Assembly (NCBI GenBank): GCA_025354865.1
Contig: JANXMB010000018.1
Coordinates: forward strand, 1 to 56,205
Reading direction: 5' to 3'
DNA: 56,205 nt
Source of the DNA: Acetobacteraceae bacterium
GTDB taxonomy: Bacteria > Pseudomonadota > Alphaproteobacteria > Acetobacterales > Acetobacteraceae
Shown: positions 1 to 56,205 of the stretch, piece after piece
How the letters are laid out: each line of letters opens with the position of its first letter
Position numbering within the stretch: the first letter of the stretch is position 1
Position numbers and translations under genes: made by a program
Notes under the pieces: model-generated
What the model was told of the DNA's origin: nothing
The model's database searches: none
The model's input: the letters and a program-made list of their open reading frames with translations, nothing else

Positions 1-232
1 GATGACCTTCAAGGACAAGCACGCGCTGGAAACCCTGCCCGCGCGGATTGCCGGCCTGGAAGCCGACATCGCCAAATTCAACCGCCAACTCGGCGATCCC
101 CAGCTTTATGCCAAGGACCCGGTCAAATTCGCCGCGATCTCCCAGACCCTGACCGCCGCGCAAGCCGACCTGTCGGCGGCGGAGGAACAATGGCTGGAAC
201 TGGAAATGCGGCGGGAGGAAATGGGGGCGTAA
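1..232 (+). CDS. ABC-F family ATPase, C-terminal end (cut by window start)
   Basis: Only the last 76 or so residues are inside the window; the frame is open to base 1, so the ATG at base 2 is probably internal. The residues (KDKHALETLPARIAGLEADI, then a helical stretch rich in Ala, Glu and Leu, ending LELEMRREEMGA) match the C-terminal coiled-coil arm of Uup-type ABC-F proteins, soluble ribosome- or DNA-associated ATPases with two fused nucleotide-binding domains. No Walker motif is visible because those domains lie upstream of the window. Family assignment rests on the coiled-coil tail alone. Confidence 0.72.
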   Translation, partial: MTFKDKHALETLPARIAGLEADIAKFNRQLGDPQLYAKDPVKFAAISQTLTAAQADLSAAEEQWLELEMRREEMGA

Positions 233-250
233 AGCGCGACCCCCATCCAA

Positions 251-970
251 TTACCGCCGCAGCCGCAAATCCAGCCCGCGCGCGATCCAACCGGCCTCGA
301 TTGCGTCGAGATCGGTCAAGCCCGACGGATTGGCCTTGCTGGGGGAAGTTCCAAGCCGGGGGACGCCTTCGACCCGCCAGAGTGCGAGCAGGCGGCGGAG
401 TTCCACCAGCGGTTGGATGTGATCGTCGACGCGGAGGTTGAGGTCCGGGAAATCCTCGGTCGTGGTCATCAGCATCGCGGCGGATTGGCGGCCGCGCCGG
501 TCGCCGCCCGCAACCTCCCCCGCTTCCATCGCCCGCATCAGGCGTTCCGTTAACGACACGTCCGGGTTGGCTTTCCAGGCCGCCATGGTCTCGGCGATCG
601 TCGGCTCCCCCGCCAGCATGTTGCCGGCGACGCTGACGCCGTCGGCCGCCGTATGCCCGCACCACATGACGCAATTCCGCCCGGTCCAGGCCGCTGTCCG
701 CCCGTAGCGATCCACCGCATGCACCTGCCGCAAGCCAGCGCCCGCGTCGCCGGCCAGGGCGCCCTCGATTGCGGCGGCGGGTTCCAAGCCGCGCGCCATG
801 CCGTCCAGGATCGCCGGCCCGAGGTATCGGTTCGTCATCGATTGGGTGGACACCGCGCCAATGCCCGCGCGGACGAAGGGGCAGGAGGCACCGACAGCGA
901 AGGCTTTGGTGGCGACGGCGACGGCGAAGGCGTTCGTATCGGGGTCGTGCACGACGATGGACCAGGTCAT
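251..970 (-). CDS. DUF1028 family protein (Ntn-hydrolase-like fold)
   Basis: This 239-residue protein opens with [20 protein letters not shown], then [20 protein letters not shown] (residues 25-44) and GVSVAGNML (111-119), the typical landmarks of DUF1028, a family related to Ntn-hydrolases and of uncertain substrate. I chose the start at 970 because the family begins with this motif; the frame stays open about 160 codons further upstream, but that stretch is antisense to panB and is not family-like. It diverges from panB with 42 bases between the starts. There is no signal peptide, so it is probably cytoplasmic. Function is unknown. Confidence 0.85.
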
Positions 971-1012
971 GGCGGCGTTTCCACGTTGGGGGTTCTGCGA
1001 TATCCTAACGGC

Positions 1013-1822
1013 ATGAACGCACCGTTGAAACGTATCGTCCCGCCCGCCATCCGCGCCCGGAAAGGCGGCGAACCGATTGTCTGCCTCACCAGCTATGCGG
1101 CGTCCACCACCCGCTTGATCGACCCGCATGTCGATCTCATTCTGGTCGGGGATTCGCTGGCCATGACCATTTACGGCATGGAAAGCACCGTGGGCGTGAC
1201 CGTCGATACCATGATCGCGCATGGTCGGGCCGTTGCCAACGCCGCCAACCATGCCTGCGTCGTGGTGGATTTGCCGTTCGGATCCTACGAGGAATCCCCC
1301 GCCCAGGCCTTCCGCACCGCTGCTCGGGTCATGGCGGAAACCGGCTGCGCGGCGGTCAAGCTGGAGGGCGGCATCGAAATGGCGGAAACCATCCGCTTCC
1401 TCAGTGCGCGCGGCGTCCCGGTCATGGCGCATATCGGCCTGACCCCGCAATCGGTGAATGCGCTCGGCGGTTACGGCGTGCGCGGCCGCAACCCCGAGGA
1501 AGCGGCCGCCATCCTGGCCGACGCGATCGCGGTGGACGAAGCCGGCGCCTTCAGCGTCGTGATCGAAAAAACCACCGAGTCGCTCTCCCGCGAGATAACC
1601 CAGCGCATTGCCGCCCCAACGATCGGGATCGGTGCCTCGGTCGCCTGCGACGGGCAGATCCTGGTGATCGACGATGTCATCGGGCTATTCACCGCATTCC
1701 GCCCGAAATTCGTCAAACGCTATGCCGAGGTCGCGCAACCCATCGCCGCCGCCGCGCAAGCCTACGCGGCAGAGGTGCGGGCCCGCGCCTTCCCCGGGCC
1801 GGAGCATGTTTTCGGCCCCTGA
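1013..1822 (+). CDS. panB: 3-methyl-2-oxobutanoate hydroxymethyltransferase (ketopantoate hydroxymethyltransferase)
   Basis: PanB transfers a hydroxymethyl group from methylenetetrahydrofolate to 2-oxoisovalerate, the first committed step of pantothenate and CoA synthesis, in the cytoplasm. The 269-residue length is normal. The magnesium ligands appear as D47 (LVGDSLAM), D86 (VVVDLPF) and E118 (KLEGG), the catalytic Glu is E185 (VVIEK), and the APTIGIGA loop is at 201-208. The frame is open upstream of 1013 but that part is antisense to the DUF1028 gene, so the ATG giving [11 protein letters not shown] is preferred. The stop codon TGA at 1820-1822 overlaps the first bases of a dispersed repeat. 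No panC is adjacent. Confidence 0.96.
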
Positions 1823-1917
1823 GCGCGATGACCGAAGGTGGAATCACCGAAGGTCTGAATCGCGCGAACAAATCATAGATTGGATCGCGATACGTGAGCA
1901 AACGTATCGCGATCTAA
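1821..1917. repeat. Dispersed two-hairpin element, copy A
   Basis: This is a left plus right module copy of the element described at 5008-5111. The left module (about 1821-1862) nests GACC/GGTC around GGTG/CACC inside GCGCGAT/ATCGCGC. The right module is a perfect 13-bp inverted repeat, GATCGCGATACGT (1883-1895) and ACGTATCGCGATC (1902-1914), around a 6-base loop. The copy starts inside the panB stop codon and ends five bases before the convergent usg stop codon, so it fills the whole intergenic space and may act as a bidirectional 3'-end structure. Confidence 0.8.
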
Positions 1918-1921
1918 ACGA

Positions 1922-2182
1922 TCAGTGCAGGCGATAAACCGCATCGGTGTGGCGGAACGTTCCGGGCGAAATCAATTTGGCCGATGCAACGCGAACGGAA
2001 TGAAGCGGGCCTTCGATCTCCCGCTTCCAAAAATCCAGAAATTTCGTGAGTTCCGGATATTGCGGCGCGATGTCGAGGTGTTGCCACACATAGGTTTGCA
2101 ATACGTTCGGATGATCGGGCAACCGATAAAGAATCTCCGCAGTGGTCATGCGGTAGTCCTTCAATTGTAGCGCAAAACTCAT
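1922..2182 (-). CDS. usg: Usg family protein
   Basis: The 86-residue product matches the small alphaproteobacterial Usg family, with the signature TTAEILYRLPDHP, QTYVWQ, KFLDFWKREIEGPLHSVRVA and KLI in order. The family name comes from an ORF upstream of trp genes in other species; its biochemical role is not established. I chose the start at 2182 (MSFALQLKDY) because AAGGAAG lies about eight bases upstream and the family begins here; a longer reading from 2269 adds 29 residues with no family match. It converges on panB across the repeat at 1821-1917. Likely cytoplasmic and monocistronic. Confidence 0.82.
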   Translation of the reverse strand: MSFALQLKDYRMTTAEILYRLPDHPNVLQTYVWQHLDIAPQYPELTKFLDFWKREIEGPLHSVRVASAKLISPGTFRHTDAVYRLH

Positions 2183-2288
2183 GGCACTTTGCTTCCTTTG
2201 GCGATTGTCCGTTTTCCAAATGCCCGACCGAAATTGGCCCGGCATCCGAAGCATCGCTCGAAGTTCCACTGCGGTGCAATGAAAATAT

Positions 2289-2315
2289 ATTATATATCAG
2301 TAAGTTGGCACTCAA
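2289..2315 (-). promoter_or_regulatory. Candidate promoter for usg in an AT-rich patch
   Basis: Read on the minus strand, a perfect TATAAT (2289-2294) sits in an AT-rich stretch that stands out in this GC-rich window, with TTGAGT (2310-2315) 15 bases upstream. The spacer is shorter than the usual 16-18, so the -35 assignment is weak. It would give an untranslated leader of about 100 bases for usg. Confidence 0.3.
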
Positions 2316-2320
2316 TCTGG

Positions 2321-2374
2321 TCGATTGCTGCCGGCCACTCGATTGCTGCCGGCCGCTCGATTGCTGCCGGTGCG
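2321..2374. repeat. Three tandem 18-bp repeats
   Basis: Three head-to-tail units begin at 2321, 2339 and 2357. The core TCGATTGCTGCCGG is identical in all three; the last four bases are CCAC, CCGC and TGCG. They lie in the non-coding stretch between the AT-rich patch upstream of usg and the terminator of the NTF2-like gene. The 18-bp period keeps any reading frame open, but no convincing gene covers it. Confidence 0.85.
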
Positions 2375-2419
2375 CATTGGGGCAAGTGTTCGATCGCACC
2401 GATCCGCCCGCCGCATATG

Positions 2420-2456
2420 AAAAATGCCGCGCGCCCCTGTGCGGAACGCGCGGCAT
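2420..2456 (-). terminator. Rho-independent terminator of the NTF2-like gene
   Basis: Read on the minus strand, a perfect 10-bp stem (arms 2447-2456 and 2424-2433, ATGCCGCGCG and CGCGCGGCAT) with a 13-base loop is followed directly by a run of five T (2420-2424). It starts 20 bases after the stop codon of the gene ending at 2476. This is the clearest classical terminator in the window. Confidence 0.75.
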
Positions 2457-2475
2457 CGGTTTCGTTGCAAGCCGA

Positions 2476-2937
2476 TCAAACGATCTTGGTGGAGCACCGC
2501 GCCAACAAGTTCCAGGCCCCGTTCTGCTTCTGCCAGACCTGCAGAACGTGCAGATTGGCCGTGCTACGCTTGCCGTCGGCGACGGTTTCGCTTTCGCTCA
2601 TCCAGTGGAAACGCACCAGGGCCGTCGTGCCGCCGACGACCTTGACCCAGATGTCTTTGTTTTCAATCGAAATGACTTTCGATTTCGCGCTGGTGGCGTT
2701 GGTAACGAAAACGTCCCGATCTTCGACATGCGCGTCGGAGTGGCTGTAGCTCAGATCCTTCGCGCACATCGCGGTCAGCACCTTGGCATCCTTGGCGCGC
2801 TGGGCGTCGCGGAATGCCTCGACGCGCTTATGGACAGCGGTTTCTTCGGCCGTTGCCGCTTCGGAGTCCGATGGTAAAGCAGCCATCAGAGCAGCGAATA
2901 TCACGGGAAGCGCCAGATTGCGGCGATCGATATTCAT
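2476..2937 (-). CDS. Secreted NTF2-like / SnoaL-like protein
   Basis: The 153-residue protein starts with a cleavable signal peptide (MNIDRRNLALPVIFAALMAA, predicted cut after about residue 28) and then a single domain of NTF2-like pattern: an initial helix (VHKRVEAFRDAQRAKDAKVL), a strand with YSHSD, and C-terminal strands ending QVWQKQNGAWNLLARCSTKI. Such DUF4440/SnoaL-like domains are often periplasmic with unknown ligands. I chose the start at 2937, with GGAGG upstream; an in-frame ATG at 2952 lies on the wrong side of that ribosome-binding site. It follows a class II aldolase gene by 33 bases and the two may be co-transcribed. Confidence 0.75.
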   Translation of the reverse strand: MNIDRRNLALPVIFAALMAALPSDSEAATAEETAVHKRVEAFRDAQRAKDAKVLTAMCAKDLSYSHSDAHVEDRDVFVTNATSAKSKVISIENKDIWVKVVGGTTALVRFHWMSESETVADGKRSTANLHVLQVWQKQNGAWNLLARCSTKIV

Positions 2938-2970
2938 TGTCGTTTCCTCCATTTTTGTTGTTGGATCGGC

Positions 2971-3753
2971 TCAGTCTTTGTAGTCGGGTTCCTTACGGTC
3001 CAGGATGCGCTTCAGTGCGTCGAAGTGCCAATCGCAATTCGGACGCCCACCGTACAGGAACCGGTTGGCTTTATACTCGGAAAGCGTGGTATCGACGACA
3101 TCCTGCGGCAGATGCTTCAGCGGCCGGTTGGTCCACATCGCATACAACTGCACCTGGGCCACACGCTCGGCATAATACAGCCGGTCGTATGCCTCGGCCA
3201 CCGACTTGCCGACCGTTGCGATGCCGTGATTGGCCATCATCAGCACGGTCTTGGTGCCCAGCACGGTGGCAAGCCGAGCACCCTCGGCCGGATCGAAGGC
3301 GGGGCCGGTGTAGATTTCGTCGTAGGCGGTATGCATCATGGTGCCGAGTTCGGTCTGCCCGATCGCCAGGATCGACTGATCCTGCAACCGCGACAGGGCG
3401 CTGGCAAAGGGCATATGGGTGTGGAACACGGCGGCGGCATGGGCGGCATCGCGGTGGATCGGGGCGTGGATGCAGTAGGCCGAACGCTCGACCTCACCGG
3501 AGCCGGCGAGTTGGGTGCCGTCGTAGCCGATTTCCATCAGGCAGCTGGCGGTCACTTCCGACCAATGCAGGCCGAACGGGATTTGGTAGTAGCGGTCGTC
3601 GGTGCCGGGCACGCGCAGGGTGAAGTGGTTGAAAATGCCCTCGTTCAGCCCGTGCATCACCGCCAGCCGGTGCGCGGCGGCCAGATCCACCCGCGCCTGA
3701 CGGCGGGCAGCGTCGATATCCAGGTCCTTGGGTTGCAGCGATTCCAGCGGCAT
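2971..3753 (-). CDS. Class II aldolase/adducin family protein
   Basis: This is a 260-residue zinc-dependent class II aldolase-like protein. The zinc ligands are visible as H111 and H113 (AVFHTHMP) and H176 (MMANHGIAT), and NHFTLRVPG (42-50) is the phosphate/substrate-binding loop. The C-terminal tail (residues 200-260, ending LDRKEPDYKD) is typical of uncharacterised alphaproteobacterial members rather than of fuculose- or ribulose-phosphate enzymes, so the substrate cannot be named. A related but clearly distinct paralogue lies at 6129-6902. It is followed by the secreted NTF2-like gene in the same direction. Confidence 0.85.
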   Translation of the reverse strand: MPLESLQPKDLDIDAARRQARVDLAAAHRLAVMHGLNEGIFNHFTLRVPGTDDRYYQIPFGLHWSEVTASCLMEIGYDGTQLAGSGEVERSAYCIHAPIHRDAAHAAAVFHTHMPFASALSRLQDQSILAIGQTELGTMMHTAYDEIYTGPAFDPAEGARLATVLGTKTVLMMANHGIATVGKSVAEAYDRLYYAERVAQVQLYAMWTNRPLKHLPQDVVDTTLSEYKANRFLYGGRPNCDWHFDALKRILDRKEPDYKD

Positions 3754-3869
3754 GGCGAACTCCTTATTGTAGTAAGGTATGGGATCATTGGCCTCCCGCA
3801 GGGAAGCGTCAATTGGCCCCGGACGGCAGTCCCGGCTATCGTGCCGGCAATTCGAACCAGGAGCGGAAC

Positions 3870-4979
3870 ATGTCCTACCCCTTGCCCAATGCCGATCTGA
3901 AAAGCCTCGGATTCGCGTCGAAGCCTCTCGACCATCTGGATGCGCTGATCCGCAGCCATATTGCCGAGGGCCGCTACCCCGGCGCCCAGATCGCGCTCGC
4001 CCGGCACGGCCAACTCGCCCTTTTCCGCACCTACGGCGATGCTCGGATCGGGCGCGCTGCGGCCGACGATACGCTGTGGTTGTTGTTCTCCCAGACCAAG
4101 GTCCTGTGCATGGCCGGGCTGTGGGCCTTGGTCGAGGAAGGCAAATTGTCGTTCATGGACAAGGTCGCCGACCACCTGCCGGAATTCGCCTGCCGCGGTA
4201 AGGCCGATATCACCATCCACGAGGTCGCAACCCACCGCGCCGGCTTCCCGTCCAGCCATCTGGAGCGGGATGCATGGCTCGATCATGCGAAGATGCGGGC
4301 GCAGGTCTGCGATTTCTCCCTGGATTGGACCCCGGGATCGCGCATGGCCTACCACGGACGCAGCGCCCATCCGGTGTTGGCGATGGTAATGGAAGCCGTC
4401 ACCGGCGAGGATTTCCGCGACATTATCCATACCCGCGTCCTCGGGCCGCTCGGGTTGAACGACGACGTGCGGGTTGGCGTGCCGGCCGAGCAGCACGAAC
4501 GTTGCGCGGATATGTATTATAGCAAGGGCAGCGAGATGCCGTACGACAACAGCCCGGAACTGCGGCTGGCCGGACTGCCGCACGGCGGCGGGTTCGCCAC
4601 AGCGCGCGGCATGGCGGCGTTCTACCAGATGCTGCTGGGCAAAGGGCGGCTGGGCGATGCGCGGATATTCTCGCCTCGGCTGGTGGAATACGTCGCCCGC
4701 AACCACACCGGAGAGCTTGGCGACGGCACGATGGGCGGCATTCCGATGCACCGAGGGCTGGGTCCGCATGTGCGCGGGATGTCCGATCGTATTCGCGGGC
4801 TGGGCAGCAACGCCCACCCCGACACGTTCGGGCACGGCGGGGCGGGCACATCGTATTCCTGGGCCGATCCGGCCAGCGGCGTGTCGTTCACCTATTTGAC
4901 CAACAATGTGATGCCCGACCCCTTCCACTCCGCCCGTTTGGACCGTGTGGCGAATCTGGTGCACGCGTCGATCGATTGA
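3870..4979 (+). CDS. Serine hydrolase of the beta-lactamase / penicillin-binding fold (esterase-like)
   Basis: The 369-residue protein has the SxxK motif at S74-Q-T-K77, the second-motif tyrosine at Y161 (AYHGRS) and an HGG motif at 322-324 (FGHGGAGTSYSW), the class C beta-lactamase/EstB arrangement. There is no signal peptide, so it is more likely a cytoplasmic esterase or amidase than a true beta-lactamase. The start at 3870 is supported by CAGGAGCGG immediately upstream; a 57-base upstream extension has no support. It diverges from the aldolase gene with 116 bases between, and ends 28 bases before repeat copy B. Confidence 0.85.
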   Translation: MSYPLPNADLKSLGFASKPLDHLDALIRSHIAEGRYPGAQIALARHGQLALFRTYGDARIGRAAADDTLWLLFSQTKVLCMAGLWALVEEGKLSFMDKVADHLPEFACRGKADITIHEVATHRAGFPSSHLERDAWLDHAKMRAQVCDFSLDWTPGSRMAYHGRSAHPVLAMVMEAVTGEDFRDIIHTRVLGPLGLNDDVRVGVPAEQHERCADMYYSKGSEMPYDNSPELRLAGLPHGGGFATARGMAAFYQMLLGKGRLGDARIFSPRLVEYVARNHTGELGDGTMGGIPMHRGLGPHVRGMSDRIRGLGSNAHPDTFGHGGAGTSYSWADPASGVSFTYLTNNVMPDPFHSARLDRVANLVHASID

Positions 4980-5007
4980 GGGCCTTGCCCCATCCAGTCC
5001 CCGGCGC

Positions 5008-5111
5008 TAGAGCGCGATGACCGAAGGTGGAATCACCGGAGGTCTGAATCGCGCGAACAAACAACAGGTTAGATCGCGATACGTGAGCGAGAGCGAACGC
5101 ATCGCGCTCTA
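5008..5111. repeat. Dispersed two-hairpin element, copy B (reference copy)
   Basis: Perfect 12-bp terminal inverted repeats, TAGAGCGCGATG (5008-5019) and CATCGCGCTCTA (5100-5111), bound a 104-bp unit. Inside, the left module folds as a nested hairpin (GCGCGAT, GACC, GGTG, then CACC, GGTC, ATCGCGC) and the right module is a second hairpin with two mismatches. It contains no gene; an ATG inside it is in frame with the downstream reductase but lacks family similarity. It ends 10 bases before the ferredoxin-NADP reductase start and so sits in that gene's leader. Confidence 0.88.
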
Positions 5112-5121
5112 CGGGGGCGGG

Positions 5122-6132
5122 ATGGCTCAAGTTATCGAAACAGACGTCGCGATCGTCGGCGCCGGCCCGGTGGGGCTGTTCGCCGTGTTCGAGTTGGGAA
5201 TGCTGAAGCTGCCATGCGTGCTGATCGACGCGCTGGCGGATGTCGGCGGACAATGCGCCGCGCTGTATCCCGAAAAGCCGATTTACGACATTCCAGCGCA
5301 TCCGGCGATCGAAGCCGGCGCGTTGGTGGAAAAGCTCGAACAACAAATCGCGCCCTTCGCGGTGCCTCGGTTGCTGGGAAGGCGGGTGGAGAGTCTGACC
5401 GGCCAATCCGGCGCCTTCGTGCTGACCACCGATCTCGGCGACATCGTGCGCTGCAAGGCGATGGTCGTGGCGGCCGGGGCCGGGGCATTCGGCCCGAACC
5501 GCCCCCCGCTGGACGGGCTGCCGGCCTATGAGGCAACCGGCGCGGTGCAATATTACGTCAAGCAGCGCGAATCGTTTCGCGGCAAGCGGGTGGTGGTTGC
5601 CGGCGGCGGCGACTCGGCGGTGGATTGGGCGCTGGCTTTGAAGGACATCGCCCAGGTCTCGGTCGTGCATCGTCGGCCGAAATTCCGCGCTGCCCCCGAA
5701 ACCGCCGCCCAGTTGGACGCCGCCGCCGCCCGTGGCGAGATCGAGATGGTCATCCCCTACCAGTTGCATGCCCTGCACGGCGCGGACGGTGTTTTGACCT
5801 CGGTGGAAGTCGCGACCCTGAAGGGCGAGACCAAACATCTGCCCGCCGATGTGCTGCTGCCCTTCTTCGGCCTGTCGATGGACCTCGGCCCGATCGCCTC
5901 CTGGGGCCTGGAGCAGACGACGCATCACGTGAAGATCGATCCGGCCACCTGCCAGACCAGCATCCAAGGTGTTTTCGCGATCGGCGATGTCGCGACCTAT
6001 CCCGGCAAGCTCAAGCTAATCCTGCAAGGCTTCAGCGAGGCCGCGATGGCGGCGCACGCGATTTTCGCCGTTGTGCACCCCGACCAGGCCCTGCACTTCG
6101 AGTATTCGACCAGCAAGGGTGTGCCGGGCTAG
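5122..6132 (+). CDS. Ferredoxin--NADP(+) reductase, thioredoxin-reductase-like type
   Basis: The enzyme moves electrons between ferredoxin and NADP(H) using FAD. The 336 residues show the FAD-binding VGAGPVG (12-18), the DALADVGGQCAALYPEKPIYDIP block typical of this subfamily, and the NADP-binding GGGDSAVD (161-168). There is no redox-active CxxC in the NADP domain, which separates it from thioredoxin reductase. The FAD-closing GVFAIGDVATYPGKLKLILQ is in the C-terminal fifth. I placed the start at 5122 (MAQVIETDVAIVGAG); a longer reading runs into the repeat. Its last four bases overlap the end of the convergent aldolase gene. Confidence 0.92.
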   Translation: MAQVIETDVAIVGAGPVGLFAVFELGMLKLPCVLIDALADVGGQCAALYPEKPIYDIPAHPAIEAGALVEKLEQQIAPFAVPRLLGRRVESLTGQSGAFVLTTDLGDIVRCKAMVVAAGAGAFGPNRPPLDGLPAYEATGAVQYYVKQRESFRGKRVVVAGGGDSAVDWALALKDIAQVSVVHRRPKFRAAPETAAQLDAAAARGEIEMVIPYQLHALHGADGVLTSVEVATLKGETKHLPADVLLPFFGLSMDLGPIASWGLEQTTHHVKIDPATCQTSIQGVFAIGDVATYPGKLKLILQGFSEAAMAAHAIFAVVHPDQALHFEYSTSKGVPG

Positions 6133-6902
6133 GTGGCGTATTCCGGTTCCTCCCGGTCCAGCACCCGGCGCCAAGCATCGAGGTGCAGGCGCGCATCGAG
6201 CTTTTCGCCCCAAGGCCCGGACCAGCGACGCCGCATCGCATCCGGCAGCGTCCGCAGCTTCTGCCCCGTCGCCACCGCCGTCATCTGATACATCGCCGTC
6301 CGCTCGGCGATAAACAGCTCGTCGAATGCATCGTGTACCGTCGGCCCGACCACGGTGACGCCGTGCCCGCCCATTACCAGGGTGGATTTATCGCCCAACG
6401 CCGCCGCCAGCCGATCACCCTCGGCGGTACTATCGGCCGGCGCCACGGCCTCCAGGTCGTAGGCCACCCGATCGTTCAGCAGCAGATTGTTGTGATGCGC
6501 CAGGATCAGCGCCGGTTCCTCCAGCAACGACAAGGCGGTGAGGTAGCGCGGATGCACATGCAGCACGCAGGTCGCGGCGGGATTTTGCAGATGGATGCGG
6601 GCGTGGATGAAGAACGCGACCTTGCGCAATTCCCCGCTTCCCCGCAGCACCTTGCCATCCAGGTCGCAGACGATCAGCGACCCCGCCGTCAGTTCCTGGA
6701 ACAGATAGCCGCGCGGATTGATCAGGAATGTCGGTTTATCGGCGGGGTCGCGCTGCGGCAGCATCAGGGAGTTGTGGTTGCCGATCTGCTCGTTCCAGCC
6801 AAACCGAGCGGCGATGCGGAAGACGGCGGCCATGTCGCGGCGGAGGCGCCATTCTTCGTCCTCGGCCGTCGAGGACGACAGCGCTTGCACCAATGCGGCC
6901 AT
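6129..6902 (-). CDS. Class II aldolase/adducin family protein (second paralogue)
   Basis: The 257-residue protein has the zinc ligands H115 and H117 (VLHVHPRY) and H180 (MGGHGVTVV), with GNHNSLMLP (41-49) as the substrate loop and a C-terminal DREEPEYAT that echoes the tail of the paralogue at 2971-3753. These two paralogues differ widely in sequence, so they probably act on different substrates, neither of which is identifiable. The gene converges on the reductase gene with a 4-bp overlap of stop regions and lies 17 bases downstream of the DUF2336 gene, possibly as an operon. Confidence 0.86.
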   Translation of the reverse strand: MAALVQALSSSTAEDEEWRLRRDMAAVFRIAARFGWNEQIGNHNSLMLPQRDPADKPTFLINPRGYLFQELTAGSLIVCDLDGKVLRGSGELRKVAFFIHARIHLQNPAATCVLHVHPRYLTALSLLEEPALILAHHNNLLLNDRVAYDLEAVAPADSTAEGDRLAAALGDKSTLVMGGHGVTVVGPTVHDAFDELFIAERTAMYQMTAVATGQKLRTLPDAMRRRWSGPWGEKLDARLHLDAWRRVLDREEPEYAT

Positions 6903-6919
6903 GGCAAAACTCCGACGGT

Positions 6920-8029
6920 TCAGGCCGCCAGATTGAGCGCGTCTCCCAATTTGTCCACCAGGTAATCGACATCGCCGGGATCGAAATCCTCCGCCTGGGT
7001 CAGTACGCGGGTGATGACGCGGGCGCGATAGCGTTCCAATTCATGCGCTTCGCCGTCGAACCCGGTCTCGTTCACCACATCGACGGCGGCACGGACGCAG
7101 TTGAACAGCGCTGGCGGCAGGCCGGATCGGCGGTACAACGCGGCCAACCCGTTCGGCCCGGCGTCGTGCAGCAGGACATGGACGTTCTCCAGGCGCACCC
7201 CGGTGAGTTCCGCCATCCCGGCCTCGAAAAACCCGAGATCGCCGGTACAGATCGCGCGCACCAGCAAGGATGGGGTCAGGCGCCCGGTATGATGCATCTG
7301 GGCCACCATATCCCGCAGGTCGGCGTCGTCGGACCCGGCGCTGAGGCGAATGACCGATCGTTCCCGCCCGCGCATCACCAGATCGGCGGCGGTGTTCGGC
7401 GGCAATTTGTGATGCCTTACCAGATGGTCCTGCAGGCTGCGCGAAACCATGGCGACCAGCCGTTCGGCGACCGCCGCCGGCAGGCTGGCGCGATTGACCA
7501 TCGCCGTTTTCACCGCGTCGCTATCGCCAAACCGCTCCACCGCCCGGCCCAAAGTCGGTTCGGCAATCTGCGCTCGGCTATTCGCCATCAGGGTGGACAC
7601 GGCTGCTTCGCCGCCGTGCGTCACCAGTGCGTCGGACAGGCGTTCCGACACGCTGGCGCGTCCGGCGATCGCGGTTTGCTTCTGGGCCGAGGCCCGCTGC
7701 ACGATCGCCACCAGATCGTCGTCGGTCAGCACCAGCGAATGCCCGAGAATCGGCAGCGCCACTTTCTCCACGTCCTCGGCCATCCGCAAAGCGACATCGC
7801 GGGGCAGATTGCGGGCGGAGCGGACGCTTTGCGCCAACGCCGAGCGGACGCCGGCCTCGACGTCTTTGGCGAGGATGCGGACGATATCTTGCGCCAGTTC
7901 CAATTCGTGTTTCGCGAGCCTGGGACTATCGAGTTCGGTCCCCAGCTTGCCGGCGACCTCCTCTCGGCTGCGGGAGGACGGTTCGGTCAGCAGGCGGGCG
8001 ACGTCGGCGTGCGAGAGGGAGGATGTCAT
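6920..8029 (-). CDS. DUF2336 domain-containing protein
   Basis: About 370 residues of almost entirely helical sequence match the alphaproteobacterial DUF2336 family (LSHADVARLLTEPSSRSREEVAGKL at the start, then VALRMAEDVEKVALPILGHS and QRASAQKQTAIAGRASVSE). The repeats of Ala/Leu/Val suggest HEAT-like helices; the family is unstudied, although members often sit near chemotaxis or cell-cycle genes in other genomes. Start choice is uncertain: 8029 (MTSSLSHADV) is preferred over 8041 (MLGRMTSS), neither having a strong ribosome-binding site. Cytoplasmic, no membrane segment. Divergent from the MFS gene across 111 bases. Confidence 0.83.
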   Translation of the reverse strand: MTSSLSHADVARLLTEPSSRSREEVAGKLGTELDSPRLAKHELELAQDIVRILAKDVEAGVRSALAQSVRSARNLPRDVALRMAEDVEKVALPILGHSLVLTDDDLVAIVQRASAQKQTAIAGRASVSERLSDALVTHGGEAAVSTLMANSRAQIAEPTLGRAVERFGDSDAVKTAMVNRASLPAAVAERLVAMVSRSLQDHLVRHHKLPPNTAADLVMRGRERSVIRLSAGSDDADLRDMVAQMHHTGRLTPSLLVRAICTGDLGFFEAGMAELTGVRLENVHVLLHDAGPNGLAALYRRSGLPPALFNCVRAAVDVVNETGFDGEAHELERYRARVITRVLTQAEDFDPGDVDYLVDKLGDALNLAA

Positions 8030-8140
8030 GCGACCCAACATTCTGTATGGTTGCTCGGCGCATCATGACGTGCGGAGATTAATCAAAGGTTAACGCGGCG
8101 GAATTTTTTTCGCCGACCGACCGCAACGGGACAGACAATC

Positions 8141-9355
8141 GTGACACCGGCCACCCGCCAGATCGCTTTCATCAACATCGCCCATACCTTCACCCATTAC
8201 AGCCTGCTGATCCTGCCGACGGCGGTGCTGGCGATGGCGGAACCCGGCGGTTTGTTCGGCGACAGCTACGGCCCCATTCTGACCCTGGCGACGGGCATGT
8301 TCGTGCTCTATGGGCTGCTTTCCCTGCCGCAGGGCTGGTTGGCGCAGCGCTTCGGCCGGAAAGCCTCGATGAACGCGTTCTTCCTGGGCACCGGGGCGTC
8401 GCTGATCGCCTCCGCCTTCGCGCAATCGTCCTGGATGTTGGCCGCAACCTTGGCTGGGGTCGGCATTTTCACCGCCATCTACCACCCGATCGGCACGACT
8501 ATGTTGGTCGAAGCTGCGGGCGACAAACCCGGCCGCTCGATCGGCGTGAACGGGGTGTTCGGCAATGTCGGAGTTGCCCTCGCCCCCGTCGCCACCGCCT
8601 TCCTCGCGGCGCAAATCGGCTGGCGCTCGGCGTTTCTGGTGCCGGGCGTGCTGTGCCTCGCGGTCGGGCTGCTGTGGCTGCGCACGCCCATCGTCGGCGG
8701 GCCGTCCCATCGGGGCAGCCGGCCCTTCCCCACCATTCCGCCGTATCTGGTGCGCCGGGCGGTGCTGGTGCTGATGCTGATCGCCACGTCGTCCGGGCTG
8801 GTGTTCAACGCGTTCACCTTATTACTGCCGAAACTTATGCAGGAACGTCTGGCCGACGCGCCGGGGCTGCTGCCGATCGTCGGGATGCTGGCATTTCTGG
8901 CCACGCTTTGCGGCGCGCTGACCCAATTTTCCGTGGGTCGGCTGATCGATCGGCACACGTTGAAGCGGATGTTTCTACCGATCAGCATGATCCTGGCGCC
9001 CGCGATGGCCTTGCTCTCGGTGGCACAGGGCTGGCTGGTTCTGCCGCTGGCCGGCGCCGTGGCTGCCTCGCTGTTCGGTCAGGTCACGGTGAACGAGACG
9101 ATGGCCGCGCGCTACATTTCCCCCGAATTGCGGGCGCGAATCTACTCGATCCGGTTTTTCGTCGGCTTCCTGGGCGCTGCCGCCGCCGCCCCCGTGGTCG
9201 GCTATCTGCACGAGCGCACCGGCAACCTGACGGCCGTCACCTTGGTCCTGGCCGGGTTCTCGGTCGTCACCCTGGCCTGCGCGTTGTTCTTTCCCGATCG
9301 GCCGGAGGAACTGGCACCGGAACGCTGGGCCGCCGTGCCGGCGGTCGCCGAATAG
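8141..9355 (+). CDS. Major facilitator superfamily transporter
   Basis: This 404-residue integral membrane protein has about twelve hydrophobic segments and a central hydrophilic loop near residues 185-205. The loop between the second and third segments, LPQGWLAQRFGRKASMNAFF, carries the MFS motif A pattern (G-x-x-x-x-R-x-G-R-K/R). The start is a GTG at 8141 that gives MTPATRQIAFINIAHTFTHY. The substrate cannot be deduced; the fold resembles uncharacterised sugar- or drug-type MFS carriers. It lies 30 bases upstream of a LolA-like gene, same strand, and the two could be co-transcribed. Confidence 0.85.
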   Translation: MTPATRQIAFINIAHTFTHYSLLILPTAVLAMAEPGGLFGDSYGPILTLATGMFVLYGLLSLPQGWLAQRFGRKASMNAFFLGTGASLIASAFAQSSWMLAATLAGVGIFTAIYHPIGTTMLVEAAGDKPGRSIGVNGVFGNVGVALAPVATAFLAAQIGWRSAFLVPGVLCLAVGLLWLRTPIVGGPSHRGSRPFPTIPPYLVRRAVLVLMLIATSSGLVFNAFTLLLPKLMQERLADAPGLLPIVGMLAFLATLCGALTQFSVGRLIDRHTLKRMFLPISMILAPAMALLSVAQGWLVLPLAGAVAASLFGQVTVNETMAARYISPELRARIYSIRFFVGFLGAAAAAPVVGYLHERTGNLTAVTLVLAGFSVVTLACALFFPDRPEELAPERWAAVPAVAE

Positions 9356-9385
9356 GCATTTGCAATCGGGGGCGGGACGGGCCAC

Positions 9386-10009
9386 ATGCGGCGTATGCTC
9401 CGACGCTTCATCCTTTTGCTCGCCCTCGCTTTGCCGCTGCAAGCGCAGGCTGCCTTCGAACCGACGCCGCAGGATCGGGCCGATCTCACGCGGATCGAGG
9501 CTTATCTCAACAGCCTCACCACCTTGCGCGCCAAGTTCCTGCAGGTTGCGCCGGATGGGTCGATTTCCGGCGGGCAGGCGGTGCTCGCGCGTCCCGGACG
9601 GATGCGGTTCGAATACGACCCGCCCGCCCCGTTCCTGCTGGTCGCGGCGCACGGGCAACTGGTCTTCCAGGACAATTCCATCAAGCAAACCAGCCAGATA
9701 CCCCTCAGCAGCACGCCGCTCGGCATGTTGCTGGCGCCACAGGTGAAGCTGTCCGGCGATATCGCGGTGATCGGCATGCAGCGCCTACCGGGGGAGATCG
9801 ATGTCACCATCGTCCGCTCCGCCGCCCCTGGCGATGGCACCCTGACCCTGGTGTTTGCCGACGCGCCGATGACCTTGCGGCAATGGAAAGTCGTCGATGC
9901 CCAGCGCAAGGAGACTCGGGTGACGTTGTTCAACGCCGAACTCGGCGGCAGCGTCGATGCGAAAATGTTCGAACCCGTGCAAATGCCGACACCGAGCGGC
10001 GGCGGGTAG
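9386..10009 (+). CDS. LolA-family outer-membrane lipoprotein carrier
   Basis: The 207-residue protein begins with a signal peptide (MRRMLRRFILLLALALPLQA, cut near AQA-AF at residue 23). The mature part follows the LolA plan: an N-terminal helix with YLNSLTTLRAKFLQVAPDG, then strands including GQAVLARPGRMRFEYDPPAP and LVAAHGQLVFQD. LolA ferries lipoproteins across the periplasm from LolCDE to LolB. No lol genes are adjacent; in alphaproteobacteria LolA is often a single gene. Its stop is five bases before the repeat copies at 10014-10112. It could be lolA itself or a paralogue. Confidence 0.82.
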   Translation: MRRMLRRFILLLALALPLQAQAAFEPTPQDRADLTRIEAYLNSLTTLRAKFLQVAPDGSISGGQAVLARPGRMRFEYDPPAPFLLVAAHGQLVFQDNSIKQTSQIPLSSTPLGMLLAPQVKLSGDIAVIGMQRLPGEIDVTIVRSAAPGDGTLTLVFADAPMTLRQWKVVDAQRKETRVTLFNAELGGSVDAKMFEPVQMPTPSGGG

Positions 10010-10013
10010 TAGG

Positions 10014-10112
10014 CAGCGCGATGACCGGAGGTGGCAACGCCGGAGGTCTGAATCGCCTGCGCAAACAAGCAGCGCGATGACCGGAGGCGGCACGCCGAAG
10101 GTCTGAATCGCC
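10014..10112. repeat. Dispersed two-hairpin element, copy D: two left modules in tandem
   Basis: Two left modules (about 10014-10056 and 10072-10112) follow each other without any right module. Each keeps GCGATGACC and GGTCTGAATCGCC, but the inner stem differs: GGTG with CGCC in the first and GGCG with CGCC in the second, compared with GGTG/CACC in copies A-C. The changes keep base pairing. Located directly after the LolA-like gene. Confidence 0.82.
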
Positions 10113-10233
10113 GGCCTAAACCGGAAGCGTTTTGCGGTTGCATGTCGGTCATGCGAACGAATCCGGCGGAAATTGTCTTCTTTTTGCCACGAGAATCGGG
10201 GAACATAGCGCGAGCATCAGAGTTGCACGCACT

Positions 10234-11019
10234 ATGAAGCCTCTCGTCGGGATCAGTTGCTGTACTAAGCAGTTCGGCGTCTACGGCATGTCGAACCACG
10301 CCGCGTCGGATACGTATGTGCGCGCCACCGACCATGTCGTCGGCGGTGTGCCGATTCTGATGCCCGCCAACGGGCCGACGGCGGATATCGAGACGCTGCT
10401 GGACCGGATCGACGGCATCATCCTGACCGGCAGCCGATCCAATGTGCATCCCGATTTCTACGACGGGCCGCCACATGCGGAAGGCACCTGGGAAGACCCG
10501 GCTCGCGACCATGTGACCTTGCCGCTGATCAAGGCCGCCGTCGCGCGGGGTGTGCCGCTCCTGGCCATTTGCCGCGGCTTTCAGGAACTCAACGTCGCGC
10601 TCGGCGGCTCCCTGCATCAGCGGCTGCAGGATGTGCCGGGGCGGATCGACCATTCCACGCCGATGCAACCCTCGGCCAAGGTGCGCCAGGGCAAGGCGCA
10701 CAGCATTCGTGCGACGCCGAACGGATGGCTGCACCGTCTGGCCGGCACGACCGAGATCGCGGTGAACTCCTTGCACAATCAGGGGATCGACCGGCTGGCC
10801 CCCGGTCTGGTGGCCGAGGGCGTTGCCCCGGATGGCACGATCGAAGCAGTGCGGGCAGTCGCCCCGTCGGCCGGCTACGTCGTTGGCGTGCAATGGCATC
10901 CGGAATACGACTGGCCGACCGATTCGCTATCGCGCCGGATCTTCGAGGAATTCGGTGAGATGGTGCGCTTGTATGCGGCCGGCGCCCGGTTTCCCGGCGT
11001 CGCGGCGGCAGCGGATTGA
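10234..11019 (+). CDS. Gamma-glutamyl-gamma-aminobutyrate hydrolase family protein (peptidase C26, PuuD-like)
   Basis: This 261-residue class I glutamine amidotransferase-like hydrolase has the nucleophile C113 in LLAICRGFQELN and the catalytic H222 and E224 in VQWHPEYDW. The loop NSLHNQGIDRLAP (178-190) is typical of PuuD-type enzymes, which release GABA from gamma-glutamyl-GABA in putrescine breakdown. No other puu genes are near, so the true substrate could be another gamma-glutamyl compound. I placed the start at 10234 (MKPLVGISCC), where the family begins; upstream codons from 10132 are not family-like. Cytoplasmic. Confidence 0.9.
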   Translation: MKPLVGISCCTKQFGVYGMSNHAASDTYVRATDHVVGGVPILMPANGPTADIETLLDRIDGIILTGSRSNVHPDFYDGPPHAEGTWEDPARDHVTLPLIKAAVARGVPLLAICRGFQELNVALGGSLHQRLQDVPGRIDHSTPMQPSAKVRQGKAHSIRATPNGWLHRLAGTTEIAVNSLHNQGIDRLAPGLVAEGVAPDGTIEAVRAVAPSAGYVVGVQWHPEYDWPTDSLSRRIFEEFGEMVRLYAAGARFPGVAAAAD

Positions 11020-11035
11020 CCACCGGCCGATGCGA

Positions 11036-11626
11036 CTAAGCGTGCCCCGCCGCAGACGATAGCAGGATCGGGTCCACGTTCAGCTTCGCGAAGGCGCGCC
11101 GCCAATGCGTGCTATGGTCGGCACCAAACACCAGCGCCTCATCCGGCGACACCGACAGCCAGGCGTTCTCATGGATTTCTCGGTCCAACTGACCCGGCCC
11201 CCAACCCGCATAACCCAGGGCCAATAGGCACTCGCGGGGGCCCGAACCCTCGGCGATCGCTTTGAGCACATCGAGGCTGGCGGTCAGCGCAACGGCCTCA
11301 TCCACGCGCAAACTGCCGTCGCCGAACCAATCGGCGGTGTGAAGGACGAAGCCGCGGCCGTTTTCGACGGGGCCGCCGGCGCACATGCGGACCTGCCGCA
11401 CGGCGGGCACCGGGCCAACTTTGAGCTGTTCGAGCAGTTCGTCGAAGGTCGGCCGAACGACCGGACGGTTCAGCACCAGTCCCATCGCGCCCTCGGCCGT
11501 ATGGGCGCAGAGGTAGATGACAGTCTGCGCGAATCGGTCGTCCGCCATGGACGGCATCGCGATCAGTATCTGCCCGGTCAGGAAGCGATCGGACGACAGC
11601 GGGGTGATGGGTGTGCTCTGAGCCAT
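11036..11626 (-). CDS. YqgE/AlgH family protein
   Basis: The 196-residue protein has the family landmarks FLTGQILIAMPSMADDRFAQ (near residue 15), TVIYLCAHTAEGAMGLVLNRP, MCAGGPVENGRGFVLHT and LLALGYAGWGPGQLDREIHENAWL. YqgE/AlgH has no settled function; it was named as a regulator of alginate synthesis in Pseudomonas and is widespread in proteobacteria. I placed the start at 11626 (MAQSTPITPLSSDRFL), giving a normal family length; an upstream ATG at 11704 would add 26 unsupported residues. It converges on the hydrolase gene at 10234-11019 with 16 bases between. Confidence 0.9.
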   Translation of the reverse strand: MAQSTPITPLSSDRFLTGQILIAMPSMADDRFAQTVIYLCAHTAEGAMGLVLNRPVVRPTFDELLEQLKVGPVPAVRQVRMCAGGPVENGRGFVLHTADWFGDGSLRVDEAVALTASLDVLKAIAEGSGPRECLLALGYAGWGPGQLDREIHENAWLSVSPDEALVFGADHSTHWRRAFAKLNVDPILLSSAAGHA

Positions 11627-11753
11627 GATGGAAATTTGCGGGCGACCGGCGGGAAGCGCAAGGCTGGAAATCGCATCCGCCCATTGCCGCACCGGGGACC
11701 GCACGACCGCGCCGTTGCCGAGGCGGTCGTGGACGGTTCCGTTCGGCTTCGGT

Positions 11754-12668
11754 TCAGACCGGATCCCAGCTGAACACGTCGCCAGACCGATCCAATGGCA
11801 TGAACGCGGTCTTCAGCGCCGGGCCGGCATGCGCGGCGATGCTTTCCGGGGTCCAGCCCTCGGCCTTTTGCACGACGCGGATCGGCCGGGGGGAGCTGAA
11901 CAGGATCAGCTCGTTCATCCTTGTGCCGAACACCTGACCGGTCACGTAGCTCGACGCATCCGACGACAGCCACACGGCAGCCGGTGCGTTCTTATCCGGC
12001 GTCATCTGCTGGATCTTGGCGACGCGCGCCTGCTGTTCCGGCGTCGTCGCGGGAATCGAGGATGTCATGCGGCTCCAGGCGAACGGCGCGATGCAGTTCG
12101 ACCGCACGTTGTAGCGCTGCATGTCCAGGGCGATCGACTTCGACAGCGCGGTGATGCCCAGCTTGGCGGCCGAATAGTTCGCCTGCCCGAAATTGCCGAT
12201 CAGGCCGGAGGTGGAGGAGATATGGACGAAGGTGCCGCTCTCTTGCTTGCGATAATATTCGGCAGCGGCGCGCGACACGAAGAACGAGCCATTGAGGTGG
12301 ACGGCGATCACCGACAACCAGTCGTCTTCCGTCATCTTATGGAAGATCACATCGCGCAGAATGCCGGCATTGTTCACCACGGCGTCGATGCGGCCGAAAT
12401 GGTCCAACGCGGCCTGCACGATTTTCTGCGCGCTGCCCCAGGCGGCCACGGATTCGGTGCAGATTTCCGCCACGCCGCCGGACTGCTCGATCAACGCCTT
12501 CGTCTGTTCGGCCGGGCTCGCGGAGCCGCCTTCGCCGGTCAAGGACGCGCCGATGTCGGCGACGATCACTTTCGCACCCGCCTTGGCCATCATGATCGCG
12601 ATTTCGCGCCCGATGCCGCCACCGGCGCCGGTCACGACCGCGACCTTGCCTTCCATCATACCCGCCAT
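11754..12668 (-). CDS. Short-chain dehydrogenase/reductase (multifunctional-enzyme-type 3-hydroxyacyl-CoA dehydrogenase-like)
   Basis: The 304-residue SDR has the dinucleotide motif TGAGGGIG (13-20), NNAG (99-102) and the catalytic Y165xxxK169 in QANYSAAKLG. The extended C-terminus after residue 245 (WLSSDASSYVTGQVFGTRMN, then about 55 residues) resembles the N-terminal dehydrogenase half of peroxisomal multifunctional enzyme 2, often a stand-alone fatty acid or steroid enzyme in bacteria. The substrate is therefore probably an acyl-CoA but this is inference. The start at 12668 follows GGGAGAA by about six bases. The 151-base gap to the divergent Rrf2 gene holds that operon's control region. 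Confidence 0.85.
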   Translation of the reverse strand: MAGMMEGKVAVVTGAGGGIGREIAIMMAKAGAKVIVADIGASLTGEGGSASPAEQTKALIEQSGGVAEICTESVAAWGSAQKIVQAALDHFGRIDAVVNNAGILRDVIFHKMTEDDWLSVIAVHLNGSFFVSRAAAEYYRKQESGTFVHISSTSGLIGNFGQANYSAAKLGITALSKSIALDMQRYNVRSNCIAPFAWSRMTSSIPATTPEQQARVAKIQQMTPDKNAPAAVWLSSDASSYVTGQVFGTRMNELILFSSPRPIRVVQKAEGWTPESIAAHAGPALKTAFMPLDRSGDVFSWDPV

Positions 12669-12772
12669 GTGCTTTTCTCCCGTTTGCAATGCGCACCTTC
12701 GTAGAGGCATGCGCTTGCCGGTTCAAGCGACGCCCTTGACGTCGGCAGGCCGATACGCCATTTGCCACCAAT

Positions 12773-12791
12773 CAGGACCCAACCGGTCCTG
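12773..12791. promoter_or_regulatory. Candidate operator of the SUF operon (7-5-7 palindrome)
   Basis: A perfect inverted repeat, CAGGACC and GGTCCTG around CAACC, lies 29 bases upstream of the Rrf2 regulator start. A -35-like TTGACG is at 12736-12741; the -10 about 17 bases on (near 12759) is poor. A site downstream of the promoter fits autorepression by the Rrf2 protein, as known for IscR and SufR-type regulators. The sequence does not match the E. coli IscR consensus, so the link to Rrf2 is inference. Confidence 0.4.
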
Positions 12792-12819
12792 TTACGGCAA
12801 ACCGAGGTACCGCACACGG

Positions 12820-13284
12820 ATGTTGAGGCTGTCGAAATTAACGGATTATGCGGTCGTGGTCATGGTGCGCTTGGCCGAGGTCTCGCCGGGGTCGAACCCG
12901 GACGTTCAGACCTCCCCCGGGATCGCCGCCGCCACCGGCGTGCCCGAACCAACAGTCGCCAAGGTCCTGAAAACACTGGCTGCGACCGGTCTTGTCACCT
13001 CCCAACGCGGGGCGCGCGGCGGCTATCGGTTGGCCCGTCCGCTGCATGAAATTCCGGTCGCCGAGGTGATCGCCGCCGTCGACGGACCGATCGCCCTCGT
13101 CGCCTGCGTCGATGGTTCGGCCACCGAATGCGAAAGCCAGGGCCTGTGCCCGGTGCGCGGCCGCTGGGACCCGGTGAACGATGCGATCGAACGCGCGCTG
13201 AGCGGTATCACCCTCGCCGACATGCGCGAAGCTGCGGTGCCGCCGATGTTCCGCGTGCCCGCGTTTCTACCGGCCGCCGAGTAG
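12820..13284 (+). CDS. Rrf2 family transcriptional regulator of the SUF operon
   Basis: This 154-residue winged-helix repressor starts with [20 protein letters not shown] and has the recognition helix region [13 protein letters not shown] with the wing [10 protein letters not shown]. Three cysteines, C96, C104 and C110 ([20 protein letters not shown]), are placed to bind an Fe-S cluster; the spacing (seven then five residues) differs slightly from E. coli IscR (five and five). Such regulators sense cluster supply and control SUF or ISC genes. It is the first gene of the operon, and sufB begins 10 bases downstream, so autoregulation of the whole unit is likely. Confidence 0.93.
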
Positions 13285-13294
13285 GATGACGAAC

Positions 13295-14758
13295 ATGTCC
13301 ACGACCGCCGAAACGATCGACGCCATTTCCACCGGCTATAAGTGGGGCTTCGAAACCGATATCGAAATGGACCTCGCGCCCAAAGGGTTGAACGAGGATA
13401 TCGTCCGGCTGATTTCCGCCCGCAAGAACGAACCCGACTGGCTGCTGGAATACCGGCTGAAAGCCTTCGCCGCCTGGCAAAAAATGGAAGAACCGGACTG
13501 GGCGCGGGTCGCCCATCCGCCGATCGATTACCAGGATCTGCACTACTACGCCGCGCCGAAGAAGAAGGACGGCCCCAAAAGCCTGGACGAGGTCGATCCC
13601 GAACTGCTGAAAATGTACGAGAAACTCGGCATTCCGCTGAAGGAACGCGCCGTGCTCGCCGGCGTGGTCGATGATCGGCCGCAAATCGCCGTCGATGCCG
13701 TATTCGACAGCGTGTCGGTGGCGACCACATATCGGGAAGCTTTGTCGAAAGTCGGCGTGATTTTCTGCCCGATCAGCGAAGCCGTGCGCGACCATCCCGA
13801 TTTGGTGCAGCAATATCTCGGCTCCGTCGTGCCAGTGGCCGACAATTATTTCTCGGCCCTGAACGCCGCCGTCTTCACCGATGGCAGCTTCTGCTACATC
13901 CCCAAGGGCGTGCGCTGCCCGATGGAATTGTCCACCTATTTCCGCATCAACGCCCGCAACACCGGGCAATTCGAACGCACGCTGATCGTTGCCGAAGCCG
14001 GTGCGCATGTATCGTATCTGGAAGGCTGCACCGCGCCGCAACGCGACGAAAACCAACTGCATGCTGCGGTGGTCGAGCTGATCGCGATGGACGACGCGAC
14101 GATCAAATACTCCACGGTACAAAACTGGTATCCCGGCGACGAAAACGGCAAAGGCGGCATCTACAATTTCGTCACCAAGCGCGGCGTCTGCCGTGGCGCG
14201 CGTTCGAAAATATCCTGGACCCAGGTCGAAACCGGCTCGGCGATCACCTGGAAATACCCGTCCTGCGTGCTGATCGGGGAAGATAGCGTCGGCGAATTCT
14301 ACTCGGTGGCCGTCACCACCCACCACCAGCAGGCCGACACCGGCACCAAAATGATCCATATCGGCAAGGGATCCACCAGCACCATCGTGTCGAAAGGCAT
14401 CAGCGCCGGGAAATCGAACAACACCTATCGCGGGCTAGTGCGGATGCTGCCCAGCGCCGATGGTGCGCGCAATCACACCCAATGCGACAGCCTGCTGATC
14501 GGCGACACCTGTGGCGCACACACCGTGCCCTACATCGAAAGCCGCAACCCCTCGGCAAGGGTGGAACATGAAGCAACCACATCGAAAATCGATGAAGAAA
14601 AACTGTTCTATTGCCGCCAGCGCGGTCTGACGGAAGAAGACGCGGTAAACCTGATTGTGAACGGGTTCTGCAAGGAAGTACTGAAGGAACTGCCTATGGA
14701 GTTCGCCGTCGAGGCGCAAAAACTCCTGGCTGTTTCGCTCGAAGGATCGGTGGGATAA
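13295..14758 (+). CDS. sufB: Fe-S cluster assembly scaffold protein SufB
   Basis: SufB is the main scaffold of the SufBCD complex on which clusters are built. The 487-residue product has the family features GVYYCSI-like region replaced by [32 protein letters not shown], and the C-terminal core with [20 protein letters not shown] and [20 protein letters not shown], including the conserved cysteine of the GDTCGAHT loop and acidic residues. AGGA lies eight bases before the ATG at 13295; an in-frame ATG at 13286 is too close to it. The gene ends four bases before sufC. Confidence 0.96.
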
Positions 14759-14762
14759 TCGC

Positions 14763-15512
14763 ATGTTGGAGATTCGTGGCCTGACGGCATCGATCGGCGA
14801 AAAACCGATCTTGAAAGGCATCGACCTCACGGTCCCCGACGGCGAAGTACATGCCATCATGGGGCCGAACGGGGCGGGAAAATCCACCCTGGGCTACGTC
14901 CTGTCCGGACGCGACGACTACACCGTGACCGGTGGATCGGTCGTCTATAACGGCGTCGATCTGCTTGACATGGCGCCGGAACAACGCGCCGCCGCCGGCG
15001 TATTTTTGGCGTTCCAGGCGCCGATCGAACTGCCCGGCGTGAACAATGCCAATTTCCTGCGCACCGCGCTGAATGCCATCCGCCGCGCCCACGGCGAATC
15101 CGAACTCGATGCCGTGCAATTCCTCAAACTTGCGCGTATCGAAACGAAACGCCTTGCGATGCCCGACGATATGCTGAAACGTAACGTCAATGTCGGCTTT
15201 TCCGGCGGTGAGAAGAAGCGTAACGAGGTGCTACAAATGGCCCTGCTGCGCCCGTCCCTGGCCATTTTGGACGAAACCGATAGCGGCCTGGATATCGATG
15301 CGCTGCGCATTGTCGCCGATGGGGTAAACGCCCTGCGCGCGCCGACATTCTCCGCCCTGGTCATCACGCATCATCAACGTTTGCTCGATCGTCTGGTGCC
15401 GAACCGCGTCCATGTTCTGGCGCATGGTCGGATCGTCCGCTCCGGCGGCCCCGAACTCGCGCGGGAGCTTGAAAAGAACGGCTATGCCGACCTCCTGGCG
15501 GAGGCCGCGTGA
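14763..15512 (+). CDS. sufC: Fe-S cluster assembly ATPase SufC
   Basis: SufC is the ABC-type ATPase that drives the SufB-SufD scaffold in the cytoplasm. The 249 residues contain Walker A GPNGAGKS (34-41), the signature FSGGEKKRNE (146-155), Walker B LAILDE (167-171) and the switch histidine in VITHHQRLLD (H203). The signature with KKRNE is diagnostic of SufC among ABC ATPases. The stop codon overlaps the GTG start of sufD, which implies translational coupling. Confidence 0.97.
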   Translation: MLEIRGLTASIGEKPILKGIDLTVPDGEVHAIMGPNGAGKSTLGYVLSGRDDYTVTGGSVVYNGVDLLDMAPEQRAAAGVFLAFQAPIELPGVNNANFLRTALNAIRRAHGESELDAVQFLKLARIETKRLAMPDDMLKRNVNVGFSGGEKKRNEVLQMALLRPSLAILDETDSGLDIDALRIVADGVNALRAPTFSALVITHHQRLLDRLVPNRVHVLAHGRIVRSGGPELARELEKNGYADLLAEAA

Positions 15513-16711
15513 CCGCGATCACTCGCAACGCAGGCGCCCAGGCCGGGGTGGACGGTTTCCTTGCCTGCTACGACGCCTTGAAGGACGCCCTGCCCGGCGA
15601 TCCCGGCGTGCGGGAAAAAGCCGCCGCATCGTTCCGGCTGTTGGGTCTGCCCGGCGGCACCGCAGCGCGGCGGACGGAGGCCTGGAAATACACCAGCCTG
15701 CGCTCGGTCGCCGAAACCGCCTTCGCCACACGGGTCGAACGCGGGTTTTCGATCGATCTTTCAGCGTCCACCGCCACTTTCTCCCGTTTCGCCGCACAGG
15801 CCGCATTCGGTCCCTTGGCGCGGCCGGATCGCGATCCGATGGTGGCGCTGAATACGATGCTGGCAGAAGACGGTGCGGTGCTGCATGTGCCTGCCGACAC
15901 CGACGGCGGCGTCGTTCGTATCGACAGCGATAGCCACGGCCCGCATGCGTTCCATCCCCGCCATGCTATCCGTCTGGAAGCCGGCGCGCGGCTGGTCGTG
16001 CTGGAAACGGCGACCGGCACCGGGCGTTATCTGCACAACGCCGTGACCGAAATCGATGTCGGCGCCGGGGCGCATCTAACCCATATTCGCTTGCAGGACG
16101 AATCCCTCGACGCGTTCCACTTCGCCACGATTTATGCCGACATCGCCGATTCCGGCACCTACGACGGGTTTTCCCTGGTCATCGGCGGGCGCATCGCACG
16201 CACCGAAATCCATGCCCGCCTGTCCGGCAAAAACGCCGTCGCCCACATGAACGGTGCGCAATTGCTGACCGGCAATCAGCATGCCGATTTTTCCTCCGTC
16301 GTCCGCCACGACGCCCCCCACGGATCGTCCCGCCAGACCGTCAAAAACGTGCTCGGCGGTCGATCCCGCGGGGTGTTCCAGGGCCGTATCGAAGTCGCAC
16401 GCGATGCCCAGAAAACCGACGGTTACCAGATGAACCAGGCGCTGTTGCTCTCGCCCGATGCCGAAATCGATAGCAAACCGGAACTGGAAATCTTTGCCGA
16501 CGACGTCAAATGTTCGCATGGCGCAACGGTCGGTGCGCTGGACGCCGAGCAGTTGTTTTACCTGAGGAGTCGGGGCGTGCCGGAGGGGGAGGCGCAAGCC
16601 ATGCTGGTGCGGGCATTCCTGAGCGACGCCCTCGATTTCGTATCGGACGAGACCATCAGATCGACATTGGAAAACAGTGTCGGGGCGTGGTGGGAAAGGC
16701 AAGCCGCATGA
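15509..16711 (+). CDS. sufD: Fe-S cluster assembly protein SufD
   Basis: SufD pairs with SufB in the SufBC2D scaffold. The 400-residue protein shows the SufD/SufB core in the last 200 residues (HARLSGKNAVAHMNGAQLLT, then KTDGYQMNQALLLSPDAEID, KPELEIFADDVKCSHGATVG and EQLFYLRSRGVPEGEAQAML). It starts with a GTG (15509) overlapping the sufC stop and its own stop overlaps the sufS ATG. The N-terminal 150 residues are variable, as usual for SufD, with KAAASFRLLGLPGGTAARRT and EAWKYTSLR as the recognisable helix. Confidence 0.95.
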   Translation: MTAITRNAGAQAGVDGFLACYDALKDALPGDPGVREKAAASFRLLGLPGGTAARRTEAWKYTSLRSVAETAFATRVERGFSIDLSASTATFSRFAAQAAFGPLARPDRDPMVALNTMLAEDGAVLHVPADTDGGVVRIDSDSHGPHAFHPRHAIRLEAGARLVVLETATGTGRYLHNAVTEIDVGAGAHLTHIRLQDESLDAFHFATIYADIADSGTYDGFSLVIGGRIARTEIHARLSGKNAVAHMNGAQLLTGNQHADFSSVVRHDAPHGSSRQTVKNVLGGRSRGVFQGRIEVARDAQKTDGYQMNQALLLSPDAEIDSKPELEIFADDVKCSHGATVGALDAEQLFYLRSRGVPEGEAQAMLVRAFLSDALDFVSDETIRSTLENSVGAWWERQAA

Positions 16712-17937
16712 CCGTTCCTTTCGACGTCGCCCGTATTCGGGAAGATTTCCCGATCCTGCGACAAACCATTCGCGGCAAGCCGCTCGTTTACCTCGACAGC
16801 GGCGCTTCGGCGCAGAAGCCGCGCGCGGTGATCGATGCGATGGTGCAAGCGATGGAAACGCAATACGCCAACGTCCATCGCGGCCTGCATTGGATGAGCG
16901 AGCGTACCACCGACGCCTACGAAGCCGCGCGCGATGCAGTCGCAGGCTTGATGAATGCCCGCGATCGCTCGGAAATCGTGTTCACCAACAGCGTGACCGG
17001 CTCGCTCAATCTTGTGGCGCACAGCTATGGCCGGGGCATTCTGAAACCCGGTCAGGCGGTGATCGTTTCGGCGATGGAGCATCATTCCAACATCGTGCCG
17101 TGGCAGATGTTGCGCGACCAGCACGGTGTCGAACTGCGCATCGCCCCGATCGACGACAACGGCGAACTGGACATGCAAGCGTTCGAGGCATTGTTCCACG
17201 ACGGCAAAGTTGGTCTGGTATCCATCACCCACATGTCCAACGTCCTCGGCACCGTCACGCCGGCCGGGCAAATCGTGCGCATCGCCCACGCCCACGGTGC
17301 CAAGGTTATGTTCGACGGTGCCCAGGCCATCGTCCATCGTGCGGTCGATGTGCAAGCGTTGGACTGCGATTTCTATGTCTGGACCGGGCACAAGCTCTAT
17401 GGCCCCACCGGCATCGGCGTGCTTTGGGCGCGGCGGGAAATCCTGGACGCCATGCCGCCATTCCTGGGCGGCGGCGACATGATCTCATCCGTCACCTTCG
17501 AGAAATCCACCTGGGCGCAGGTGCCGCATAAGTTCGAGGCCGGAACCCCTGCCATCCTGGAAGGCATCGGCCTGAAAGCCGCCGTCGATTGGGTGCGCGC
17601 CATCGGCTTCGACGCCATCGCCGCCCACGAAGCCGCCCTAACGGACCACGCCATCGCTCGGCTTTCCCGTATCGAGGGCCTGACGATCCACGGACGGGCG
17701 CAGGATCGTGGCGGGGTCGTGTCGTTCACGCTGGATAAAGCGCACGCGCACGATGTCGCCACGCTGCTGGATCGGCAGGGCATTGCAGTCCGAGCGGGGC
17801 ATCATTGCGCGGAACCGCTGATGCAACGACTGGGACTGGATAGCACGGCGCGTGCGACGTTCGGAATTTACACGACATTGGAAGAAATCGACGTCCTGGC
17901 GGACACGCTGACCCGGGTGCGGGAGTTTTTCCAATAA
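16708..17937 (+). CDS. sufS: Cysteine desulfurase SufS
   Basis: SufS is the PLP enzyme that takes sulfur from cysteine and loads it as a persulfide for cluster assembly. In the 409 residues, H125 (SAMEHHSN) stacks on PLP, K229 (WTGHKLYGP) binds PLP, and C367 (VRAGHHCAEPLMQRL) is the persulfide cysteine. The short loop around C367 and the His just before it are typical of group II desulfurases that work with SufU or SufE. The next gene encodes a SufU, so SufU is the likely sulfur acceptor. ATGA overlap with sufD; the stop overlaps the sufU start by one base. Confidence 0.96.
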   Translation: MTVPFDVARIREDFPILRQTIRGKPLVYLDSGASAQKPRAVIDAMVQAMETQYANVHRGLHWMSERTTDAYEAARDAVAGLMNARDRSEIVFTNSVTGSLNLVAHSYGRGILKPGQAVIVSAMEHHSNIVPWQMLRDQHGVELRIAPIDDNGELDMQAFEALFHDGKVGLVSITHMSNVLGTVTPAGQIVRIAHAHGAKVMFDGAQAIVHRAVDVQALDCDFYVWTGHKLYGPTGIGVLWARREILDAMPPFLGGGDMISSVTFEKSTWAQVPHKFEAGTPAILEGIGLKAAVDWVRAIGFDAIAAHEAALTDHAIARLSRIEGLTIHGRAQDRGGVVSFTLDKAHAHDVATLLDRQGIAVRAGHHCAEPLMQRLGLDSTARATFGIYTTLEEIDVLADTLTRVREFFQ

Positions 17938-18410
17938 TGGCCGAAACCTTCGACGATCTGCGCGATCTGTACCAGGAAACGATCCTCGATCGCGGCCGCC
18001 ATCCGCGCCACGCGCAACGGCTGGCAACCTTCGATGCCACCGCCAAGGGCGACAACCCGATGTGCGGCGACCGCGTGCAGGTGTGGCTGCGATACGCCCC
18101 CGACGGCACGATCGCCGAAACCGGGTTCGAGGCGCGGGGCTGCGCGATCAGCATCGCATCCGCCGATTTGATGGCCGATAGCGTGCAGGGGCGCTCGAAA
18201 ACCGACACCGCCGCCTTATTCGCCGGTTTCCGCGACATGGTGGGCAGCGGCGTTTGTCCGGCGTGCAATCCAGCCCTGCAACAACTCGCGCCGCTATCGG
18301 GCGTGCACGAGTACCCCTCGCGGGTGAAATGCGCGACCCTGCCGTGGCACGCTTTGCTCGCCGCGCTGGAAAGCACCCCCGGAAACATTGAGGAGACCAG
18401 CAGTGAATGA
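17937..18410 (+). CDS. sufU: SufU-type (NifU/IscU-like) sulfur acceptor protein
   Basis: The 157-residue protein keeps the zinc/cluster ligands of SufU: C43 and D45 (NPMCGDR), C69 (ARGCAISIAS) and C132 (SRVKCATLPWHAL). In Bacillus SufU these bind zinc and take persulfide from SufS. The insertion between the second and third ligands is longer than in IscU, which also marks it as SufU. A further pair, C107-P-A-C110, lies in that insertion and is not part of the standard ligand set. No sufE is in the operon, so this protein probably does that job. Confidence 0.93.
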   Translation: MAETFDDLRDLYQETILDRGRHPRHAQRLATFDATAKGDNPMCGDRVQVWLRYAPDGTIAETGFEARGCAISIASADLMADSVQGRSKTDTAALFAGFRDMVGSGVCPACNPALQQLAPLSGVHEYPSRVKCATLPWHALLAALESTPGNIEETSSE

Positions 18411-18756
18411 TTCGCCCCATTCCGCCTGGACCCCCGATGGGGAAGCCGTGGCCAAGCCGACCGAAGACGCGGTGATCGCCGCGATCCAGACCGTGCACGA
18501 TCCGGAAATCCCGGTGAATATCTACGAACTCGGGCTGATCTACGCCATCGAGATCGACGACGACGGCGGCATCAAGGTCGAGATGACCCTGACCGCGCCT
18601 GCCTGCCCCAGCGCCCAGGAACTGCCCGAGATGGTGCAGAACGCGGTGTTGATGGTGCCCGGCGTGACCTCGTGCCACGTCGAAACCGTCTGGGAACCGC
18701 CGTGGGATCAATCGCGCATGAGCGAAGAAGCCCGCCTGCAATTGAACATGTTCTGA
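18403..18756 (+). CDS. sufT: SufT family protein (MIP18/DUF59)
   Basis: The 117-residue protein has the DUF59 signature HDPEIPVNIYELGLIY (32-47) and the cysteine loop TLTAPACPSAQELPEMV (62-78, C68). SufT helps mature Fe-S proteins in organisms using SUF, under high demand for clusters. The GTG at 18403 with AGGAGACC five bases upstream is the better start; a TTG at 18388 is in frame but lies before that ribosome-binding site. It overlaps the end of sufU by eight bases. Confidence 0.92.
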   Translation: MNDSPHSAWTPDGEAVAKPTEDAVIAAIQTVHDPEIPVNIYELGLIYAIEIDDDGGIKVEMTLTAPACPSAQELPEMVQNAVLMVPGVTSCHVETVWEPPWDQSRMSEEARLQLNMF

Positions 18757-18780
18757 ACGATCGCCATATTGGACAGTATC

Positions 18781-19152
18781 ATGAACACCTCCGTCACCGC
18801 CGCCCCTCGCAAAATCCGCGCCCTGCCGCCGCTGATGTCGGTCACCGACGCGGCCGCCGAGCGCTTGCGGAAATTGTATGCCAGCGGCGAGCAGAACAAG
18901 CTGCTGCGAATCGGCGTCAACACCAAGGGCTGTTCCGGCCTGTCGTACGACATGAGCTGGACGGACGAACCCGGCCCCGGCGATGAGTCGGTAACCAACA
19001 ACGGCGTGACCGTGCTGGTCGAGCGCAAGGCCAGCCTGTTCCTGATCGGCACCACGATGGATTACGAGGTCAAGGCCCTAACGGCGGGTTTCACCTTCAC
19101 CAACCCGAACGAAAAAGGCCGCTGCGGCTGCGGGGAGAGCTTTCACGTCTGA
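18781..19152 (+). CDS. sufA: A-type Fe-S carrier protein (SufA/IscA/HesB family)
   Basis: The 123-residue protein has the three A-type cysteines C51 (NTKGCSGLSY), C115 and C117 (GRCGCGESF) and ends FHV, as usual. It carries clusters from the SufBCD scaffold to targets. An N-terminal extension of about 17 residues precedes the domain (LMSVTDAAAERLRKL). It is the last gene of the operon, 24 bases after sufT, and is followed by a weak hairpin and then the repeat-rich gap. It could be called iscA or erpA by similarity alone; the operon context favours sufA. Confidence 0.92.
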   Translation: MNTSVTAAPRKIRALPPLMSVTDAAAERLRKLYASGEQNKLLRIGVNTKGCSGLSYDMSWTDEPGPGDESVTNNGVTVLVERKASLFLIGTTMDYEVKALTAGFTFTNPNEKGRCGCGESFHV

Positions 19153-19156
19153 TACA

Positions 19157-19192
19157 GGTCGGCCGAACGGCAGACCGACCGATCCCGTTTTT
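19157..19192 (+). terminator. Weak terminator-like hairpin after the SUF operon
   Basis: GGTCGG (19157-19162) pairs with CCGACC (19175-19180), with CCG/CGG inside, four bases after the sufA stop. Five T follow at 19188-19192 after a seven-base gap. The separation from the T run makes it a poor classical terminator, and the T run also belongs to the end of the repeat structure that follows. Confidence 0.3.
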
Positions 19193-19458
19193 CAGTGGCC
19201 TGCTAGAGCGCGATGACCGCAGGTGGAATCACCGGAGGTCTGAATCGCCCGACCGATAAAAGGTTAGATCGCGAGACGTGAGCGGGCGCGAACGCATCGC
19301 GATCTAGCAGGCTGCTGAATAACTCTTCTCGACACCCTGCCACGAAAGATTGAGTCGCAGCGCACTGACCTCACGAAACATTCGGTCGCCCAAGCGGCAT
19401 CTGCGATTCTTTTTGACCAATCGTTGCCGGCCCGCCGGACTTTTTCAGCAGCCTGCTA
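19188..19458. mobile_element. MITE-like structure: three 15-bp ends in alternating orientation
   Basis: The end sequence TTCAGCAGCCTGCTA occurs at 19444-19458, an almost identical form (two differences) at 19192-19206, and its exact reverse complement TAGCAGGCTGCTGAA at 19305-19319. The pair 19305-19319 / 19444-19458 is a perfect 15-bp inverted repeat around 124 bp that encode nothing convincing, the layout of a non-autonomous transposable element or of insertion sequence ends with the transposase lost. The pair 19192-19206 / 19305-19319 encloses copy C of the two-hairpin element. The 343 bases from 19153 to 19495 contain only these repeats. Confidence 0.65.
19204..19306. repeat. Dispersed two-hairpin element, copy C
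   Basis: Ends TAGAGCGCGATG (19204-19215) and CATCGCGATCTA (19295-19306) match those of copy B with one difference. It carries both modules: left with GACC/GGTC and GGTG/CACC, right with GATCGCGA and TCGCGATC arms. Its edges share the bases TA with the 15-bp ends of the flanking MITE-like structure on both sides. Confidence 0.85.
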
Positions 19459-19498
19459 GAGCGCGAGACGTGAGCGGGCGCGAACGCATCGCGATCTA
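19457..19498. repeat. Dispersed two-hairpin element, copy E: right module only
   Basis: A 42-bp right module whose 35 bases from 19464 on (GCGAGACGTGAGCGGGCGCG and following) are identical to the right module of copy C 193 bases upstream, so it looks like a recent duplication. It begins directly at the 15-bp end of the MITE-like structure. Its last bases CTA (19496-19498) form the TAG stop codon of the convergent zinc-ribbon gene. Confidence 0.8.
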
Positions 19499-19762
19499 AA
19501 GCCGCCGCAGCCAGGACCGGGTGCGGCGTAGCGCGGCGGCGGCGGCGGGGGTCAGGTGCCATGGCGTCTCCTGCTCCACCCTCACGGTCTGCCACCGCGC
19601 GCATCCCTGACAGCGCGCCTGCTGCTCGGCTTTATCCGGTTCGATCGCCAGGGTGCCGCCGCAGGTGCTACATACGGCGGTGCGTCGGCGATCCTGATGC
19701 GCCTCCCGCAGGACCTGGGTGAACCAGGGGCCTCGTGTCATCGCGAACGGCAGGCAGCGCAT
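19496..19762 (-). CDS. Small zinc-ribbon protein, function unknown
   Basis: The 88-residue product has two CxxC pairs, C31-S-T-C34 and C51-Q-G-C54, spaced 16 residues apart, a classic zinc ribbon, followed by a basic tail (ALRRTRSWLRRL). No known family name comes to mind. A strong GGGAGGG lies before the ATG at 19762, which is why I prefer it to in-frame starts further upstream. It sits downstream of mrp in the same direction, 135 bases away. Its stop codon lies inside repeat copy E, so the original C-terminus may have been altered by that insertion. Confidence 0.65.
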   Translation of the reverse strand: MRCLPFAMTRGPWFTQVLREAHQDRRRTAVCSTCGGTLAIEPDKAEQQARCQGCARWQTVRVEQETPWHLTPAAAAALRRTRSWLRRL

Positions 19763-19897
19763 CGGACCCTCCCCCTTTTCCGTCGGTTCTTCCGCGCCGG
19801 CGCCGACGCGCCCGGTGCGGCCCACCACTGTCCGCGCATAGCACATTATCGCCGTCGCAGCGCGGTTTTCGCGCCCCGCCCGCCGACCCGACGTCGT

Positions 19898-21058
19898 TCA
19901 CCCCATCGAAATACGCGGTCCGGCCGACCGAGCACCGCCGACTTTTGCCCAGACCCGCTTGGCCAGGGCGGCATAGGCTTTGGCGGCGTCGCTTTCGGGC
20001 GCCGAGGCGGCGATCGGGGTGCCGGCATCGGACGCGGTGCGGATATCCAGCAGCAGCGGGATTTCGCCCAGGAATTCGGCGCCGATCCGTTCTGCCTCCG
20101 CCTTGGCGCCGCCGTGGCCGAAGATATTGGTCGTATGGCCGCAGTTGGGGCAGCAAAAAAAGCTCATGTTCTCGACCAGTCCCAACACCGGGACGCGGGT
20201 TTTTTCGAACATTTTAACCCCGCGGCGCGCGTCGATCAGGGCGATGTCCTGCGGGGTGGACACGATCACCGCGCCGGTCAGCGCCACGCGTTGCGCCATC
20301 GTCAATTGCGCGTCCCCGGTGCCCGGCGGCATGTCCACCACCATGATATCGAGCGCGCCCCAGGACACTTGGCCCATCATTTGCTCCAGCGCGCCCATAA
20401 CCATGGGGCCGCGCCAGACCATCGGGGTTTCCTCATCCACCAGGAAGCCGATCGACATGCAGGCAAGGCCCCAGGCCGACAGCGGCACCATCTTGTCGTT
20501 GCGCACTTCCGGCTTGCGGTTCAACCCGAGCATGCGGGGCAAGGACGGGCCGTAGATATCGGCGTCCAGCAGCCCGACTTTAAGGCCTTGGCGCGCCAAA
20601 GACACGGCTAGATTGACCGCGACGGTGGATTTGCCGACGCCGCCTTTGCCGGATGCGACTGCGACGATGGCTTTGACCTCGGGCAGCAGCATCGGCGCTT
20701 TCTGGGCACCGCCGCCGACATGGTCGTGCCCATGGGTGTTGCTATGGGCGTGCCCATGGGTGTTGCTATGGGCGTGCGGTTGCGGCGGCGGGGCGGGCCG
20801 AGCACCGGGTTTGTGCGCGGTGAGGACGGCGCTGGCGTTGGTGACGCCGGGCTGGCGGCCCAGGACCTGTTCGGCTTCCCGCCGCACCGGTTCCATCGAC
20901 GCGGCTTTGGCGCGATCGGTCAGCAGGCTGACCTGCACCAACCCGTCGCGAATCTCGATGCCCTCGACCAATCCGGCGGACACGATGTCGCGCCCGGTCG
21001 CGGGATCCTGAATGGCGCGCAGAGCATTCCGCAGCGCCTCTTGTGTCGGTGTCGTCAT
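19898..21058 (-). CDS. mrp: Mrp/ApbC/NBP35 family Fe-S carrier ATPase
   Basis: Mrp-type P-loop ATPases carry [4Fe-4S] clusters to apo-proteins. The 386 residues have an N-terminal DUF59/MIP18 domain (5-80, EALRNALRAIQDPATGRDIV), a His-rich linker (95-113), the deviant Walker A SGKGGVGKST (136-145), DADIYGPSLPR (165-175), VVDMPPGTGDAQLT and the cluster-binding C303-P-N-C306. The start at 21058 (MTTPTQEALR) is where the domain begins; the frame stays open upstream but is not family-like. It is divergent from hflK across 117 bases. With eight His in 19 residues the linker could bind metal. Confidence 0.94.
   Translation of the reverse strand: MTTPTQEALRNALRAIQDPATGRDIVSAGLVEGIEIRDGLVQVSLLTDRAKAASMEPVRREAEQVLGRQPGVTNASAVLTAHKPGARPAPPPQPHAHSNTHGHAHSNTHGHDHVGGGAQKAPMLLPEVKAIVAVASGKGGVGKSTVAVNLAVSLARQGLKVGLLDADIYGPSLPRMLGLNRKPEVRNDKMVPLSAWGLACMSIGFLVDEETPMVWRGPMVMGALEQMMGQVSWGALDIMVVDMPPGTGDAQLTMAQRVALTGAVIVSTPQDIALIDARRGVKMFEKTRVPVLGLVENMSFFCCPNCGHTTNIFGHGGAKAEAERIGAEFLGEIPLLLDIRTASDAGTPIAASAPESDAAKAYAALAKRVWAKVGGARSAGPRISMG
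20725..20772. repeat. Perfect 24-bp tandem duplication inside mrp
   Basis: Two identical 24-bp units (20725-20748 and 20749-20772) start CGTGCCCATGGGTGTTGCTA. In the protein each adds eight residues of the pattern HSNTHGHA, making the His-rich linker between the DUF59 domain and the P-loop domain. Exact identity suggests a recent slippage event. Confidence 0.9.
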
Positions 21059-21175
21059 TCCTTGCAAACCCTCTGCGTCCGGCCGATAAGCGTCGGCCCC
21101 TCCAATATGGTGTGCGGCGCCGAAACGCCAACGGCTGTCGCCGGTTGGGACACCGACAGGAGTTATAGAGACAAG

Positions 21176-22465
21176 ATGCCCTGGAACAATGGCGGTCCCA
21201 ACCAAGGCCCGAGCCCCTGGGGTTCGCCCGGCGGTGGCAACGAAGGTCCCGGCCAACCCCCACCCGGCGGTCCCTCGTCCGGTGGCCCAAATCGCGGCCG
21301 TCCGCCGGGTGGGCCACCGGATCTCGAGCAGTTCATTGCCCAGGCGCAAGCGTTCGTGCGCAAGCTGATGGGCGACGGCGGCAATGGCGGCGGCAATGGA
21401 CGCGGCCCGACCGGCCCGGACGGGCCCGGCTACCTCGGCGGATTTTTCGCCAGCGGGCGCGGCTTGTCGATCCTGGCGATGGCCGTGGTCGCGCTGTGGG
21501 TCGCCAGCGGGGTCTACCGCATCCAACCCGACGAGCAGGGGGTTGTGCTGCGCTTCGGCGCCTATTCCACCTGGACCCCGCCCGGCCTGCATTGGCACCT
21601 GCCCTGGCCGATCGAGAGTGTGGAAAAACCCGCCGTCACCCGCATCAATCGGACCGAGATCGGCTTCCGCTCCGGCGGCGGCGGCGCGATCATCGAAACC
21701 GGCCGCGATATCGGCGGGCGCGACGTGCTGGCGGAAAGCCTGATGCTGACCGGGGACGAAAATATCATCGATATCGACGTCGCGGTGTTCTGGCGCATCC
21801 GCGTCGGCACCAACAGCGCCTCCAAATTCCTCTTCACCGCTCGGGTTCCCGAAGCTTTGGTGCGCGGGGTGGCGGAAAGCTCAATGCGGGAGGTGATCGG
21901 ACGCACCCCGATCCAACCGGCGCTGACGCAATTGCGTGCGCAGATCGAAACCGACGTGATGAAGCAGACGCAGGCGACGCTCGACCGCTACGATGTGGGC
22001 GTGGAGATCACCCAGGTCCAGTTGCAGAAGGTCGATCCGCCCGCCGCCGTCATTGAAAGCTTCCGCGACGTGCAGCGCGCCAATACCGACGCCGACCGGA
22101 TGCGGAACGAGGCCGAGTCCTTCCATAACGATATCGTCCCCCGCGCCAGGGGGGAGGCCGCGCGCATCGCCACCGAAGCCCAGGGTGCCAAGCAAGCCTC
22201 CGTCGCGCAGGCGACCGGTCAGGCGCAACGCTTCGAAAGCGTGCTGGCGGCGTACCGGCAGGCCAAGGACGTGACCCTGCGGCGGATGTATATCGATACG
22301 ATGACCGATGTACTGAGCCATGCGCAGACATTGGTGGTGGACGACAAGCTGAAGGGCCTGGTGCCCTTCCTGCCGCTCAATATCCCGAATGCGGCGCCTC
22401 GCATCGCGACGCCGCAGTCTGTCCCATCCCCCGCGCAAGCCGCCCCCACGGGAGCCGCGAAATGA
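21176..22465 (+). CDS. hflK: FtsH protease modulator HflK
   Basis: HflK and HflC form a membrane cage that controls the FtsH protease. The 429-residue protein starts with a long Gly/Pro/Asn-rich cytoplasmic tail (residues 1-85), then one membrane segment (about 95-112, LSILAMAVVALWVASGVYRI) and an SPFH domain (QPDEQGVVLRFGAYSTWTPP onward), with the coiled region rich in Ala/Arg/Glu after residue 290. The start at 21176 gives MPWNNGGPNQ, the usual HflK opening. The stop overlaps the hflC start (ATGA). The divergent mrp-hflK gap holds the promoters. Confidence 0.95.
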   Translation: MPWNNGGPNQGPSPWGSPGGGNEGPGQPPPGGPSSGGPNRGRPPGGPPDLEQFIAQAQAFVRKLMGDGGNGGGNGRGPTGPDGPGYLGGFFASGRGLSILAMAVVALWVASGVYRIQPDEQGVVLRFGAYSTWTPPGLHWHLPWPIESVEKPAVTRINRTEIGFRSGGGGAIIETGRDIGGRDVLAESLMLTGDENIIDIDVAVFWRIRVGTNSASKFLFTARVPEALVRGVAESSMREVIGRTPIQPALTQLRAQIETDVMKQTQATLDRYDVGVEITQVQLQKVDPPAAVIESFRDVQRANTDADRMRNEAESFHNDIVPRARGEAARIATEAQGAKQASVAQATGQAQRFESVLAAYRQAKDVTLRRMYIDTMTDVLSHAQTLVVDDKLKGLVPFLPLNIPNAAPRIATPQSVPSPAQAAPTGAAK

Positions 22466-23337
22466 GCCGTCCGAGCATTGCCGCGATTGCGGTGTTGGTT
22501 GTTTTGGCGATCGTCGCCAATGCGAGCCTGTTTACCGTGCACCAGACGCAACGGGTGCTGATTGCGCAGTTCGGGCAGGTGGTGAACACCATCGATACGC
22601 CGGGCCTGCATACCAAACTGCCCTTCGTGCAGGATGTCATCAGCTTCGACCGCCGCCTGCTGAACGTCGAATTGCCCGGGGAGGAAGTGATCCTGGGCGA
22701 CCAACGCCGCCTGATCGTGGACAGTTTCACCGTCTTCCGCATCAGCGATCCGCTGAAGTTCTATCAGGCCATCGGCCCGATGCCGGACGCCATTCGGGGC
22801 CGGTTGAACTCCATCGTCACCTCGTCCCTGCGGCGGGTGTTGGGTAAGAATTCGCTGCTGGACGTGTTGTCGGCCGACCGGGAACGGATCATGGCGACGA
22901 TCCGCGATCAGGTGAACGCCGACATGGCGAATTTCGGCGTCTCCATCGAGGACGTGCGCATTCGTCGCGCCGATTTGCCGGAAGAAAATACCCAAGCGAT
23001 TCTGTCCCGCATGCAATCGGAACGCCAGCGCATCGCTGCCCAGGCGCGTGCGGAAGGTGCCGAAGCCTTCGCCCGCATTCGCGCGGATGCGGAACGGGAA
23101 CGCACGGTGCTGCTGGCGGAAGCCAGAGCCACGTCCGATCGTCTACGCGGCGAGGGCGAGGGCGAGGCCACCGGCATCTATGCCGCAGCCTTCGGCAAAG
23201 ACCCGCAATTCTTCGCGATCTGGCGCACGCTGCAAAGCTACCGCGACGTATTCGATGCGGGTGGAGCACGATTGGTGCTAACCCCGGACAACGAGTTCCT
23301 GCATTATCTGCAAGCGGCCCCTCCGGCCACACCCTAG
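22462..23337 (+). CDS. hflC: FtsH protease modulator HflC
   Basis: The 291-residue partner of HflK has an N-terminal membrane anchor (IAAIAVLVVLAIVANASLFT, residues 6-25), the SPFH domain starting HQTQRVLIAQFGQVVNTIDT, and the C-terminal helical part with AEGEGEA-like residues (RLRGEGEGEATGIYAAAFG) and PQFFAIWRTLQSYRDVF. It overlaps hflK by four bases, so translation is coupled. Its stop codon TAG (23335-23337) is also the first bases of the tandem hairpins that separate it from degP. Confidence 0.95.
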   Translation: MSRPSIAAIAVLVVLAIVANASLFTVHQTQRVLIAQFGQVVNTIDTPGLHTKLPFVQDVISFDRRLLNVELPGEEVILGDQRRLIVDSFTVFRISDPLKFYQAIGPMPDAIRGRLNSIVTSSLRRVLGKNSLLDVLSADRERIMATIRDQVNADMANFGVSIEDVRIRRADLPEENTQAILSRMQSERQRIAAQARAEGAEAFARIRADAERERTVLLAEARATSDRLRGEGEGEATGIYAAAFGKDPQFFAIWRTLQSYRDVFDAGGARLVLTPDNEFLHYLQAAPPATP

Positions 23338-23456
23338 TGGGCCGATCCTAACGCTTGAGTCTCAAGCGTTAGGTGAATCGGCCCACCAAATCAAAGCCTA
23401 GTGGGCCGATCCCGATGGCAGCATCCTATGCCGTCGGGTGAATCGGCCTACTAAAA
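23335..23456. repeat. Two tandem long hairpins with shared outer arms and different inner arms
   Basis: Unit 1 (23335-23390): outer arms GTGGGCCGAT (23337-23346) and ATCGGCCCAC (23377-23386), inner arms CCTAACGCTTGAG (23347-23359) and CTCAAGCGTTAGG (23361-23373), all perfect, with a 1-base loop. Unit 2 (23399-23456): the same outer arms with one change (23401-23410 and 23442-23451) but inner arms CCCGATGGCA (23411-23420) and TGCCGTCGGG (23429-23438), which pair with one wobble. A third unrelated 8-bp hairpin follows at 23467-23490. The arrangement would stabilise or end the hflKC transcript before degP. Confidence 0.85.
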
Positions 23457-23531
23457 CAAGGGCCGGGACGCCCGCTTGCCGACGGGCGTCGGGCATCCCA
23501 TATGCCGACCATACGTCAGGAAAACCGATCC

Positions 23532-25073
23532 ATGCGCCTGCCCACATCCGCCTTCCTGAAAGCCGCGCTGCTGGGCAGTGCGACGGTCCTGATGTTGCCC
23601 GCCGCCGTCGTCGTCGCCCCCCCCCCGGCCATGGCGCGATCCGCCCCGGAAAGCTTCGCCGATCTGGCGGAAAAATTGCTGCCGGCGGTGGTGAACATCT
23701 CGACCTCGCAGACCATTCCAGCCAAAGGCGGCAAGCCGGAGGGCGGGCCGGATGTGCCGGCGTTCCCGCCAGGATCGCCGTTCGATCAGTTCTTCAAGGA
23801 TTTCATGAACCGCAACCGCCCGCGCGGCGGCAACAACGGCGGCGAACCGGCCCCCGAACGCAAGGCGCAAAGCCTGGGTTCGGGATTCGTGATCGACCCC
23901 GCCGGCCTGATCGTGACCAACAACCATGTCATCGACGGCGCCGATGAGATCAGCGTCATCCTACAGGACAACACGACCCTGAAGGCCACCCTGGTCGGGC
24001 GGGACGAGGCCGGCGACATCGCGCTGCTGCGGGTCAAGCCGGACAAGCCCTTGCCGGCCGTGGCGTTCGGCGATTCGACCAAATCCCGCGTCGGCGAATG
24101 GGTTCTAGCGATCGGCAACCCCTTCGGCCTGGGCGGCAGCGTCACCGCCGGCATCGTTTCGGCGCGCGGGCGCAACATCCACTCCGGCCCCTACGACGAT
24201 TTCCTGCAAACCGATGCGGCGATCAATCAGGGCAACTCCGGCGGTCCGCTGTTCAACATGGACGGCGAGGTCATCGGCATGAACACCGCCATCTACTCCC
24301 GCACCGGCGGGTCGGTCGGCATCGGCTTCGCGATTCCGTCCAGGATTGTGAAGACCATCGTCGCGCAGTTGAAGGATGTCGGCCACCCCGTGCGCGGATG
24401 GCTGGGCGTGCGCATCCAGCAGGTGACCCCCGATATCGCGGAAAGCGTCGGCTTGAAGGACGCGACCGGGGCCATGGTTGCCGGCGTGAACGATGGCGGC
24501 CCAGCCGACAAAGCGAAGCTGCGCAATGGCGATATCATCCTGAAATTCAACGGCCAGGACGTGAAAGACATGCCGGCGCTGCCGCGTATCGTCGCCGAAA
24601 GCGATGTCGGCAAGCAGGTTCCGATTGCGATCTGGCGCGACGGCAAGGAAATGGTGCTGACCGCGACACTGGCAGAAAAGCCCAGCGAGGCGGAACTCGC
24701 GGCGGCCGATACCGGCGGCAAGGGCGGCGAGCAGGCGAAACCGGTGGATCTGGTTGGCATGGGCCTTAAAATCGCGCCGATCACCCCCGACATGAAGGAC
24801 AAATTCCAGCTCGGCGACGATCAGAAAGGTGTCGTCATCGTGGACGTCGCACCCAACAGTCAGGCCGCCGAGCGCGGACTGAAACCGGGCGATGCGATCG
24901 TCGAGGTGCAGCAGGGCGCGGTTTCGACCCCCGACGATGTGAAAAAGCGCATCGAAGCGGTGCGCAAGGAAAACCGCAAATCGGTGCTGATGCTGGTGCA
25001 GGGACGCGACGGGCTGCGCTGGGTGCCGCTGCCTTTGACGAACGATAAAGACAAGGACAGAAAACCCGGCTAA
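23532..25073 (+). CDS. degP: Do-family serine protease/chaperone (DegP/HtrA)
   Basis: DegP-type proteases degrade or refold damaged proteins in the periplasm. The 513 residues comprise a signal peptide (residues 1-35, ending PAMA), a protease domain with H132 (VTNNHVIDGADE), D162 (GDIALLRV) and S236 (QGNSGGPL), then two PDZ domains (about 285-380, VRGWLGVRIQQVTPDIAESV; and 410-495, GVVIVDVAPNSQAAERGLKP). The start at 23532 (MRLPTSAFLK) has AGGA 11 bases upstream; a reading from 23502 lacks support. Placing it beside hflKC, a membrane quality-control set, is common in alphaproteobacteria. Confidence 0.95.
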   Translation: MRLPTSAFLKAALLGSATVLMLPAAVVVAPPPAMARSAPESFADLAEKLLPAVVNISTSQTIPAKGGKPEGGPDVPAFPPGSPFDQFFKDFMNRNRPRGGNNGGEPAPERKAQSLGSGFVIDPAGLIVTNNHVIDGADEISVILQDNTTLKATLVGRDEAGDIALLRVKPDKPLPAVAFGDSTKSRVGEWVLAIGNPFGLGGSVTAGIVSARGRNIHSGPYDDFLQTDAAINQGNSGGPLFNMDGEVIGMNTAIYSRTGGSVGIGFAIPSRIVKTIVAQLKDVGHPVRGWLGVRIQQVTPDIAESVGLKDATGAMVAGVNDGGPADKAKLRNGDIILKFNGQDVKDMPALPRIVAESDVGKQVPIAIWRDGKEMVLTATLAEKPSEAELAAADTGGKGGEQAKPVDLVGMGLKIAPITPDMKDKFQLGDDQKGVVIVDVAPNSQAAERGLKPGDAIVEVQQGAVSTPDDVKKRIEAVRKENRKSVLMLVQGRDGLRWVPLPLTNDKDKDRKPG

Positions 25074-25102
25074 TCTCCCGGCAAAGGCGAGGGAGAATCA
25101 TC

Positions 25103-26320
25103 GTGCTCGGTCGCATCCTGGTTTCGCTGCTGGCGATAGGCTTCTACGAAACCGCCATGTTGTTGGCGACGCCGCAACTGACGGTCGCTGCGGGTCGTGC
25201 GGCAGGCGGACAGTTCGACGACAGCGATACCTCGTTCGTCGCGGCTTCCATCCGCTTGGGTTTTTACGGCAAGCTGGGCGCGTTGCCGGCGATCGTTTTG
25301 GCGGTCGCGCTGTTGGCAATCTGGTGGGGTCCGGTGGCCCGGCGCATCGCCAAGCGCCGCACCGTCGTTGCGGTCTGCGCCCTGCTGGCTATCGCCCCCG
25401 CCCAGGCCTACTACGAAAAAACCGACTATACCGAGGCGTATACGATCCTGCCGAACGAATCCGCGTTCTGGATCCCCGATGCCGGCGCCAATCGGGAGGG
25501 TCAGGCCCAGTTCGAATCCGAAGCCTACCTGAATGCCAACAAAATTCCGTTGAAGCGATTTATCGTCCCGCACACGAAGCTTTCCGGTTCGGGCGGATTT
25601 TTCGATTTCTACGTGCCGGCCGGCCGGTTGATCGTTGTCGATCGCACCCCCTACTCCCGGGAATGGGTCGATGCGACGGATCGCGGCACGTCGAAAAAGA
25701 AGGAAGGCTTCCCCTGCCAAACCAGCGAGGGCCTGAACGTCACCGTCGGTATCTCGGTCGGAGCATCGGTGCCCGAAGCCAGCGCCGCCAAGTATCTCTA
25801 TCGTTTCGGCGTGCTGCCGGTGATCGGCGATCGCACCAATCCGGGCGTGATCTTCAACTCGGTCTACTATAGCCGCCGGTTGCAGGATGTGATGGATGAC
25901 GTCGGCCGCAAGAAGGTGCAAACGCTGGTGTGCGCCGAAATCACCGCGCGCGCCTTCGATAAGGCCAATGCGGAGGCCAATCAGATCGTCGAAACCGTGC
26001 GCAAGAACGCGACCGAATATTTCGCATCCGTCGGCATTTCGTTGGATTTCCTCGGCTGGGCCGATACGTTCGGGTTCGACAAGGAAATCCAGGATGCGGT
26101 GAACCGGCGCTATATCGCCTCCCAGGACCGAGAGATCGCGACGGCGTTGGCACCCTACGCCGATACGATCCAGAAACTGGCGGCGGCGCATGCCCTGCGC
26201 GCGTTCGGCGATCGCAGCGACGGCAAGCTGCCAACCACCATCGTTGGGCTGCCAGCAGACCTCGGCGGCCTGCTCGGCGCCCTGCTGAAAGCAACCCCGC
26301 CCCCACCGGCCGCCCACTGA
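25103..26320 (+). CDS. SPFH/band 7-like membrane protein
   Basis: The 405-residue protein starts at a GTG with GAGGGAGA upstream. It has hydrophobic segments at about 1-22, 54-73 and 85-98, then a band-7-like domain (about 140-330: VPHTKLSGSGGFFDFYVPAG, VDRTPYSREWVDATDRGTSK, CQTSEGLNVTVGISVGASVP) and a helical stretch ending EIQDAVNRRYIAS, the usual SPFH C-side helix. It is only distantly like HflK/HflC and its membrane topology differs. It starts 29 bases after degP and could be in the same transcript. A role in membrane organisation or proteolysis is inferred from context only. Confidence 0.7.
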   Translation: MLGRILVSLLAIGFYETAMLLATPQLTVAAGRAAGGQFDDSDTSFVAASIRLGFYGKLGALPAIVLAVALLAIWWGPVARRIAKRRTVVAVCALLAIAPAQAYYEKTDYTEAYTILPNESAFWIPDAGANREGQAQFESEAYLNANKIPLKRFIVPHTKLSGSGGFFDFYVPAGRLIVVDRTPYSREWVDATDRGTSKKKEGFPCQTSEGLNVTVGISVGASVPEASAAKYLYRFGVLPVIGDRTNPGVIFNSVYYSRRLQDVMDDVGRKKVQTLVCAEITARAFDKANAEANQIVETVRKNATEYFASVGISLDFLGWADTFGFDKEIQDAVNRRYIASQDREIATALAPYADTIQKLAAAHALRAFGDRSDGKLPTTIVGLPADLGGLLGALLKATPPPPAAH

Positions 26321-26342
26321 CCTCGCCGCCGCCGACCGCAGG

Positions 26343-27221
26343 TTAAATCCCAGCGACGATATCCGCCGCCCGATACCCCTGCGCAAACAGCAAGGCGCGC
26401 AGGTCGGCGTGATCGACGCGCGCCTTGGCCTCCGCCGCGACGATCAGTTTGGCGTGGAAGGCAATGCCAAGCCCGGCCTCCCGCAGCATATCCAGATCGT
26501 TCGCGCCGTCGCCAACCGCCAACGTCGCCTTCAACTGCACCCCGCGCTCGGCGGCGAGGTCTCGCAGCGCGTCCAGCTTCGCGGTGCGATCCAAGATCGG
26601 TTCGCGAACCAACCCCAACAGCGCCCCGTCGGCGTGCAGCAGCTCGTTCGATCGATGCAGGTCGAAGCCCACCCGTTCCGCGACCCGACCGGTGAAAAAG
26701 GTGAAACCGCCGGAGACCAAGGCCGTCAGGGCACCGCGTGCGCGCATGGTGGCCACCAGTTCGGTTGCGCCGGGGGTCAGTTGTATACGCTCCCAAGTTT
26801 GCGCCAAGGCATCGACCGACACCCCCTTCAGCATGCCCACGCGTTCCCGCAGGGCGTCCTTGAAATCCAGCTCGCCGTTCATTGCCCGAGCGGTGATGGC
26901 GGCGATCTTGGCGCCGAGACCGGCGATGGCGGCGAGCTCGTCCAGCGTCTCCCCGGTGACGATGGTACTGTCCATATCGGCAATCAGCAGGGCTTTGCGA
27001 CGGCCACGGGGGCGGACGGGGATGGCATCGACCGCCTCACCCTCCAGCGCCGCCCGCACCAACGCCATATCGGGAAATGCGGTCAGCGGGATGTCCACCG
27101 CCTCCCCGGCCGAAAGTTCGATCGGCATGCCGCCGCGCACGGCGTCGCGCACGCGATGGATAAGGCCGGGGGTCAGCGCGGTTGCGGCCCGGTTGGCGAC
27201 GACAGTCAGGATGGTATGCAT
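26343..27221 (-). CDS. serB: Phosphoserine phosphatase
   Basis: SerB removes phosphate from phosphoserine in the last step of serine synthesis. The 292-residue HAD enzyme has motif I ADMDSTIVTGE (D82, D84, T86), motif II VSGGFTFF, and the motif III/IV block LAVGDGANDLDMLREAGLGI. The N-terminal 75 residues form the ACT-like/cap region found in bacterial SerB. The start at 27221 (MHTILTVVAN) is the normal family start; in-frame codons upstream to 27596 are antisense to mepA. It converges with the SPFH gene, 22 bases between stops. Confidence 0.94.
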   Translation of the reverse strand: MHTILTVVANRAATALTPGLIHRVRDAVRGGMPIELSAGEAVDIPLTAFPDMALVRAALEGEAVDAIPVRPRGRRKALLIADMDSTIVTGETLDELAAIAGLGAKIAAITARAMNGELDFKDALRERVGMLKGVSVDALAQTWERIQLTPGATELVATMRARGALTALVSGGFTFFTGRVAERVGFDLHRSNELLHADGALLGLVREPILDRTAKLDALRDLAAERGVQLKATLAVGDGANDLDMLREAGLGIAFHAKLIVAAEAKARVDHADLRALLFAQGYRAADIVAGI

Positions 27222-27303
27222 GATGCGGCGGACCCTGGCAGCGGGACTGCCGCGTTGCAATGGGCGAGATCGCTCAGGTCGGCGAAATCCGTTCCTGTCG
27301 CCG

Positions 27304-28137
27304 TTATCCGCCGGCCATGATCGCCTTGCAGGCCGCCGGCAGCACGCGCGGCTTGGGCGGGGTCGTCGGCGTCGTCGGTTTGGCCGGCCGGTCGAGTTGG
27401 TCGAACCACCATTGCAATGTCGCATCGCAGCCATCGCCCGGGGGCGGCGGCGGCATCGCCACGCACTCCGCCTGCCCCGCCGGGCATTTGAAGGCGATAT
27501 GCATATGTGCGCGATGCCCGTACCAGGGCCGGATCGACCGCAGCCACGCCCGATCCCCCGTGGTTTCCACGCAAAGCTGCTGCTTGATCGCGGCATTCAC
27601 CAGGATCCGATCGACATCCGGCAGCAACGCCGCGAGGTGCAGCAGCCGACCGACGGCGGGTGTCCAACGGGCAGGGTCGATGCCGCGTTGATCGGATCGG
27701 ACCACGCCCACAACCTCGATCGTTTCGCGTTCGGCTGCGCTCAACGCCGGTTTCGGACGCGGGTCCAGCCCGATATCGACATCCAGCCCGACCTGATGCG
27801 CCGCGTGACCGCCGGCCATAGGGCCGCCGCGCGGGTTGGAGATATCCTCGACATAGAACTCCGCCAGCCCGGCCCGCTGCGCCTGCACGCCCAACTGCTT
27901 CACCCGCGCGATCGTCTGCGGCATGCCCCAGAAGCTGCTGTGAGCGAGGTGAATGGTCTGAAACCCCTCCCCGCCCGGTGGCAGGCGTTCCGCGCCGGCG
28001 ATGCACCCGCCGGTTCCGTCCCCGCCGACGATCCGCAGCGGGCCGGGGGCCGGGGTGGACACGGACGCGCCCAGGGCTGCGGGGGCGAGCGTCGCGGTGG
28101 CCAAAAGGAACAGGATCGGCAGGATGGGACGAGGCAA
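27304..28137 (-). CDS. mepA: Penicillin-insensitive murein endopeptidase (MepA, peptidase M74)
   Basis: MepA cleaves D-Ala to meso-diaminopimelate cross-links in peptidoglycan, in the periplasm. The 277-residue protein has a signal peptide (about 1-24), zinc ligands H111, H114 and D121 (GGHAAHQVGLDVDIG) and H208, H211 and H213 (WYGHRAHMHIAF), and conserved cysteines C45, C189, C218 and others for disulfides. The C-terminus carries a Pro/Thr-rich tail (RPAKPTTPTTPPKPR). The start is a TTG at 28137, two bases after the stop of the Wza-like gene, so it is probably translationally coupled to it. Confidence 0.93.
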   Translation of the reverse strand: MPRPILPILFLLATATLAPAALGASVSTPAPGPLRIVGGDGTGGCIAGAERLPPGGEGFQTIHLAHSSFWGMPQTIARVKQLGVQAQRAGLAEFYVEDISNPRGGPMAGGHAAHQVGLDVDIGLDPRPKPALSAAERETIEVVGVVRSDQRGIDPARWTPAVGRLLHLAALLPDVDRILVNAAIKQQLCVETTGDRAWLRSIRPWYGHRAHMHIAFKCPAGQAECVAMPPPPPGDGCDATLQWWFDQLDRPAKPTTPTTPPKPRVLPAACKAIMAGG

Positions 28138-28139
28138 GA

Positions 28140-28685
28140 TCAGAACCGCCGCTCGAAAATGGAAATCACATCGCCCGGTTGCACGAAGGCCTGCCGCTCG
28201 GCTTTCCCCTCGACCGATCGGCCGTCCTGGATTCGGACGACCGCAGCATAGCCCTCCACCGCGCGATATGTGAACCCGCCGGCGACGGCGGCGGCGGTCA
28301 CCACGGTCATGCCGGGCTGATACGGGTATTGGCCGGGCTTGTTCACCTCCCCCAACACGAAAATCGGCCGATAGGCGGTGACTTCCGCCACCACCGAGGG
28401 ATCGCGCAGCATTTTCCCCCGCTTCAGCGCATCGGCCACCGCGGCTTCCAATTGCCGGGTGGTCAGGCCCGCCGCCCGCACCGAACCGACCAGCGGCACG
28501 GCGATGGCGCCGCTGTCGTTGACCCGGAACTCGCCGGTCAGCGCTTCTTCGCCGAAGGTGATCAGCCGCACCGCGTCGCCCGGACCCAGGCGATAGTCGC
28601 GCGTCGTCGCCTCCGGCAGGTCCGGCAGACTACGGCCGGGAGCACAGGCCGCGAGCAAGGGCAGCAGGGCAAGCAACAGACGCAT
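28140..28685 (-). CDS. Polysaccharide biosynthesis/export lipoprotein (short Wza-like)
   Basis: The 181-residue protein starts with a lipoprotein signal and lipobox ending L-A-A-C14, then a poly-export domain (about 30-100, YRLGPGDAVRLITFGEEALT and RAAGLTTRQLEAAVADALKR) and one SLBB-type domain (IFVLGEVNKPGQYPYQPGMT). Wza itself is about 380 residues, so this is a short family member with one SLBB domain, as often found in alphaproteobacteria. It would be an outer-membrane lipoprotein for exopolysaccharide export, but no glycosyltransferase or Wzc gene is nearby. It is directly followed by mepA. Confidence 0.88.
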   Translation of the reverse strand: MRLLLALLPLLAACAPGRSLPDLPEATTRDYRLGPGDAVRLITFGEEALTGEFRVNDSGAIAVPLVGSVRAAGLTTRQLEAAVADALKRGKMLRDPSVVAEVTAYRPIFVLGEVNKPGQYPYQPGMTVVTAAAVAGGFTYRAVEGYAAVVRIQDGRSVEGKAERQAFVQPGDVISIFERRF

Positions 28686-28770
28686 GGCGGCCTCGGGCAG
28701 GTGTGGTATCGTCGCCCCCCGTCATACCCATGGATGTGTTGATAAAACGTTAACGGCGGGAGGAAATCCG

Positions 28771-28863
28771 ATGCGCGCCCGGCAGTTCGTTCGGCCGCGC
28801 GATCCCGACCGCCGGCCATCCCGCTTCAGGAGCCCACAATGTCCCGTCTCGTCTACATCTTGA
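28771..28863 (+). CDS. Possible 30-codon upstream ORF overlapping aroQ
   Basis: An ATG at 28771 has a near-perfect ribosome-binding site GGGAGG (28758-28763) seven bases upstream, stronger than that of aroQ. It encodes 30 residues rich in Arg and Pro ([20 protein letters not shown] and so on) and stops at 28861-28863, 25 bases into aroQ in another frame. Nothing like it is known to me. It may be a leader peptide coupling or limiting aroQ translation, or a chance ORF in GC-rich DNA. Confidence 0.35.
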
Positions 28864-29285
28864 ACGGACCCAATCTGAACCTGCTGGGCAAACGCCAGCC
28901 GCATATCTATGGGCACGAGACGCTCGCCGATGTGGAACGCGATTGCCGAGCGCTGGCGACCGAACTGGGCCTGGAACTGCGCTTCCATCAGAGCAACCGG
29001 GAATACGAAATCATCGACTGGATCCACGAAGCCCGCGACATCGCCTGCGGTCTGGCGATCAATCCGGCGGCCTTCACCCATACCTCGGTCGCGGTGCTCG
29101 ACGCGCTCAACACCTTCGACCATCCGGTGATCGAGGTGCATATCTCCAACGTCCACAAGCGAGAGGAATTCCGCCATCGGTCGTTCGTTTCCCTCCGCGC
29201 CGACGGGGTGATCGCGGGTTGCGGCACGCTGGGGTATCAGCTTGCGCTGCGGCGCATCGCGCAATTGGCACAACCGACGGCTTGA
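28839..29285 (+). CDS. aroQ: Type II 3-dehydroquinate dehydratase
   Basis: AroQ dehydrates 3-dehydroquinate to 3-dehydroshikimate in the shikimate pathway. The 148 residues match the type II dodecameric family: [20 protein letters not shown] (9-28) with R19 and the catalytic Y24, [17 protein letters not shown] (74-90) with N75 and H81, and [16 protein letters not shown] with H101. CAGGAG lies six bases before the ATG. No other shikimate gene is adjacent. A short upstream ORF overlaps its start. Confidence 0.96.
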
Positions 29286-29302
29286 CCCACCCAGCGGGTG
29301 GG
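29286..29302. other. Small perfect hairpin after aroQ
   Basis: CCCACCC (29286-29292) pairs with GGGTGGG (29296-29302) around a 3-base loop, starting the base after the aroQ stop. There is no T run, so it is not a standard terminator; it may pause transcription or protect the 3' end before the ABC transporter genes. Confidence 0.45.
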
Positions 29303-29334
29303 ATACTACGCCGCCCAACAAACAGGAGACTGCT

Positions 29335-30297
29335 ATGACCCATGCTATCGCGCGCCGCGCTTTGGGTGCCGCCGCCCTCTCGACCTTCGCCATCGGCCGC
29401 GCCCGCGCCGCTGGGCCGGACGAAATCCGCATCGACTGGGCGACCTACAATCCGGTCAGCCTGATCCTCAAAGACCAGGGCCTGCTGGAAAAAGCCTTCG
29501 CCGCCGATGGCATCAAGATCCGCTGGGCGATGTCGGCGGGATCGAACAAGGCGCTGGAATTCCTCAATGCCAGCTCGCTGGATTTCGGGTCCACCGCCGG
29601 CGCCGCCGCGCTGATCGCCAAGGTCAACGGCAACCCGATCAAGTCGATCTACGTGTTTTCCCGCCCGGAATGGACCGCACTGGTGACCGGCAAGGATAGC
29701 CCGATCAAGACGGTTGCCGACCTCAAGGGCCAGCGCGTCGCCGTCACCCGCGGCACCGATCCGCATATCTTCCTGGTGCGCGCTTTGGCCGGCGCCGGGC
29801 TGACGGAAAAGGACGTCAAGCTGGTGCTGCTGCAACATGCCGACGGCCGCACCGCGCTGGAACGCGGCGATGTCAACGCCTGGGCCGGGCTGGACCCGCT
29901 GATGGCCGCGTCCGAGGTCGAGAGCGGGGCGCGCCTGTTCTTCCGTAAGCCCGAGGCCAACACCTGGGGCGTGCTGAACGTGCGGGAAGAATTCGCCAAG
30001 GCCAACCCCGGCTTGGTCAAGCGCGTCCTGACCGTCTACGAAGATGCGCGCAAATGGTGCCTCGCGCATCCGGCGGAACTGAAGGCGAGCCTGATGACGG
30101 CGACGAAACTGTCCGATCCGGTGATCGCCAAACAGCTCGAACGGACCGACATCTCCTCCGGCAAGATCGGCGCGGTGCAGGCCGGGACGATCATCGAAGC
30201 CGGCAAGGCGTTGCAGGCGGCGGGCGTGCTGGACGAGAAACTCGATATGACGGCGATTGCCAACGGCATGATCGATCCCACTTACCTGCCTGCATGA
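29335..30297 (+). CDS. ABC transporter substrate-binding protein, sulfonate/taurine/nitrate type
   Basis: The 320-residue periplasmic binding protein has a signal peptide with a twin-Arg pair (IARRALGAAALSTFAIGRAR, cut near ARAAG), then the SsuA/TauA-like two-lobe fold: IRIDWATYNPVSLILKDQGL at the start, SAGSNKALEFLNASSLDFGS, and GQRVAVTRGTDPHIFLVRAL. AGGAG precedes the ATG by five bases. The next two genes supply the permease and ATPase, so this is a complete importer. Substrate could be an aliphatic sulfonate, taurine or similar; no desulfonation gene is nearby to decide. Confidence 0.87.
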   Translation: MTHAIARRALGAAALSTFAIGRARAAGPDEIRIDWATYNPVSLILKDQGLLEKAFAADGIKIRWAMSAGSNKALEFLNASSLDFGSTAGAAALIAKVNGNPIKSIYVFSRPEWTALVTGKDSPIKTVADLKGQRVAVTRGTDPHIFLVRALAGAGLTEKDVKLVLLQHADGRTALERGDVNAWAGLDPLMAASEVESGARLFFRKPEANTWGVLNVREEFAKANPGLVKRVLTVYEDARKWCLAHPAELKASLMTATKLSDPVIAKQLERTDISSGKIGAVQAGTIIEAGKALQAAGVLDEKLDMTAIANGMIDPTYLPA

Positions 30298-31049
30298 AGC
30301 CGATCGGGCTCGTCATTCCGGTCGCTCTCGGCCTGATCTGGGAAGGTGCGGTGCAATACGGCGTCGCCTCCGGCCGGTTGATGCCGCCGCCATCGCTGCT
30401 GCTGCACGCGACCGTCGCTTTGGCGCGATCGGGGGAGCTATGGTCGCATGTGACCGCGACCATGGCCCGCATCGGCTTAGGGTTCCTGTTCGGCGCGGCC
30501 GCCGGCACCGCGATGGGGGTGCTGAACGGCGCCAGCCCGTTCATGCGCCAGTTGCTCGACCCCACGATCCAGGCCCTGCGCGCCATCCCTTCCCTCGCAT
30601 GGGTCCCCCTATTCATCCTCTGGCTCGGCATTTTCGAGACGTCGAAGCTCGCGTTGATCGCGATGGGGGTGTTTTTCCCGGTCTATCTGGGCGTTCTCAG
30701 TGCCATCCAAGGGGTCGATCGCAAATTGATCGAGGTCGGGCGCGTCTTCGGCCTCACCCCCATGGGCATCGCTTTGCGTATCACCGGCCCGGCCGTGCTA
30801 CCGGCCTGGATCGCGGCTTTGCGCACCGGGTTGGGCCTGGGCTTCATGTTCGTCGTCGCGGCCGAGTTGATGGGCGCGTCGGAGGGATTGGGCTACCTGC
30901 TGCTCGACGGGCAGCAGATGGGGCGCGCGGATTCCATCCTGGTGGCGATGATCGTATTCGCGCTGCTGGGCAAAGCCTGCGACAGCATCCTGGTCGCCAT
31001 CGGCGTCCCCCTGCTCCGCTGGCAAGACACCGTCCGGGCTCGGCTATGA
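30294..31049 (+). CDS. ABC transporter permease, SsuC/TauC type
   Basis: The 251-residue inner-membrane protein has about six hydrophobic segments and the BPD-transporter signature in the loop around residue 160 (EVGRVFGLTPMGIALRITGP), the EAA-like region contacting the ATPase. It overlaps the binding-protein stop by ATGA and the following ATPase start by four bases, so all three genes are translationally coupled. It belongs to the nitrate/sulfonate/taurine permease family with a short N-terminus. Confidence 0.9.
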   Translation: MKPIGLVIPVALGLIWEGAVQYGVASGRLMPPPSLLLHATVALARSGELWSHVTATMARIGLGFLFGAAAGTAMGVLNGASPFMRQLLDPTIQALRAIPSLAWVPLFILWLGIFETSKLALIAMGVFFPVYLGVLSAIQGVDRKLIEVGRVFGLTPMGIALRITGPAVLPAWIAALRTGLGLGFMFVVAAELMGASEGLGYLLLDGQQMGRADSILVAMIVFALLGKACDSILVAIGVPLLRWQDTVRARL

Positions 31050-31840
31050 CCCAGCTATCGATTTCCCATGTCGGCAAAACCTACGCCGATGGCACCGAAG
31101 CCCTGCGCGACATCCAGGTCCGCGCCAACGAGGGCGAGATCGTCGCCATCCTCGGCGGGTCCGGCTGCGGCAAAACCACCCTGCTGCGGCTGGTTGCCGG
31201 GCTGGATACGCCGAGTGCGGGGACCATCGCCGTCGGCGGCGAGACGATCGCCGGCACCCATCCAGCCATCAGCGCGGTGTTCCAGGAACCGCGGCTGCTG
31301 CCCTGGCTGAAGGTCGGCGCCAATATCGCATTCGGCGGGCAGCGGTTGGAGGCGACCGAGCGGCAGCGGCGGGCGGAGGCATTGATCGAGCGGATCGGAT
31401 TGGCCGGGTATGGCGGGCGCTGGCCGCGCGACCTGTCCGGCGGGCAGTCGCAACGGGTCGCCATTGCCCGAGCGCTGATTGGACATCCCGGCGTGCTGCT
31501 GCTGGATGAGCCGTTTTCCGCCCTGGATCCGTTTACCCGCAGCAGCCTGCACGAGCTGGTGCTGGGCCTATGGGCAGAGTTGAAGCCGACCATCCTGATG
31601 GTCACCCACGACGTCGATGAGGCGGTGACATTGGCCGATCGTATCGTGGTGATGAAACCGCGCCCCGGCCGGGTGCACGAGAGCATGACGGTCGATCTGC
31701 CCCGCCCGCGCGACAGGCTCACCTCGGCGTTCGAGATGATGAAGCGGCGGGTGCTGCGCACGATCGACCGATCGCTGGACGCGGAACGCCCGCCCGCCGC
31801 TCGCCCCGCCGGGCCGGGCGGGGCCTCGCCCTGGTTGTAG
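31046..31840 (+). CDS. ABC transporter ATP-binding protein, SsuB/TauB type
   Basis: The 264-residue ATPase has Walker A GGSGCGKTT (37-45), the Q-loop Q80 (VFQEPRLLPWLKV, a hallmark of the SsuB/TauB group), the signature LSGGQSQR (130-137), Walker B LLLDEPFSALD (151-161) and switch H188 (MVTHDVDEA). The last 20 residues form a Pro/Ala/Gly-rich tail (ERPPAARPAGPGGASPWL) not needed for the core. It completes the importer encoded at 29335-31840. Confidence 0.92.
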   Translation: MTQLSISHVGKTYADGTEALRDIQVRANEGEIVAILGGSGCGKTTLLRLVAGLDTPSAGTIAVGGETIAGTHPAISAVFQEPRLLPWLKVGANIAFGGQRLEATERQRRAEALIERIGLAGYGGRWPRDLSGGQSQRVAIARALIGHPGVLLLDEPFSALDPFTRSSLHELVLGLWAELKPTILMVTHDVDEAVTLADRIVVMKPRPGRVHESMTVDLPRPRDRLTSAFEMMKRRVLRTIDRSLDAERPPAARPAGPGGASPWL

Positions 31841-31861
31841 GCGACCGGTCGGCCGTCCGGA

Positions 31862-32356
31862 TTATTTCAGGCGATCGGCGATGCGGGCGAGGCCGGCACT
31901 CGCGCAAGCCTCGTCCTTGTCGCCACCGGGGGCGCCGCCGACACCGATGCCGCCGATGACCTCGTTCCCCGCCTTGATCGGCACCCCGCCGGCGAGCGGA
32001 ATAACCCCGGACACATCCTTCAAGCCGGCGGCGGCGGGGTTGGCGATGCGGGTCGCGAATTCGGCGCTGGTAATGCCGAACGCGGCGGAGGTGAACGCCT
32101 TCCGGCGGGAGGTTTCGAACGTCTGCGGCCCGGCGCCGGAGTCGCGCAGATAAGCCTGCAAATTGCCGGCGCGATCGACGATGGCGGCTGAGACCTTGTA
32201 ACCATCCTTGCGGCACTGCTCGACCGCCGCCACAACCATGGCGTTGGCGGCATCGGCGGACAATTGGCGGCTGGAGACGGTGACGTCTTGCGCCGCTGCT
32301 TGCTGCGCCACGGCTAGCAATGCGACGGTCGCGAGCAGTACGGAATTGCGGAACAT
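31862..32356 (-). CDS. Secreted HbpS/GlcG-like heme-binding-family protein
   Basis: The 164-residue protein has a signal peptide (residues 1-22, ending AAAQ) and a GlcG/HbpS domain: SADAANAMVVAAVEQCRKDG, SAAIVDRAGNLQAYLRDSGA, ETSRRKAFTSAAFGITSAEF, and GGVPIKAGNEVIGGIGVGGA. Family members include the heme sensor HbpS and glycolate-operon GlcG; heme binding has been shown for some only. GGGAGGAC precedes the ATG. It converges with the ABC ATPase gene and diverges from ygfZ across 181 bases. Location is probably periplasmic. Confidence 0.85.
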   Translation of the reverse strand: MFRNSVLLATVALLAVAQQAAAQDVTVSSRQLSADAANAMVVAAVEQCRKDGYKVSAAIVDRAGNLQAYLRDSGAGPQTFETSRRKAFTSAAFGITSAEFATRIANPAAAGLKDVSGVIPLAGGVPIKAGNEVIGGIGVGGAPGGDKDEACASAGLARIADRLK

Positions 32357-32537
32357 TGTGTCCTCCCTATGCGATAGCGGGCGATCCTGCCCTTATCGAA
32401 TAGACCGCGCAGGCCGTCGATTATTCCCTCGCTGGCCGCTATAATACCGCGCCGGTTCGGTATGCGGCGGCCTGCGGACGCCGACAATCGCCGCTGCGCT
32501 CTCTTGCACCTTCGTCGCAATACCCTATTTTTGCAGT

Positions 32538-33341
32538 ATGACATACGTGGCGGAACTGCCCGAACGGGGCGCAATTTCAATCGAGGGGGCGGATCGCGTC
32601 GCCTTCCTCCAAGGCCTGGTCTCCAACGACGTGGCCGCCGCCGCGCCGGGCTGCTCGGTGTGGGCCGCATTCCTTACCCCGCAAGGCAAATGGCTCGCCG
32701 ATTTCTTCATCCATGCCGATGGGGAGCGGCTGTTGTTGGACGTCGAACGCGCCCAGATCGCCATGCTGGTGCCGCGCCTGTCGCGTTATCGGCTGCGGGC
32801 GAAGGCGACGATCGCGGCGGCCGAGGATATCCGGGTGTTCGCCGCTTGGGGCGGTTTGGCACCGGAGGGGGCCATCGCCGCACCCGATCCGCGTTTGCCC
32901 GATGCCGGTTGGCGGCTGCTCACCGTCGCGCCGATTCCGACCAATGCCAGCGCGGCCGATTACGACGCGCACCGGCTGTCGCTGTGCTTGCCGGACGGAT
33001 CGCGCGACATGGAAACGGAGAAATCCACCCTGTTGGAGGCCGGGTTCGACGAGTTGCGGGGCGTGTCCTGGAGCAAGGGTTGCTACATGGGGCAGGAACT
33101 CACGGCCCGCACCAAGTATCGCGGCCTGATCAAGCGCCGACTGGTTGGGGTCGCGATCGACGGTCCGTCGCCGGAACCGGGCACGCCGATTTACAAGGAC
33201 GGGATCGATGTCGGCACGATGCGTTCGTGCCGCGATGGACGAGGTCTCGCGATCGTCCGCCTGGACGCGATGCACGCCGCACTACGCTGCGGTTCGGCCG
33301 TGCTGACGCCGCATGTGCCGGCCTGGATGGCGGTTGGATAA
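32538..33341 (+). CDS. ygfZ: Folate-binding Fe-S repair protein YgfZ (GcvT-like)
   Basis: YgfZ uses tetrahydrofolate and helps maintain Fe-S enzymes such as MiaB. The 267-residue protein has the diagnostic motif KGCYMGQELTAR (180-191) with C182, preceded by the aminomethyltransferase-like fold (GADRVAFLQGLVSNDV at 17-32, AFLTPQGKWLADFFIH at 44-59). It is shorter than E. coli YgfZ (326), as usual in alphaproteobacteria. It fits functionally with the SUF operon and Mrp in this window, although it is not linked to them. Confidence 0.93.
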   Translation: MTYVAELPERGAISIEGADRVAFLQGLVSNDVAAAAPGCSVWAAFLTPQGKWLADFFIHADGERLLLDVERAQIAMLVPRLSRYRLRAKATIAAAEDIRVFAAWGGLAPEGAIAAPDPRLPDAGWRLLTVAPIPTNASAADYDAHRLSLCLPDGSRDMETEKSTLLEAGFDELRGVSWSKGCYMGQELTARTKYRGLIKRRLVGVAIDGPSPEPGTPIYKDGIDVGTMRSCRDGRGLAIVRLDAMHAALRCGSAVLTPHVPAWMAVG

Positions 33342-33360
33342 ACCCCCGGGTTATTTATCC
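33336..33360. terminator. Convergent hairpin between ygfZ and the peptide-binding protein gene
   Basis: GGATAAACCC (33336-33345) and GGGTTATTTATCC (33348-33360) form an imperfect inverted repeat that includes both stop codons of the convergent genes. It is followed by an A/T-rich stretch in each direction rather than a clean T run. A shared bidirectional terminator is plausible. Confidence 0.4.
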
Positions 33361-34943
33361 AACCAAATGTCTTCCCACCGCCAGCCGTTGTAAATGCTGT
33401 TGACCATGATCGTCATATTTTTGACGTAGGGTTGCCAGCAGGCGCCGCCGACATCGTGATAGATGATCGGCCGTACAACATCGTCGGCCAGTTTTCGCTC
33501 GATCGCCCACACCATTGCCCGCCGCTTGGCGAAATCGCTTTCCATCGACTGGGCCTCGAAGTCTTTCTCCAACTCCTTGTTGCAATAATTGGTATAATTT
33601 CGCAACGAGCCGCAGGCATAGTTTTCGTAGAAGTTCTGATCGGGATCGTCGAGCGAACTGCCGGTCAGATTGAGGCCGATCGCAAATTGTTTTTTGAATA
33701 CCCGAGCGTAATATTGGGGCGTGTCGGCGATGTCGAGTTCGGCGTTGATGTAGACTTTTTTCAGCTGATCGTTGAGGATTAGGGCAGGATCGCGAAACGA
33801 ATTGATATCGCGGGTAAAGATACGCGTCTCTAACGGTTTGTCCGGGCCGTAGCCCAATTTCTTCATAATCGTTCGGGCTTCCTCGCGATTCTTTTCGATA
33901 TCGGGTCCGTAACCGGTCAGCGTTGCCAACACATCGGGCGGCATGCCCCATACCCCGTCCGGCGGCGGCAGCATGGCACCGCCGATGCCGGCTTGTCCTT
34001 CGTTGATAATATCGTTGAAGGATTTGCGATCCAGCGCCAGTGCCAGAACTTTGCGAATTTCTGGATTGTCGAAGGGTGGCGCGTCGCGGTTGATCACCAG
34101 ATTGGTGCTGACATTCGTCCGTCGCATGACGCATTGCGCGGCGGGCGCCTGGGTGGCAATTTCCTTCGCAATCGAAACGGTCACGTCGGTGGGATAGGTC
34201 ATATCGAATTTGCCGGCGACAAAGCCTAGCGTGCGGGTGCCTCGGTTGGGAACGATTTGGTAGACGATACCGTCGAGGTACGGCAGTCCGGGCTTCCAAT
34301 AATCCGGATTGCGCTCCAGGCGCACGATCTCGTTCAACCGGTATTCCACGAAGCGGAACGGTCCGGTACCGATCGGTTTGGTGCGCATGGCCGCCGAGGG
34401 CACATGGCACGGATAGACTGGCGACCAGCCGGATGCGAGCAGGGCGATGAACGACGGTTGCCGGCGGTGCAGATGGAAGGTCACGCGTTGCGGCCCGTCG
34501 ACGGTTATTTCCTTCAGGTTGGCGAACCAGGCCTGCCGCGGGCTTTTACGGATTTTCCCAGGTTCCAGGCCAGAAACCATATCCCAGGTGCATTTCGCAT
34601 CCGCACTGGTGAAAGGTTTGCCGTCGTGCCATTTCACGCCTTCGCGCAGCACGAAAGTCAGCGCGGTGCCGTCTTTGTTCCACTCCCATTTCGTTGCCAA
34701 TTCGGGCACGATAGTATCCAGCGTATGGCGCGGAATATGTTGGTCGAACAGCACGAGATTGTTGAACATCGGCATGAAGGGGATGACGACGGACGCCGTG
34801 CCTTCTTCCTGAATCGACGGGCTGGGCGGGGTGTCGATATGCGGCAGGGTCAAGATGCCGCCGCGCTTCTGGGCTACAGCCGGCACGGCGGCAAGCAGCA
34901 CGCCGGCCGCGATGGCGATGGCGCATCGGAGCAATGGAACCAT
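33351..34943 (-). CDS. ABC transporter substrate-binding protein, peptide/nickel type (SBP_bac_5)
   Basis: The 530-residue periplasmic protein has a signal peptide (residues 1-24, ending VPAVA) and a family 5 extracellular solute-binding domain: WKWNKDGT-like LATKWEWNKDGTALTFVLRE, VKWHDGKPFTSADAKCTWDM (105-125), GTGPFRFVEYRLNEIVRLER and NPDYWKPGLPYLDGIVYQIV. Family members bind oligopeptides, nickel, dipeptides or opines. No permease or ATPase gene lies next to it here, so the import partners must be elsewhere. GGGAGG precedes the ATG. The last 50 residues carry GACWQPYVKNMTIMVNSIYN. Confidence 0.9.
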   Translation of the reverse strand: MVPLLRCAIAIAAGVLLAAVPAVAQKRGGILTLPHIDTPPSPSIQEEGTASVVIPFMPMFNNLVLFDQHIPRHTLDTIVPELATKWEWNKDGTALTFVLREGVKWHDGKPFTSADAKCTWDMVSGLEPGKIRKSPRQAWFANLKEITVDGPQRVTFHLHRRQPSFIALLASGWSPVYPCHVPSAAMRTKPIGTGPFRFVEYRLNEIVRLERNPDYWKPGLPYLDGIVYQIVPNRGTRTLGFVAGKFDMTYPTDVTVSIAKEIATQAPAAQCVMRRTNVSTNLVINRDAPPFDNPEIRKVLALALDRKSFNDIINEGQAGIGGAMLPPPDGVWGMPPDVLATLTGYGPDIEKNREEARTIMKKLGYGPDKPLETRIFTRDINSFRDPALILNDQLKKVYINAELDIADTPQYYARVFKKQFAIGLNLTGSSLDDPDQNFYENYACGSLRNYTNYCNKELEKDFEAQSMESDFAKRRAMVWAIERKLADDVVRPIIYHDVGGACWQPYVKNMTIMVNSIYNGWRWEDIWLDK

Positions 34944-35050
34944 GGTCGTCCTCCCGTCGTGCCGGGTTATCCCAGTCTGGACGGAAGGCTGCGGGAGATT
35001 CGGGCGGGATGCAAGCCGGGATGCGGCTGCGTCCCCGGCCTGCCGTGGAT

Positions 35051-35356
35051 CTAATGCCCCGGATTGGCTTTCGCGAACGCCGCTTTCTGCTCAGCCGTCG
35101 CTTCCTTTTGGAACTTCGCCTGCCAGTCCTTATACGGCATGCCGTAGACGATTTCCCGCGCATCGGGATCAGCCAAGGGAATGCCGCGTTCCTCGGCGCT
35201 CTCGCGATACCAGCGGCTGAGGCAATTCCGGCAGAAGCCGGCGAGGTTCATCATGTCGATGTTCTGCACATCGGTGCGCGTCTGCAAATGGTCGCGCAAG
35301 CGGCGGAAGGCGGCGGCTTCCAACTCGATCTGGGTGGCGGCGTCGATGTCCTGCAT
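35051..35356 (-). CDS. DUF1244 family protein
   Basis: The 101-residue protein has the family core LEAAAFRRLRDHLQTRTDVQ, NIDMMNLAGFCRNCLSRWY (32-50, C42-R-N-C45) and ADPDAREIVYGMPYKDWQAK. DUF1244 is a small helical family, widespread in proteobacteria, with an invariant CxxC, and of unknown function. CAGGAG precedes the ATG by nine bases. It stands alone between the binding-protein gene and the divergent glycerate kinase gene. Confidence 0.92.
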   Translation of the reverse strand: MQDIDAATQIELEAAAFRRLRDHLQTRTDVQNIDMMNLAGFCRNCLSRWYRESAEERGIPLADPDAREIVYGMPYKDWQAKFQKEATAEQKAAFAKANPGH

Positions 35357-35462
35357 GGCTCAGTCTCCTGAAAACACAGATAGATGGGCAGACACGGGGA
35401 AGATGGTGCGCGGCGGCCGGTTCCGCCATACTTAAACCGACCGGAACGGAGAATGATAGCCG

Positions 35463-36740
35463 ATGCAGGTGGATGACGGTAGGGCGCGCCTGACGCTGCG
35501 CGCACTGTTCGATGCGGCCGTGGCAGCCGCCGATCCCCGGGTGGTGCTCGCTGCGCATCTGCCGCCGAAACCCACGCGCGGGCGCGTCGTGGTGGTCGGG
35601 GGCGGCAAATCCGCCGCCGTGATGGCCGCCGCGTTGGAAGACGCCTGGCCGGACGTGCCGATGGAAGGTCTGGTGGTCACCCGCTACGGCCACGCGGTGC
35701 CGACAAAACGGATCGAGGTCATCGAGGCATCCCACCCCGTGCCCGACGCCAACAGCGAAATCGGCGCCCAACACCTGCTCGACCGGGTGCGCGGCCTGAC
35801 CGCCGACGACCTTGTTATCGCGCTGATGTCCGGCGGCGCCTCCGCCTTGCTGGCCGCCCCCGCGCCGGGGCTGACGCTCGCGGACAAGCAGGCGATCAAC
35901 AAGGCACTGCTGGCCTGCGGTGCCAATATTACCGAGATGAACGCCGTGCGAAAGCATCTCTCCGCCATCAAAGGCGGCCGTCTCGCCGCCGCAGCCGCCC
36001 CCGCTCGGGTCCTCACCCTGGCGATCAGCGACGTGCCGGGGGACGATCCTGCGGTCATCGGGTCCGGCCCGACCGTGCCCGACTCCACAACTTTTGCGGA
36101 AGCCCGAGCGCTGATCGGGCGCTATGGCATTGTGCCGTCGCCTGCGGTGGCGGCGCGGCTGGCGCAGGACGCGGACGAAACGCCGAAGCCCGGCAGCCTA
36201 CCGCACACCGCATTCCGCATGATCGCAACCCCGCTGATGGCACTGCAAGCCGCCGCGAAAACGGCCGAGAGCCTGGGATTCACCCCGCTGATCCTGGGCG
36301 ACGCGCTGGAAGGGGAAGCCCGGGAGATGGGCATCGTCATGGCCGGCATCGCCCGATCCATCCGCGACCACGGCTACCCGGTGAAAGCCCCGGCGGTGCT
36401 CTTGAGCGGGGGGGAAACCACCGTGACCCTCGGGGCCGGCCCGTACGGGCATGGCGGGCGCAACACCGAATTCCTGGCCGGACTCGCCATCGCGCTGAAC
36501 GGCGCGCCGGGGATCTGGGGCATGGCGGGGGACACCGACGGCGTCGATGGCATGGATGAGGTCGCCGGCGCCATTCTCGCGCCCGACACCATCGCCCGCC
36601 TGCGCGCCAAGGGGCTGGATGCCCGCGCCATGCTGACCGGGCACGACAGCCACACGTTGTTTGGATCGGTAGGTGACTTAATCGTCACAGGCCCTACACT
36701 GACCAATGTTAACGATATCAGAGCCGTCCTGATCGGCTGA
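35463..36740 (+). CDS. Glycerate 2-kinase (MOFRL family)
   Basis: The enzyme phosphorylates glycerate to 2-phosphoglycerate, linking glyoxylate, tartrate or serine breakdown to glycolysis. The 425 residues have the N-terminal domain with RVVVVGGGKSAAVMAAALED and SGGASALLAAPAPGLTLADK, EMNAVRKHLSAIKGGRLA, and the C-terminal MOFRL domain with LLSGGETTVTLGAGPYGHGG and GDTDGVDGMDEVAGAI. It is often labelled hydroxypyruvate reductase (TtuD), an old misnomer. The pyruvate kinase gene begins 12 bases after its stop, so both probably share a transcript. Confidence 0.93.
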   Translation: MQVDDGRARLTLRALFDAAVAAADPRVVLAAHLPPKPTRGRVVVVGGGKSAAVMAAALEDAWPDVPMEGLVVTRYGHAVPTKRIEVIEASHPVPDANSEIGAQHLLDRVRGLTADDLVIALMSGGASALLAAPAPGLTLADKQAINKALLACGANITEMNAVRKHLSAIKGGRLAAAAAPARVLTLAISDVPGDDPAVIGSGPTVPDSTTFAEARALIGRYGIVPSPAVAARLAQDADETPKPGSLPHTAFRMIATPLMALQAAAKTAESLGFTPLILGDALEGEAREMGIVMAGIARSIRDHGYPVKAPAVLLSGGETTVTLGAGPYGHGGRNTEFLAGLAIALNGAPGIWGMAGDTDGVDGMDEVAGAILAPDTIARLRAKGLDARAMLTGHDSHTLFGSVGDLIVTGPTLTNVNDIRAVLIG

Positions 36741-36752
36741 AGGAACCCGCTT

Positions 36753-38186
36753 ATGGCCATGCAACCGAAACTGCACCGCCGCCGCCGCACGAAGATCATC
36801 GCCACCCTCGGCCCGGCCAGCGGCACGATCGAGGTGCTGACGCGCCTGTTCCAGGCCGGCGCCGACGTGTTCCGGCTGAATTTCTCGCACGGCGATCACG
36901 CCAGCCACGCCGCCCGCTTCGCCATGATCCGCGTGCTGGAGGCGAAGTTCGACCGACCGATCGGCATCCTCTGCGACGTGCAGGGGCCGAAACTGCGGGT
37001 CGGGCGGTTTGCCGGCGGGCGGGTACACCTGCAAACCGGCAGTACCCTGCGCCTCGACCTCAATCCCACACCGGGCAACACCCAGCGGGTGAACCTGCCG
37101 CATCCCGAAATCGTCGAAGCCGCGTCGATCGGTGCGACGCTGCTGCTGGACGACGGCAAATTGCGCCTGCGGGTGACCCGCAAACATGCCGACGCCCTGG
37201 AAACCGAGGTTGTGGTCGGCGGCCCGCTCTCGGACAACAAGGGCGTCAACGTCCCCGACATCGTGCTGCCGATTCCCGCGCTGACGGCAAAAGATCGCGC
37301 CGATCTGGAATTCGCCTGCCAGCACGGTGCCAACTACATCGGGCTGTCCTTCGTGCAGCGGCCGGAAGATGTGGCCGAGGCCAAAGCCCTGATCGCCGGC
37401 CGCGCCTGGACCATGGTGAAGCTGGAAAAGCCGCAAGCCTTGGACAATCTGGAAGAAATCATGGCCCTGACCGACACGGTCATGGTCGCGCGCGGCGATC
37501 TCGGCGTGGAACTGCCGCCGGAGGAAGTGCCCCTGGCGCAAAAGCGCATCGTCCGCTTGGCCCGTCAGTTGGGCAAACCCGTGGTGGTGGCGACGCAGAT
37601 GCTCGAAAGCATGATCTCCGCCCCGGCACCGACCCGAGCCGAGGCGTCGGATGTGGCGACGGCGGTGTTCGATGGGGCGGATGCGGTGATGCTGTCGGGC
37701 GAAACCGCCGCCGGCCAATACCCCTACGAAGCCGTCAACATCATGGATCGCATCGTTGCCAGGGTCGAACAGGACCCGGGCTGGCGGGCGATGATCGATG
37801 CCTCCCGCGGCGACCCCGAAGCCACCGCCGCCGGGGCGATCGCCGCCGCTGCTCGGCAGGTCGGGCACACGATCGGGGCGAAGGCGATCGTGGCCTTCAC
37901 CGCATCGGGCGGCACCGCACTGCGCGTCGCCCGCGAACGCCCGGACAGCCCGATCGTCGGCCTGACGCCGGAACTGGACACGGCACGGCGCATGGCCGTG
38001 GTCTGGGGCGTGCACGCCGTCGTCACGCCGGATGTGCATTCCATGACCGAAGCCGTTTCTCGGGCGGAGCAGGCGACGAGAATAGCGGGTTTCGCGGTGC
38101 GTGGGGATGAGATCGTGGTGACGGCGGGCGTGCCGTTCGGACGGGCCGGCACGACGAACGCGCTGCGGGTCGCGACAGTGAAGTAA
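36753..38186 (+). CDS. pyk: Pyruvate kinase
   Basis: Pyruvate kinase turns phosphoenolpyruvate and ADP into pyruvate and ATP. The 477 residues contain RTKIIATLGPASG (12-24), FRLNFSHGDHASH (40-52), CDVQGPKLRVG, the substrate lysine loop MVKLEKPQAL, the metal-binding MVARGDLGVELPPEEVPLAQ, and VVATQMLESMI near residue 280, followed by a C-terminal allosteric domain. It pairs with the upstream glycerate 2-kinase: glycerate to 2-phosphoglycerate, then enolase (elsewhere) and this enzyme give pyruvate. Confidence 0.97.
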   Translation: MAMQPKLHRRRRTKIIATLGPASGTIEVLTRLFQAGADVFRLNFSHGDHASHAARFAMIRVLEAKFDRPIGILCDVQGPKLRVGRFAGGRVHLQTGSTLRLDLNPTPGNTQRVNLPHPEIVEAASIGATLLLDDGKLRLRVTRKHADALETEVVVGGPLSDNKGVNVPDIVLPIPALTAKDRADLEFACQHGANYIGLSFVQRPEDVAEAKALIAGRAWTMVKLEKPQALDNLEEIMALTDTVMVARGDLGVELPPEEVPLAQKRIVRLARQLGKPVVVATQMLESMISAPAPTRAEASDVATAVFDGADAVMLSGETAAGQYPYEAVNIMDRIVARVEQDPGWRAMIDASRGDPEATAAGAIAAAARQVGHTIGAKAIVAFTASGGTALRVARERPDSPIVGLTPELDTARRMAVVWGVHAVVTPDVHSMTEAVSRAEQATRIAGFAVRGDEIVVTAGVPFGRAGTTNALRVATVK

Positions 38187-38223
38187 TACCGGTCGGCCGC
38201 ATGAAAGTCGGAGATTCGGTCGG

Positions 38224-38244
38224 CGCGTGTAAAAGCAACACGCG
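38224..38244. terminator. Hairpin downstream of pyk
   Basis: CGCGTGT (38224-38230) pairs perfectly with ACACGCG (38238-38244) around AAAAGCA, 38 bases after the pyk stop. No T run follows, so it is a weak terminator candidate. Confidence 0.3.
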
Positions 38245-38304
38245 AGGGGTCAGGCCCGGCGCCATCGGCTTTATTCCCGGCTCCAGACACGCAAGGAGCC
38301 GACC

Positions 38305-38790
38305 ATGCCATTCCGCTGCATCCCGATCGCCCCAGGGATCGCCGACCGCTTCCGCCAATCCAGTGTGGACGACGGGGGCAACCCGATCCAACATCGGGTC
38401 CTCGACACACCCGGCGCACCCTGCCGACAATGCCTGCGCGACGCCGCCGCCGGGGAGGAAATGCTCCTGCTATCCTGGCATTTGCCCCGCCCCTTGGGCA
38501 TCTACTGGACGCCAAGCCCGATCTTCCTGCATGCCGAGGCCTGCACACCCTTCGATGCACCGGACACGATCGCACCGATCGTGCGCAACCGGCTGGTTTC
38601 GGTCCGCGCCTACGATCGGGAGGATATGTGTCTCTACGACCTCGGCGATGTCGGGGAGGGTGCGGTCGTCGACACGCTGTTGCAGCGCGCGCTGGACGAT
38701 CCGCGCACCGCTTTCGTCAACATCCACACCGCTCGACCCGGCTGCCTGCTGTGCCGGGTGGAGCGGGTCGAGCCGAGCCTGCCGGGGTAG
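38305..38790 (+). CDS. DUF1203 family protein
   Basis: The 161-residue protein follows the DUF1203 pattern: MPFRCIPIAPGIADRFRQSS at the start, PCRQCLRDAAAGEEMLLLSW (residues 39-58), GIYWTPSPIFLHAEACTPFD and VNIHTARPGCLLCRVERV at the end. Two Cys pairs, C40/C43 and the CLLC near residue 150, are conserved and could bind a metal, but no function is known. AAGGAG lies six bases before the ATG. It converges on the crotonase gene. Confidence 0.88.
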   Translation: MPFRCIPIAPGIADRFRQSSVDDGGNPIQHRVLDTPGAPCRQCLRDAAAGEEMLLLSWHLPRPLGIYWTPSPIFLHAEACTPFDAPDTIAPIVRNRLVSVRAYDREDMCLYDLGDVGEGAVVDTLLQRALDDPRTAFVNIHTARPGCLLCRVERVEPSLPG

Positions 38791-38808
38791 GCCCGGTTCA
38801 AGCAGCAA

Positions 38809-39588
38809 TCAGGCCGGCGGCAGGGGCCGTCCCTTGCGGGCGATGAAATCCGGAAACGCGGTTTCTGCCCGCGCGCCGGCCATGACATTGGCGGCATAAT
38901 CGACCTCCGCCGCGTATTGGCCGGCAAGGTCCTGCCCCAGTTGCTTCAGCATCAACGCTTTCACGCCCATCACCGCACCGCGATGGCTGCCGGCAATCAT
39001 GCGGCCCAGCCACATGGTTTTGGCCCGCAACTCCGCCCGCGGCACCAGATGATTGAGCAAGCCGATGCGATAGGCTTCCTCGGCTTCGACCACCCGAGCG
39101 GAGAACAGAAGCTCCTTGGCGATGGGCCAGCCGACCTGGTTGGGTAGGCTCCAGGTGCTGTTGATGCGTCCGTATGCCGCTGCGAGGAAGCGGAATTTCG
39201 TCCCCTCGCAGCCCACGCGCATATCCAGCGACGACGACAGCACCCCTGCCCCGCCATAGGCCAACCCGTTCATCATGCCGATGGTCGGCTTGGTGCAGGC
39301 GCCCACGTCGAAGGCGGAATGGCCGGAACCCATGGCTGCCTGCTGTTCGAGCGTATACAGCTTGTCGTCCGAGCGCTGCTCGTGAATGTCGCCGCCGGCC
39401 GAGAACGCCTTTTCGCCGGCCCCGGTGAAGACGATGCAACCGACGCTGTCGTCGGCTTCGAAGCCATGCATCGCGTGGTGCATCTCGCGCACGAGTTGGC
39501 GGTTCATCGCGTTGAGGACTTCGGGTCGGTTGAGGGTGACGATCCCGACGCCGTCTTCGACCTCGGTCAGGATGCATTCGTATTCCAT
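38809..39588 (-). CDS. Enoyl-CoA hydratase/isomerase (crotonase) family protein
   Basis: The 259-residue crotonase-fold protein keeps the oxyanion-hole segments EKAFSAGGDIHE (59-70) and NGLAYGGAGVLSSSLDMRV (107-125). Where typical hydratases have the catalytic Glu in a PE-containing loop, this protein has FLAAAYGRINSTWSLPNQVG (134-153), so neither usual catalytic Glu is obvious. It may be an isomerase, decarboxylase or thioesterase-type member. TAGGAGG precedes the ATG. It lies downstream of mccB-mccA on the same strand but 383 bases away; leucine breakdown needs a methylglutaconyl-CoA hydratase, so a link is possible but unproven. Confidence 0.82.
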   Translation of the reverse strand: MEYECILTEVEDGVGIVTLNRPEVLNAMNRQLVREMHHAMHGFEADDSVGCIVFTGAGEKAFSAGGDIHEQRSDDKLYTLEQQAAMGSGHSAFDVGACTKPTIGMMNGLAYGGAGVLSSSLDMRVGCEGTKFRFLAAAYGRINSTWSLPNQVGWPIAKELLFSARVVEAEEAYRIGLLNHLVPRAELRAKTMWLGRMIAGSHRGAVMGVKALMLKQLGQDLAGQYAAEVDYAANVMAGARAETAFPDFIARKGRPLPPA

Positions 39589-39762
39589 CGGTTCCTCCTA
39601 TTTTTTGCAGATCGGTTCGTTGGCTATGGCTCGGCTGCGGCCCCTGCTGGGGCGGCTATGGCGGTGCGCCGCCAGCCGCCAGCGGCCAACCTTGCGCGAA
39701 TCGGCGCGAATCGATGGACAAACGACAACCTTAGATGGTTTTTAAAATGTCATACACCTATA

Positions 39763-39782
39763 GGTTGCATATCGATGTAACC
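39763..39782. promoter_or_regulatory. Candidate operator upstream of the crotonase gene
   Basis: GGTTGCAT and ATGTAACC flank ATCG, a 20-bp near-palindrome with one mismatch, in an AT-rich patch 175 bases upstream of the crotonase start. Size and symmetry fit a TetR-type site, such as those controlling acyl-CoA genes, but no regulator gene is nearby. Confidence 0.3.
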
Positions 39783-39858
39783 CTCGGTATGTTTTCCCCA
39801 TCGAAGCCGACCAAGGACGCAATCATGCTCCCCAAACACTTTCCAGCCCGCTCCGCTG

Positions 39859-39946
39859 TAGCCTGCGATCCCCTCGCTCTCGCTCACATCGCCCGCGCTA
39901 CCCCTTTGTTGGGTCGTGCGATGCAGACCCTCGATCAGCGCGCTCT
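39859..39946. repeat. Dispersed two-hairpin element, copy F: decayed, reversed
   Basis: Compared with the reverse complement of copy B, this stretch keeps TCGCTCTCGCTCAC (39874-39887), GGTCGTGCGATGCAGACC (39912-39929, against TCGCGCGATTCAGACC) and CAGCGCGCTCT at the end, with a gap of about 12 bases and many substitutions. The order right module then left module shows the opposite orientation to copies A-C. Confidence 0.55.
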
Positions 39947-39971
39947 CGCGGCAAACGGCGGTAAACCGCTT

Positions 39972-41957
39972 TCACGCCTCGGCAAAACTCACCAGTATCT
40001 GACCGTCCTGCACAGTGTCGCCCGCAACGCAGTTCACAGCAGCGACAACGCCGTCGGCGGGGGCTGGCAGGCGGAATACGGTTTTCATCGCTTCGAGGAC
40101 GAGAAGAATCTGTCCCCGGACGACGGTGTCCCCCTCAGCCGTGAGCACCTGGGTGACCAGACCTGGGATCGGTGCCATCAGTCGATCGGCGCCATCGATC
40201 TCGTCGTCGGCACCGGCGATCGGGTCTGGCAGACGCAGCCGCCAAGTGCGCCCGCGCAGACGCAAGCTGCGTATTTCGCCGTCGCGCACCATGGACAGCC
40301 GCTCGTGCACACCGTTCAGCACGACGCCTTCCGCCCGACCGGTCCCGTGGAATACGTTTGACGGTTCGTGCGCCGGCACCACCTGCCAGCCATCCGCGTG
40401 ACGCGACACCTGGACCGGCCACACCGTGTCGCCGTCGGCGAATTCCAGCACCCGGACTTGCGTCGCATTGGTCCACCAGCCATCGGTCGCATGCCAGGGC
40501 GAGTATGGATCGGCGCTCTCGGCCGCCGTCTTCGCGGCAGCGACCGCTTCGGCGTGCAGTTCGGCGAGCGCCATCGCGGCGAGCACTTCGGCCGGGGGCG
40601 TGCCCTGCCCGGCCAGCAAGGTCCCGGCTTCCCGCGCGATAAACCCGGTATCGATCCCCCCGGCGACGAAATCTGGATGCGCCGCGATGCGCCCGAGCAG
40701 ATCGACGTTGGCGACGACGCCGGCCACGTCGCAGGCGTCGAGGGCGCGTTGCAGGATCCGCAGCGCCGTCGGGCGATCCGGCCCGTGGCAGATCAGCTTG
40801 GCCAACATGGCATCGTAATGGATCGACACCGTGTCGCCGGCCGCGAAACCGGTATCGACGCGGATGTCGTCCGGCATCTGGAACCGCACCAGCCGCCCGA
40901 TCGAAGGGGCGTAGTCGCGGGCGGGGTCCTCGGCATAGATGCGCGCCTCGAAGGCATGGCCGTGGATGCGGATGTCGGATTGGGCGGCCGGCAGGGGCTC
41001 GCCCGCCGCGACGCGGAACTGCCATTCCACCAAATCGAAGCCGGTGATGGCCTCGGTCACCGGGTGTTCCACCTGCAAGCGGGTGTTCATTTCCAGGAAG
41101 AAAAAACCCTCGGCGTCGGCGACGAATTCCACGGTGCCGGCGCCGGTGTAACCGACCGCCTTGGCCGCTGCCACGGCAGCAGCCCCCATGGCTTCGCGCC
41201 GTTCGACGGTCATGCCGGGGGCTGGCGCTTCCTCGATCACTTTTTGATGGCGGCGTTGGGCCGAGCAATCGCGTTCGAACAGATGCACGGCATTGCCATG
41301 GTTATCGGCGAATATCTGCACCTCGATATGGCGGGGCCGTTGCACATAGCGTTCGATCAGCACGCGATCGTCGCCGAACGCGGACGCCGCTTCCTGCCGA
41401 GCGGAGGCCAGAGCGGGGGCGAAGGCGGCGGCGTCCTCGACCACGCGCATACCGCGCCCGCCACCGCCGGACACCGCTTTGATCACCACCGGGAAGCCGA
41501 TGCCGACGGCCTGGTCGGCGAGGAAATCGGCGTCCTGGCGATCGCCGTGATAACCCGGCAGCAGCGGCACGCCAGACGTCGCCATCAACCGTTTCGCCGC
41601 CGATTTCGACCCCATGGCCCGCATCGCTGCAGCCGAGGGTCCGACGAACACCAACCCCGCCGCCGCGCAGGCATCGGCGAAATCCGGGTTTTCCGACAGG
41701 AACCCGTAGCCGGGATGGATCGCCTCGGCACCGGATTGCAGCGCGGCCGCGATAATGCGGGGGATGTTCAGATAACTGTCGCGCGGCGCGGCCCCGCCGA
41801 TCGGGTATGCTCGGTCGGCCGCCTGCACATGCATGGCCCCGGCATCCGCGTCCGAGAAAACGGCAACGGTCTGGATGCCCATCTGCCGCGCGGTGCGGGC
41901 GATACGGACGGCGATTTCGCCTCGGTTGGCGATCAATACGGACTTGAACATGGCCAT
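39972..41957 (-). CDS. mccA: Biotin-dependent acyl-CoA carboxylase, biotin-containing (alpha) subunit, methylcrotonyl-CoA type
   Basis: The 661-residue protein combines biotin carboxylase (residues 3-450: KSVLIANRGEIAVRIARTAR, ATP-grasp loop SGGGGRGMRVV, HLFERDCSAQRRHQKVIEEA, EMNTRLQVEHPVTE) with a C-terminal biotinyl domain, where the biotin lysine is K625 in LEAMKTVF. Length and order match 3-methylcrotonyl-CoA carboxylase of leucine breakdown; propionyl- or geranyl-CoA carboxylase cannot be ruled out by eye. The start at 41957 shares one base with the mccB stop (TGATG). It partners mccB. Confidence 0.92.
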   Translation of the reverse strand: MAMFKSVLIANRGEIAVRIARTARQMGIQTVAVFSDADAGAMHVQAADRAYPIGGAAPRDSYLNIPRIIAAALQSGAEAIHPGYGFLSENPDFADACAAAGLVFVGPSAAAMRAMGSKSAAKRLMATSGVPLLPGYHGDRQDADFLADQAVGIGFPVVIKAVSGGGGRGMRVVEDAAAFAPALASARQEAASAFGDDRVLIERYVQRPRHIEVQIFADNHGNAVHLFERDCSAQRRHQKVIEEAPAPGMTVERREAMGAAAVAAAKAVGYTGAGTVEFVADAEGFFFLEMNTRLQVEHPVTEAITGFDLVEWQFRVAAGEPLPAAQSDIRIHGHAFEARIYAEDPARDYAPSIGRLVRFQMPDDIRVDTGFAAGDTVSIHYDAMLAKLICHGPDRPTALRILQRALDACDVAGVVANVDLLGRIAAHPDFVAGGIDTGFIAREAGTLLAGQGTPPAEVLAAMALAELHAEAVAAAKTAAESADPYSPWHATDGWWTNATQVRVLEFADGDTVWPVQVSRHADGWQVVPAHEPSNVFHGTGRAEGVVLNGVHERLSMVRDGEIRSLRLRGRTWRLRLPDPIAGADDEIDGADRLMAPIPGLVTQVLTAEGDTVVRGQILLVLEAMKTVFRLPAPADGVVAAVNCVAGDTVQDGQILVSFAEA

Positions 41958-43549
41958 CACATCCGAAACACGCCGAAGCGCGGCGGCTCGATCGGGGCAT
42001 TCAGCGCGGCGGAGAGCGATAGACCCAGCACTCGGCGGGTATCGGCGGGGTCGATCACGCCGTCGTCCCACAGGCGGGCGGTGGCATAATAGGGGTTCCC
42101 CTGGGTTTCGTACTGCGCGCGGATCGGGTTTTTGAACGCGGCTTCCCGCTCCGGCGTCCATTTGTCGGACCCCGCCGTCACCGTCGCCAGCACCCCCGCC
42201 GCCTGTTCGCCGCCCATCACCGAAATCCGCGCATTCGGCCACATGAACATGAACCGGGGATCGTAGGCCCGCCCGCACATGCCGTAATTGCCGGCGCCGT
42301 AGCTGCCGCCGACGACCACGGTGATTTTCGGCACATTGGCGGTTGCGACAGCAGTAACCAGCTTGGCACCGTCTTTTGCGATCCCCCCGGATTCGTATTT
42401 TCGGCCCACCATGAACCCGGTTATGTTCTGTAGAAACAACAACGGAATGTTGCGCTGGCAGCACAGCTCGATGAAATGCGCGCCCTTCTGCGACGATTCC
42501 GAAAACAGGATGCCGTTATTTGCCAAAATGCCGACGGGATAACCATGGATATGGGCGAAGCCGCAGACCAGGGTGGTGCCGTAGAGTTTCTTGAACTCGT
42601 CGAACACGCTGCCATCGACGATCCGCGCCACGATTTCGCGCGCATCGTAGGGGGTGCGGATATCGGCCGGGACCACACCGTAAAGCTCCGCCGGATCGTA
42701 TTTCGGCGGTTCCGGTTTCTTCACCGCCACCGGCATACCGGAAACCGTATTCAACCCGCCGACAATCCGCCGTGCGATCGCCAGCGCATGCCGATCGTTC
42801 TGCGCGTAATGATCGACCACGCCGGAGGTGCGCGCATGCACATCGGCGCCGCCCAGATCCTCGGCGCTGACGATTTCGCCCGTTGCCGCCTGCACCAATG
42901 GCGGGCCGCCCAGGAAAATGGTGCCCTGCTTGCGCACGATAATGCTCTCGTCGCTCATGGCCGGGACATAGGCGCCGCCGGCGGTGCAACTGCCCATCAC
43001 CACCGCGATCTGCGGAATGCCGCGTGCCGACATGTTGGCCTGATTGAAGAAAATGCGGCCGAAATGATCGCGATCGGGAAAAATCTCATCCTGCATCGGC
43101 AGAAATGCGCCGCCGGAATCGACCAGATAGAGGCAGGGCAGCCGATTGGCCGCAGCGATTTCCTGCGCCCGCAGATGCTTTTTGACCGTGATCGGAAAAT
43201 AGGTGCCGCCCTTCACGGTGGCGTCGTTGGCAACGATCGTGCAGGTGCGCCCGGCCACCCGGCCGATACCGGTGACGATGCCGCCGCTGGGCACATCCCC
43301 GCCATACAGCCCGTACGCCGCCAAGGGCGACAGCTCCAGAAACGGGGAGCCGGGGTCGATCAGCCCGGCAATCCGATCGCGCGCCGGCAGCTTACCCCGA
43401 GCAATATGCCGCTGACGGGCGGTTTCCCCCCCGCCCAGCGCCACCGCCGCCGTTTTGGATCGCAGATCGTCCACCAACGCTCGCATGGCGGCGACGTTGG
43501 CGGCGAATTCGTCGGAGCGGGTATTCAGGTCGGATCGAATGGTCGTCAT
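41957..43549 (-). CDS. mccB: Acyl-CoA carboxylase carboxyltransferase (beta) subunit, methylcrotonyl-CoA type
   Basis: The 530-residue protein has the two crotonase-like halves of carboxyltransferases: [40 protein letters not shown] and [20 protein letters not shown] in the first, and [40 protein letters not shown] and [15 protein letters not shown] in the second. The long [20 protein letters not shown] and the [20 protein letters not shown] block are typical of MccB. It overlaps mccA by one base. Leucine-pathway partners (isovaleryl-CoA dehydrogenase, HMG-CoA lyase) are not in the window. Confidence 0.94.
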
Positions 43550-43587
43550 AGCTACGCCTTATCAGTCGCCGCACCGCGCCGCAAAGG

Positions 43588-45693
43588 TTACGGACCGGAC
43601 CGAACCCCCTTTGCCTCGGCTTCCGCGATCAGACGGTTGGCATCGTCGGGCAGCAACAGGCGTTGCGCCACCAGACCCTGCGCCGCCTTGGTCACGGCCG
43701 CGACGTAAGCGCCAGGGGTCGGATACCGCTCCTCCAACGACAAACGCCCATCGCCCGTCTTCTCCCGCTCCGCTCGGTTTGCCGCAAACGGCACAAAACT
43801 GCCGGCCAAGGTGCAGAACCCGTTGGCAAACCAGTCGTCCCGGAACAGGTTCCACCCGGTATAGGTGCCGATCGGAGCTTGGATATAAACGTTGCGAATG
43901 CCGCCGATATCGTTGCCGTCGGCATCCACCTGCGGCACCAACACCCCGTAGCGGGCGGTGCCGATCCCCGGCGGTTCCTTGCCCAGCACCCCGCTTATTT
44001 CGCCGGCCTTGTAGCCGGGGCCGCGATCGAACACCGGCAGCGGATTGTGCACCCCGAGGAACCGAACCGCCGGCCGATCCACCCCGCCGTAGCCGTTCGC
44101 GGGAATAGCCGGAAACCGCACGGCGTCGGGGGCGACCAGCGTGCCGGCGGCGATGGTGGGAATTTGCGAGGGCGGCGGCGCGATCCCATCCCGCACCCAT
44201 CCGGTCAACCCGTCGAGCAGCGCGCGCATCGTCCAAGTGTGCGGATTGGGGTTGCTCTGCTGATAACAGGCCCCGAACGGCGCTTTCGTCGGCAGCGGCA
44301 GGCCGGCGGGGGCATGTTGGGTGCTGGCCATGATATAGCTGCGCACATTCGGCGGGTCGGCCACGTCCTGCCGCCCCAGCGGATCGGTGAACCCCAGGGA
44401 TTGCCGCCCCTCCCATATTTCCAGCACGGTGGCGGCATGCACGATCGTCGGGCAGGTATTTGTCGCCGCGCAACGATCGAGGACCCCGGCCGAGCGCCCG
44501 GTGAGCGGATCGGTTTGCTTGCTGTAGCTGAATGGGAATTCGTAAGCCGGCGACAAATGATCGACCTGATCGTTCCACCCCCGACCCGGCGCGCCGAACC
44601 GAATATTCAAGCCAAGCAACCCGCCACCGATATGCGGCAGCGCGGCATCGAAGGCCTTGCCCGAGCCGGTTTCATTACGGTTGAAACCCAGCAGCAACAT
44701 GGTCCGAATGAAGCGACCGCTTTGCGACGTGCCCATGATGGTCGTTTTGACAGCGGGACCATGCACCGTCGGGCTGCGCGCCGATTTCATGTAGGTGCCA
44801 AGATCGCGGGCAACCGCCATGCCGATACCGAGCACGAGCGGGTCCTTGGCGCGGTAGAGCACCTCGTATTGATGGCCGGGTTGGAAGCCGGTCGAGAGGC
44901 AAATCTTGCGATCGTCGGGCTTTGCCTCCCCGCACGCGCCGAACGACCACGCCGCATTCGGTATCGCCACGCGCGGTGCATTTTCCCGCGCTCGGACTGT
45001 CAAACTTGGCAAAAATCCGTCGGCGAGAGGCGTTTTATTGTCGGTGCTCACGGTCGGATACGCCGCATGCGTCAGACCAGTAAACCAGCCGGTGGACAAA
45101 GCGACCGAGGTCGCGGGCGCAGTCACCACGATTTCGGAACGGACCGTTCCGGTAATGGACGATCCGTCCTTGTTGCGCGCGACCGGCACGGTCAGCGTCA
45201 TGCGATTGTTGCCCGGCAGCACATCGGCCTGCCAGCCGAACCAGATCGTGGTGTAACCCTGCTGCTGCAACCAACCGTCGCCGGCATTCGCCACCGCGTT
45301 GTTGGCGGCAAGGTCGCCGGGAACATCCGCATTGAACAACGAAACCGCGCCCTTGTTGCCGCGATTGATGACGTTGAAAAGCAGAATATTATTGGATTTT
45401 TTCGGATCGGCCGGGCGCAGAATGGCGATATCCGTCGTATATTCCACCATCCCCTTGGCATTGCGCGGCGCCAGGGCAAGGTCCTGGATCGGCGCGTTGG
45501 CGGCAGCATTCGGGTCGAGCACCCCGTGCGCCTTCCCCGTCACCAACTCGAACCCGCCGACCTTGCCGAACGCAAGCCCAGCGAACGCCGGCTCGGTTTT
45601 CACGATCTCGATATCGACGATGCGTGCTTGCGCCCCCGTAAACACGACGGTCGAGGCGGAGACGGCGAACAAAAGATTTCGAATGCGGCGCAT
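43588..45693 (-). CDS. Large secreted alpha/beta hydrolase domain protein (Abhydrolase_10-like)
   Basis: The 701-residue protein has a signal peptide (residues 1-23, ending AQA) and then one long domain with the serine motif GTSQSG (321-326, IMGTSQSGRFIRTMLLLGFN). Conserved blocks include NNILLFNVINRGNKGAVSLF, SPAYEFPFSYSKQTDPLTGR and the C-terminal RDDWFANGFCTLAGSFVPFA with EERYPTPGAYVAAV. Members of this family are uncharacterised secreted esterases or lactonases. The start at 45693 is chosen because the signal peptide begins there. It lies 70 bases beyond the PRTase-HAD gene on the same strand. Confidence 0.82.
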   Translation of the reverse strand: MRRIRNLLFAVSASTVVFTGAQARIVDIEIVKTEPAFAGLAFGKVGGFELVTGKAHGVLDPNAAANAPIQDLALAPRNAKGMVEYTTDIAILRPADPKKSNNILLFNVINRGNKGAVSLFNADVPGDLAANNAVANAGDGWLQQQGYTTIWFGWQADVLPGNNRMTLTVPVARNKDGSSITGTVRSEIVVTAPATSVALSTGWFTGLTHAAYPTVSTDNKTPLADGFLPSLTVRARENAPRVAIPNAAWSFGACGEAKPDDRKICLSTGFQPGHQYEVLYRAKDPLVLGIGMAVARDLGTYMKSARSPTVHGPAVKTTIMGTSQSGRFIRTMLLLGFNRNETGSGKAFDAALPHIGGGLLGLNIRFGAPGRGWNDQVDHLSPAYEFPFSYSKQTDPLTGRSAGVLDRCAATNTCPTIVHAATVLEIWEGRQSLGFTDPLGRQDVADPPNVRSYIMASTQHAPAGLPLPTKAPFGACYQQSNPNPHTWTMRALLDGLTGWVRDGIAPPPSQIPTIAAGTLVAPDAVRFPAIPANGYGGVDRPAVRFLGVHNPLPVFDRGPGYKAGEISGVLGKEPPGIGTARYGVLVPQVDADGNDIGGIRNVYIQAPIGTYTGWNLFRDDWFANGFCTLAGSFVPFAANRAEREKTGDGRLSLEERYPTPGAYVAAVTKAAQGLVAQRLLLPDDANRLIAEAEAKGVRSGP

Positions 45694-45763
45694 ACGGCAG
45701 GTTTCCCCGATTGTTTGTTGCTGCGATGCTAGCCGTTGGACCGGCCGGACGAAAGAGGGCCTG

Positions 45764-46705
45764 TCAAACCGCCGTGGCCCCGATCGTCCAGACCCGAATT
45801 TCGTCGGCGGACCACCACCCGACCACCAGATGCGGCGCCAATGCGGCAATCCGTACTGCTTGCTCCGCTTCGCTTTCGACATAATGCGTGCAGCCCCAAC
45901 GCGTCGCCGTTTCCGCTTTGTAACGGGACACCGACGCGATATCGGATGCGAACGATGCAGGTCGGCATTCCAGCGGAATCGCACCGAAACCGTGCCGCGC
46001 CAACCATTCCGCCGTTACCGCGCGATCCATCTCCGGCCGCCCCGTGATCACCACTGCTCGGTCTGCCGCGAACGGTGGCAAGCTGGCGAAGGGAGGCAAA
46101 AGATGCCGGCGGCGCAACGCATCGTCCAGGTCTGTATCGTAATGGTTTCGAGAAATATCGGGCAGGAAAATACCATCCAGGTCCAGCCCGAAGAACGGTT
46201 TTTCGAACGTCCGCTCGGCTGGATTGCCGCTGGCACGCTGGGCGCGGGCGGCGGGCGTTGCTTCCCCCCGTTCCCACGGGAAGCGGAACAATTCCCGCAT
46301 GGGATGGGAGAAATCGGGCACCAGAGCTGTAGTATCGGGATCGTGGACGATCGCGAATGTGGCACACTCGTAACCATCGCGTAGGAGTGCATCGCGCACC
46401 CCGGCCAAAGTTGTTCCGGTAGCCGAGCAGTCATCGACCAGCAATTGACGCCGCCCGAGGGGTTTGGGACCGAGCCAGGATGTTACGTTAGTTTTTCTTT
46501 CGTAGGAGGCAATGAAAAGCGGTAAGGCAAGCCCGCAGGAAACCATGGTTCCGGGCACCAACCCACCCCGCGCGATCGCGACGACGCCGTCCGCCCCCCA
46601 AGCCTCCGCCCGACCGAGCAAAGCAGAGACCATCCGTTCGGCGCGATCGTAGCCGATGAAGACCGGCATACGGTCGGTTGCCAGCCCCTTCCAGGGGACG
46701 GTCAC
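45764..46705 (-). CDS. Phosphoribosyltransferase fused to a HAD-like domain
   Basis: Residues 14-150 form a purine-type phosphoribosyltransferase (VVAIARGGLVPGTMVSCGLA at 41-60 and the PRPP loop LLVDDCSATGTT at 88-99). Residues 170-313 look like a degenerate HAD domain: DLDGIF (175-180), VITGRP (219-224), a lysine at K263 (RYKAE) and HYVESEAEQA (274-283) in place of the usual acidic motif IV. I know no named protein with this pairing. The start is a GTG overlapping the stop of the NMT1-type gene; an ATG at 46669 (MPVFIGYD) is an alternative. The product is probably cytoplasmic. Confidence 0.72.
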   Translation of the reverse strand: MTVPWKGLATDRMPVFIGYDRAERMVSALLGRAEAWGADGVVAIARGGLVPGTMVSCGLALPLFIASYERKTNVTSWLGPKPLGRRQLLVDDCSATGTTLAGVRDALLRDGYECATFAIVHDPDTTALVPDFSHPMRELFRFPWERGEATPAARAQRASGNPAERTFEKPFFGLDLDGIFLPDISRNHYDTDLDDALRRRHLLPPFASLPPFAADRAVVITGRPEMDRAVTAEWLARHGFGAIPLECRPASFASDIASVSRYKAETATRWGCTHYVESEAEQAVRIAALAPHLVVGWWSADEIRVWTIGATAV

Positions 46706-47670
46706 GGCATGCCGACCCGGTGGTTCACGAATTGCGTGGTGTAGGCTTTGGATAAATCGATGCCGGGTTTATAGACGCCGACAGCGACCATCGAATCGTA
46801 GAATGCTTTCCATCGCGCATCGGTCATCGCCCCGATTCCCAAGCGACGGGCATCGCCGGAATCGACCGTGCCGCGCGCCAACATCGTTTTGCGCCCGAAT
46901 TCTATCAGCGCGTCGGGCATTTCCGGATTGGCGTTCCGGATCAATGCATTGGCCGGCGCTGGGTCGCCATAAAGATAGGAATACCAGCCGAGGATGGAAG
47001 CGTCGATAAAACGCCGTACCAGATCCGGCTTCGTATCGACCAGCTTCTGGCTGGTGGTCACGATATTGGCATACCCGAGATAGCCGGCATCGGGCAGCGC
47101 CAGAATGGTCGGGTCGAAACCGATTTTTTCGCGGATCAGGAATGGTTCGTTGCTGACGTAACCTTGTTGCACCGCATTTTTATCGGACAGGAACGGTGCC
47201 AGATTGTAGGTATAGGGGCGGATCTGGCTGTCGGAATAGCCGAACTTGGCCGCCAGGAACCTCCACCAACCGTTGCGGGTATCCGACCCGATCGAAATCG
47301 GTTTACCGCGCAACGATTCGAACGTGTCGTTGCCATTGCCGGGATGCGCCATCAAAACGGCCAGATCGCGCTGGAAGAATGCTGCGACCGCCAGAAACGG
47401 CAGCTTCTCGGCTGCGAACTCGATCGCCCGCCCGCCGCCAAGATTGAAATCGAGCCGCCCCGCCATCAACAATTGCATGTGGTTAATCTGCGGCCCGCCC
47501 TCCTGAATGGTAACCTCCAGGCCCTGCTTCGCATAAATACCGGTCGCCAAGGCTTGATAGTAGCCGCCGTATTCGGCCTCGGCCTTCCAATCCAAACCGA
47601 AAACAACCTTATCGGCCGCGCGCGCAGGCAGCGCCGCGAGCATCAGCACACATGCAACGAACCACCGCAT
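46702..47670 (-). CDS. NMT1/THI5-type substrate-binding protein
   Basis: The 322-residue periplasmic protein has a signal peptide (residues 1-18, ARAAD cut) and the NMT1/THI5 fold: VVFGLDWKAEAEYGGYYQAL (about 22-41), KQGLEVTIQEGGPQINHMQL and GRLDFNLGGGRAIEFAAEKL. Family members bind pyrimidines such as thiamine precursors, riboflavin, or other small molecules. No permease or ATPase gene is adjacent. The stop overlaps the start of the PRTase-HAD gene by four bases, so the two are coupled; that pairing hints at import of a nucleobase-like compound, which is inference. Confidence 0.85.
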   Translation of the reverse strand: MRWFVACVLMLAALPARAADKVVFGLDWKAEAEYGGYYQALATGIYAKQGLEVTIQEGGPQINHMQLLMAGRLDFNLGGGRAIEFAAEKLPFLAVAAFFQRDLAVLMAHPGNGNDTFESLRGKPISIGSDTRNGWWRFLAAKFGYSDSQIRPYTYNLAPFLSDKNAVQQGYVSNEPFLIREKIGFDPTILALPDAGYLGYANIVTTSQKLVDTKPDLVRRFIDASILGWYSYLYGDPAPANALIRNANPEMPDALIEFGRKTMLARGTVDSGDARRLGIGAMTDARWKAFYDSMVAVGVYKPGIDLSKAYTTQFVNHRVGMP

Positions 47671-47673
47671 CGC

Positions 47674-48372
47674 CTAAAAACCCACCTGCACCAATTGACC
47701 CGAAACCGCTCGGGAACCCTCCGAGAGCAGAAACCCCATAACCTCGGCGATGGCCGCCGGCTTGACCCAACGCGAGGAATCCGCGTCCGGCATATCGGCG
47801 CGATTTTGCGGGGTGTCGATGGTGGTCGGCAACACCGCGTTGACACGAATGTTGTCGTTCCGCAACTCATCCGCCAGGCTTTCGGTCAGCCGCATCACCG
47901 CGCTTTTGGTGGCCGCATAGGCCGCCATCTCGCCGCTGCCGCGCAGCCCCGCCGCACTGCCGATGCCAACTAACGCGCCACCGCCGACCGCCCGTATCGC
48001 CGGCACCGCCGCGCGATAAATATTCCAGGTGGTTTTCACGTTCAGGGCAAACATTTGGTCCCATTGATCCAGGCCGGCGTCGGCCAATTTGGCCATGGCA
48101 AAACCGCCGACCGTGGTACCGACGCCATCCAACCGTCCGGCTGTTGCAACGACCTGCGCGACCAATGCCAGGCTCGCGTCCGCATTCATCAGATCGAAAC
48201 TGGACAAAGCCATGTGCCCGGCCCCAGGCAACCCGGCCACGACTGCCGCCAAACGTTCCGCATGGGTGTCGACGGCGGCAATCCGAGCACCGTTGGCAGC
48301 GAGATGCGCGGCGAGCGCGGAGCCGACATTGCCGGCGGCACCGGTGACGACGATAACTTTACCGGAGAACAT
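47674..48372 (-). CDS. Short-chain dehydrogenase/reductase (232 residues)
   Basis: The SDR has TGAAGNVGS (10-18), an aspartate at D35 in AAVDTH that suggests preference for NAD, and catalytic Y152xxxK156 in MAAYAATKSAV. The NNAG motif is replaced by TTVGG (86-90), unusual but seen in some members. It is the second of two SDRs in a row, with 14 bases between it and the upstream SDR and 3 bases to the NMT1-type gene. Substrate unknown; the operon suggests oxidation of an imported sugar or alcohol. Confidence 0.88.
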   Translation of the reverse strand: MFSGKVIVVTGAAGNVGSALAAHLAANGARIAAVDTHAERLAAVVAGLPGAGHMALSSFDLMNADASLALVAQVVATAGRLDGVGTTVGGFAMAKLADAGLDQWDQMFALNVKTTWNIYRAAVPAIRAVGGGALVGIGSAAGLRGSGEMAAYAATKSAVMRLTESLADELRNDNIRVNAVLPTTIDTPQNRADMPDADSSRWVKPAAIAEVMGFLLSEGSRAVSGQLVQVGF

Positions 48373-48386
48373 ATTCGGACTTCCTT

Positions 48387-49358
48387 TCAGCGCGGCAGCC
48401 GCCAGCCGACCTCGGCCGCGAATGTATCGAAAAATACTTCTTCGTAGGCGTTCTCGGGGTCTTGCCGAACGCGGCGATCAATTTCTTCCGCATCCGGCCC
48501 GACCAGGATGCGCCAGCGACCGGATTTTACCCCATCGAGGATAATTGTCGCAGCCTCGGCAGCACTGGTCGGCGCATCTTCGACAAATCGTTGCGCCCGA
48601 CGCGCTACCACGGCCACGATATCCGCATCGGACATGCCCGAAACATCCCGCCCCATCGAGATCAACCGCGTGCGGGTCTGTGCGATCTGCGCGGCGTCCA
48701 TCTCGTCTGCGTCGTTCCCGGTCTGTACACGCAATGAGTTGGCCGGAATTCCGGTCCCGATATGACCCGGCATCACCACCGACACCGAGATATGCGGCGC
48801 ATTGAGCCGCAGGTCGGTGATCAGCGCTTCGGAAAATCCTTTGACCGCGAATTTCGCGGCGGCATAAGCGGTGTGCGGCACATTCGGTCCGACCGAGGCC
48901 CAAAATCCGTTGATACTGCTGGTATTGACGATATGACCTTCATCCGCTGCGCGCAGCATCGGCAGAAAAGCGCGCGTATTCAGATAGACCCCGCCCCAGC
49001 AAATATTGAAAGTACGCTCCCATTCCGCCCGCTCGTGCGCAATCATGCTGCCGCCACCGCCAATGCCGGCGTTGTTGAACAGCAGATGGATTTTATCGGT
49101 GGCATGCCGAGCGGCGACATCGTCACGGAATCGCAACACGTCGGGTTCGCTGGACACGTCGGCAACGAAGGACGTAACTCGGAGGCCTTGCGGCAGGCCC
49201 GCATCCCTGCACAAACGTATCGTTTCGGCCATACCGCGCGACGAAACATCGCACATAGCGACGTGACAGCCTTCCGCTGCCAATTGGCGCACCAGTTCGC
49301 GTCCCATGCCGGAACCGCCGCCTGTCACGATGGCAATTTTACCGGAGAATTCTTTCAT
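48387..49358 (-). CDS. Short-chain dehydrogenase/reductase (323 residues)
   Basis: The classical SDR has TGGGSGMG (12-19), CDVSS (36-40), NNAG (95-98), S148 (NTSSINGFW) and Y165xxxK169 (HTAYAAAKFAV), followed by a 100-residue C-terminal extension with a RWRILVGPDAEEIDRRV block found in a subgroup of bacterial SDRs. The ATG at 49358 overlaps the DUF6166 stop (ATGA), so I prefer it over an upstream GTG at 49373. It is clearly not a duplicate of the neighbouring SDR. Confidence 0.9.
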   Translation of the reverse strand: MKEFSGKIAIVTGGGSGMGRELVRQLAAEGCHVAMCDVSSRGMAETIRLCRDAGLPQGLRVTSFVADVSSEPDVLRFRDDVAARHATDKIHLLFNNAGIGGGGSMIAHERAEWERTFNICWGGVYLNTRAFLPMLRAADEGHIVNTSSINGFWASVGPNVPHTAYAAAKFAVKGFSEALITDLRLNAPHISVSVVMPGHIGTGIPANSLRVQTGNDADEMDAAQIAQTRTRLISMGRDVSGMSDADIVAVVARRAQRFVEDAPTSAAEAATIILDGVKSGRWRILVGPDAEEIDRRVRQDPENAYEEVFFDTFAAEVGWRLPR

Positions 49359-49645
49359 TTCGTCGACTCCCACGCTGCAATTTCATCGCCCGTCATGCGC
49401 CACGCATTATCCAATTCCGCCACCACTTCCTGCATGAAAGCCTCGGTCAGGGAAACCGCTCGGCGATCGTCGCCCAACCGATCCGCGAGGAGCGCAAGCG
49501 CCAACTGACGCGGCCCGTCGCCTTCGTAGGTCCATTCGAAACCAGCGGGGGAATAGCGCCGCAGGTCGAACCGCGGATCGAGCGGGATACCATCGACTGT
49601 TACCACCGCTCCATCCAGGCTGCGGCCGCCTTCGTAAATTTTCAT
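49355..49645 (-). CDS. DUF6166-like protein
   Basis: The 96-residue product resembles DUF6166: MKIYEGGRSLDGAVVTVDGI, FDLRRYSPAGFEWTYEGDGP, RQLALALLADRLGDDRRAVS, and a helical end LDNAWRMTGDEIAAWESTK. The family, also seen on plasmids and phage, has no known function. GGGGGAG lies before the ATG at 49645; the longer frame from 49693 has no support. Finding it in the middle of a dehydrogenase operon, overlapping the next SDR gene, is unusual. Confidence 0.72.
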   Translation of the reverse strand: MKIYEGGRSLDGAVVTVDGIPLDPRFDLRRYSPAGFEWTYEGDGPRQLALALLADRLGDDRRAVSLTEAFMQEVVAELDNAWRMTGDEIAAWESTK

Positions 49646-49700
49646 ATTCCACTCCCCCCGCTGCTGTTGCGGACAGTTTTGAATATTTGCCAACGGTCCG

Positions 49701-50801
49701 CTACCCGAACATTACCACGCTGCGAACGGTTTCGCCGCGCTTCAACGCAGCAAACCCTTCGTTGATTTGTTCCAAACCGATCCGAGCCGAGATCATTTCG
49801 TCGAGTTTCAGTTTTCCATCGAGATAGGCGCGTGCCAACAACGGGAAATCCTGCGCCGGTTTGCCGCCACCATAGCTGCTGCGGACGATGCGTTTTTCCT
49901 GCATCAAGCTACCCCATCGGAACGATACTTCATCGTTGACCGCAATTTTCCCCAACCAGACGACCTGCCCGCCGGGTCGCACGGTTTCGACCGAGAGACG
50001 GAACGATTCGGCGCGCCCGGCGGCTTCGAAGACGACGTCCGCGCCGCGATTTTCAGTCATCGACCGTACAAGATCGGCAACGTCCGCCGGATCGCAAGCA
50101 TGGGTCGCACCGATCGCCTGCGCGAGTTGCCGGCGCGACACATTAGGATCGACTGCAACGATCGACCCGGCCCCCGCCAACCGACAGCCTTGGATGGCGG
50201 AAAGCCCAACGGCTCCGCAGCCAATGACGACCGCGACATCGCCCCAACGCAAGGCCGCCACCCGTGTTGCCGCCCCCACCCCTGTCATGACCCCGCAACC
50301 GATCAAGGCCGCCCGATCGAACGGCATGGAGTCGGGCACCCGGATCGCGGCCTGCGCCGGCACGACACAATATTCCGCAAAGCCACCGAGATACATCAAC
50401 TGGTGCATGGGCACGGCGTCGCAGGACAAGCGCGGGGTGCCATCGAAATGAAACCCTTTTCCGCCGTTGGCAAGAAACGTCCGGCACAGGATCGGCTGCG
50501 CCCGCTCGCAATAAAAGCATGTGCCGCAATGCGGGTTCCAGGACAGCACCACGCGATCGCCGACGGCCAGATCCGAAACACCGGCCCCCACCTCGGCAAT
50601 TTCGCCGGCTGCTTCGTGTCCCAACACAGCAGGCAATTGGATGGCAATGGCGCCCTCCATAGCCTCCAGATCGGTGTGGCAAAGGCTGGCAGCCCTGATA
50701 CGGACGAGCACGTCGCCCGGACGAACCGGCCCGACATCGACGGTTTCGATCGTCATGGGGGCGTCGACACGGCGTAAAACGGCAGCTTTGGCCTGCGGCA
50801 T
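49701..50801 (-). CDS. Zinc-dependent alcohol dehydrogenase (MDR, class III-like)
   Basis: The 366-residue MDR enzyme has the catalytic zinc ligands C41 (SLCHTDLEAM) and H62 (VLGHEAAGEI), the structural zinc cysteines C92, C95, C98 and C106 (HCGTCFYCERAQPILC), and the NAD-binding VVIGCGAVGLSAIQG (about 187-201). The pattern is that of class III-type/glutathione-dependent or benzyl-alcohol-type dehydrogenases; the substrate is unknown. It follows the TonB receptor gene by 29 bases and is part of the operon that ends at 45764. Confidence 0.93.
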   Translation of the reverse strand: MPQAKAAVLRRVDAPMTIETVDVGPVRPGDVLVRIRAASLCHTDLEAMEGAIAIQLPAVLGHEAAGEIAEVGAGVSDLAVGDRVVLSWNPHCGTCFYCERAQPILCRTFLANGGKGFHFDGTPRLSCDAVPMHQLMYLGGFAEYCVVPAQAAIRVPDSMPFDRAALIGCGVMTGVGAATRVAALRWGDVAVVIGCGAVGLSAIQGCRLAGAGSIVAVDPNVSRRQLAQAIGATHACDPADVADLVRSMTENRGADVVFEAAGRAESFRLSVETVRPGGQVVWLGKIAVNDEVSFRWGSLMQEKRIVRSSYGGGKPAQDFPLLARAYLDGKLKLDEMISARIGLEQINEGFAALKRGETVRSVVMFG

Positions 50802-50830
50802 AGTCTCGCTTTCTTTCGGGTAGACGGATG

Positions 50831-53143
50831 TTAAAACGTAACCCGCATTCCAGCAAAACCCGCAACCGGCGGGGCCGGGCTCAGGCTGCGCGTGTTCGCT
50901 GCCCCCGGCACCTGCGCAATCGGTATCGCAGAGGTGGAGGAGAAGGTTCCAAACGTTTCGTATTTAGCGTTCAGCACATTTCTAACCAGTGCGAAAAGCT
51001 CGACAGATTCGGTCAGACGGTACGAAGTATTTGCCGATACAACCAGATAAACCCCCGTTTCCGGCGTCAGATTTGCTTCGTCGCCAAACAATGTCTGACC
51101 CGAACTGAAAACCGCCGAAACGCCAACCGTCCAGGCATCGTTCGCGGCATAACTCAGCCCGGCTTTGACGCGATGGCGCGGGATACCGGGCAGTCGATTT
51201 CCGGCAGACAGATGGATCTGCCCATTGGCATCGGCCATCGGGTTGAGCGGACTTGCCAACGTCAGCGCTGTTTGAAAGGTCGCGTCGGTATAGGTGTAAT
51301 TTAGCCAGGCCCGAAGGCGGGGAGACCGCAGCGTTGTACCGATCTCGATCCCTTGTCTGCGCACTAGCGGAACGTTCTGGAAATATGCGAGACCGGGTGT
51401 ATCGCTGGCAACGAAAAGAATTTCGTCGCTTGTGTCGGTGCGATACGCAGCCAGATTCCACTCCATCGTCGTTTCGGGATCGATTGCGAATTGTCCCCGC
51501 AAACCTACCTCGACCGTGCGGCCGACCACTTGTTTCAACGAGGGATCCCCAACGAAAAAATTCGCCAACGTACAAGGCATCGCGCTACTCGCGCACGACA
51601 ACTCAGATGGCGTCGGTGCTCGGTTTGCCTCCGTGTAACTCGCATAGACGGACATCGTGGGAGAAATCTTATAGGTCGCACCGATACCGGGATTGAGTCG
51701 GACAAAGCGATGCGACCCGTTCAATGCCGAACCATTTCTATCGTGCAGATCGATATCGGCGATATTGAGCCGAGCACTGAAGGAGACGGAAAGAGACGGT
51801 GTGGCATCGAAGATATCGGAGAGGTACATTCCGTAATAACGGGTCGATGTGCCTAATTTAACGGGCGCGATCGAGCCATCCGGTTGCACCACAACGCTGC
51901 CGGGGCCGATGAACCGACGGTCTGCCGACACACCCCCGATCGCCGTATTCGCGCCGAACGACGATAGGCCGCCATCGAAACTAGCGCCCGAAACGATCTT
52001 ATTGTGCAGCCCGAAAATTGCCCCCTCGTGTGTTAACTGGGCCGCTACTCCATAACCATTCGTATCGAGACCCAGGCTGTTCAATTGCGCGTAAGGTCCC
52101 CCATTCAGGAAATCGGGTATCGGCGCACCGTTCCGACCGATCAGCGGTTTCCCGTTATCGTCGCACAAATTGCCGCCGCAAGGCGTAGCCGACGTGGTAT
52201 TTCCATTGACGATACGCTGCGACAGGTTACTGTAATACATCGCTCCCTGGATCGAGGTTGTATCGCTCGCGTCCCAGGTACCGTTGAGCCCGACCAGCGC
52301 GTATTTGTTGGCAGTTGCGTTGGGTAGGGTAAAGGCCGCGTTCCGTTGGGCGTTCAGCAGTTCGACCGGCGTCGTGCCAGGCCCATTCAGCATGTTGTCG
52401 GCAAGCAGAACCGTTGCATGAACCTCGGCAGATTTACCGCGCCAACCAAGATCGCCAAAAAATTGCCGAACGTCCGATTGGTTGGATTGACGCCAGCCAT
52501 CGCTATGTACCGCATTGGTAGCGAAATAGGCCGCTGTGTCGCCGCTTTTTCTTCCATATTCGAACGATCCGCCCAAAGTGCCGAACGATCCTCCGCGAAC
52601 GATCGACGACGATCCTTGGTAGGTAAATCCGTTTTTCAATCTTATCGACAGCGCGCCACCCAATGCATTCAAGCCGAATGCAGGGTTCGAACTTTGCAGG
52701 TTCAATTTGTCGATCGCAATATCGGGCAACAAGTCCCAGTTGACCGTATCGGCGAACGGTTGATTGAGCCGAATTCCGTTCGCATAAACAGCGATTCCTT
52801 GCGGATTGCCGTCGAGCGGCGACGCCACAAACCCACGATACACTAAATTCGGCTGAAATTCATTCCCCTGGGCATCGCCGATCGCCACACTCGGCGTCCG
52901 CTCCTCCAGCAGATTGAGCATGGGCGCGAGGCCGATCGAATGCAGATCTTGTCTATCGTAAACCGCAATAGAGGCGGGAATTTTGTCGCGGTCGAAGCCT
53001 GTGCCCAGCAGCGGTGTCGCCCCGATCACCTCGATCTCCGGCAATCGTTGTGCTTCCACAACCTGCGAAAAAAGCAACGCAATCGCAAACGCCGCAAGGT
53101 TCCTACGGTTCGCTTTGCGTCGAAAATTACGAACGAGAGACAC
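50831..53143 (-). CDS. TonB-dependent outer-membrane receptor
   Basis: The 770-residue protein has a signal peptide (residues 1-31, ending VEA), a plug domain (about 35-165: IEVIGATPLLGTGFDRDKIP, NLVYRGFVASPLDGNPQGIA, NPAFGLNALGGALSIRLKNG) and a beta-barrel ending in the usual aromatic residue (AGFAGMRVTF). It resembles receptors for iron complexes, cobalamin or other ligands, but no riboswitch or siderophore gene is seen. The GTG start has AAGGG eight bases upstream, inside the last codons of the sugar permease gene four bases away, so it is co-transcribed with the ABC importer. Confidence 0.92.
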   Translation of the reverse strand: MSLVRNFRRKANRRNLAAFAIALLFSQVVEAQRLPEIEVIGATPLLGTGFDRDKIPASIAVYDRQDLHSIGLAPMLNLLEERTPSVAIGDAQGNEFQPNLVYRGFVASPLDGNPQGIAVYANGIRLNQPFADTVNWDLLPDIAIDKLNLQSSNPAFGLNALGGALSIRLKNGFTYQGSSSIVRGGSFGTLGGSFEYGRKSGDTAAYFATNAVHSDGWRQSNQSDVRQFFGDLGWRGKSAEVHATVLLADNMLNGPGTTPVELLNAQRNAAFTLPNATANKYALVGLNGTWDASDTTSIQGAMYYSNLSQRIVNGNTTSATPCGGNLCDDNGKPLIGRNGAPIPDFLNGGPYAQLNSLGLDTNGYGVAAQLTHEGAIFGLHNKIVSGASFDGGLSSFGANTAIGGVSADRRFIGPGSVVVQPDGSIAPVKLGTSTRYYGMYLSDIFDATPSLSVSFSARLNIADIDLHDRNGSALNGSHRFVRLNPGIGATYKISPTMSVYASYTEANRAPTPSELSCASSAMPCTLANFFVGDPSLKQVVGRTVEVGLRGQFAIDPETTMEWNLAAYRTDTSDEILFVASDTPGLAYFQNVPLVRRQGIEIGTTLRSPRLRAWLNYTYTDATFQTALTLASPLNPMADANGQIHLSAGNRLPGIPRHRVKAGLSYAANDAWTVGVSAVFSSGQTLFGDEANLTPETGVYLVVSANTSYRLTESVELFALVRNVLNAKYETFGTFSSTSAIPIAQVPGAANTRSLSPAPPVAGFAGMRVTF

Positions 53144-53147
53144 AGAA

Positions 53148-53981
53148 TTAACCCTTAACGCCGCCCATGGTCAAACCCGCTACCATGTAGTGCCGCATTG
53201 CGTAATAGGTCGCGATCGGCGGCATCGCATATACGATCGCTGTTGCCATCATGTAATTCCATGGTGCCTCGTCGCTATCGAAAAATTGGTCCAACGCAAC
53301 TGCGACCGTCATGCTCTCGGTCGAGGACAACAGCAAAAACTGGTACAGATATTCGTTCCATGCCAGCAGCAGCGCATAAGTGCCGACAGCGACGAGCGCC
53401 GGCGCCATCAAGGGTAGATAAATGCGCTGAAATATCTGCCACGGCGTGGCGCCATCGACGCGGGCGGCGTCGTCGAGTTCCAGCGGTACAAGACAACCGT
53501 ACTGTCGCAGAATAAGGATCGCGTAGGGTGTTGCAAACATCGCCTGCGCGATGACGACCGACCACAAACTATCCGACAATCCGTAACGATGCATGATGCT
53601 CACGAAGGGAATGGCCAGAAACGATGCCGGAACAGCATATGTCAGTAACGTGGCATTGGCGAACACCCAACTATATCGCCAGCGCATCCGACCGAGGGCG
53701 AAACTGGCCAGGGAGCCAATGGAAACAGTCACTACCATCGTGGTGAAGCCAATGAAGCAACTGTTACCGAACTGATGCCAGAAATGTTCCAGATACCAAT
53801 AGTCCTGGCTCCAGACGACCTGGAAGCTCTCGAACGACCATTCGACCGGAAAAATATTGCCCGAATACTCAGCTGCATCGTCGTCCAATGCGATGAGTAG
53901 CATATTATATATTGGCAACAACGTCCAAACCGCGATCACGATGCCGATCGCAATTTTGCCGATACGTCGGAACGTGTTCAT
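53148..53981 (-). CDS. Carbohydrate ABC transporter permease, MalG type
   Basis: The 277-residue inner-membrane permease has six hydrophobic segments and the EAA loop LDDAARVDGATPWQIFQRIY with LPLMAP (about 178-206), which docks the ATPase. It is the second of two permeases and overlaps the first by four bases (ATGA). Its final codons contain the ribosome-binding site of the TonB receptor gene. The family serves maltose, glycerol-3-phosphate and other sugars or polyols. No ATPase gene is found in the window. Confidence 0.92.
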   Translation of the reverse strand: MNTFRRIGKIAIGIVIAVWTLLPIYNMLLIALDDDAAEYSGNIFPVEWSFESFQVVWSQDYWYLEHFWHQFGNSCFIGFTTMVVTVSIGSLASFALGRMRWRYSWVFANATLLTYAVPASFLAIPFVSIMHRYGLSDSLWSVVIAQAMFATPYAILILRQYGCLVPLELDDAARVDGATPWQIFQRIYLPLMAPALVAVGTYALLLAWNEYLYQFLLLSSTESMTVAVALDQFFDSDEAPWNYMMATAIVYAMPPIATYYAMRHYMVAGLTMGGVKG

Positions 53982-54856
53982 AACTGCACCTCGTTCGCAC
54001 GAACCCGGCGCATCAACAGGATTGTTAGCGGAACCAGAAGGGGCAGAGCCGATATCATCGCCGCCATACCCAGGGGCGGATCGCCGACGGTGAACGCCGT
54101 ATGGATGCCATATGTGGCCAAAACCTCGGTCGAATGCGCCGGCGCACCGCCGGATACGAAAAAGACGCCGCTATATTCGCCGATCGACCATAACGCCGAA
54201 AGCAACGTGCAAACAAAATAGAGATTTCCTAAAATCGGGAACGTTACATAGGAGAACCGGCGAATGCCGACGGCGCCATCGACATCGGCGGCATCGTATA
54301 TCTCCTGCGGGATCGCCATGCGGCCGGCCAGGAATATCAAGGTCCAGAACGGCATCCATTTCCAGACCGTCGCAGCAATATCGATCCCGAGTGCCAATAC
54401 ATAGGAATTGAACCAAATCGGTCCTTCGATATCGAAGAATTGTTCTAATAAACTATTTGCAAATCCGAAGCGGCCAACGAACATCCAGTGCCAGGCGACG
54501 AAGGCCGGTATTGCAGGCAAAGCCCAAGGCAGCATGAATAGGACCAGAAGCCCCTTAATCCATCGATTGCGATCCATAAAATAGCCCGAGAGCAGCAGGG
54601 CCATAAACATCGTGACGTTTGTGCCGATCCCGACGTAGACGATCGTATTGAGCGCGGTCGGAAAATAGCGGGGATCGTCGATCAGTTCCCGATACAACGA
54701 TGGCGTACTGCCCAACCATAGCGCCCAGGCGAGCGGATAAAGCAAAAATGCGAGCAATACAGCGATATAAGGCAACAAAAATGCTGCTATCCATGCGAGT
54801 TCGGTACCCTGCGACCCGATCGTCCGGCTTGCAAACCGCCGGCACGCACCACGCAT
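53978..54856 (-). CDS. Carbohydrate ABC transporter permease, MalF type
   Basis: The 292-residue permease has six membrane segments (first at about 20-42, LAWIAAFLLPYIAVLLAFLL) and the EAA loop EIYDAADVDGAVGIRRFSYV with TFPILGN. I chose the ATG at 54856 because AAGGA lies six bases upstream; an in-frame ATG at 54883 adds nine residues but has no ribosome-binding site. It overlaps the MalG-type gene and follows the binding-protein gene by about 170 bases, so the set is a standard sugar importer. Confidence 0.9.
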   Translation of the reverse strand: MRGACRRFASRTIGSQGTELAWIAAFLLPYIAVLLAFLLYPLAWALWLGSTPSLYRELIDDPRYFPTALNTIVYVGIGTNVTMFMALLLSGYFMDRNRWIKGLLVLFMLPWALPAIPAFVAWHWMFVGRFGFANSLLEQFFDIEGPIWFNSYVLALGIDIAATVWKWMPFWTLIFLAGRMAIPQEIYDAADVDGAVGIRRFSYVTFPILGNLYFVCTLLSALWSIGEYSGVFFVSGGAPAHSTEVLATYGIHTAFTVGDPPLGMAAMISALPLLVPLTILLMRRVRANEVQL

Positions 54857-55023
54857 TTTCGATCCTTGGTTGGATGTATTCATCGTTGGCTAATAATACC
54901 TAACTGCACCGAAGGCAAAACTCCCTGTACCCAACCTAGCATGCGGGACGAATTGGATTCGCAATGGTCGATGGCGATACCTGCGTGCCGTCGGGATCTG
55001 GAGCACCGGACGCAGTTCCGGCT

Positions 55024-56205
55024 TCATCCGAAGACGACCTTCGCAAATATTTCCTCGACCCGCTTGAATGCTTTATCGACCGCCTGCGAGGCGGTCATGC
55101 CGTTCTTAATGACATCGGCGTGGCATTGGCCCCAGATCTGTTCTGCGGCGACTTTGCCCCAGGCCGGATTGAAACCATTATATTGCGCGACCGTCGGCCC
55201 CAGAACAGCGGTCCTCACATAGGCGGCCCGATGCGGGTCGAGCGTGGGGTCCAACCACCACGGGTCCTGCTTCACGATCGACGGTATCACCGGAACCCAA
55301 CGCCCCAGGCCGTTTTTGACATTGTCGTTCATGACTTCGGGTTGCATCATGTACGACATGAATTCCTTTGCAACACCGATGTTCTTGGCATTTTTCGGAA
55401 TAAAGCCCCCGCCAGCACCGAGTTGCGCGGGCATCGGCGTGCCATCGTTCCGCTTCGGCAAGCCCATCACCACCATCTCCTCCCAATAGGCTTTCTTGTT
55501 TTTAATCATCGCGAGTTCGGTCGACAGCGTGCCGTCGAAATCCATGATGAACAGCTTCTCGTGGTATCCATTGTTGTCGTCGGCATCGTTCCAGCTCAAC
55601 GCCTCGGGCGGAACGAAGCCGCCCTTATAGGCACTGGTCATAAATTCGACGGAACGAATCGCCGCTTCCCGTATTTTTGGGTCGGCGGTATGCAGTTTGC
55701 CATCCCGGGTGACGATGTCCTGCCCGCCATTGGCAATCAGAAAATGCGCGAACAAACCGTTCCCATCGTTCGGTCCGACAGTCGTGACCTGCAATCCCAG
55801 AGCGTACATTTTGCGCATGCCCTTGGCGCGCAACGCTGCCTGCATGGGCTTGAAGAAATTCCAAAAGGCATCCCATGTGGGCGGCGCATCTTTGAGATCG
55901 AAGCCTGCTTTCGTTACCAAATCGCCCCAGATATGAAATGGCGCGCAGGCTTGCTTCACCGGTGCCAAATAGAACGCCCGTTGCTTCGTCCGGTTGTTAT
56001 AGAAACTCGAATTCAACAAAGCCGTCTCGCTCAGCAGTGCTTTTTGCTTCTCAACGACATCGCTGACGTCTTCGAGTTTGTCGTCCCAGGCATTTTGCGG
56101 CAGAATCGTCGTTGGGGCATCGTGGAAAATCAGATCGGGGACGTCGCCACTCGTCAGCGCAGCGATCGCTTTTTGGTTCAATGCCTGAAATGGCATAATG
56201 CTATT
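55024..56205 (-). CDS. Extracellular sugar-binding protein of an ABC importer, 5' end cut by window
   Basis: The last 393 codons of a family 1 extracellular solute-binding protein are present; the frame is open to the end of the window and the ATG at 56196 is probably internal, so the signal peptide is missing. Recognisable blocks are ALTSGDVPDLIFHDAPTTIL, PPTWDAFWNFFKPMQAALRA, GLFAHFLIANGGQDIVTRDG and GGGFIPKNAKNIGVAKEFMS. The protein would deliver its ligand to the permeases encoded downstream. The ligand is unknown. The 140-base gap to the permease genes is without a clear terminator. Confidence 0.88.
   Translation of the reverse strand, partial: NSIMPFQALNQKAIAALTSGDVPDLIFHDAPTTILPQNAWDDKLEDVSDVVEKQKALLSETALLNSSFYNNRTKQRAFYLAPVKQACAPFHIWGDLVTKAGFDLKDAPPTWDAFWNFFKPMQAALRAKGMRKMYALGLQVTTVGPNDGNGLFAHFLIANGGQDIVTRDGKLHTADPKIREAAIRSVEFMTSAYKGGFVPPEALSWNDADDNNGYHEKLFIMDFDGTLSTELAMIKNKKAYWEEMVVMGLPKRNDGTPMPAQLGAGGGFIPKNAKNIGVAKEFMSYMMQPEVMNDNVKNGLGRWVPVIPSIVKQDPWWLDPTLDPHRAAYVRTAVLGPTVAQYNGFNPAWGKVAAEQIWGQCHADVIKNGMTASQAVDKAFKRVEEIFAKVVFG

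Follow-up and report, generated by a model that had tools for sequence, protein, structure and literature searches.

A family of short, folded repeats is dispersed through the genome of an Acetobacteraceae bacterium (GCA_025354865.1), and is probably a MITE-like, non-autonomous element that duplicates a TA on insertion, is moved in trans and has hairpins under structural constraint. It was first noticed in a window of 56,205 nucleotides (contig JANXMB010000018.1, positions 1 to 56,205). The repeat is abundant and shapes gene ends in a bacterial group; its host is a relative of the acetic acid bacteria. Its species-specific versions change stem against stem, which provides a natural series on why small palindromic repeats stay folded, and on which enzyme moves palindromic repeats where the REP-associated tyrosine transposase (RAYT) is absent. 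No published description of it was found in Rfam or in the open-licence literature, a search that mostly excludes subscription papers.

Six copies in the window

All six sites of the original prediction are real and are matched by covariance model R1 (1820-1916, 5009-5111, 10013-10111, 19205-19306, 19455-19497 and, reversed, 39859-39946); the model was built partly from copies A, B and D, so that their matches hold by construction. Copy A (1820..1916, plus strand) has a left hairpin (1821-1867), a spacer and a right hairpin (∼1881-1916). The latter has a clean predicted stem containing the 13-bp pairing GATCGCGATACGT/ACGTATCGCGATC, as had been claimed. Copy B (5008..5111, plus) comprises a TA, a left hairpin (5010-5056), a spacer and a right hairpin (∼5069-5111) ending in TA. 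Two tandem left hairpins (10014-10060 and 10070-10112) make up copy C (10014..10112, plus), from which the right hairpin is absent, and copy D (19204..19306, plus) has a TA, a left hairpin (19206-19252) and a right hairpin (∼19265-19306). Copy E (19457..19498, plus) is a right hairpin alone, a near copy of that of D, and copy F (39859..39946, minus) is a decayed left-plus-right form whose left hairpin lacks its inner part. The predicted layouts stand for A, B, E and F, but those of C and D had been interchanged. The inner-stem series GGTG/CACC, GGTG/CGCC, GGCG/CGCC is present as described, its last two members both within site C.

Folding of the plus strand gave z-scores of -7.90 for A, -4.53 for B, -3.53 for D and -3.20 for C. 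Copy E scored -1.56, with 15 of 200 shuffles equally good, and copy F, on its minus strand, was no better than shuffles (-0.33; 66/200 as good). Copy F was detected by R1 (38.6 bits, E 6.9e-8) but not in the nhmmer module scan, which marks it as a decayed relic. The 150 bp between D and E (19307..19456, no strand assigned) have inverted ends GCAGGCTGCTGAA / TTCAGCAGCCTGC and TA on both sides; they are apparently a different repeat that entered at the CTAG of an element edge. Ends similar to these are also present elsewhere in the DNA stretches read.

Structure of the element

The shortest complete form is 53 bp and the common form ∼103 bp, with longer ones containing tandem units. At the left end the target TA is followed by GAGC, with which one to four left hairpins open (five in relative G025). 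The left hairpin is conserved in sequence, with a 7-bp outer stem, a 4-bp middle stem, a 3x3 internal loop GNA/GNA, a 4-bp inner stem, the loop GAAT and a 3-nt bulge TGA. Tandem left units have a period of ∼55-62 bp and may multiply through recombination or slippage. A spacer rich in CAAACAA separates the hairpins, and the right hairpin, in which pairing is kept but sequence is more variable, closes with GCTC or GATC and then TA.

Like MITEs, the element is short, non-coding and present in many copies. Both outer ends read approximately TAGA-C--GATG inward and form a terminal inverted repeat, though an imperfect and short one. These ends match no better within copies (6.8/10) than between genomes (6.9/10; 30 of 108 modules usable), which counts against the MITE reading. 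Coding for a peptide was rejected as the cause of conservation: the left hairpin reads ATGACCGNAGGTGG, but its free base N falls at the second position of a codon, and several of the compensated changes would substitute amino acids, both of which suggest that coding is not what keeps it. An intrinsic terminator was likewise rejected, as no T-run was seen by eye after either hairpin. A known RNA family was ruled out with the covariance models of Rfam 15, none of which matched at gathering score in the window or at E up to 1 for 4950-5150.

Copy number and distribution

The six sites belong to a large family with copies in both orientations: an nhmmer module scan of the 415 kb of genome read found 168 left modules (81 plus, 87 minus) in 131 elements. 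Genome-wide, the pattern with up to 3 mismatches occurs at 98 + 98 places, whereas its reversed control gives 1 + 3, so that chance does not explain it. Among full-length left-plus-right copies, 21 of 49 have another within 3 edits and 38 of 49 within 6, near-identity that indicates recent spread.

Within the genus, 21 of 33 genomes match the left-hairpin model at E 0.001. A 21-base pattern was present in 13 of 59 genomes, where several single matches fall in look-alike, probably coding DNA. The exact pattern of a class-wide single-hairpin form occurred in 0 of 240 genomes, which speaks against wide spread of that form, though the pattern is strict and misses the source genome too. Plasmids gave no match to copy B or copy L234 as queries, and viral contigs gave a single stretch, whose contig equals in extent an already listed MAG contig.

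Compensatory change in the hairpins

Compensatory change preserves the left hairpin and, less strongly, the right one, as had been proposed from the window copies. In the left hairpin both sides of a pair are changed in 49 of 735 cells, at 7 of 15 pairs, as against at most 3 cells when partners are slid. Alignment A3 comprised 50 of 293 modules (202 distinct), hand-picked for diversity with truncated or odd rows excluded, and alignment A2 was used without the misplaced row L049. In the right hairpin, counted in the best of 16 common registers, 31 of 638 cells carry compensatory change, and pairing is 0.900, a value that 500 arm swaps approached no more closely than 0.873. Lack of covariation had been named as grounds for abandoning the structural interpretation. 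The 17 best copies taken alone do show 0 covarying cells; covariation emerges only once divergent copies and other species are included.

The hairpins may be kept because their folding, as transcript or as single-stranded DNA, would matter to movement or would make copies at mRNA 3' ends harmless. Such strong conservation of an internal hairpin exceeds the needs of a plain MITE, which counts against our reading.

Empty sites and target-site duplication

The element is absent from relatives at five of nine places compared, which, with the near-identical copies, bears out the claim that the family has moved. The site of window copy C is empty in all nine relatives aligned there and C18:19396 in all six; that of copy A is empty in G008 and G015, C18:5450 in G015, and C79:4640 in G026 and G010. 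Three places (C18:4159, C79:6932 and C79:3342) gave no verdict, and at window copy B the relatives show no clean empty site. Unused in the comparison were L386, L387 and L402 (other sequence or second flank missing), L392 (region absent), L369 (no alignment), L368 (left flank only) and L401 (unalignable).

At C18:19396 the junctions could be read letter by letter. The empty sites are GGGACGCTCC-TTA-GGCCG in G008 and CGACCGCTCC-TTA-AGCCG in G001, and the filled site of the source genome is GGGACGCTCC-TTA-GAGC ... GATC-TTA-AGCCG. It is at this one site that duplication of the TA, with TTA on both sides, is read base by base; the flanks of the remaining copies suggest that it is general. Most recognised ends lie in YTAR, with Y before the left TA in 50 of 66 and R after the right TA in 50 of 53, counts that cover the recognised ends out of 131 elements. 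The base preceding TAG is C in 30, T in 20, G in 9 and A in 7 of the 66.

One could instead suppose that TA ends and stop-codon positions mark permissive gaps which collect varied palindromes, spread mainly by recombination between gaps and not by a transposase. G028 indeed has a different two-hairpin element in opposite orientation at C18:5450, G001 has an unrelated palindrome at window copy B, and other repeats abut at CTAG. We nevertheless consider this account improbable by a wide measure, since the precise junction with its duplicated TA and the YTAR preference indicate an enzyme that cuts at TA.

Position relative to genes

Elements collect at the 3' ends of genes. By rough gene calls, 51 of 131 elements have an end that shares bases with a predicted stop codon, and 58 of 141 stop ends of neighbouring genes lie within 10 bp of an element compared with 4 of 87 start ends. 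Predicted genes cover 88.9% of bases, yet only 10 of the 131 elements fall within one. These counts, and the orientation counts below, are approximate, as the caller missed a pantoate-transferase-like ORF (PF02548; 653-1822) upstream of copy A, whose stop TGA (1820-1822) is supplied by the end of that copy. Facing it on the minus strand, an ORF without Pfam match (1914-2456) also takes its stop codon (CTA, 1914-1916) from an end of copy A. An element that enters a stop codon at its TA would be tolerated because the first bases of the element restore a stop.

Adjacency to stop codons would also suit a structured RNA that serves the cell at mRNA 3' ends (as a stabiliser, attenuator or protein-binding site), and that spread and has been retained through selection on the host. 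In the left hairpin the loops and bulge are kept across species as well as the stems, and on the strand as written G-U exceeds A-C, with 62 against 35 cells on the left (three sets) and 30 against 17 on the right. We find such a role unlikely: the G-U excess is modest and its cells non-independent, close species do not share element places, and the window neighbours (10 ORFs) are unrelated in predicted function. Between tandem genes, moreover, its orientation agrees with theirs in 32 cases and opposes it in 29, which is odd for a transcribed cis element.

Search for a transposase

A dispersed, modular, REP/BIME-like palindromic family is supported by these data, but the suggestion that it is moved by a RAYT, an IS200-type tyrosine transposase, is largely refuted, and we give it very little credence. 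In its favour, the element is short, palindromic and extragenic, with tandem and mixed layouts, and the termini of REPs have been described as providing stop codons (PMC3733652). PF01797 (RAYT/Y1_Tnp) has 0 matches in the source genome, which is listed as 99.25% complete, in a search that detects matches in 5 of 14 control genomes. Within the genus, 5 of 33 genomes carry PF01797, and at E 0.001 none of these five matches the left hairpin, as against matches in 21 of the 28 without it. Among the matches listed at E up to 10, left modules are absent from seven Y1_Tnp loci. Neither end carries an invariant GTAG or CGTC tag, and the TA is duplicated within YTAR, which single-strand IS200-type transposition is not known to do.

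For the MITE-like element that we favour, the mover would be a transposase acting in trans, cutting at YTAR and leaving a duplicated TA. Enzymes of the IS630 and IS5/IS427 types behave in this way. A DDE_3/IS630 partner in the source genome was rejected, since the two DDE_3 matches are both partial loci and the element ends are absent from both. The search for a partner by family covered DDE_3, and it linked no transposase to the element, which counts against our reading. A scan of 1.19 Mb of DNA with strict end motifs, judged by eye, showed no transposase enclosed by a left and a right end; the 10 rows returned, several of them two strands of one place, were by eye ordinary chromosomal reading frames.

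Relation to known repeat families

Rhizobium intergenic mosaic elements (RIME) are reportedly two palindromes within ∼105 bp, found between genes in rhizobia (Osteras, 1995). Judged by this definition, the present element has the two palindromes and the intergenic position, but its host is no rhizobium. Nine copies from rhizobial plasmids, putatively of the RIME type, were read, and most share our element's ends, spacer and two-hairpin plan: 8 of 9 begin YTA-RAGC, 7 of 9 have an AAACAA spacer, 6 of 9 a second YTA-RAGC, 6 of 9 end GCTYTA-R, and a left plus a right hairpin fold in all except L412. In 6 of 9 the left end is also where an annotated CDS terminates. Their left hairpin, however, is unrelated in sequence (core AAAAGTG...CGGTTTT), and tandem left units were not seen among the nine.

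A two-hairpin mobile superfamily reaching from Acetobacteraceae to rhizobia is conceivable, although we hold it to be doubtful. Its members would share a constant grammar (YTA-RAGC, a left hairpin with lineage-specific core, a CAAACAAAG-type spacer, a free-but-paired right hairpin and GCTYTA-R), insertion at stop-codon TA and a single-strand fold, of RNA or DNA, needed for movement, with sequences turning over by compensated change. If so, it would represent a MITE guided by structure, and, were the rhizobial link true, one old element class would underlie separately described alphaproteobacterial repeats.

RUP of S. pneumoniae, Nezha and NEMIS/Correia are MITEs with TA duplication. Compared by description, not sequence, they resemble the element in being ∼100 bp long and folded, with inverted ends, target duplication and enrichment at gene ends; they differ in that here a partner insertion sequence was not found and the internal hairpin covaries. 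According to PMC3049150, RUP is probably moved by IS630-Spn1, and the pneumococcal BOX is modular with one module variable in number. Compared by description, not sequence, BOX is similar in having such a module, but in its A-B-C order the inner B varies, and here it is the terminal left hairpin that repeats. REP/BIME systems with a RAYT also consist of extragenic palindromes in mixed layouts; the present unit is a longer one, with two hairpins. Bru-RS and IS711 of Brucella, likewise compared by description and not by sequence, offer alphaproteobacterial palindromic repeats and an earlier example of such an enzyme: in PMC2266754, IS711 is described as confined to its genus, duplicating the TA of YTAR and preferring Bru-RS palindromes.

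Copy number and layout of the two-hairpin element

The two-hairpin element, which consists of a target TA, one or more left hairpins (L), a spacer, a right hairpin (R) and a second TA, is a real, large and structurally conserved family, and the family has moved. The source genome is a 4.76-Mb draft of 190 contigs, C121 being the window. All six sites of the original prediction (A, 1820-1916; B, 5008-5111; C, 10014-10112; D, 19204-19306; E, 19457-19498; F, 39859-39946 on the minus strand) were matched by a covariance model derived from 17 full copies, 3 of which lie in the window, and the sites were also read and folded. Folding was better than in shuffles for A, B, C and D, and hardly or not better for E and F. 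The layouts claimed for the sites stood only in part, since those of C and D had been interchanged: C has two left hairpins, and D a left and a right.

In the genome as a whole, a 21-base left-module pattern, allowing as many as 3 mismatches, was found at 98 + 98 places, whereas its reversed control had 1 + 3. The full covariance model gave at least 149 matches (150 of 3292 candidates were scored). A profile search of 106 stretches chosen around matches (414,916 bases) detected 168 left modules, 81 on the plus and 87 on the minus strand, and 131 elements in all. The layout was LR in 72, L in 33, LL in 9, LLL in 6, LLLR and LLLL in 3 each, LLR and R in 2 each, and LRLR in 1, where a single CTAG is common to both elements. 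Tandem left units have a period of roughly 55-62 bp, and the shortest complete element is 53 bp. Tandem left-hairpin arrays adjoin contig ends at C10:4-170 and C188:16-122, so array lengths may be too low in this draft assembly.

Further copies were also found in related genomes. A left-hairpin covariance model (50 modules, threshold E 0.001) was positive in 21 of 33 genomes of the genus, with 1 to at least 150 matches per genome. The 21-base pattern was present in 13 of 59 relatives (own genome counted), all within the genus, and in none of the other 26 genera of that set; several of its single matches look like chance in coding DNA. In a collection of genome contigs, an exact 45-base pattern had no match. 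An inner-left-hairpin pattern matched at least 85 stretches; titles among the matches listed were Acetobacteraceae, Acidisphaera, Rhodospirillales, Alphaproteobacteria and Proteobacteria, and a MAG named Asaia bogorensis (n = 1) and the isolate Acidisphaera sp. S103 were also among them.

Compensatory changes in the hairpins

The left hairpin differs between species in compensated ways. Its outer stem is GCGCGAT/ATCGCGC in the own genome, GCGGGAT/ATCCCGC in the relatives G010 and G026, GCGTGAT/ATCACGC in G025 and GCATGAT/ATCATGC in JAFKFJ; the middle stem is GACC/GGTC in the own genome, CGCC/GGCG in G001 and CGGC/GCCG in G010. Among 49 distinct left-hairpin rows, 95.8% of cells were paired, and both sides had changed in 7 of 15 pairs (49 of 735 cells, at most 3 with slid partners). 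These values were reached by 0 to 4 of 500 shuffles, which ignore shared ancestry. The predicted covariation was seen in these divergent rows and not among the 17 closest copies alone. For the right hairpin, placed in one common register within the own genome, 0.900 of cells paired (500 arm swaps: mean 0.847, maximum 0.873), with both-side changes in 31 of 638 cells. On the strand as written, G-U exceeded A-C cells in the left hairpin (62 vs 35, three sets) and in the right (30 vs 17), a weak indication that the relevant form is single-stranded, whether RNA or DNA.

Empty sites and target duplication

Nine element places were compared with relatives, of which C18:4159, C79:6932 and C79:3342 gave no readable comparison. 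The element at window C was absent from all 9 relatives aligned, and that at C18:19396 from 6 of 6; at the latter, TTA occurs once in G008 and G001 and on both sides of the element in the own genome. Window A was empty in G008 and G015 (two further relatives were unalignable across the place), and C79:4640 in G026 and G010, with other sequence in G008 and G015. At C18:5450 the element was missing from G015, and G008 had other sequence. The same gene gap in G028 holds a sister family of the same plan in opposite orientation, but its core differs: GAGCGTGATCGCCTGAGGTTGA...TCAACCTCGGGCGTGAATCACCC occurs two times and is followed by a right hairpin. The window B gap in G001 contains an unrelated palindrome, CCGTCATGGTCGGGC... 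/ ...GCCCGACCATGACGG; no clean junction was seen there in the other relatives that were read.

The base 5' of the left TA was Y in 50 of 66 recognised ends, and that 3' of the right TA was R in 50 of 53. At the ends measurable in other genomes (30 of 108 modules), the inward sequence is approximately TAGARCNNGATGA on either side. The element behaves as a MITE would, with modular hairpins and a duplicated TA. For IS711 of Brucella, PMC2266754 describes a YTAR target with TA duplication and a preference for palindromic repeats.

Candidate transposases

A REP-associated tyrosine transposase (RAYT) had been proposed as the mover. Its domain, PF01797, had no match in the own genome and was found in 5 of 33 genomes of the genus (G005, G006, G012, G019 and G024), none of which had a left-hairpin match; from these counts, uncorrected for kinship, a split this clean would arise by chance with a probability of about 0.003. 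On this evidence the element is not a RAYT-driven REP. DDE_3 gave two partial matches in the own genome, and element ends were not found at either locus. No transposase enclosed by element ends was seen, by eye, in 1.19 Mb of DNA scanned with strict end motifs. For RUP, PMC3049150 names IS630-Spn1 as the likely mover.

Position relative to genes

By a rough gene call, 88.9% of bases are genic, yet 10 of 131 elements lie inside predicted genes. Among the 114 elements with two neighbours, 40 lie between convergent genes, and 58 of 141 neighbouring stop ends were within 10 bp, compared with 4 of 87 start ends. A predicted stop codon overlaps an element end in 51 of 131 elements; copy A provides the stop codon both for a pantoate-transferase-like ORF and for the facing ORF.

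Rhizobial counterparts and other palindromic repeats

A rhizobial repeat matched 270 plasmid records, and a 113-base Bradyrhizobium copy matched 275, of which 114 were at 80% coverage or more. We take these repeats to be probably of the RIME class. Nine copies were read: 8 start YTA-RAGC, 7 have an AAACAA spacer (that of L404 differs), 6 a second YTA-RAGC and 6 a GCTYTA-R end; one, L412, lacks a clear right hairpin. In 6 of 9 the left end coincides with the stop of an annotated CDS, and in two (L405 and L408) the facing CDS likewise stops at the right end. Their left-hairpin sequence, by contrast, is unrelated to that of the two-hairpin element. A strict exact pattern had no match in 240 genomes of the taxonomic class. 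The RIME class is cited in PMC2573895.

A second palindromic repeat, also dispersed, whose ends resemble CTAGTGGTCCGATCC, occurs in stretches L004, L005 and L031 and, in a related form, at window 23312-23412. At several loci it abuts the two-hairpin element at a common CTAG, and its end had 10 matches in the 415 kb read. A 150-bp repeat lies between two right hairpins at window 19307-19456, with ends GCAGGCTGCTGAA / TTCAGCAGCCTGC and TA on each side. It had no match in plasmids; its ends recur on contigs C164, C70 and C100.
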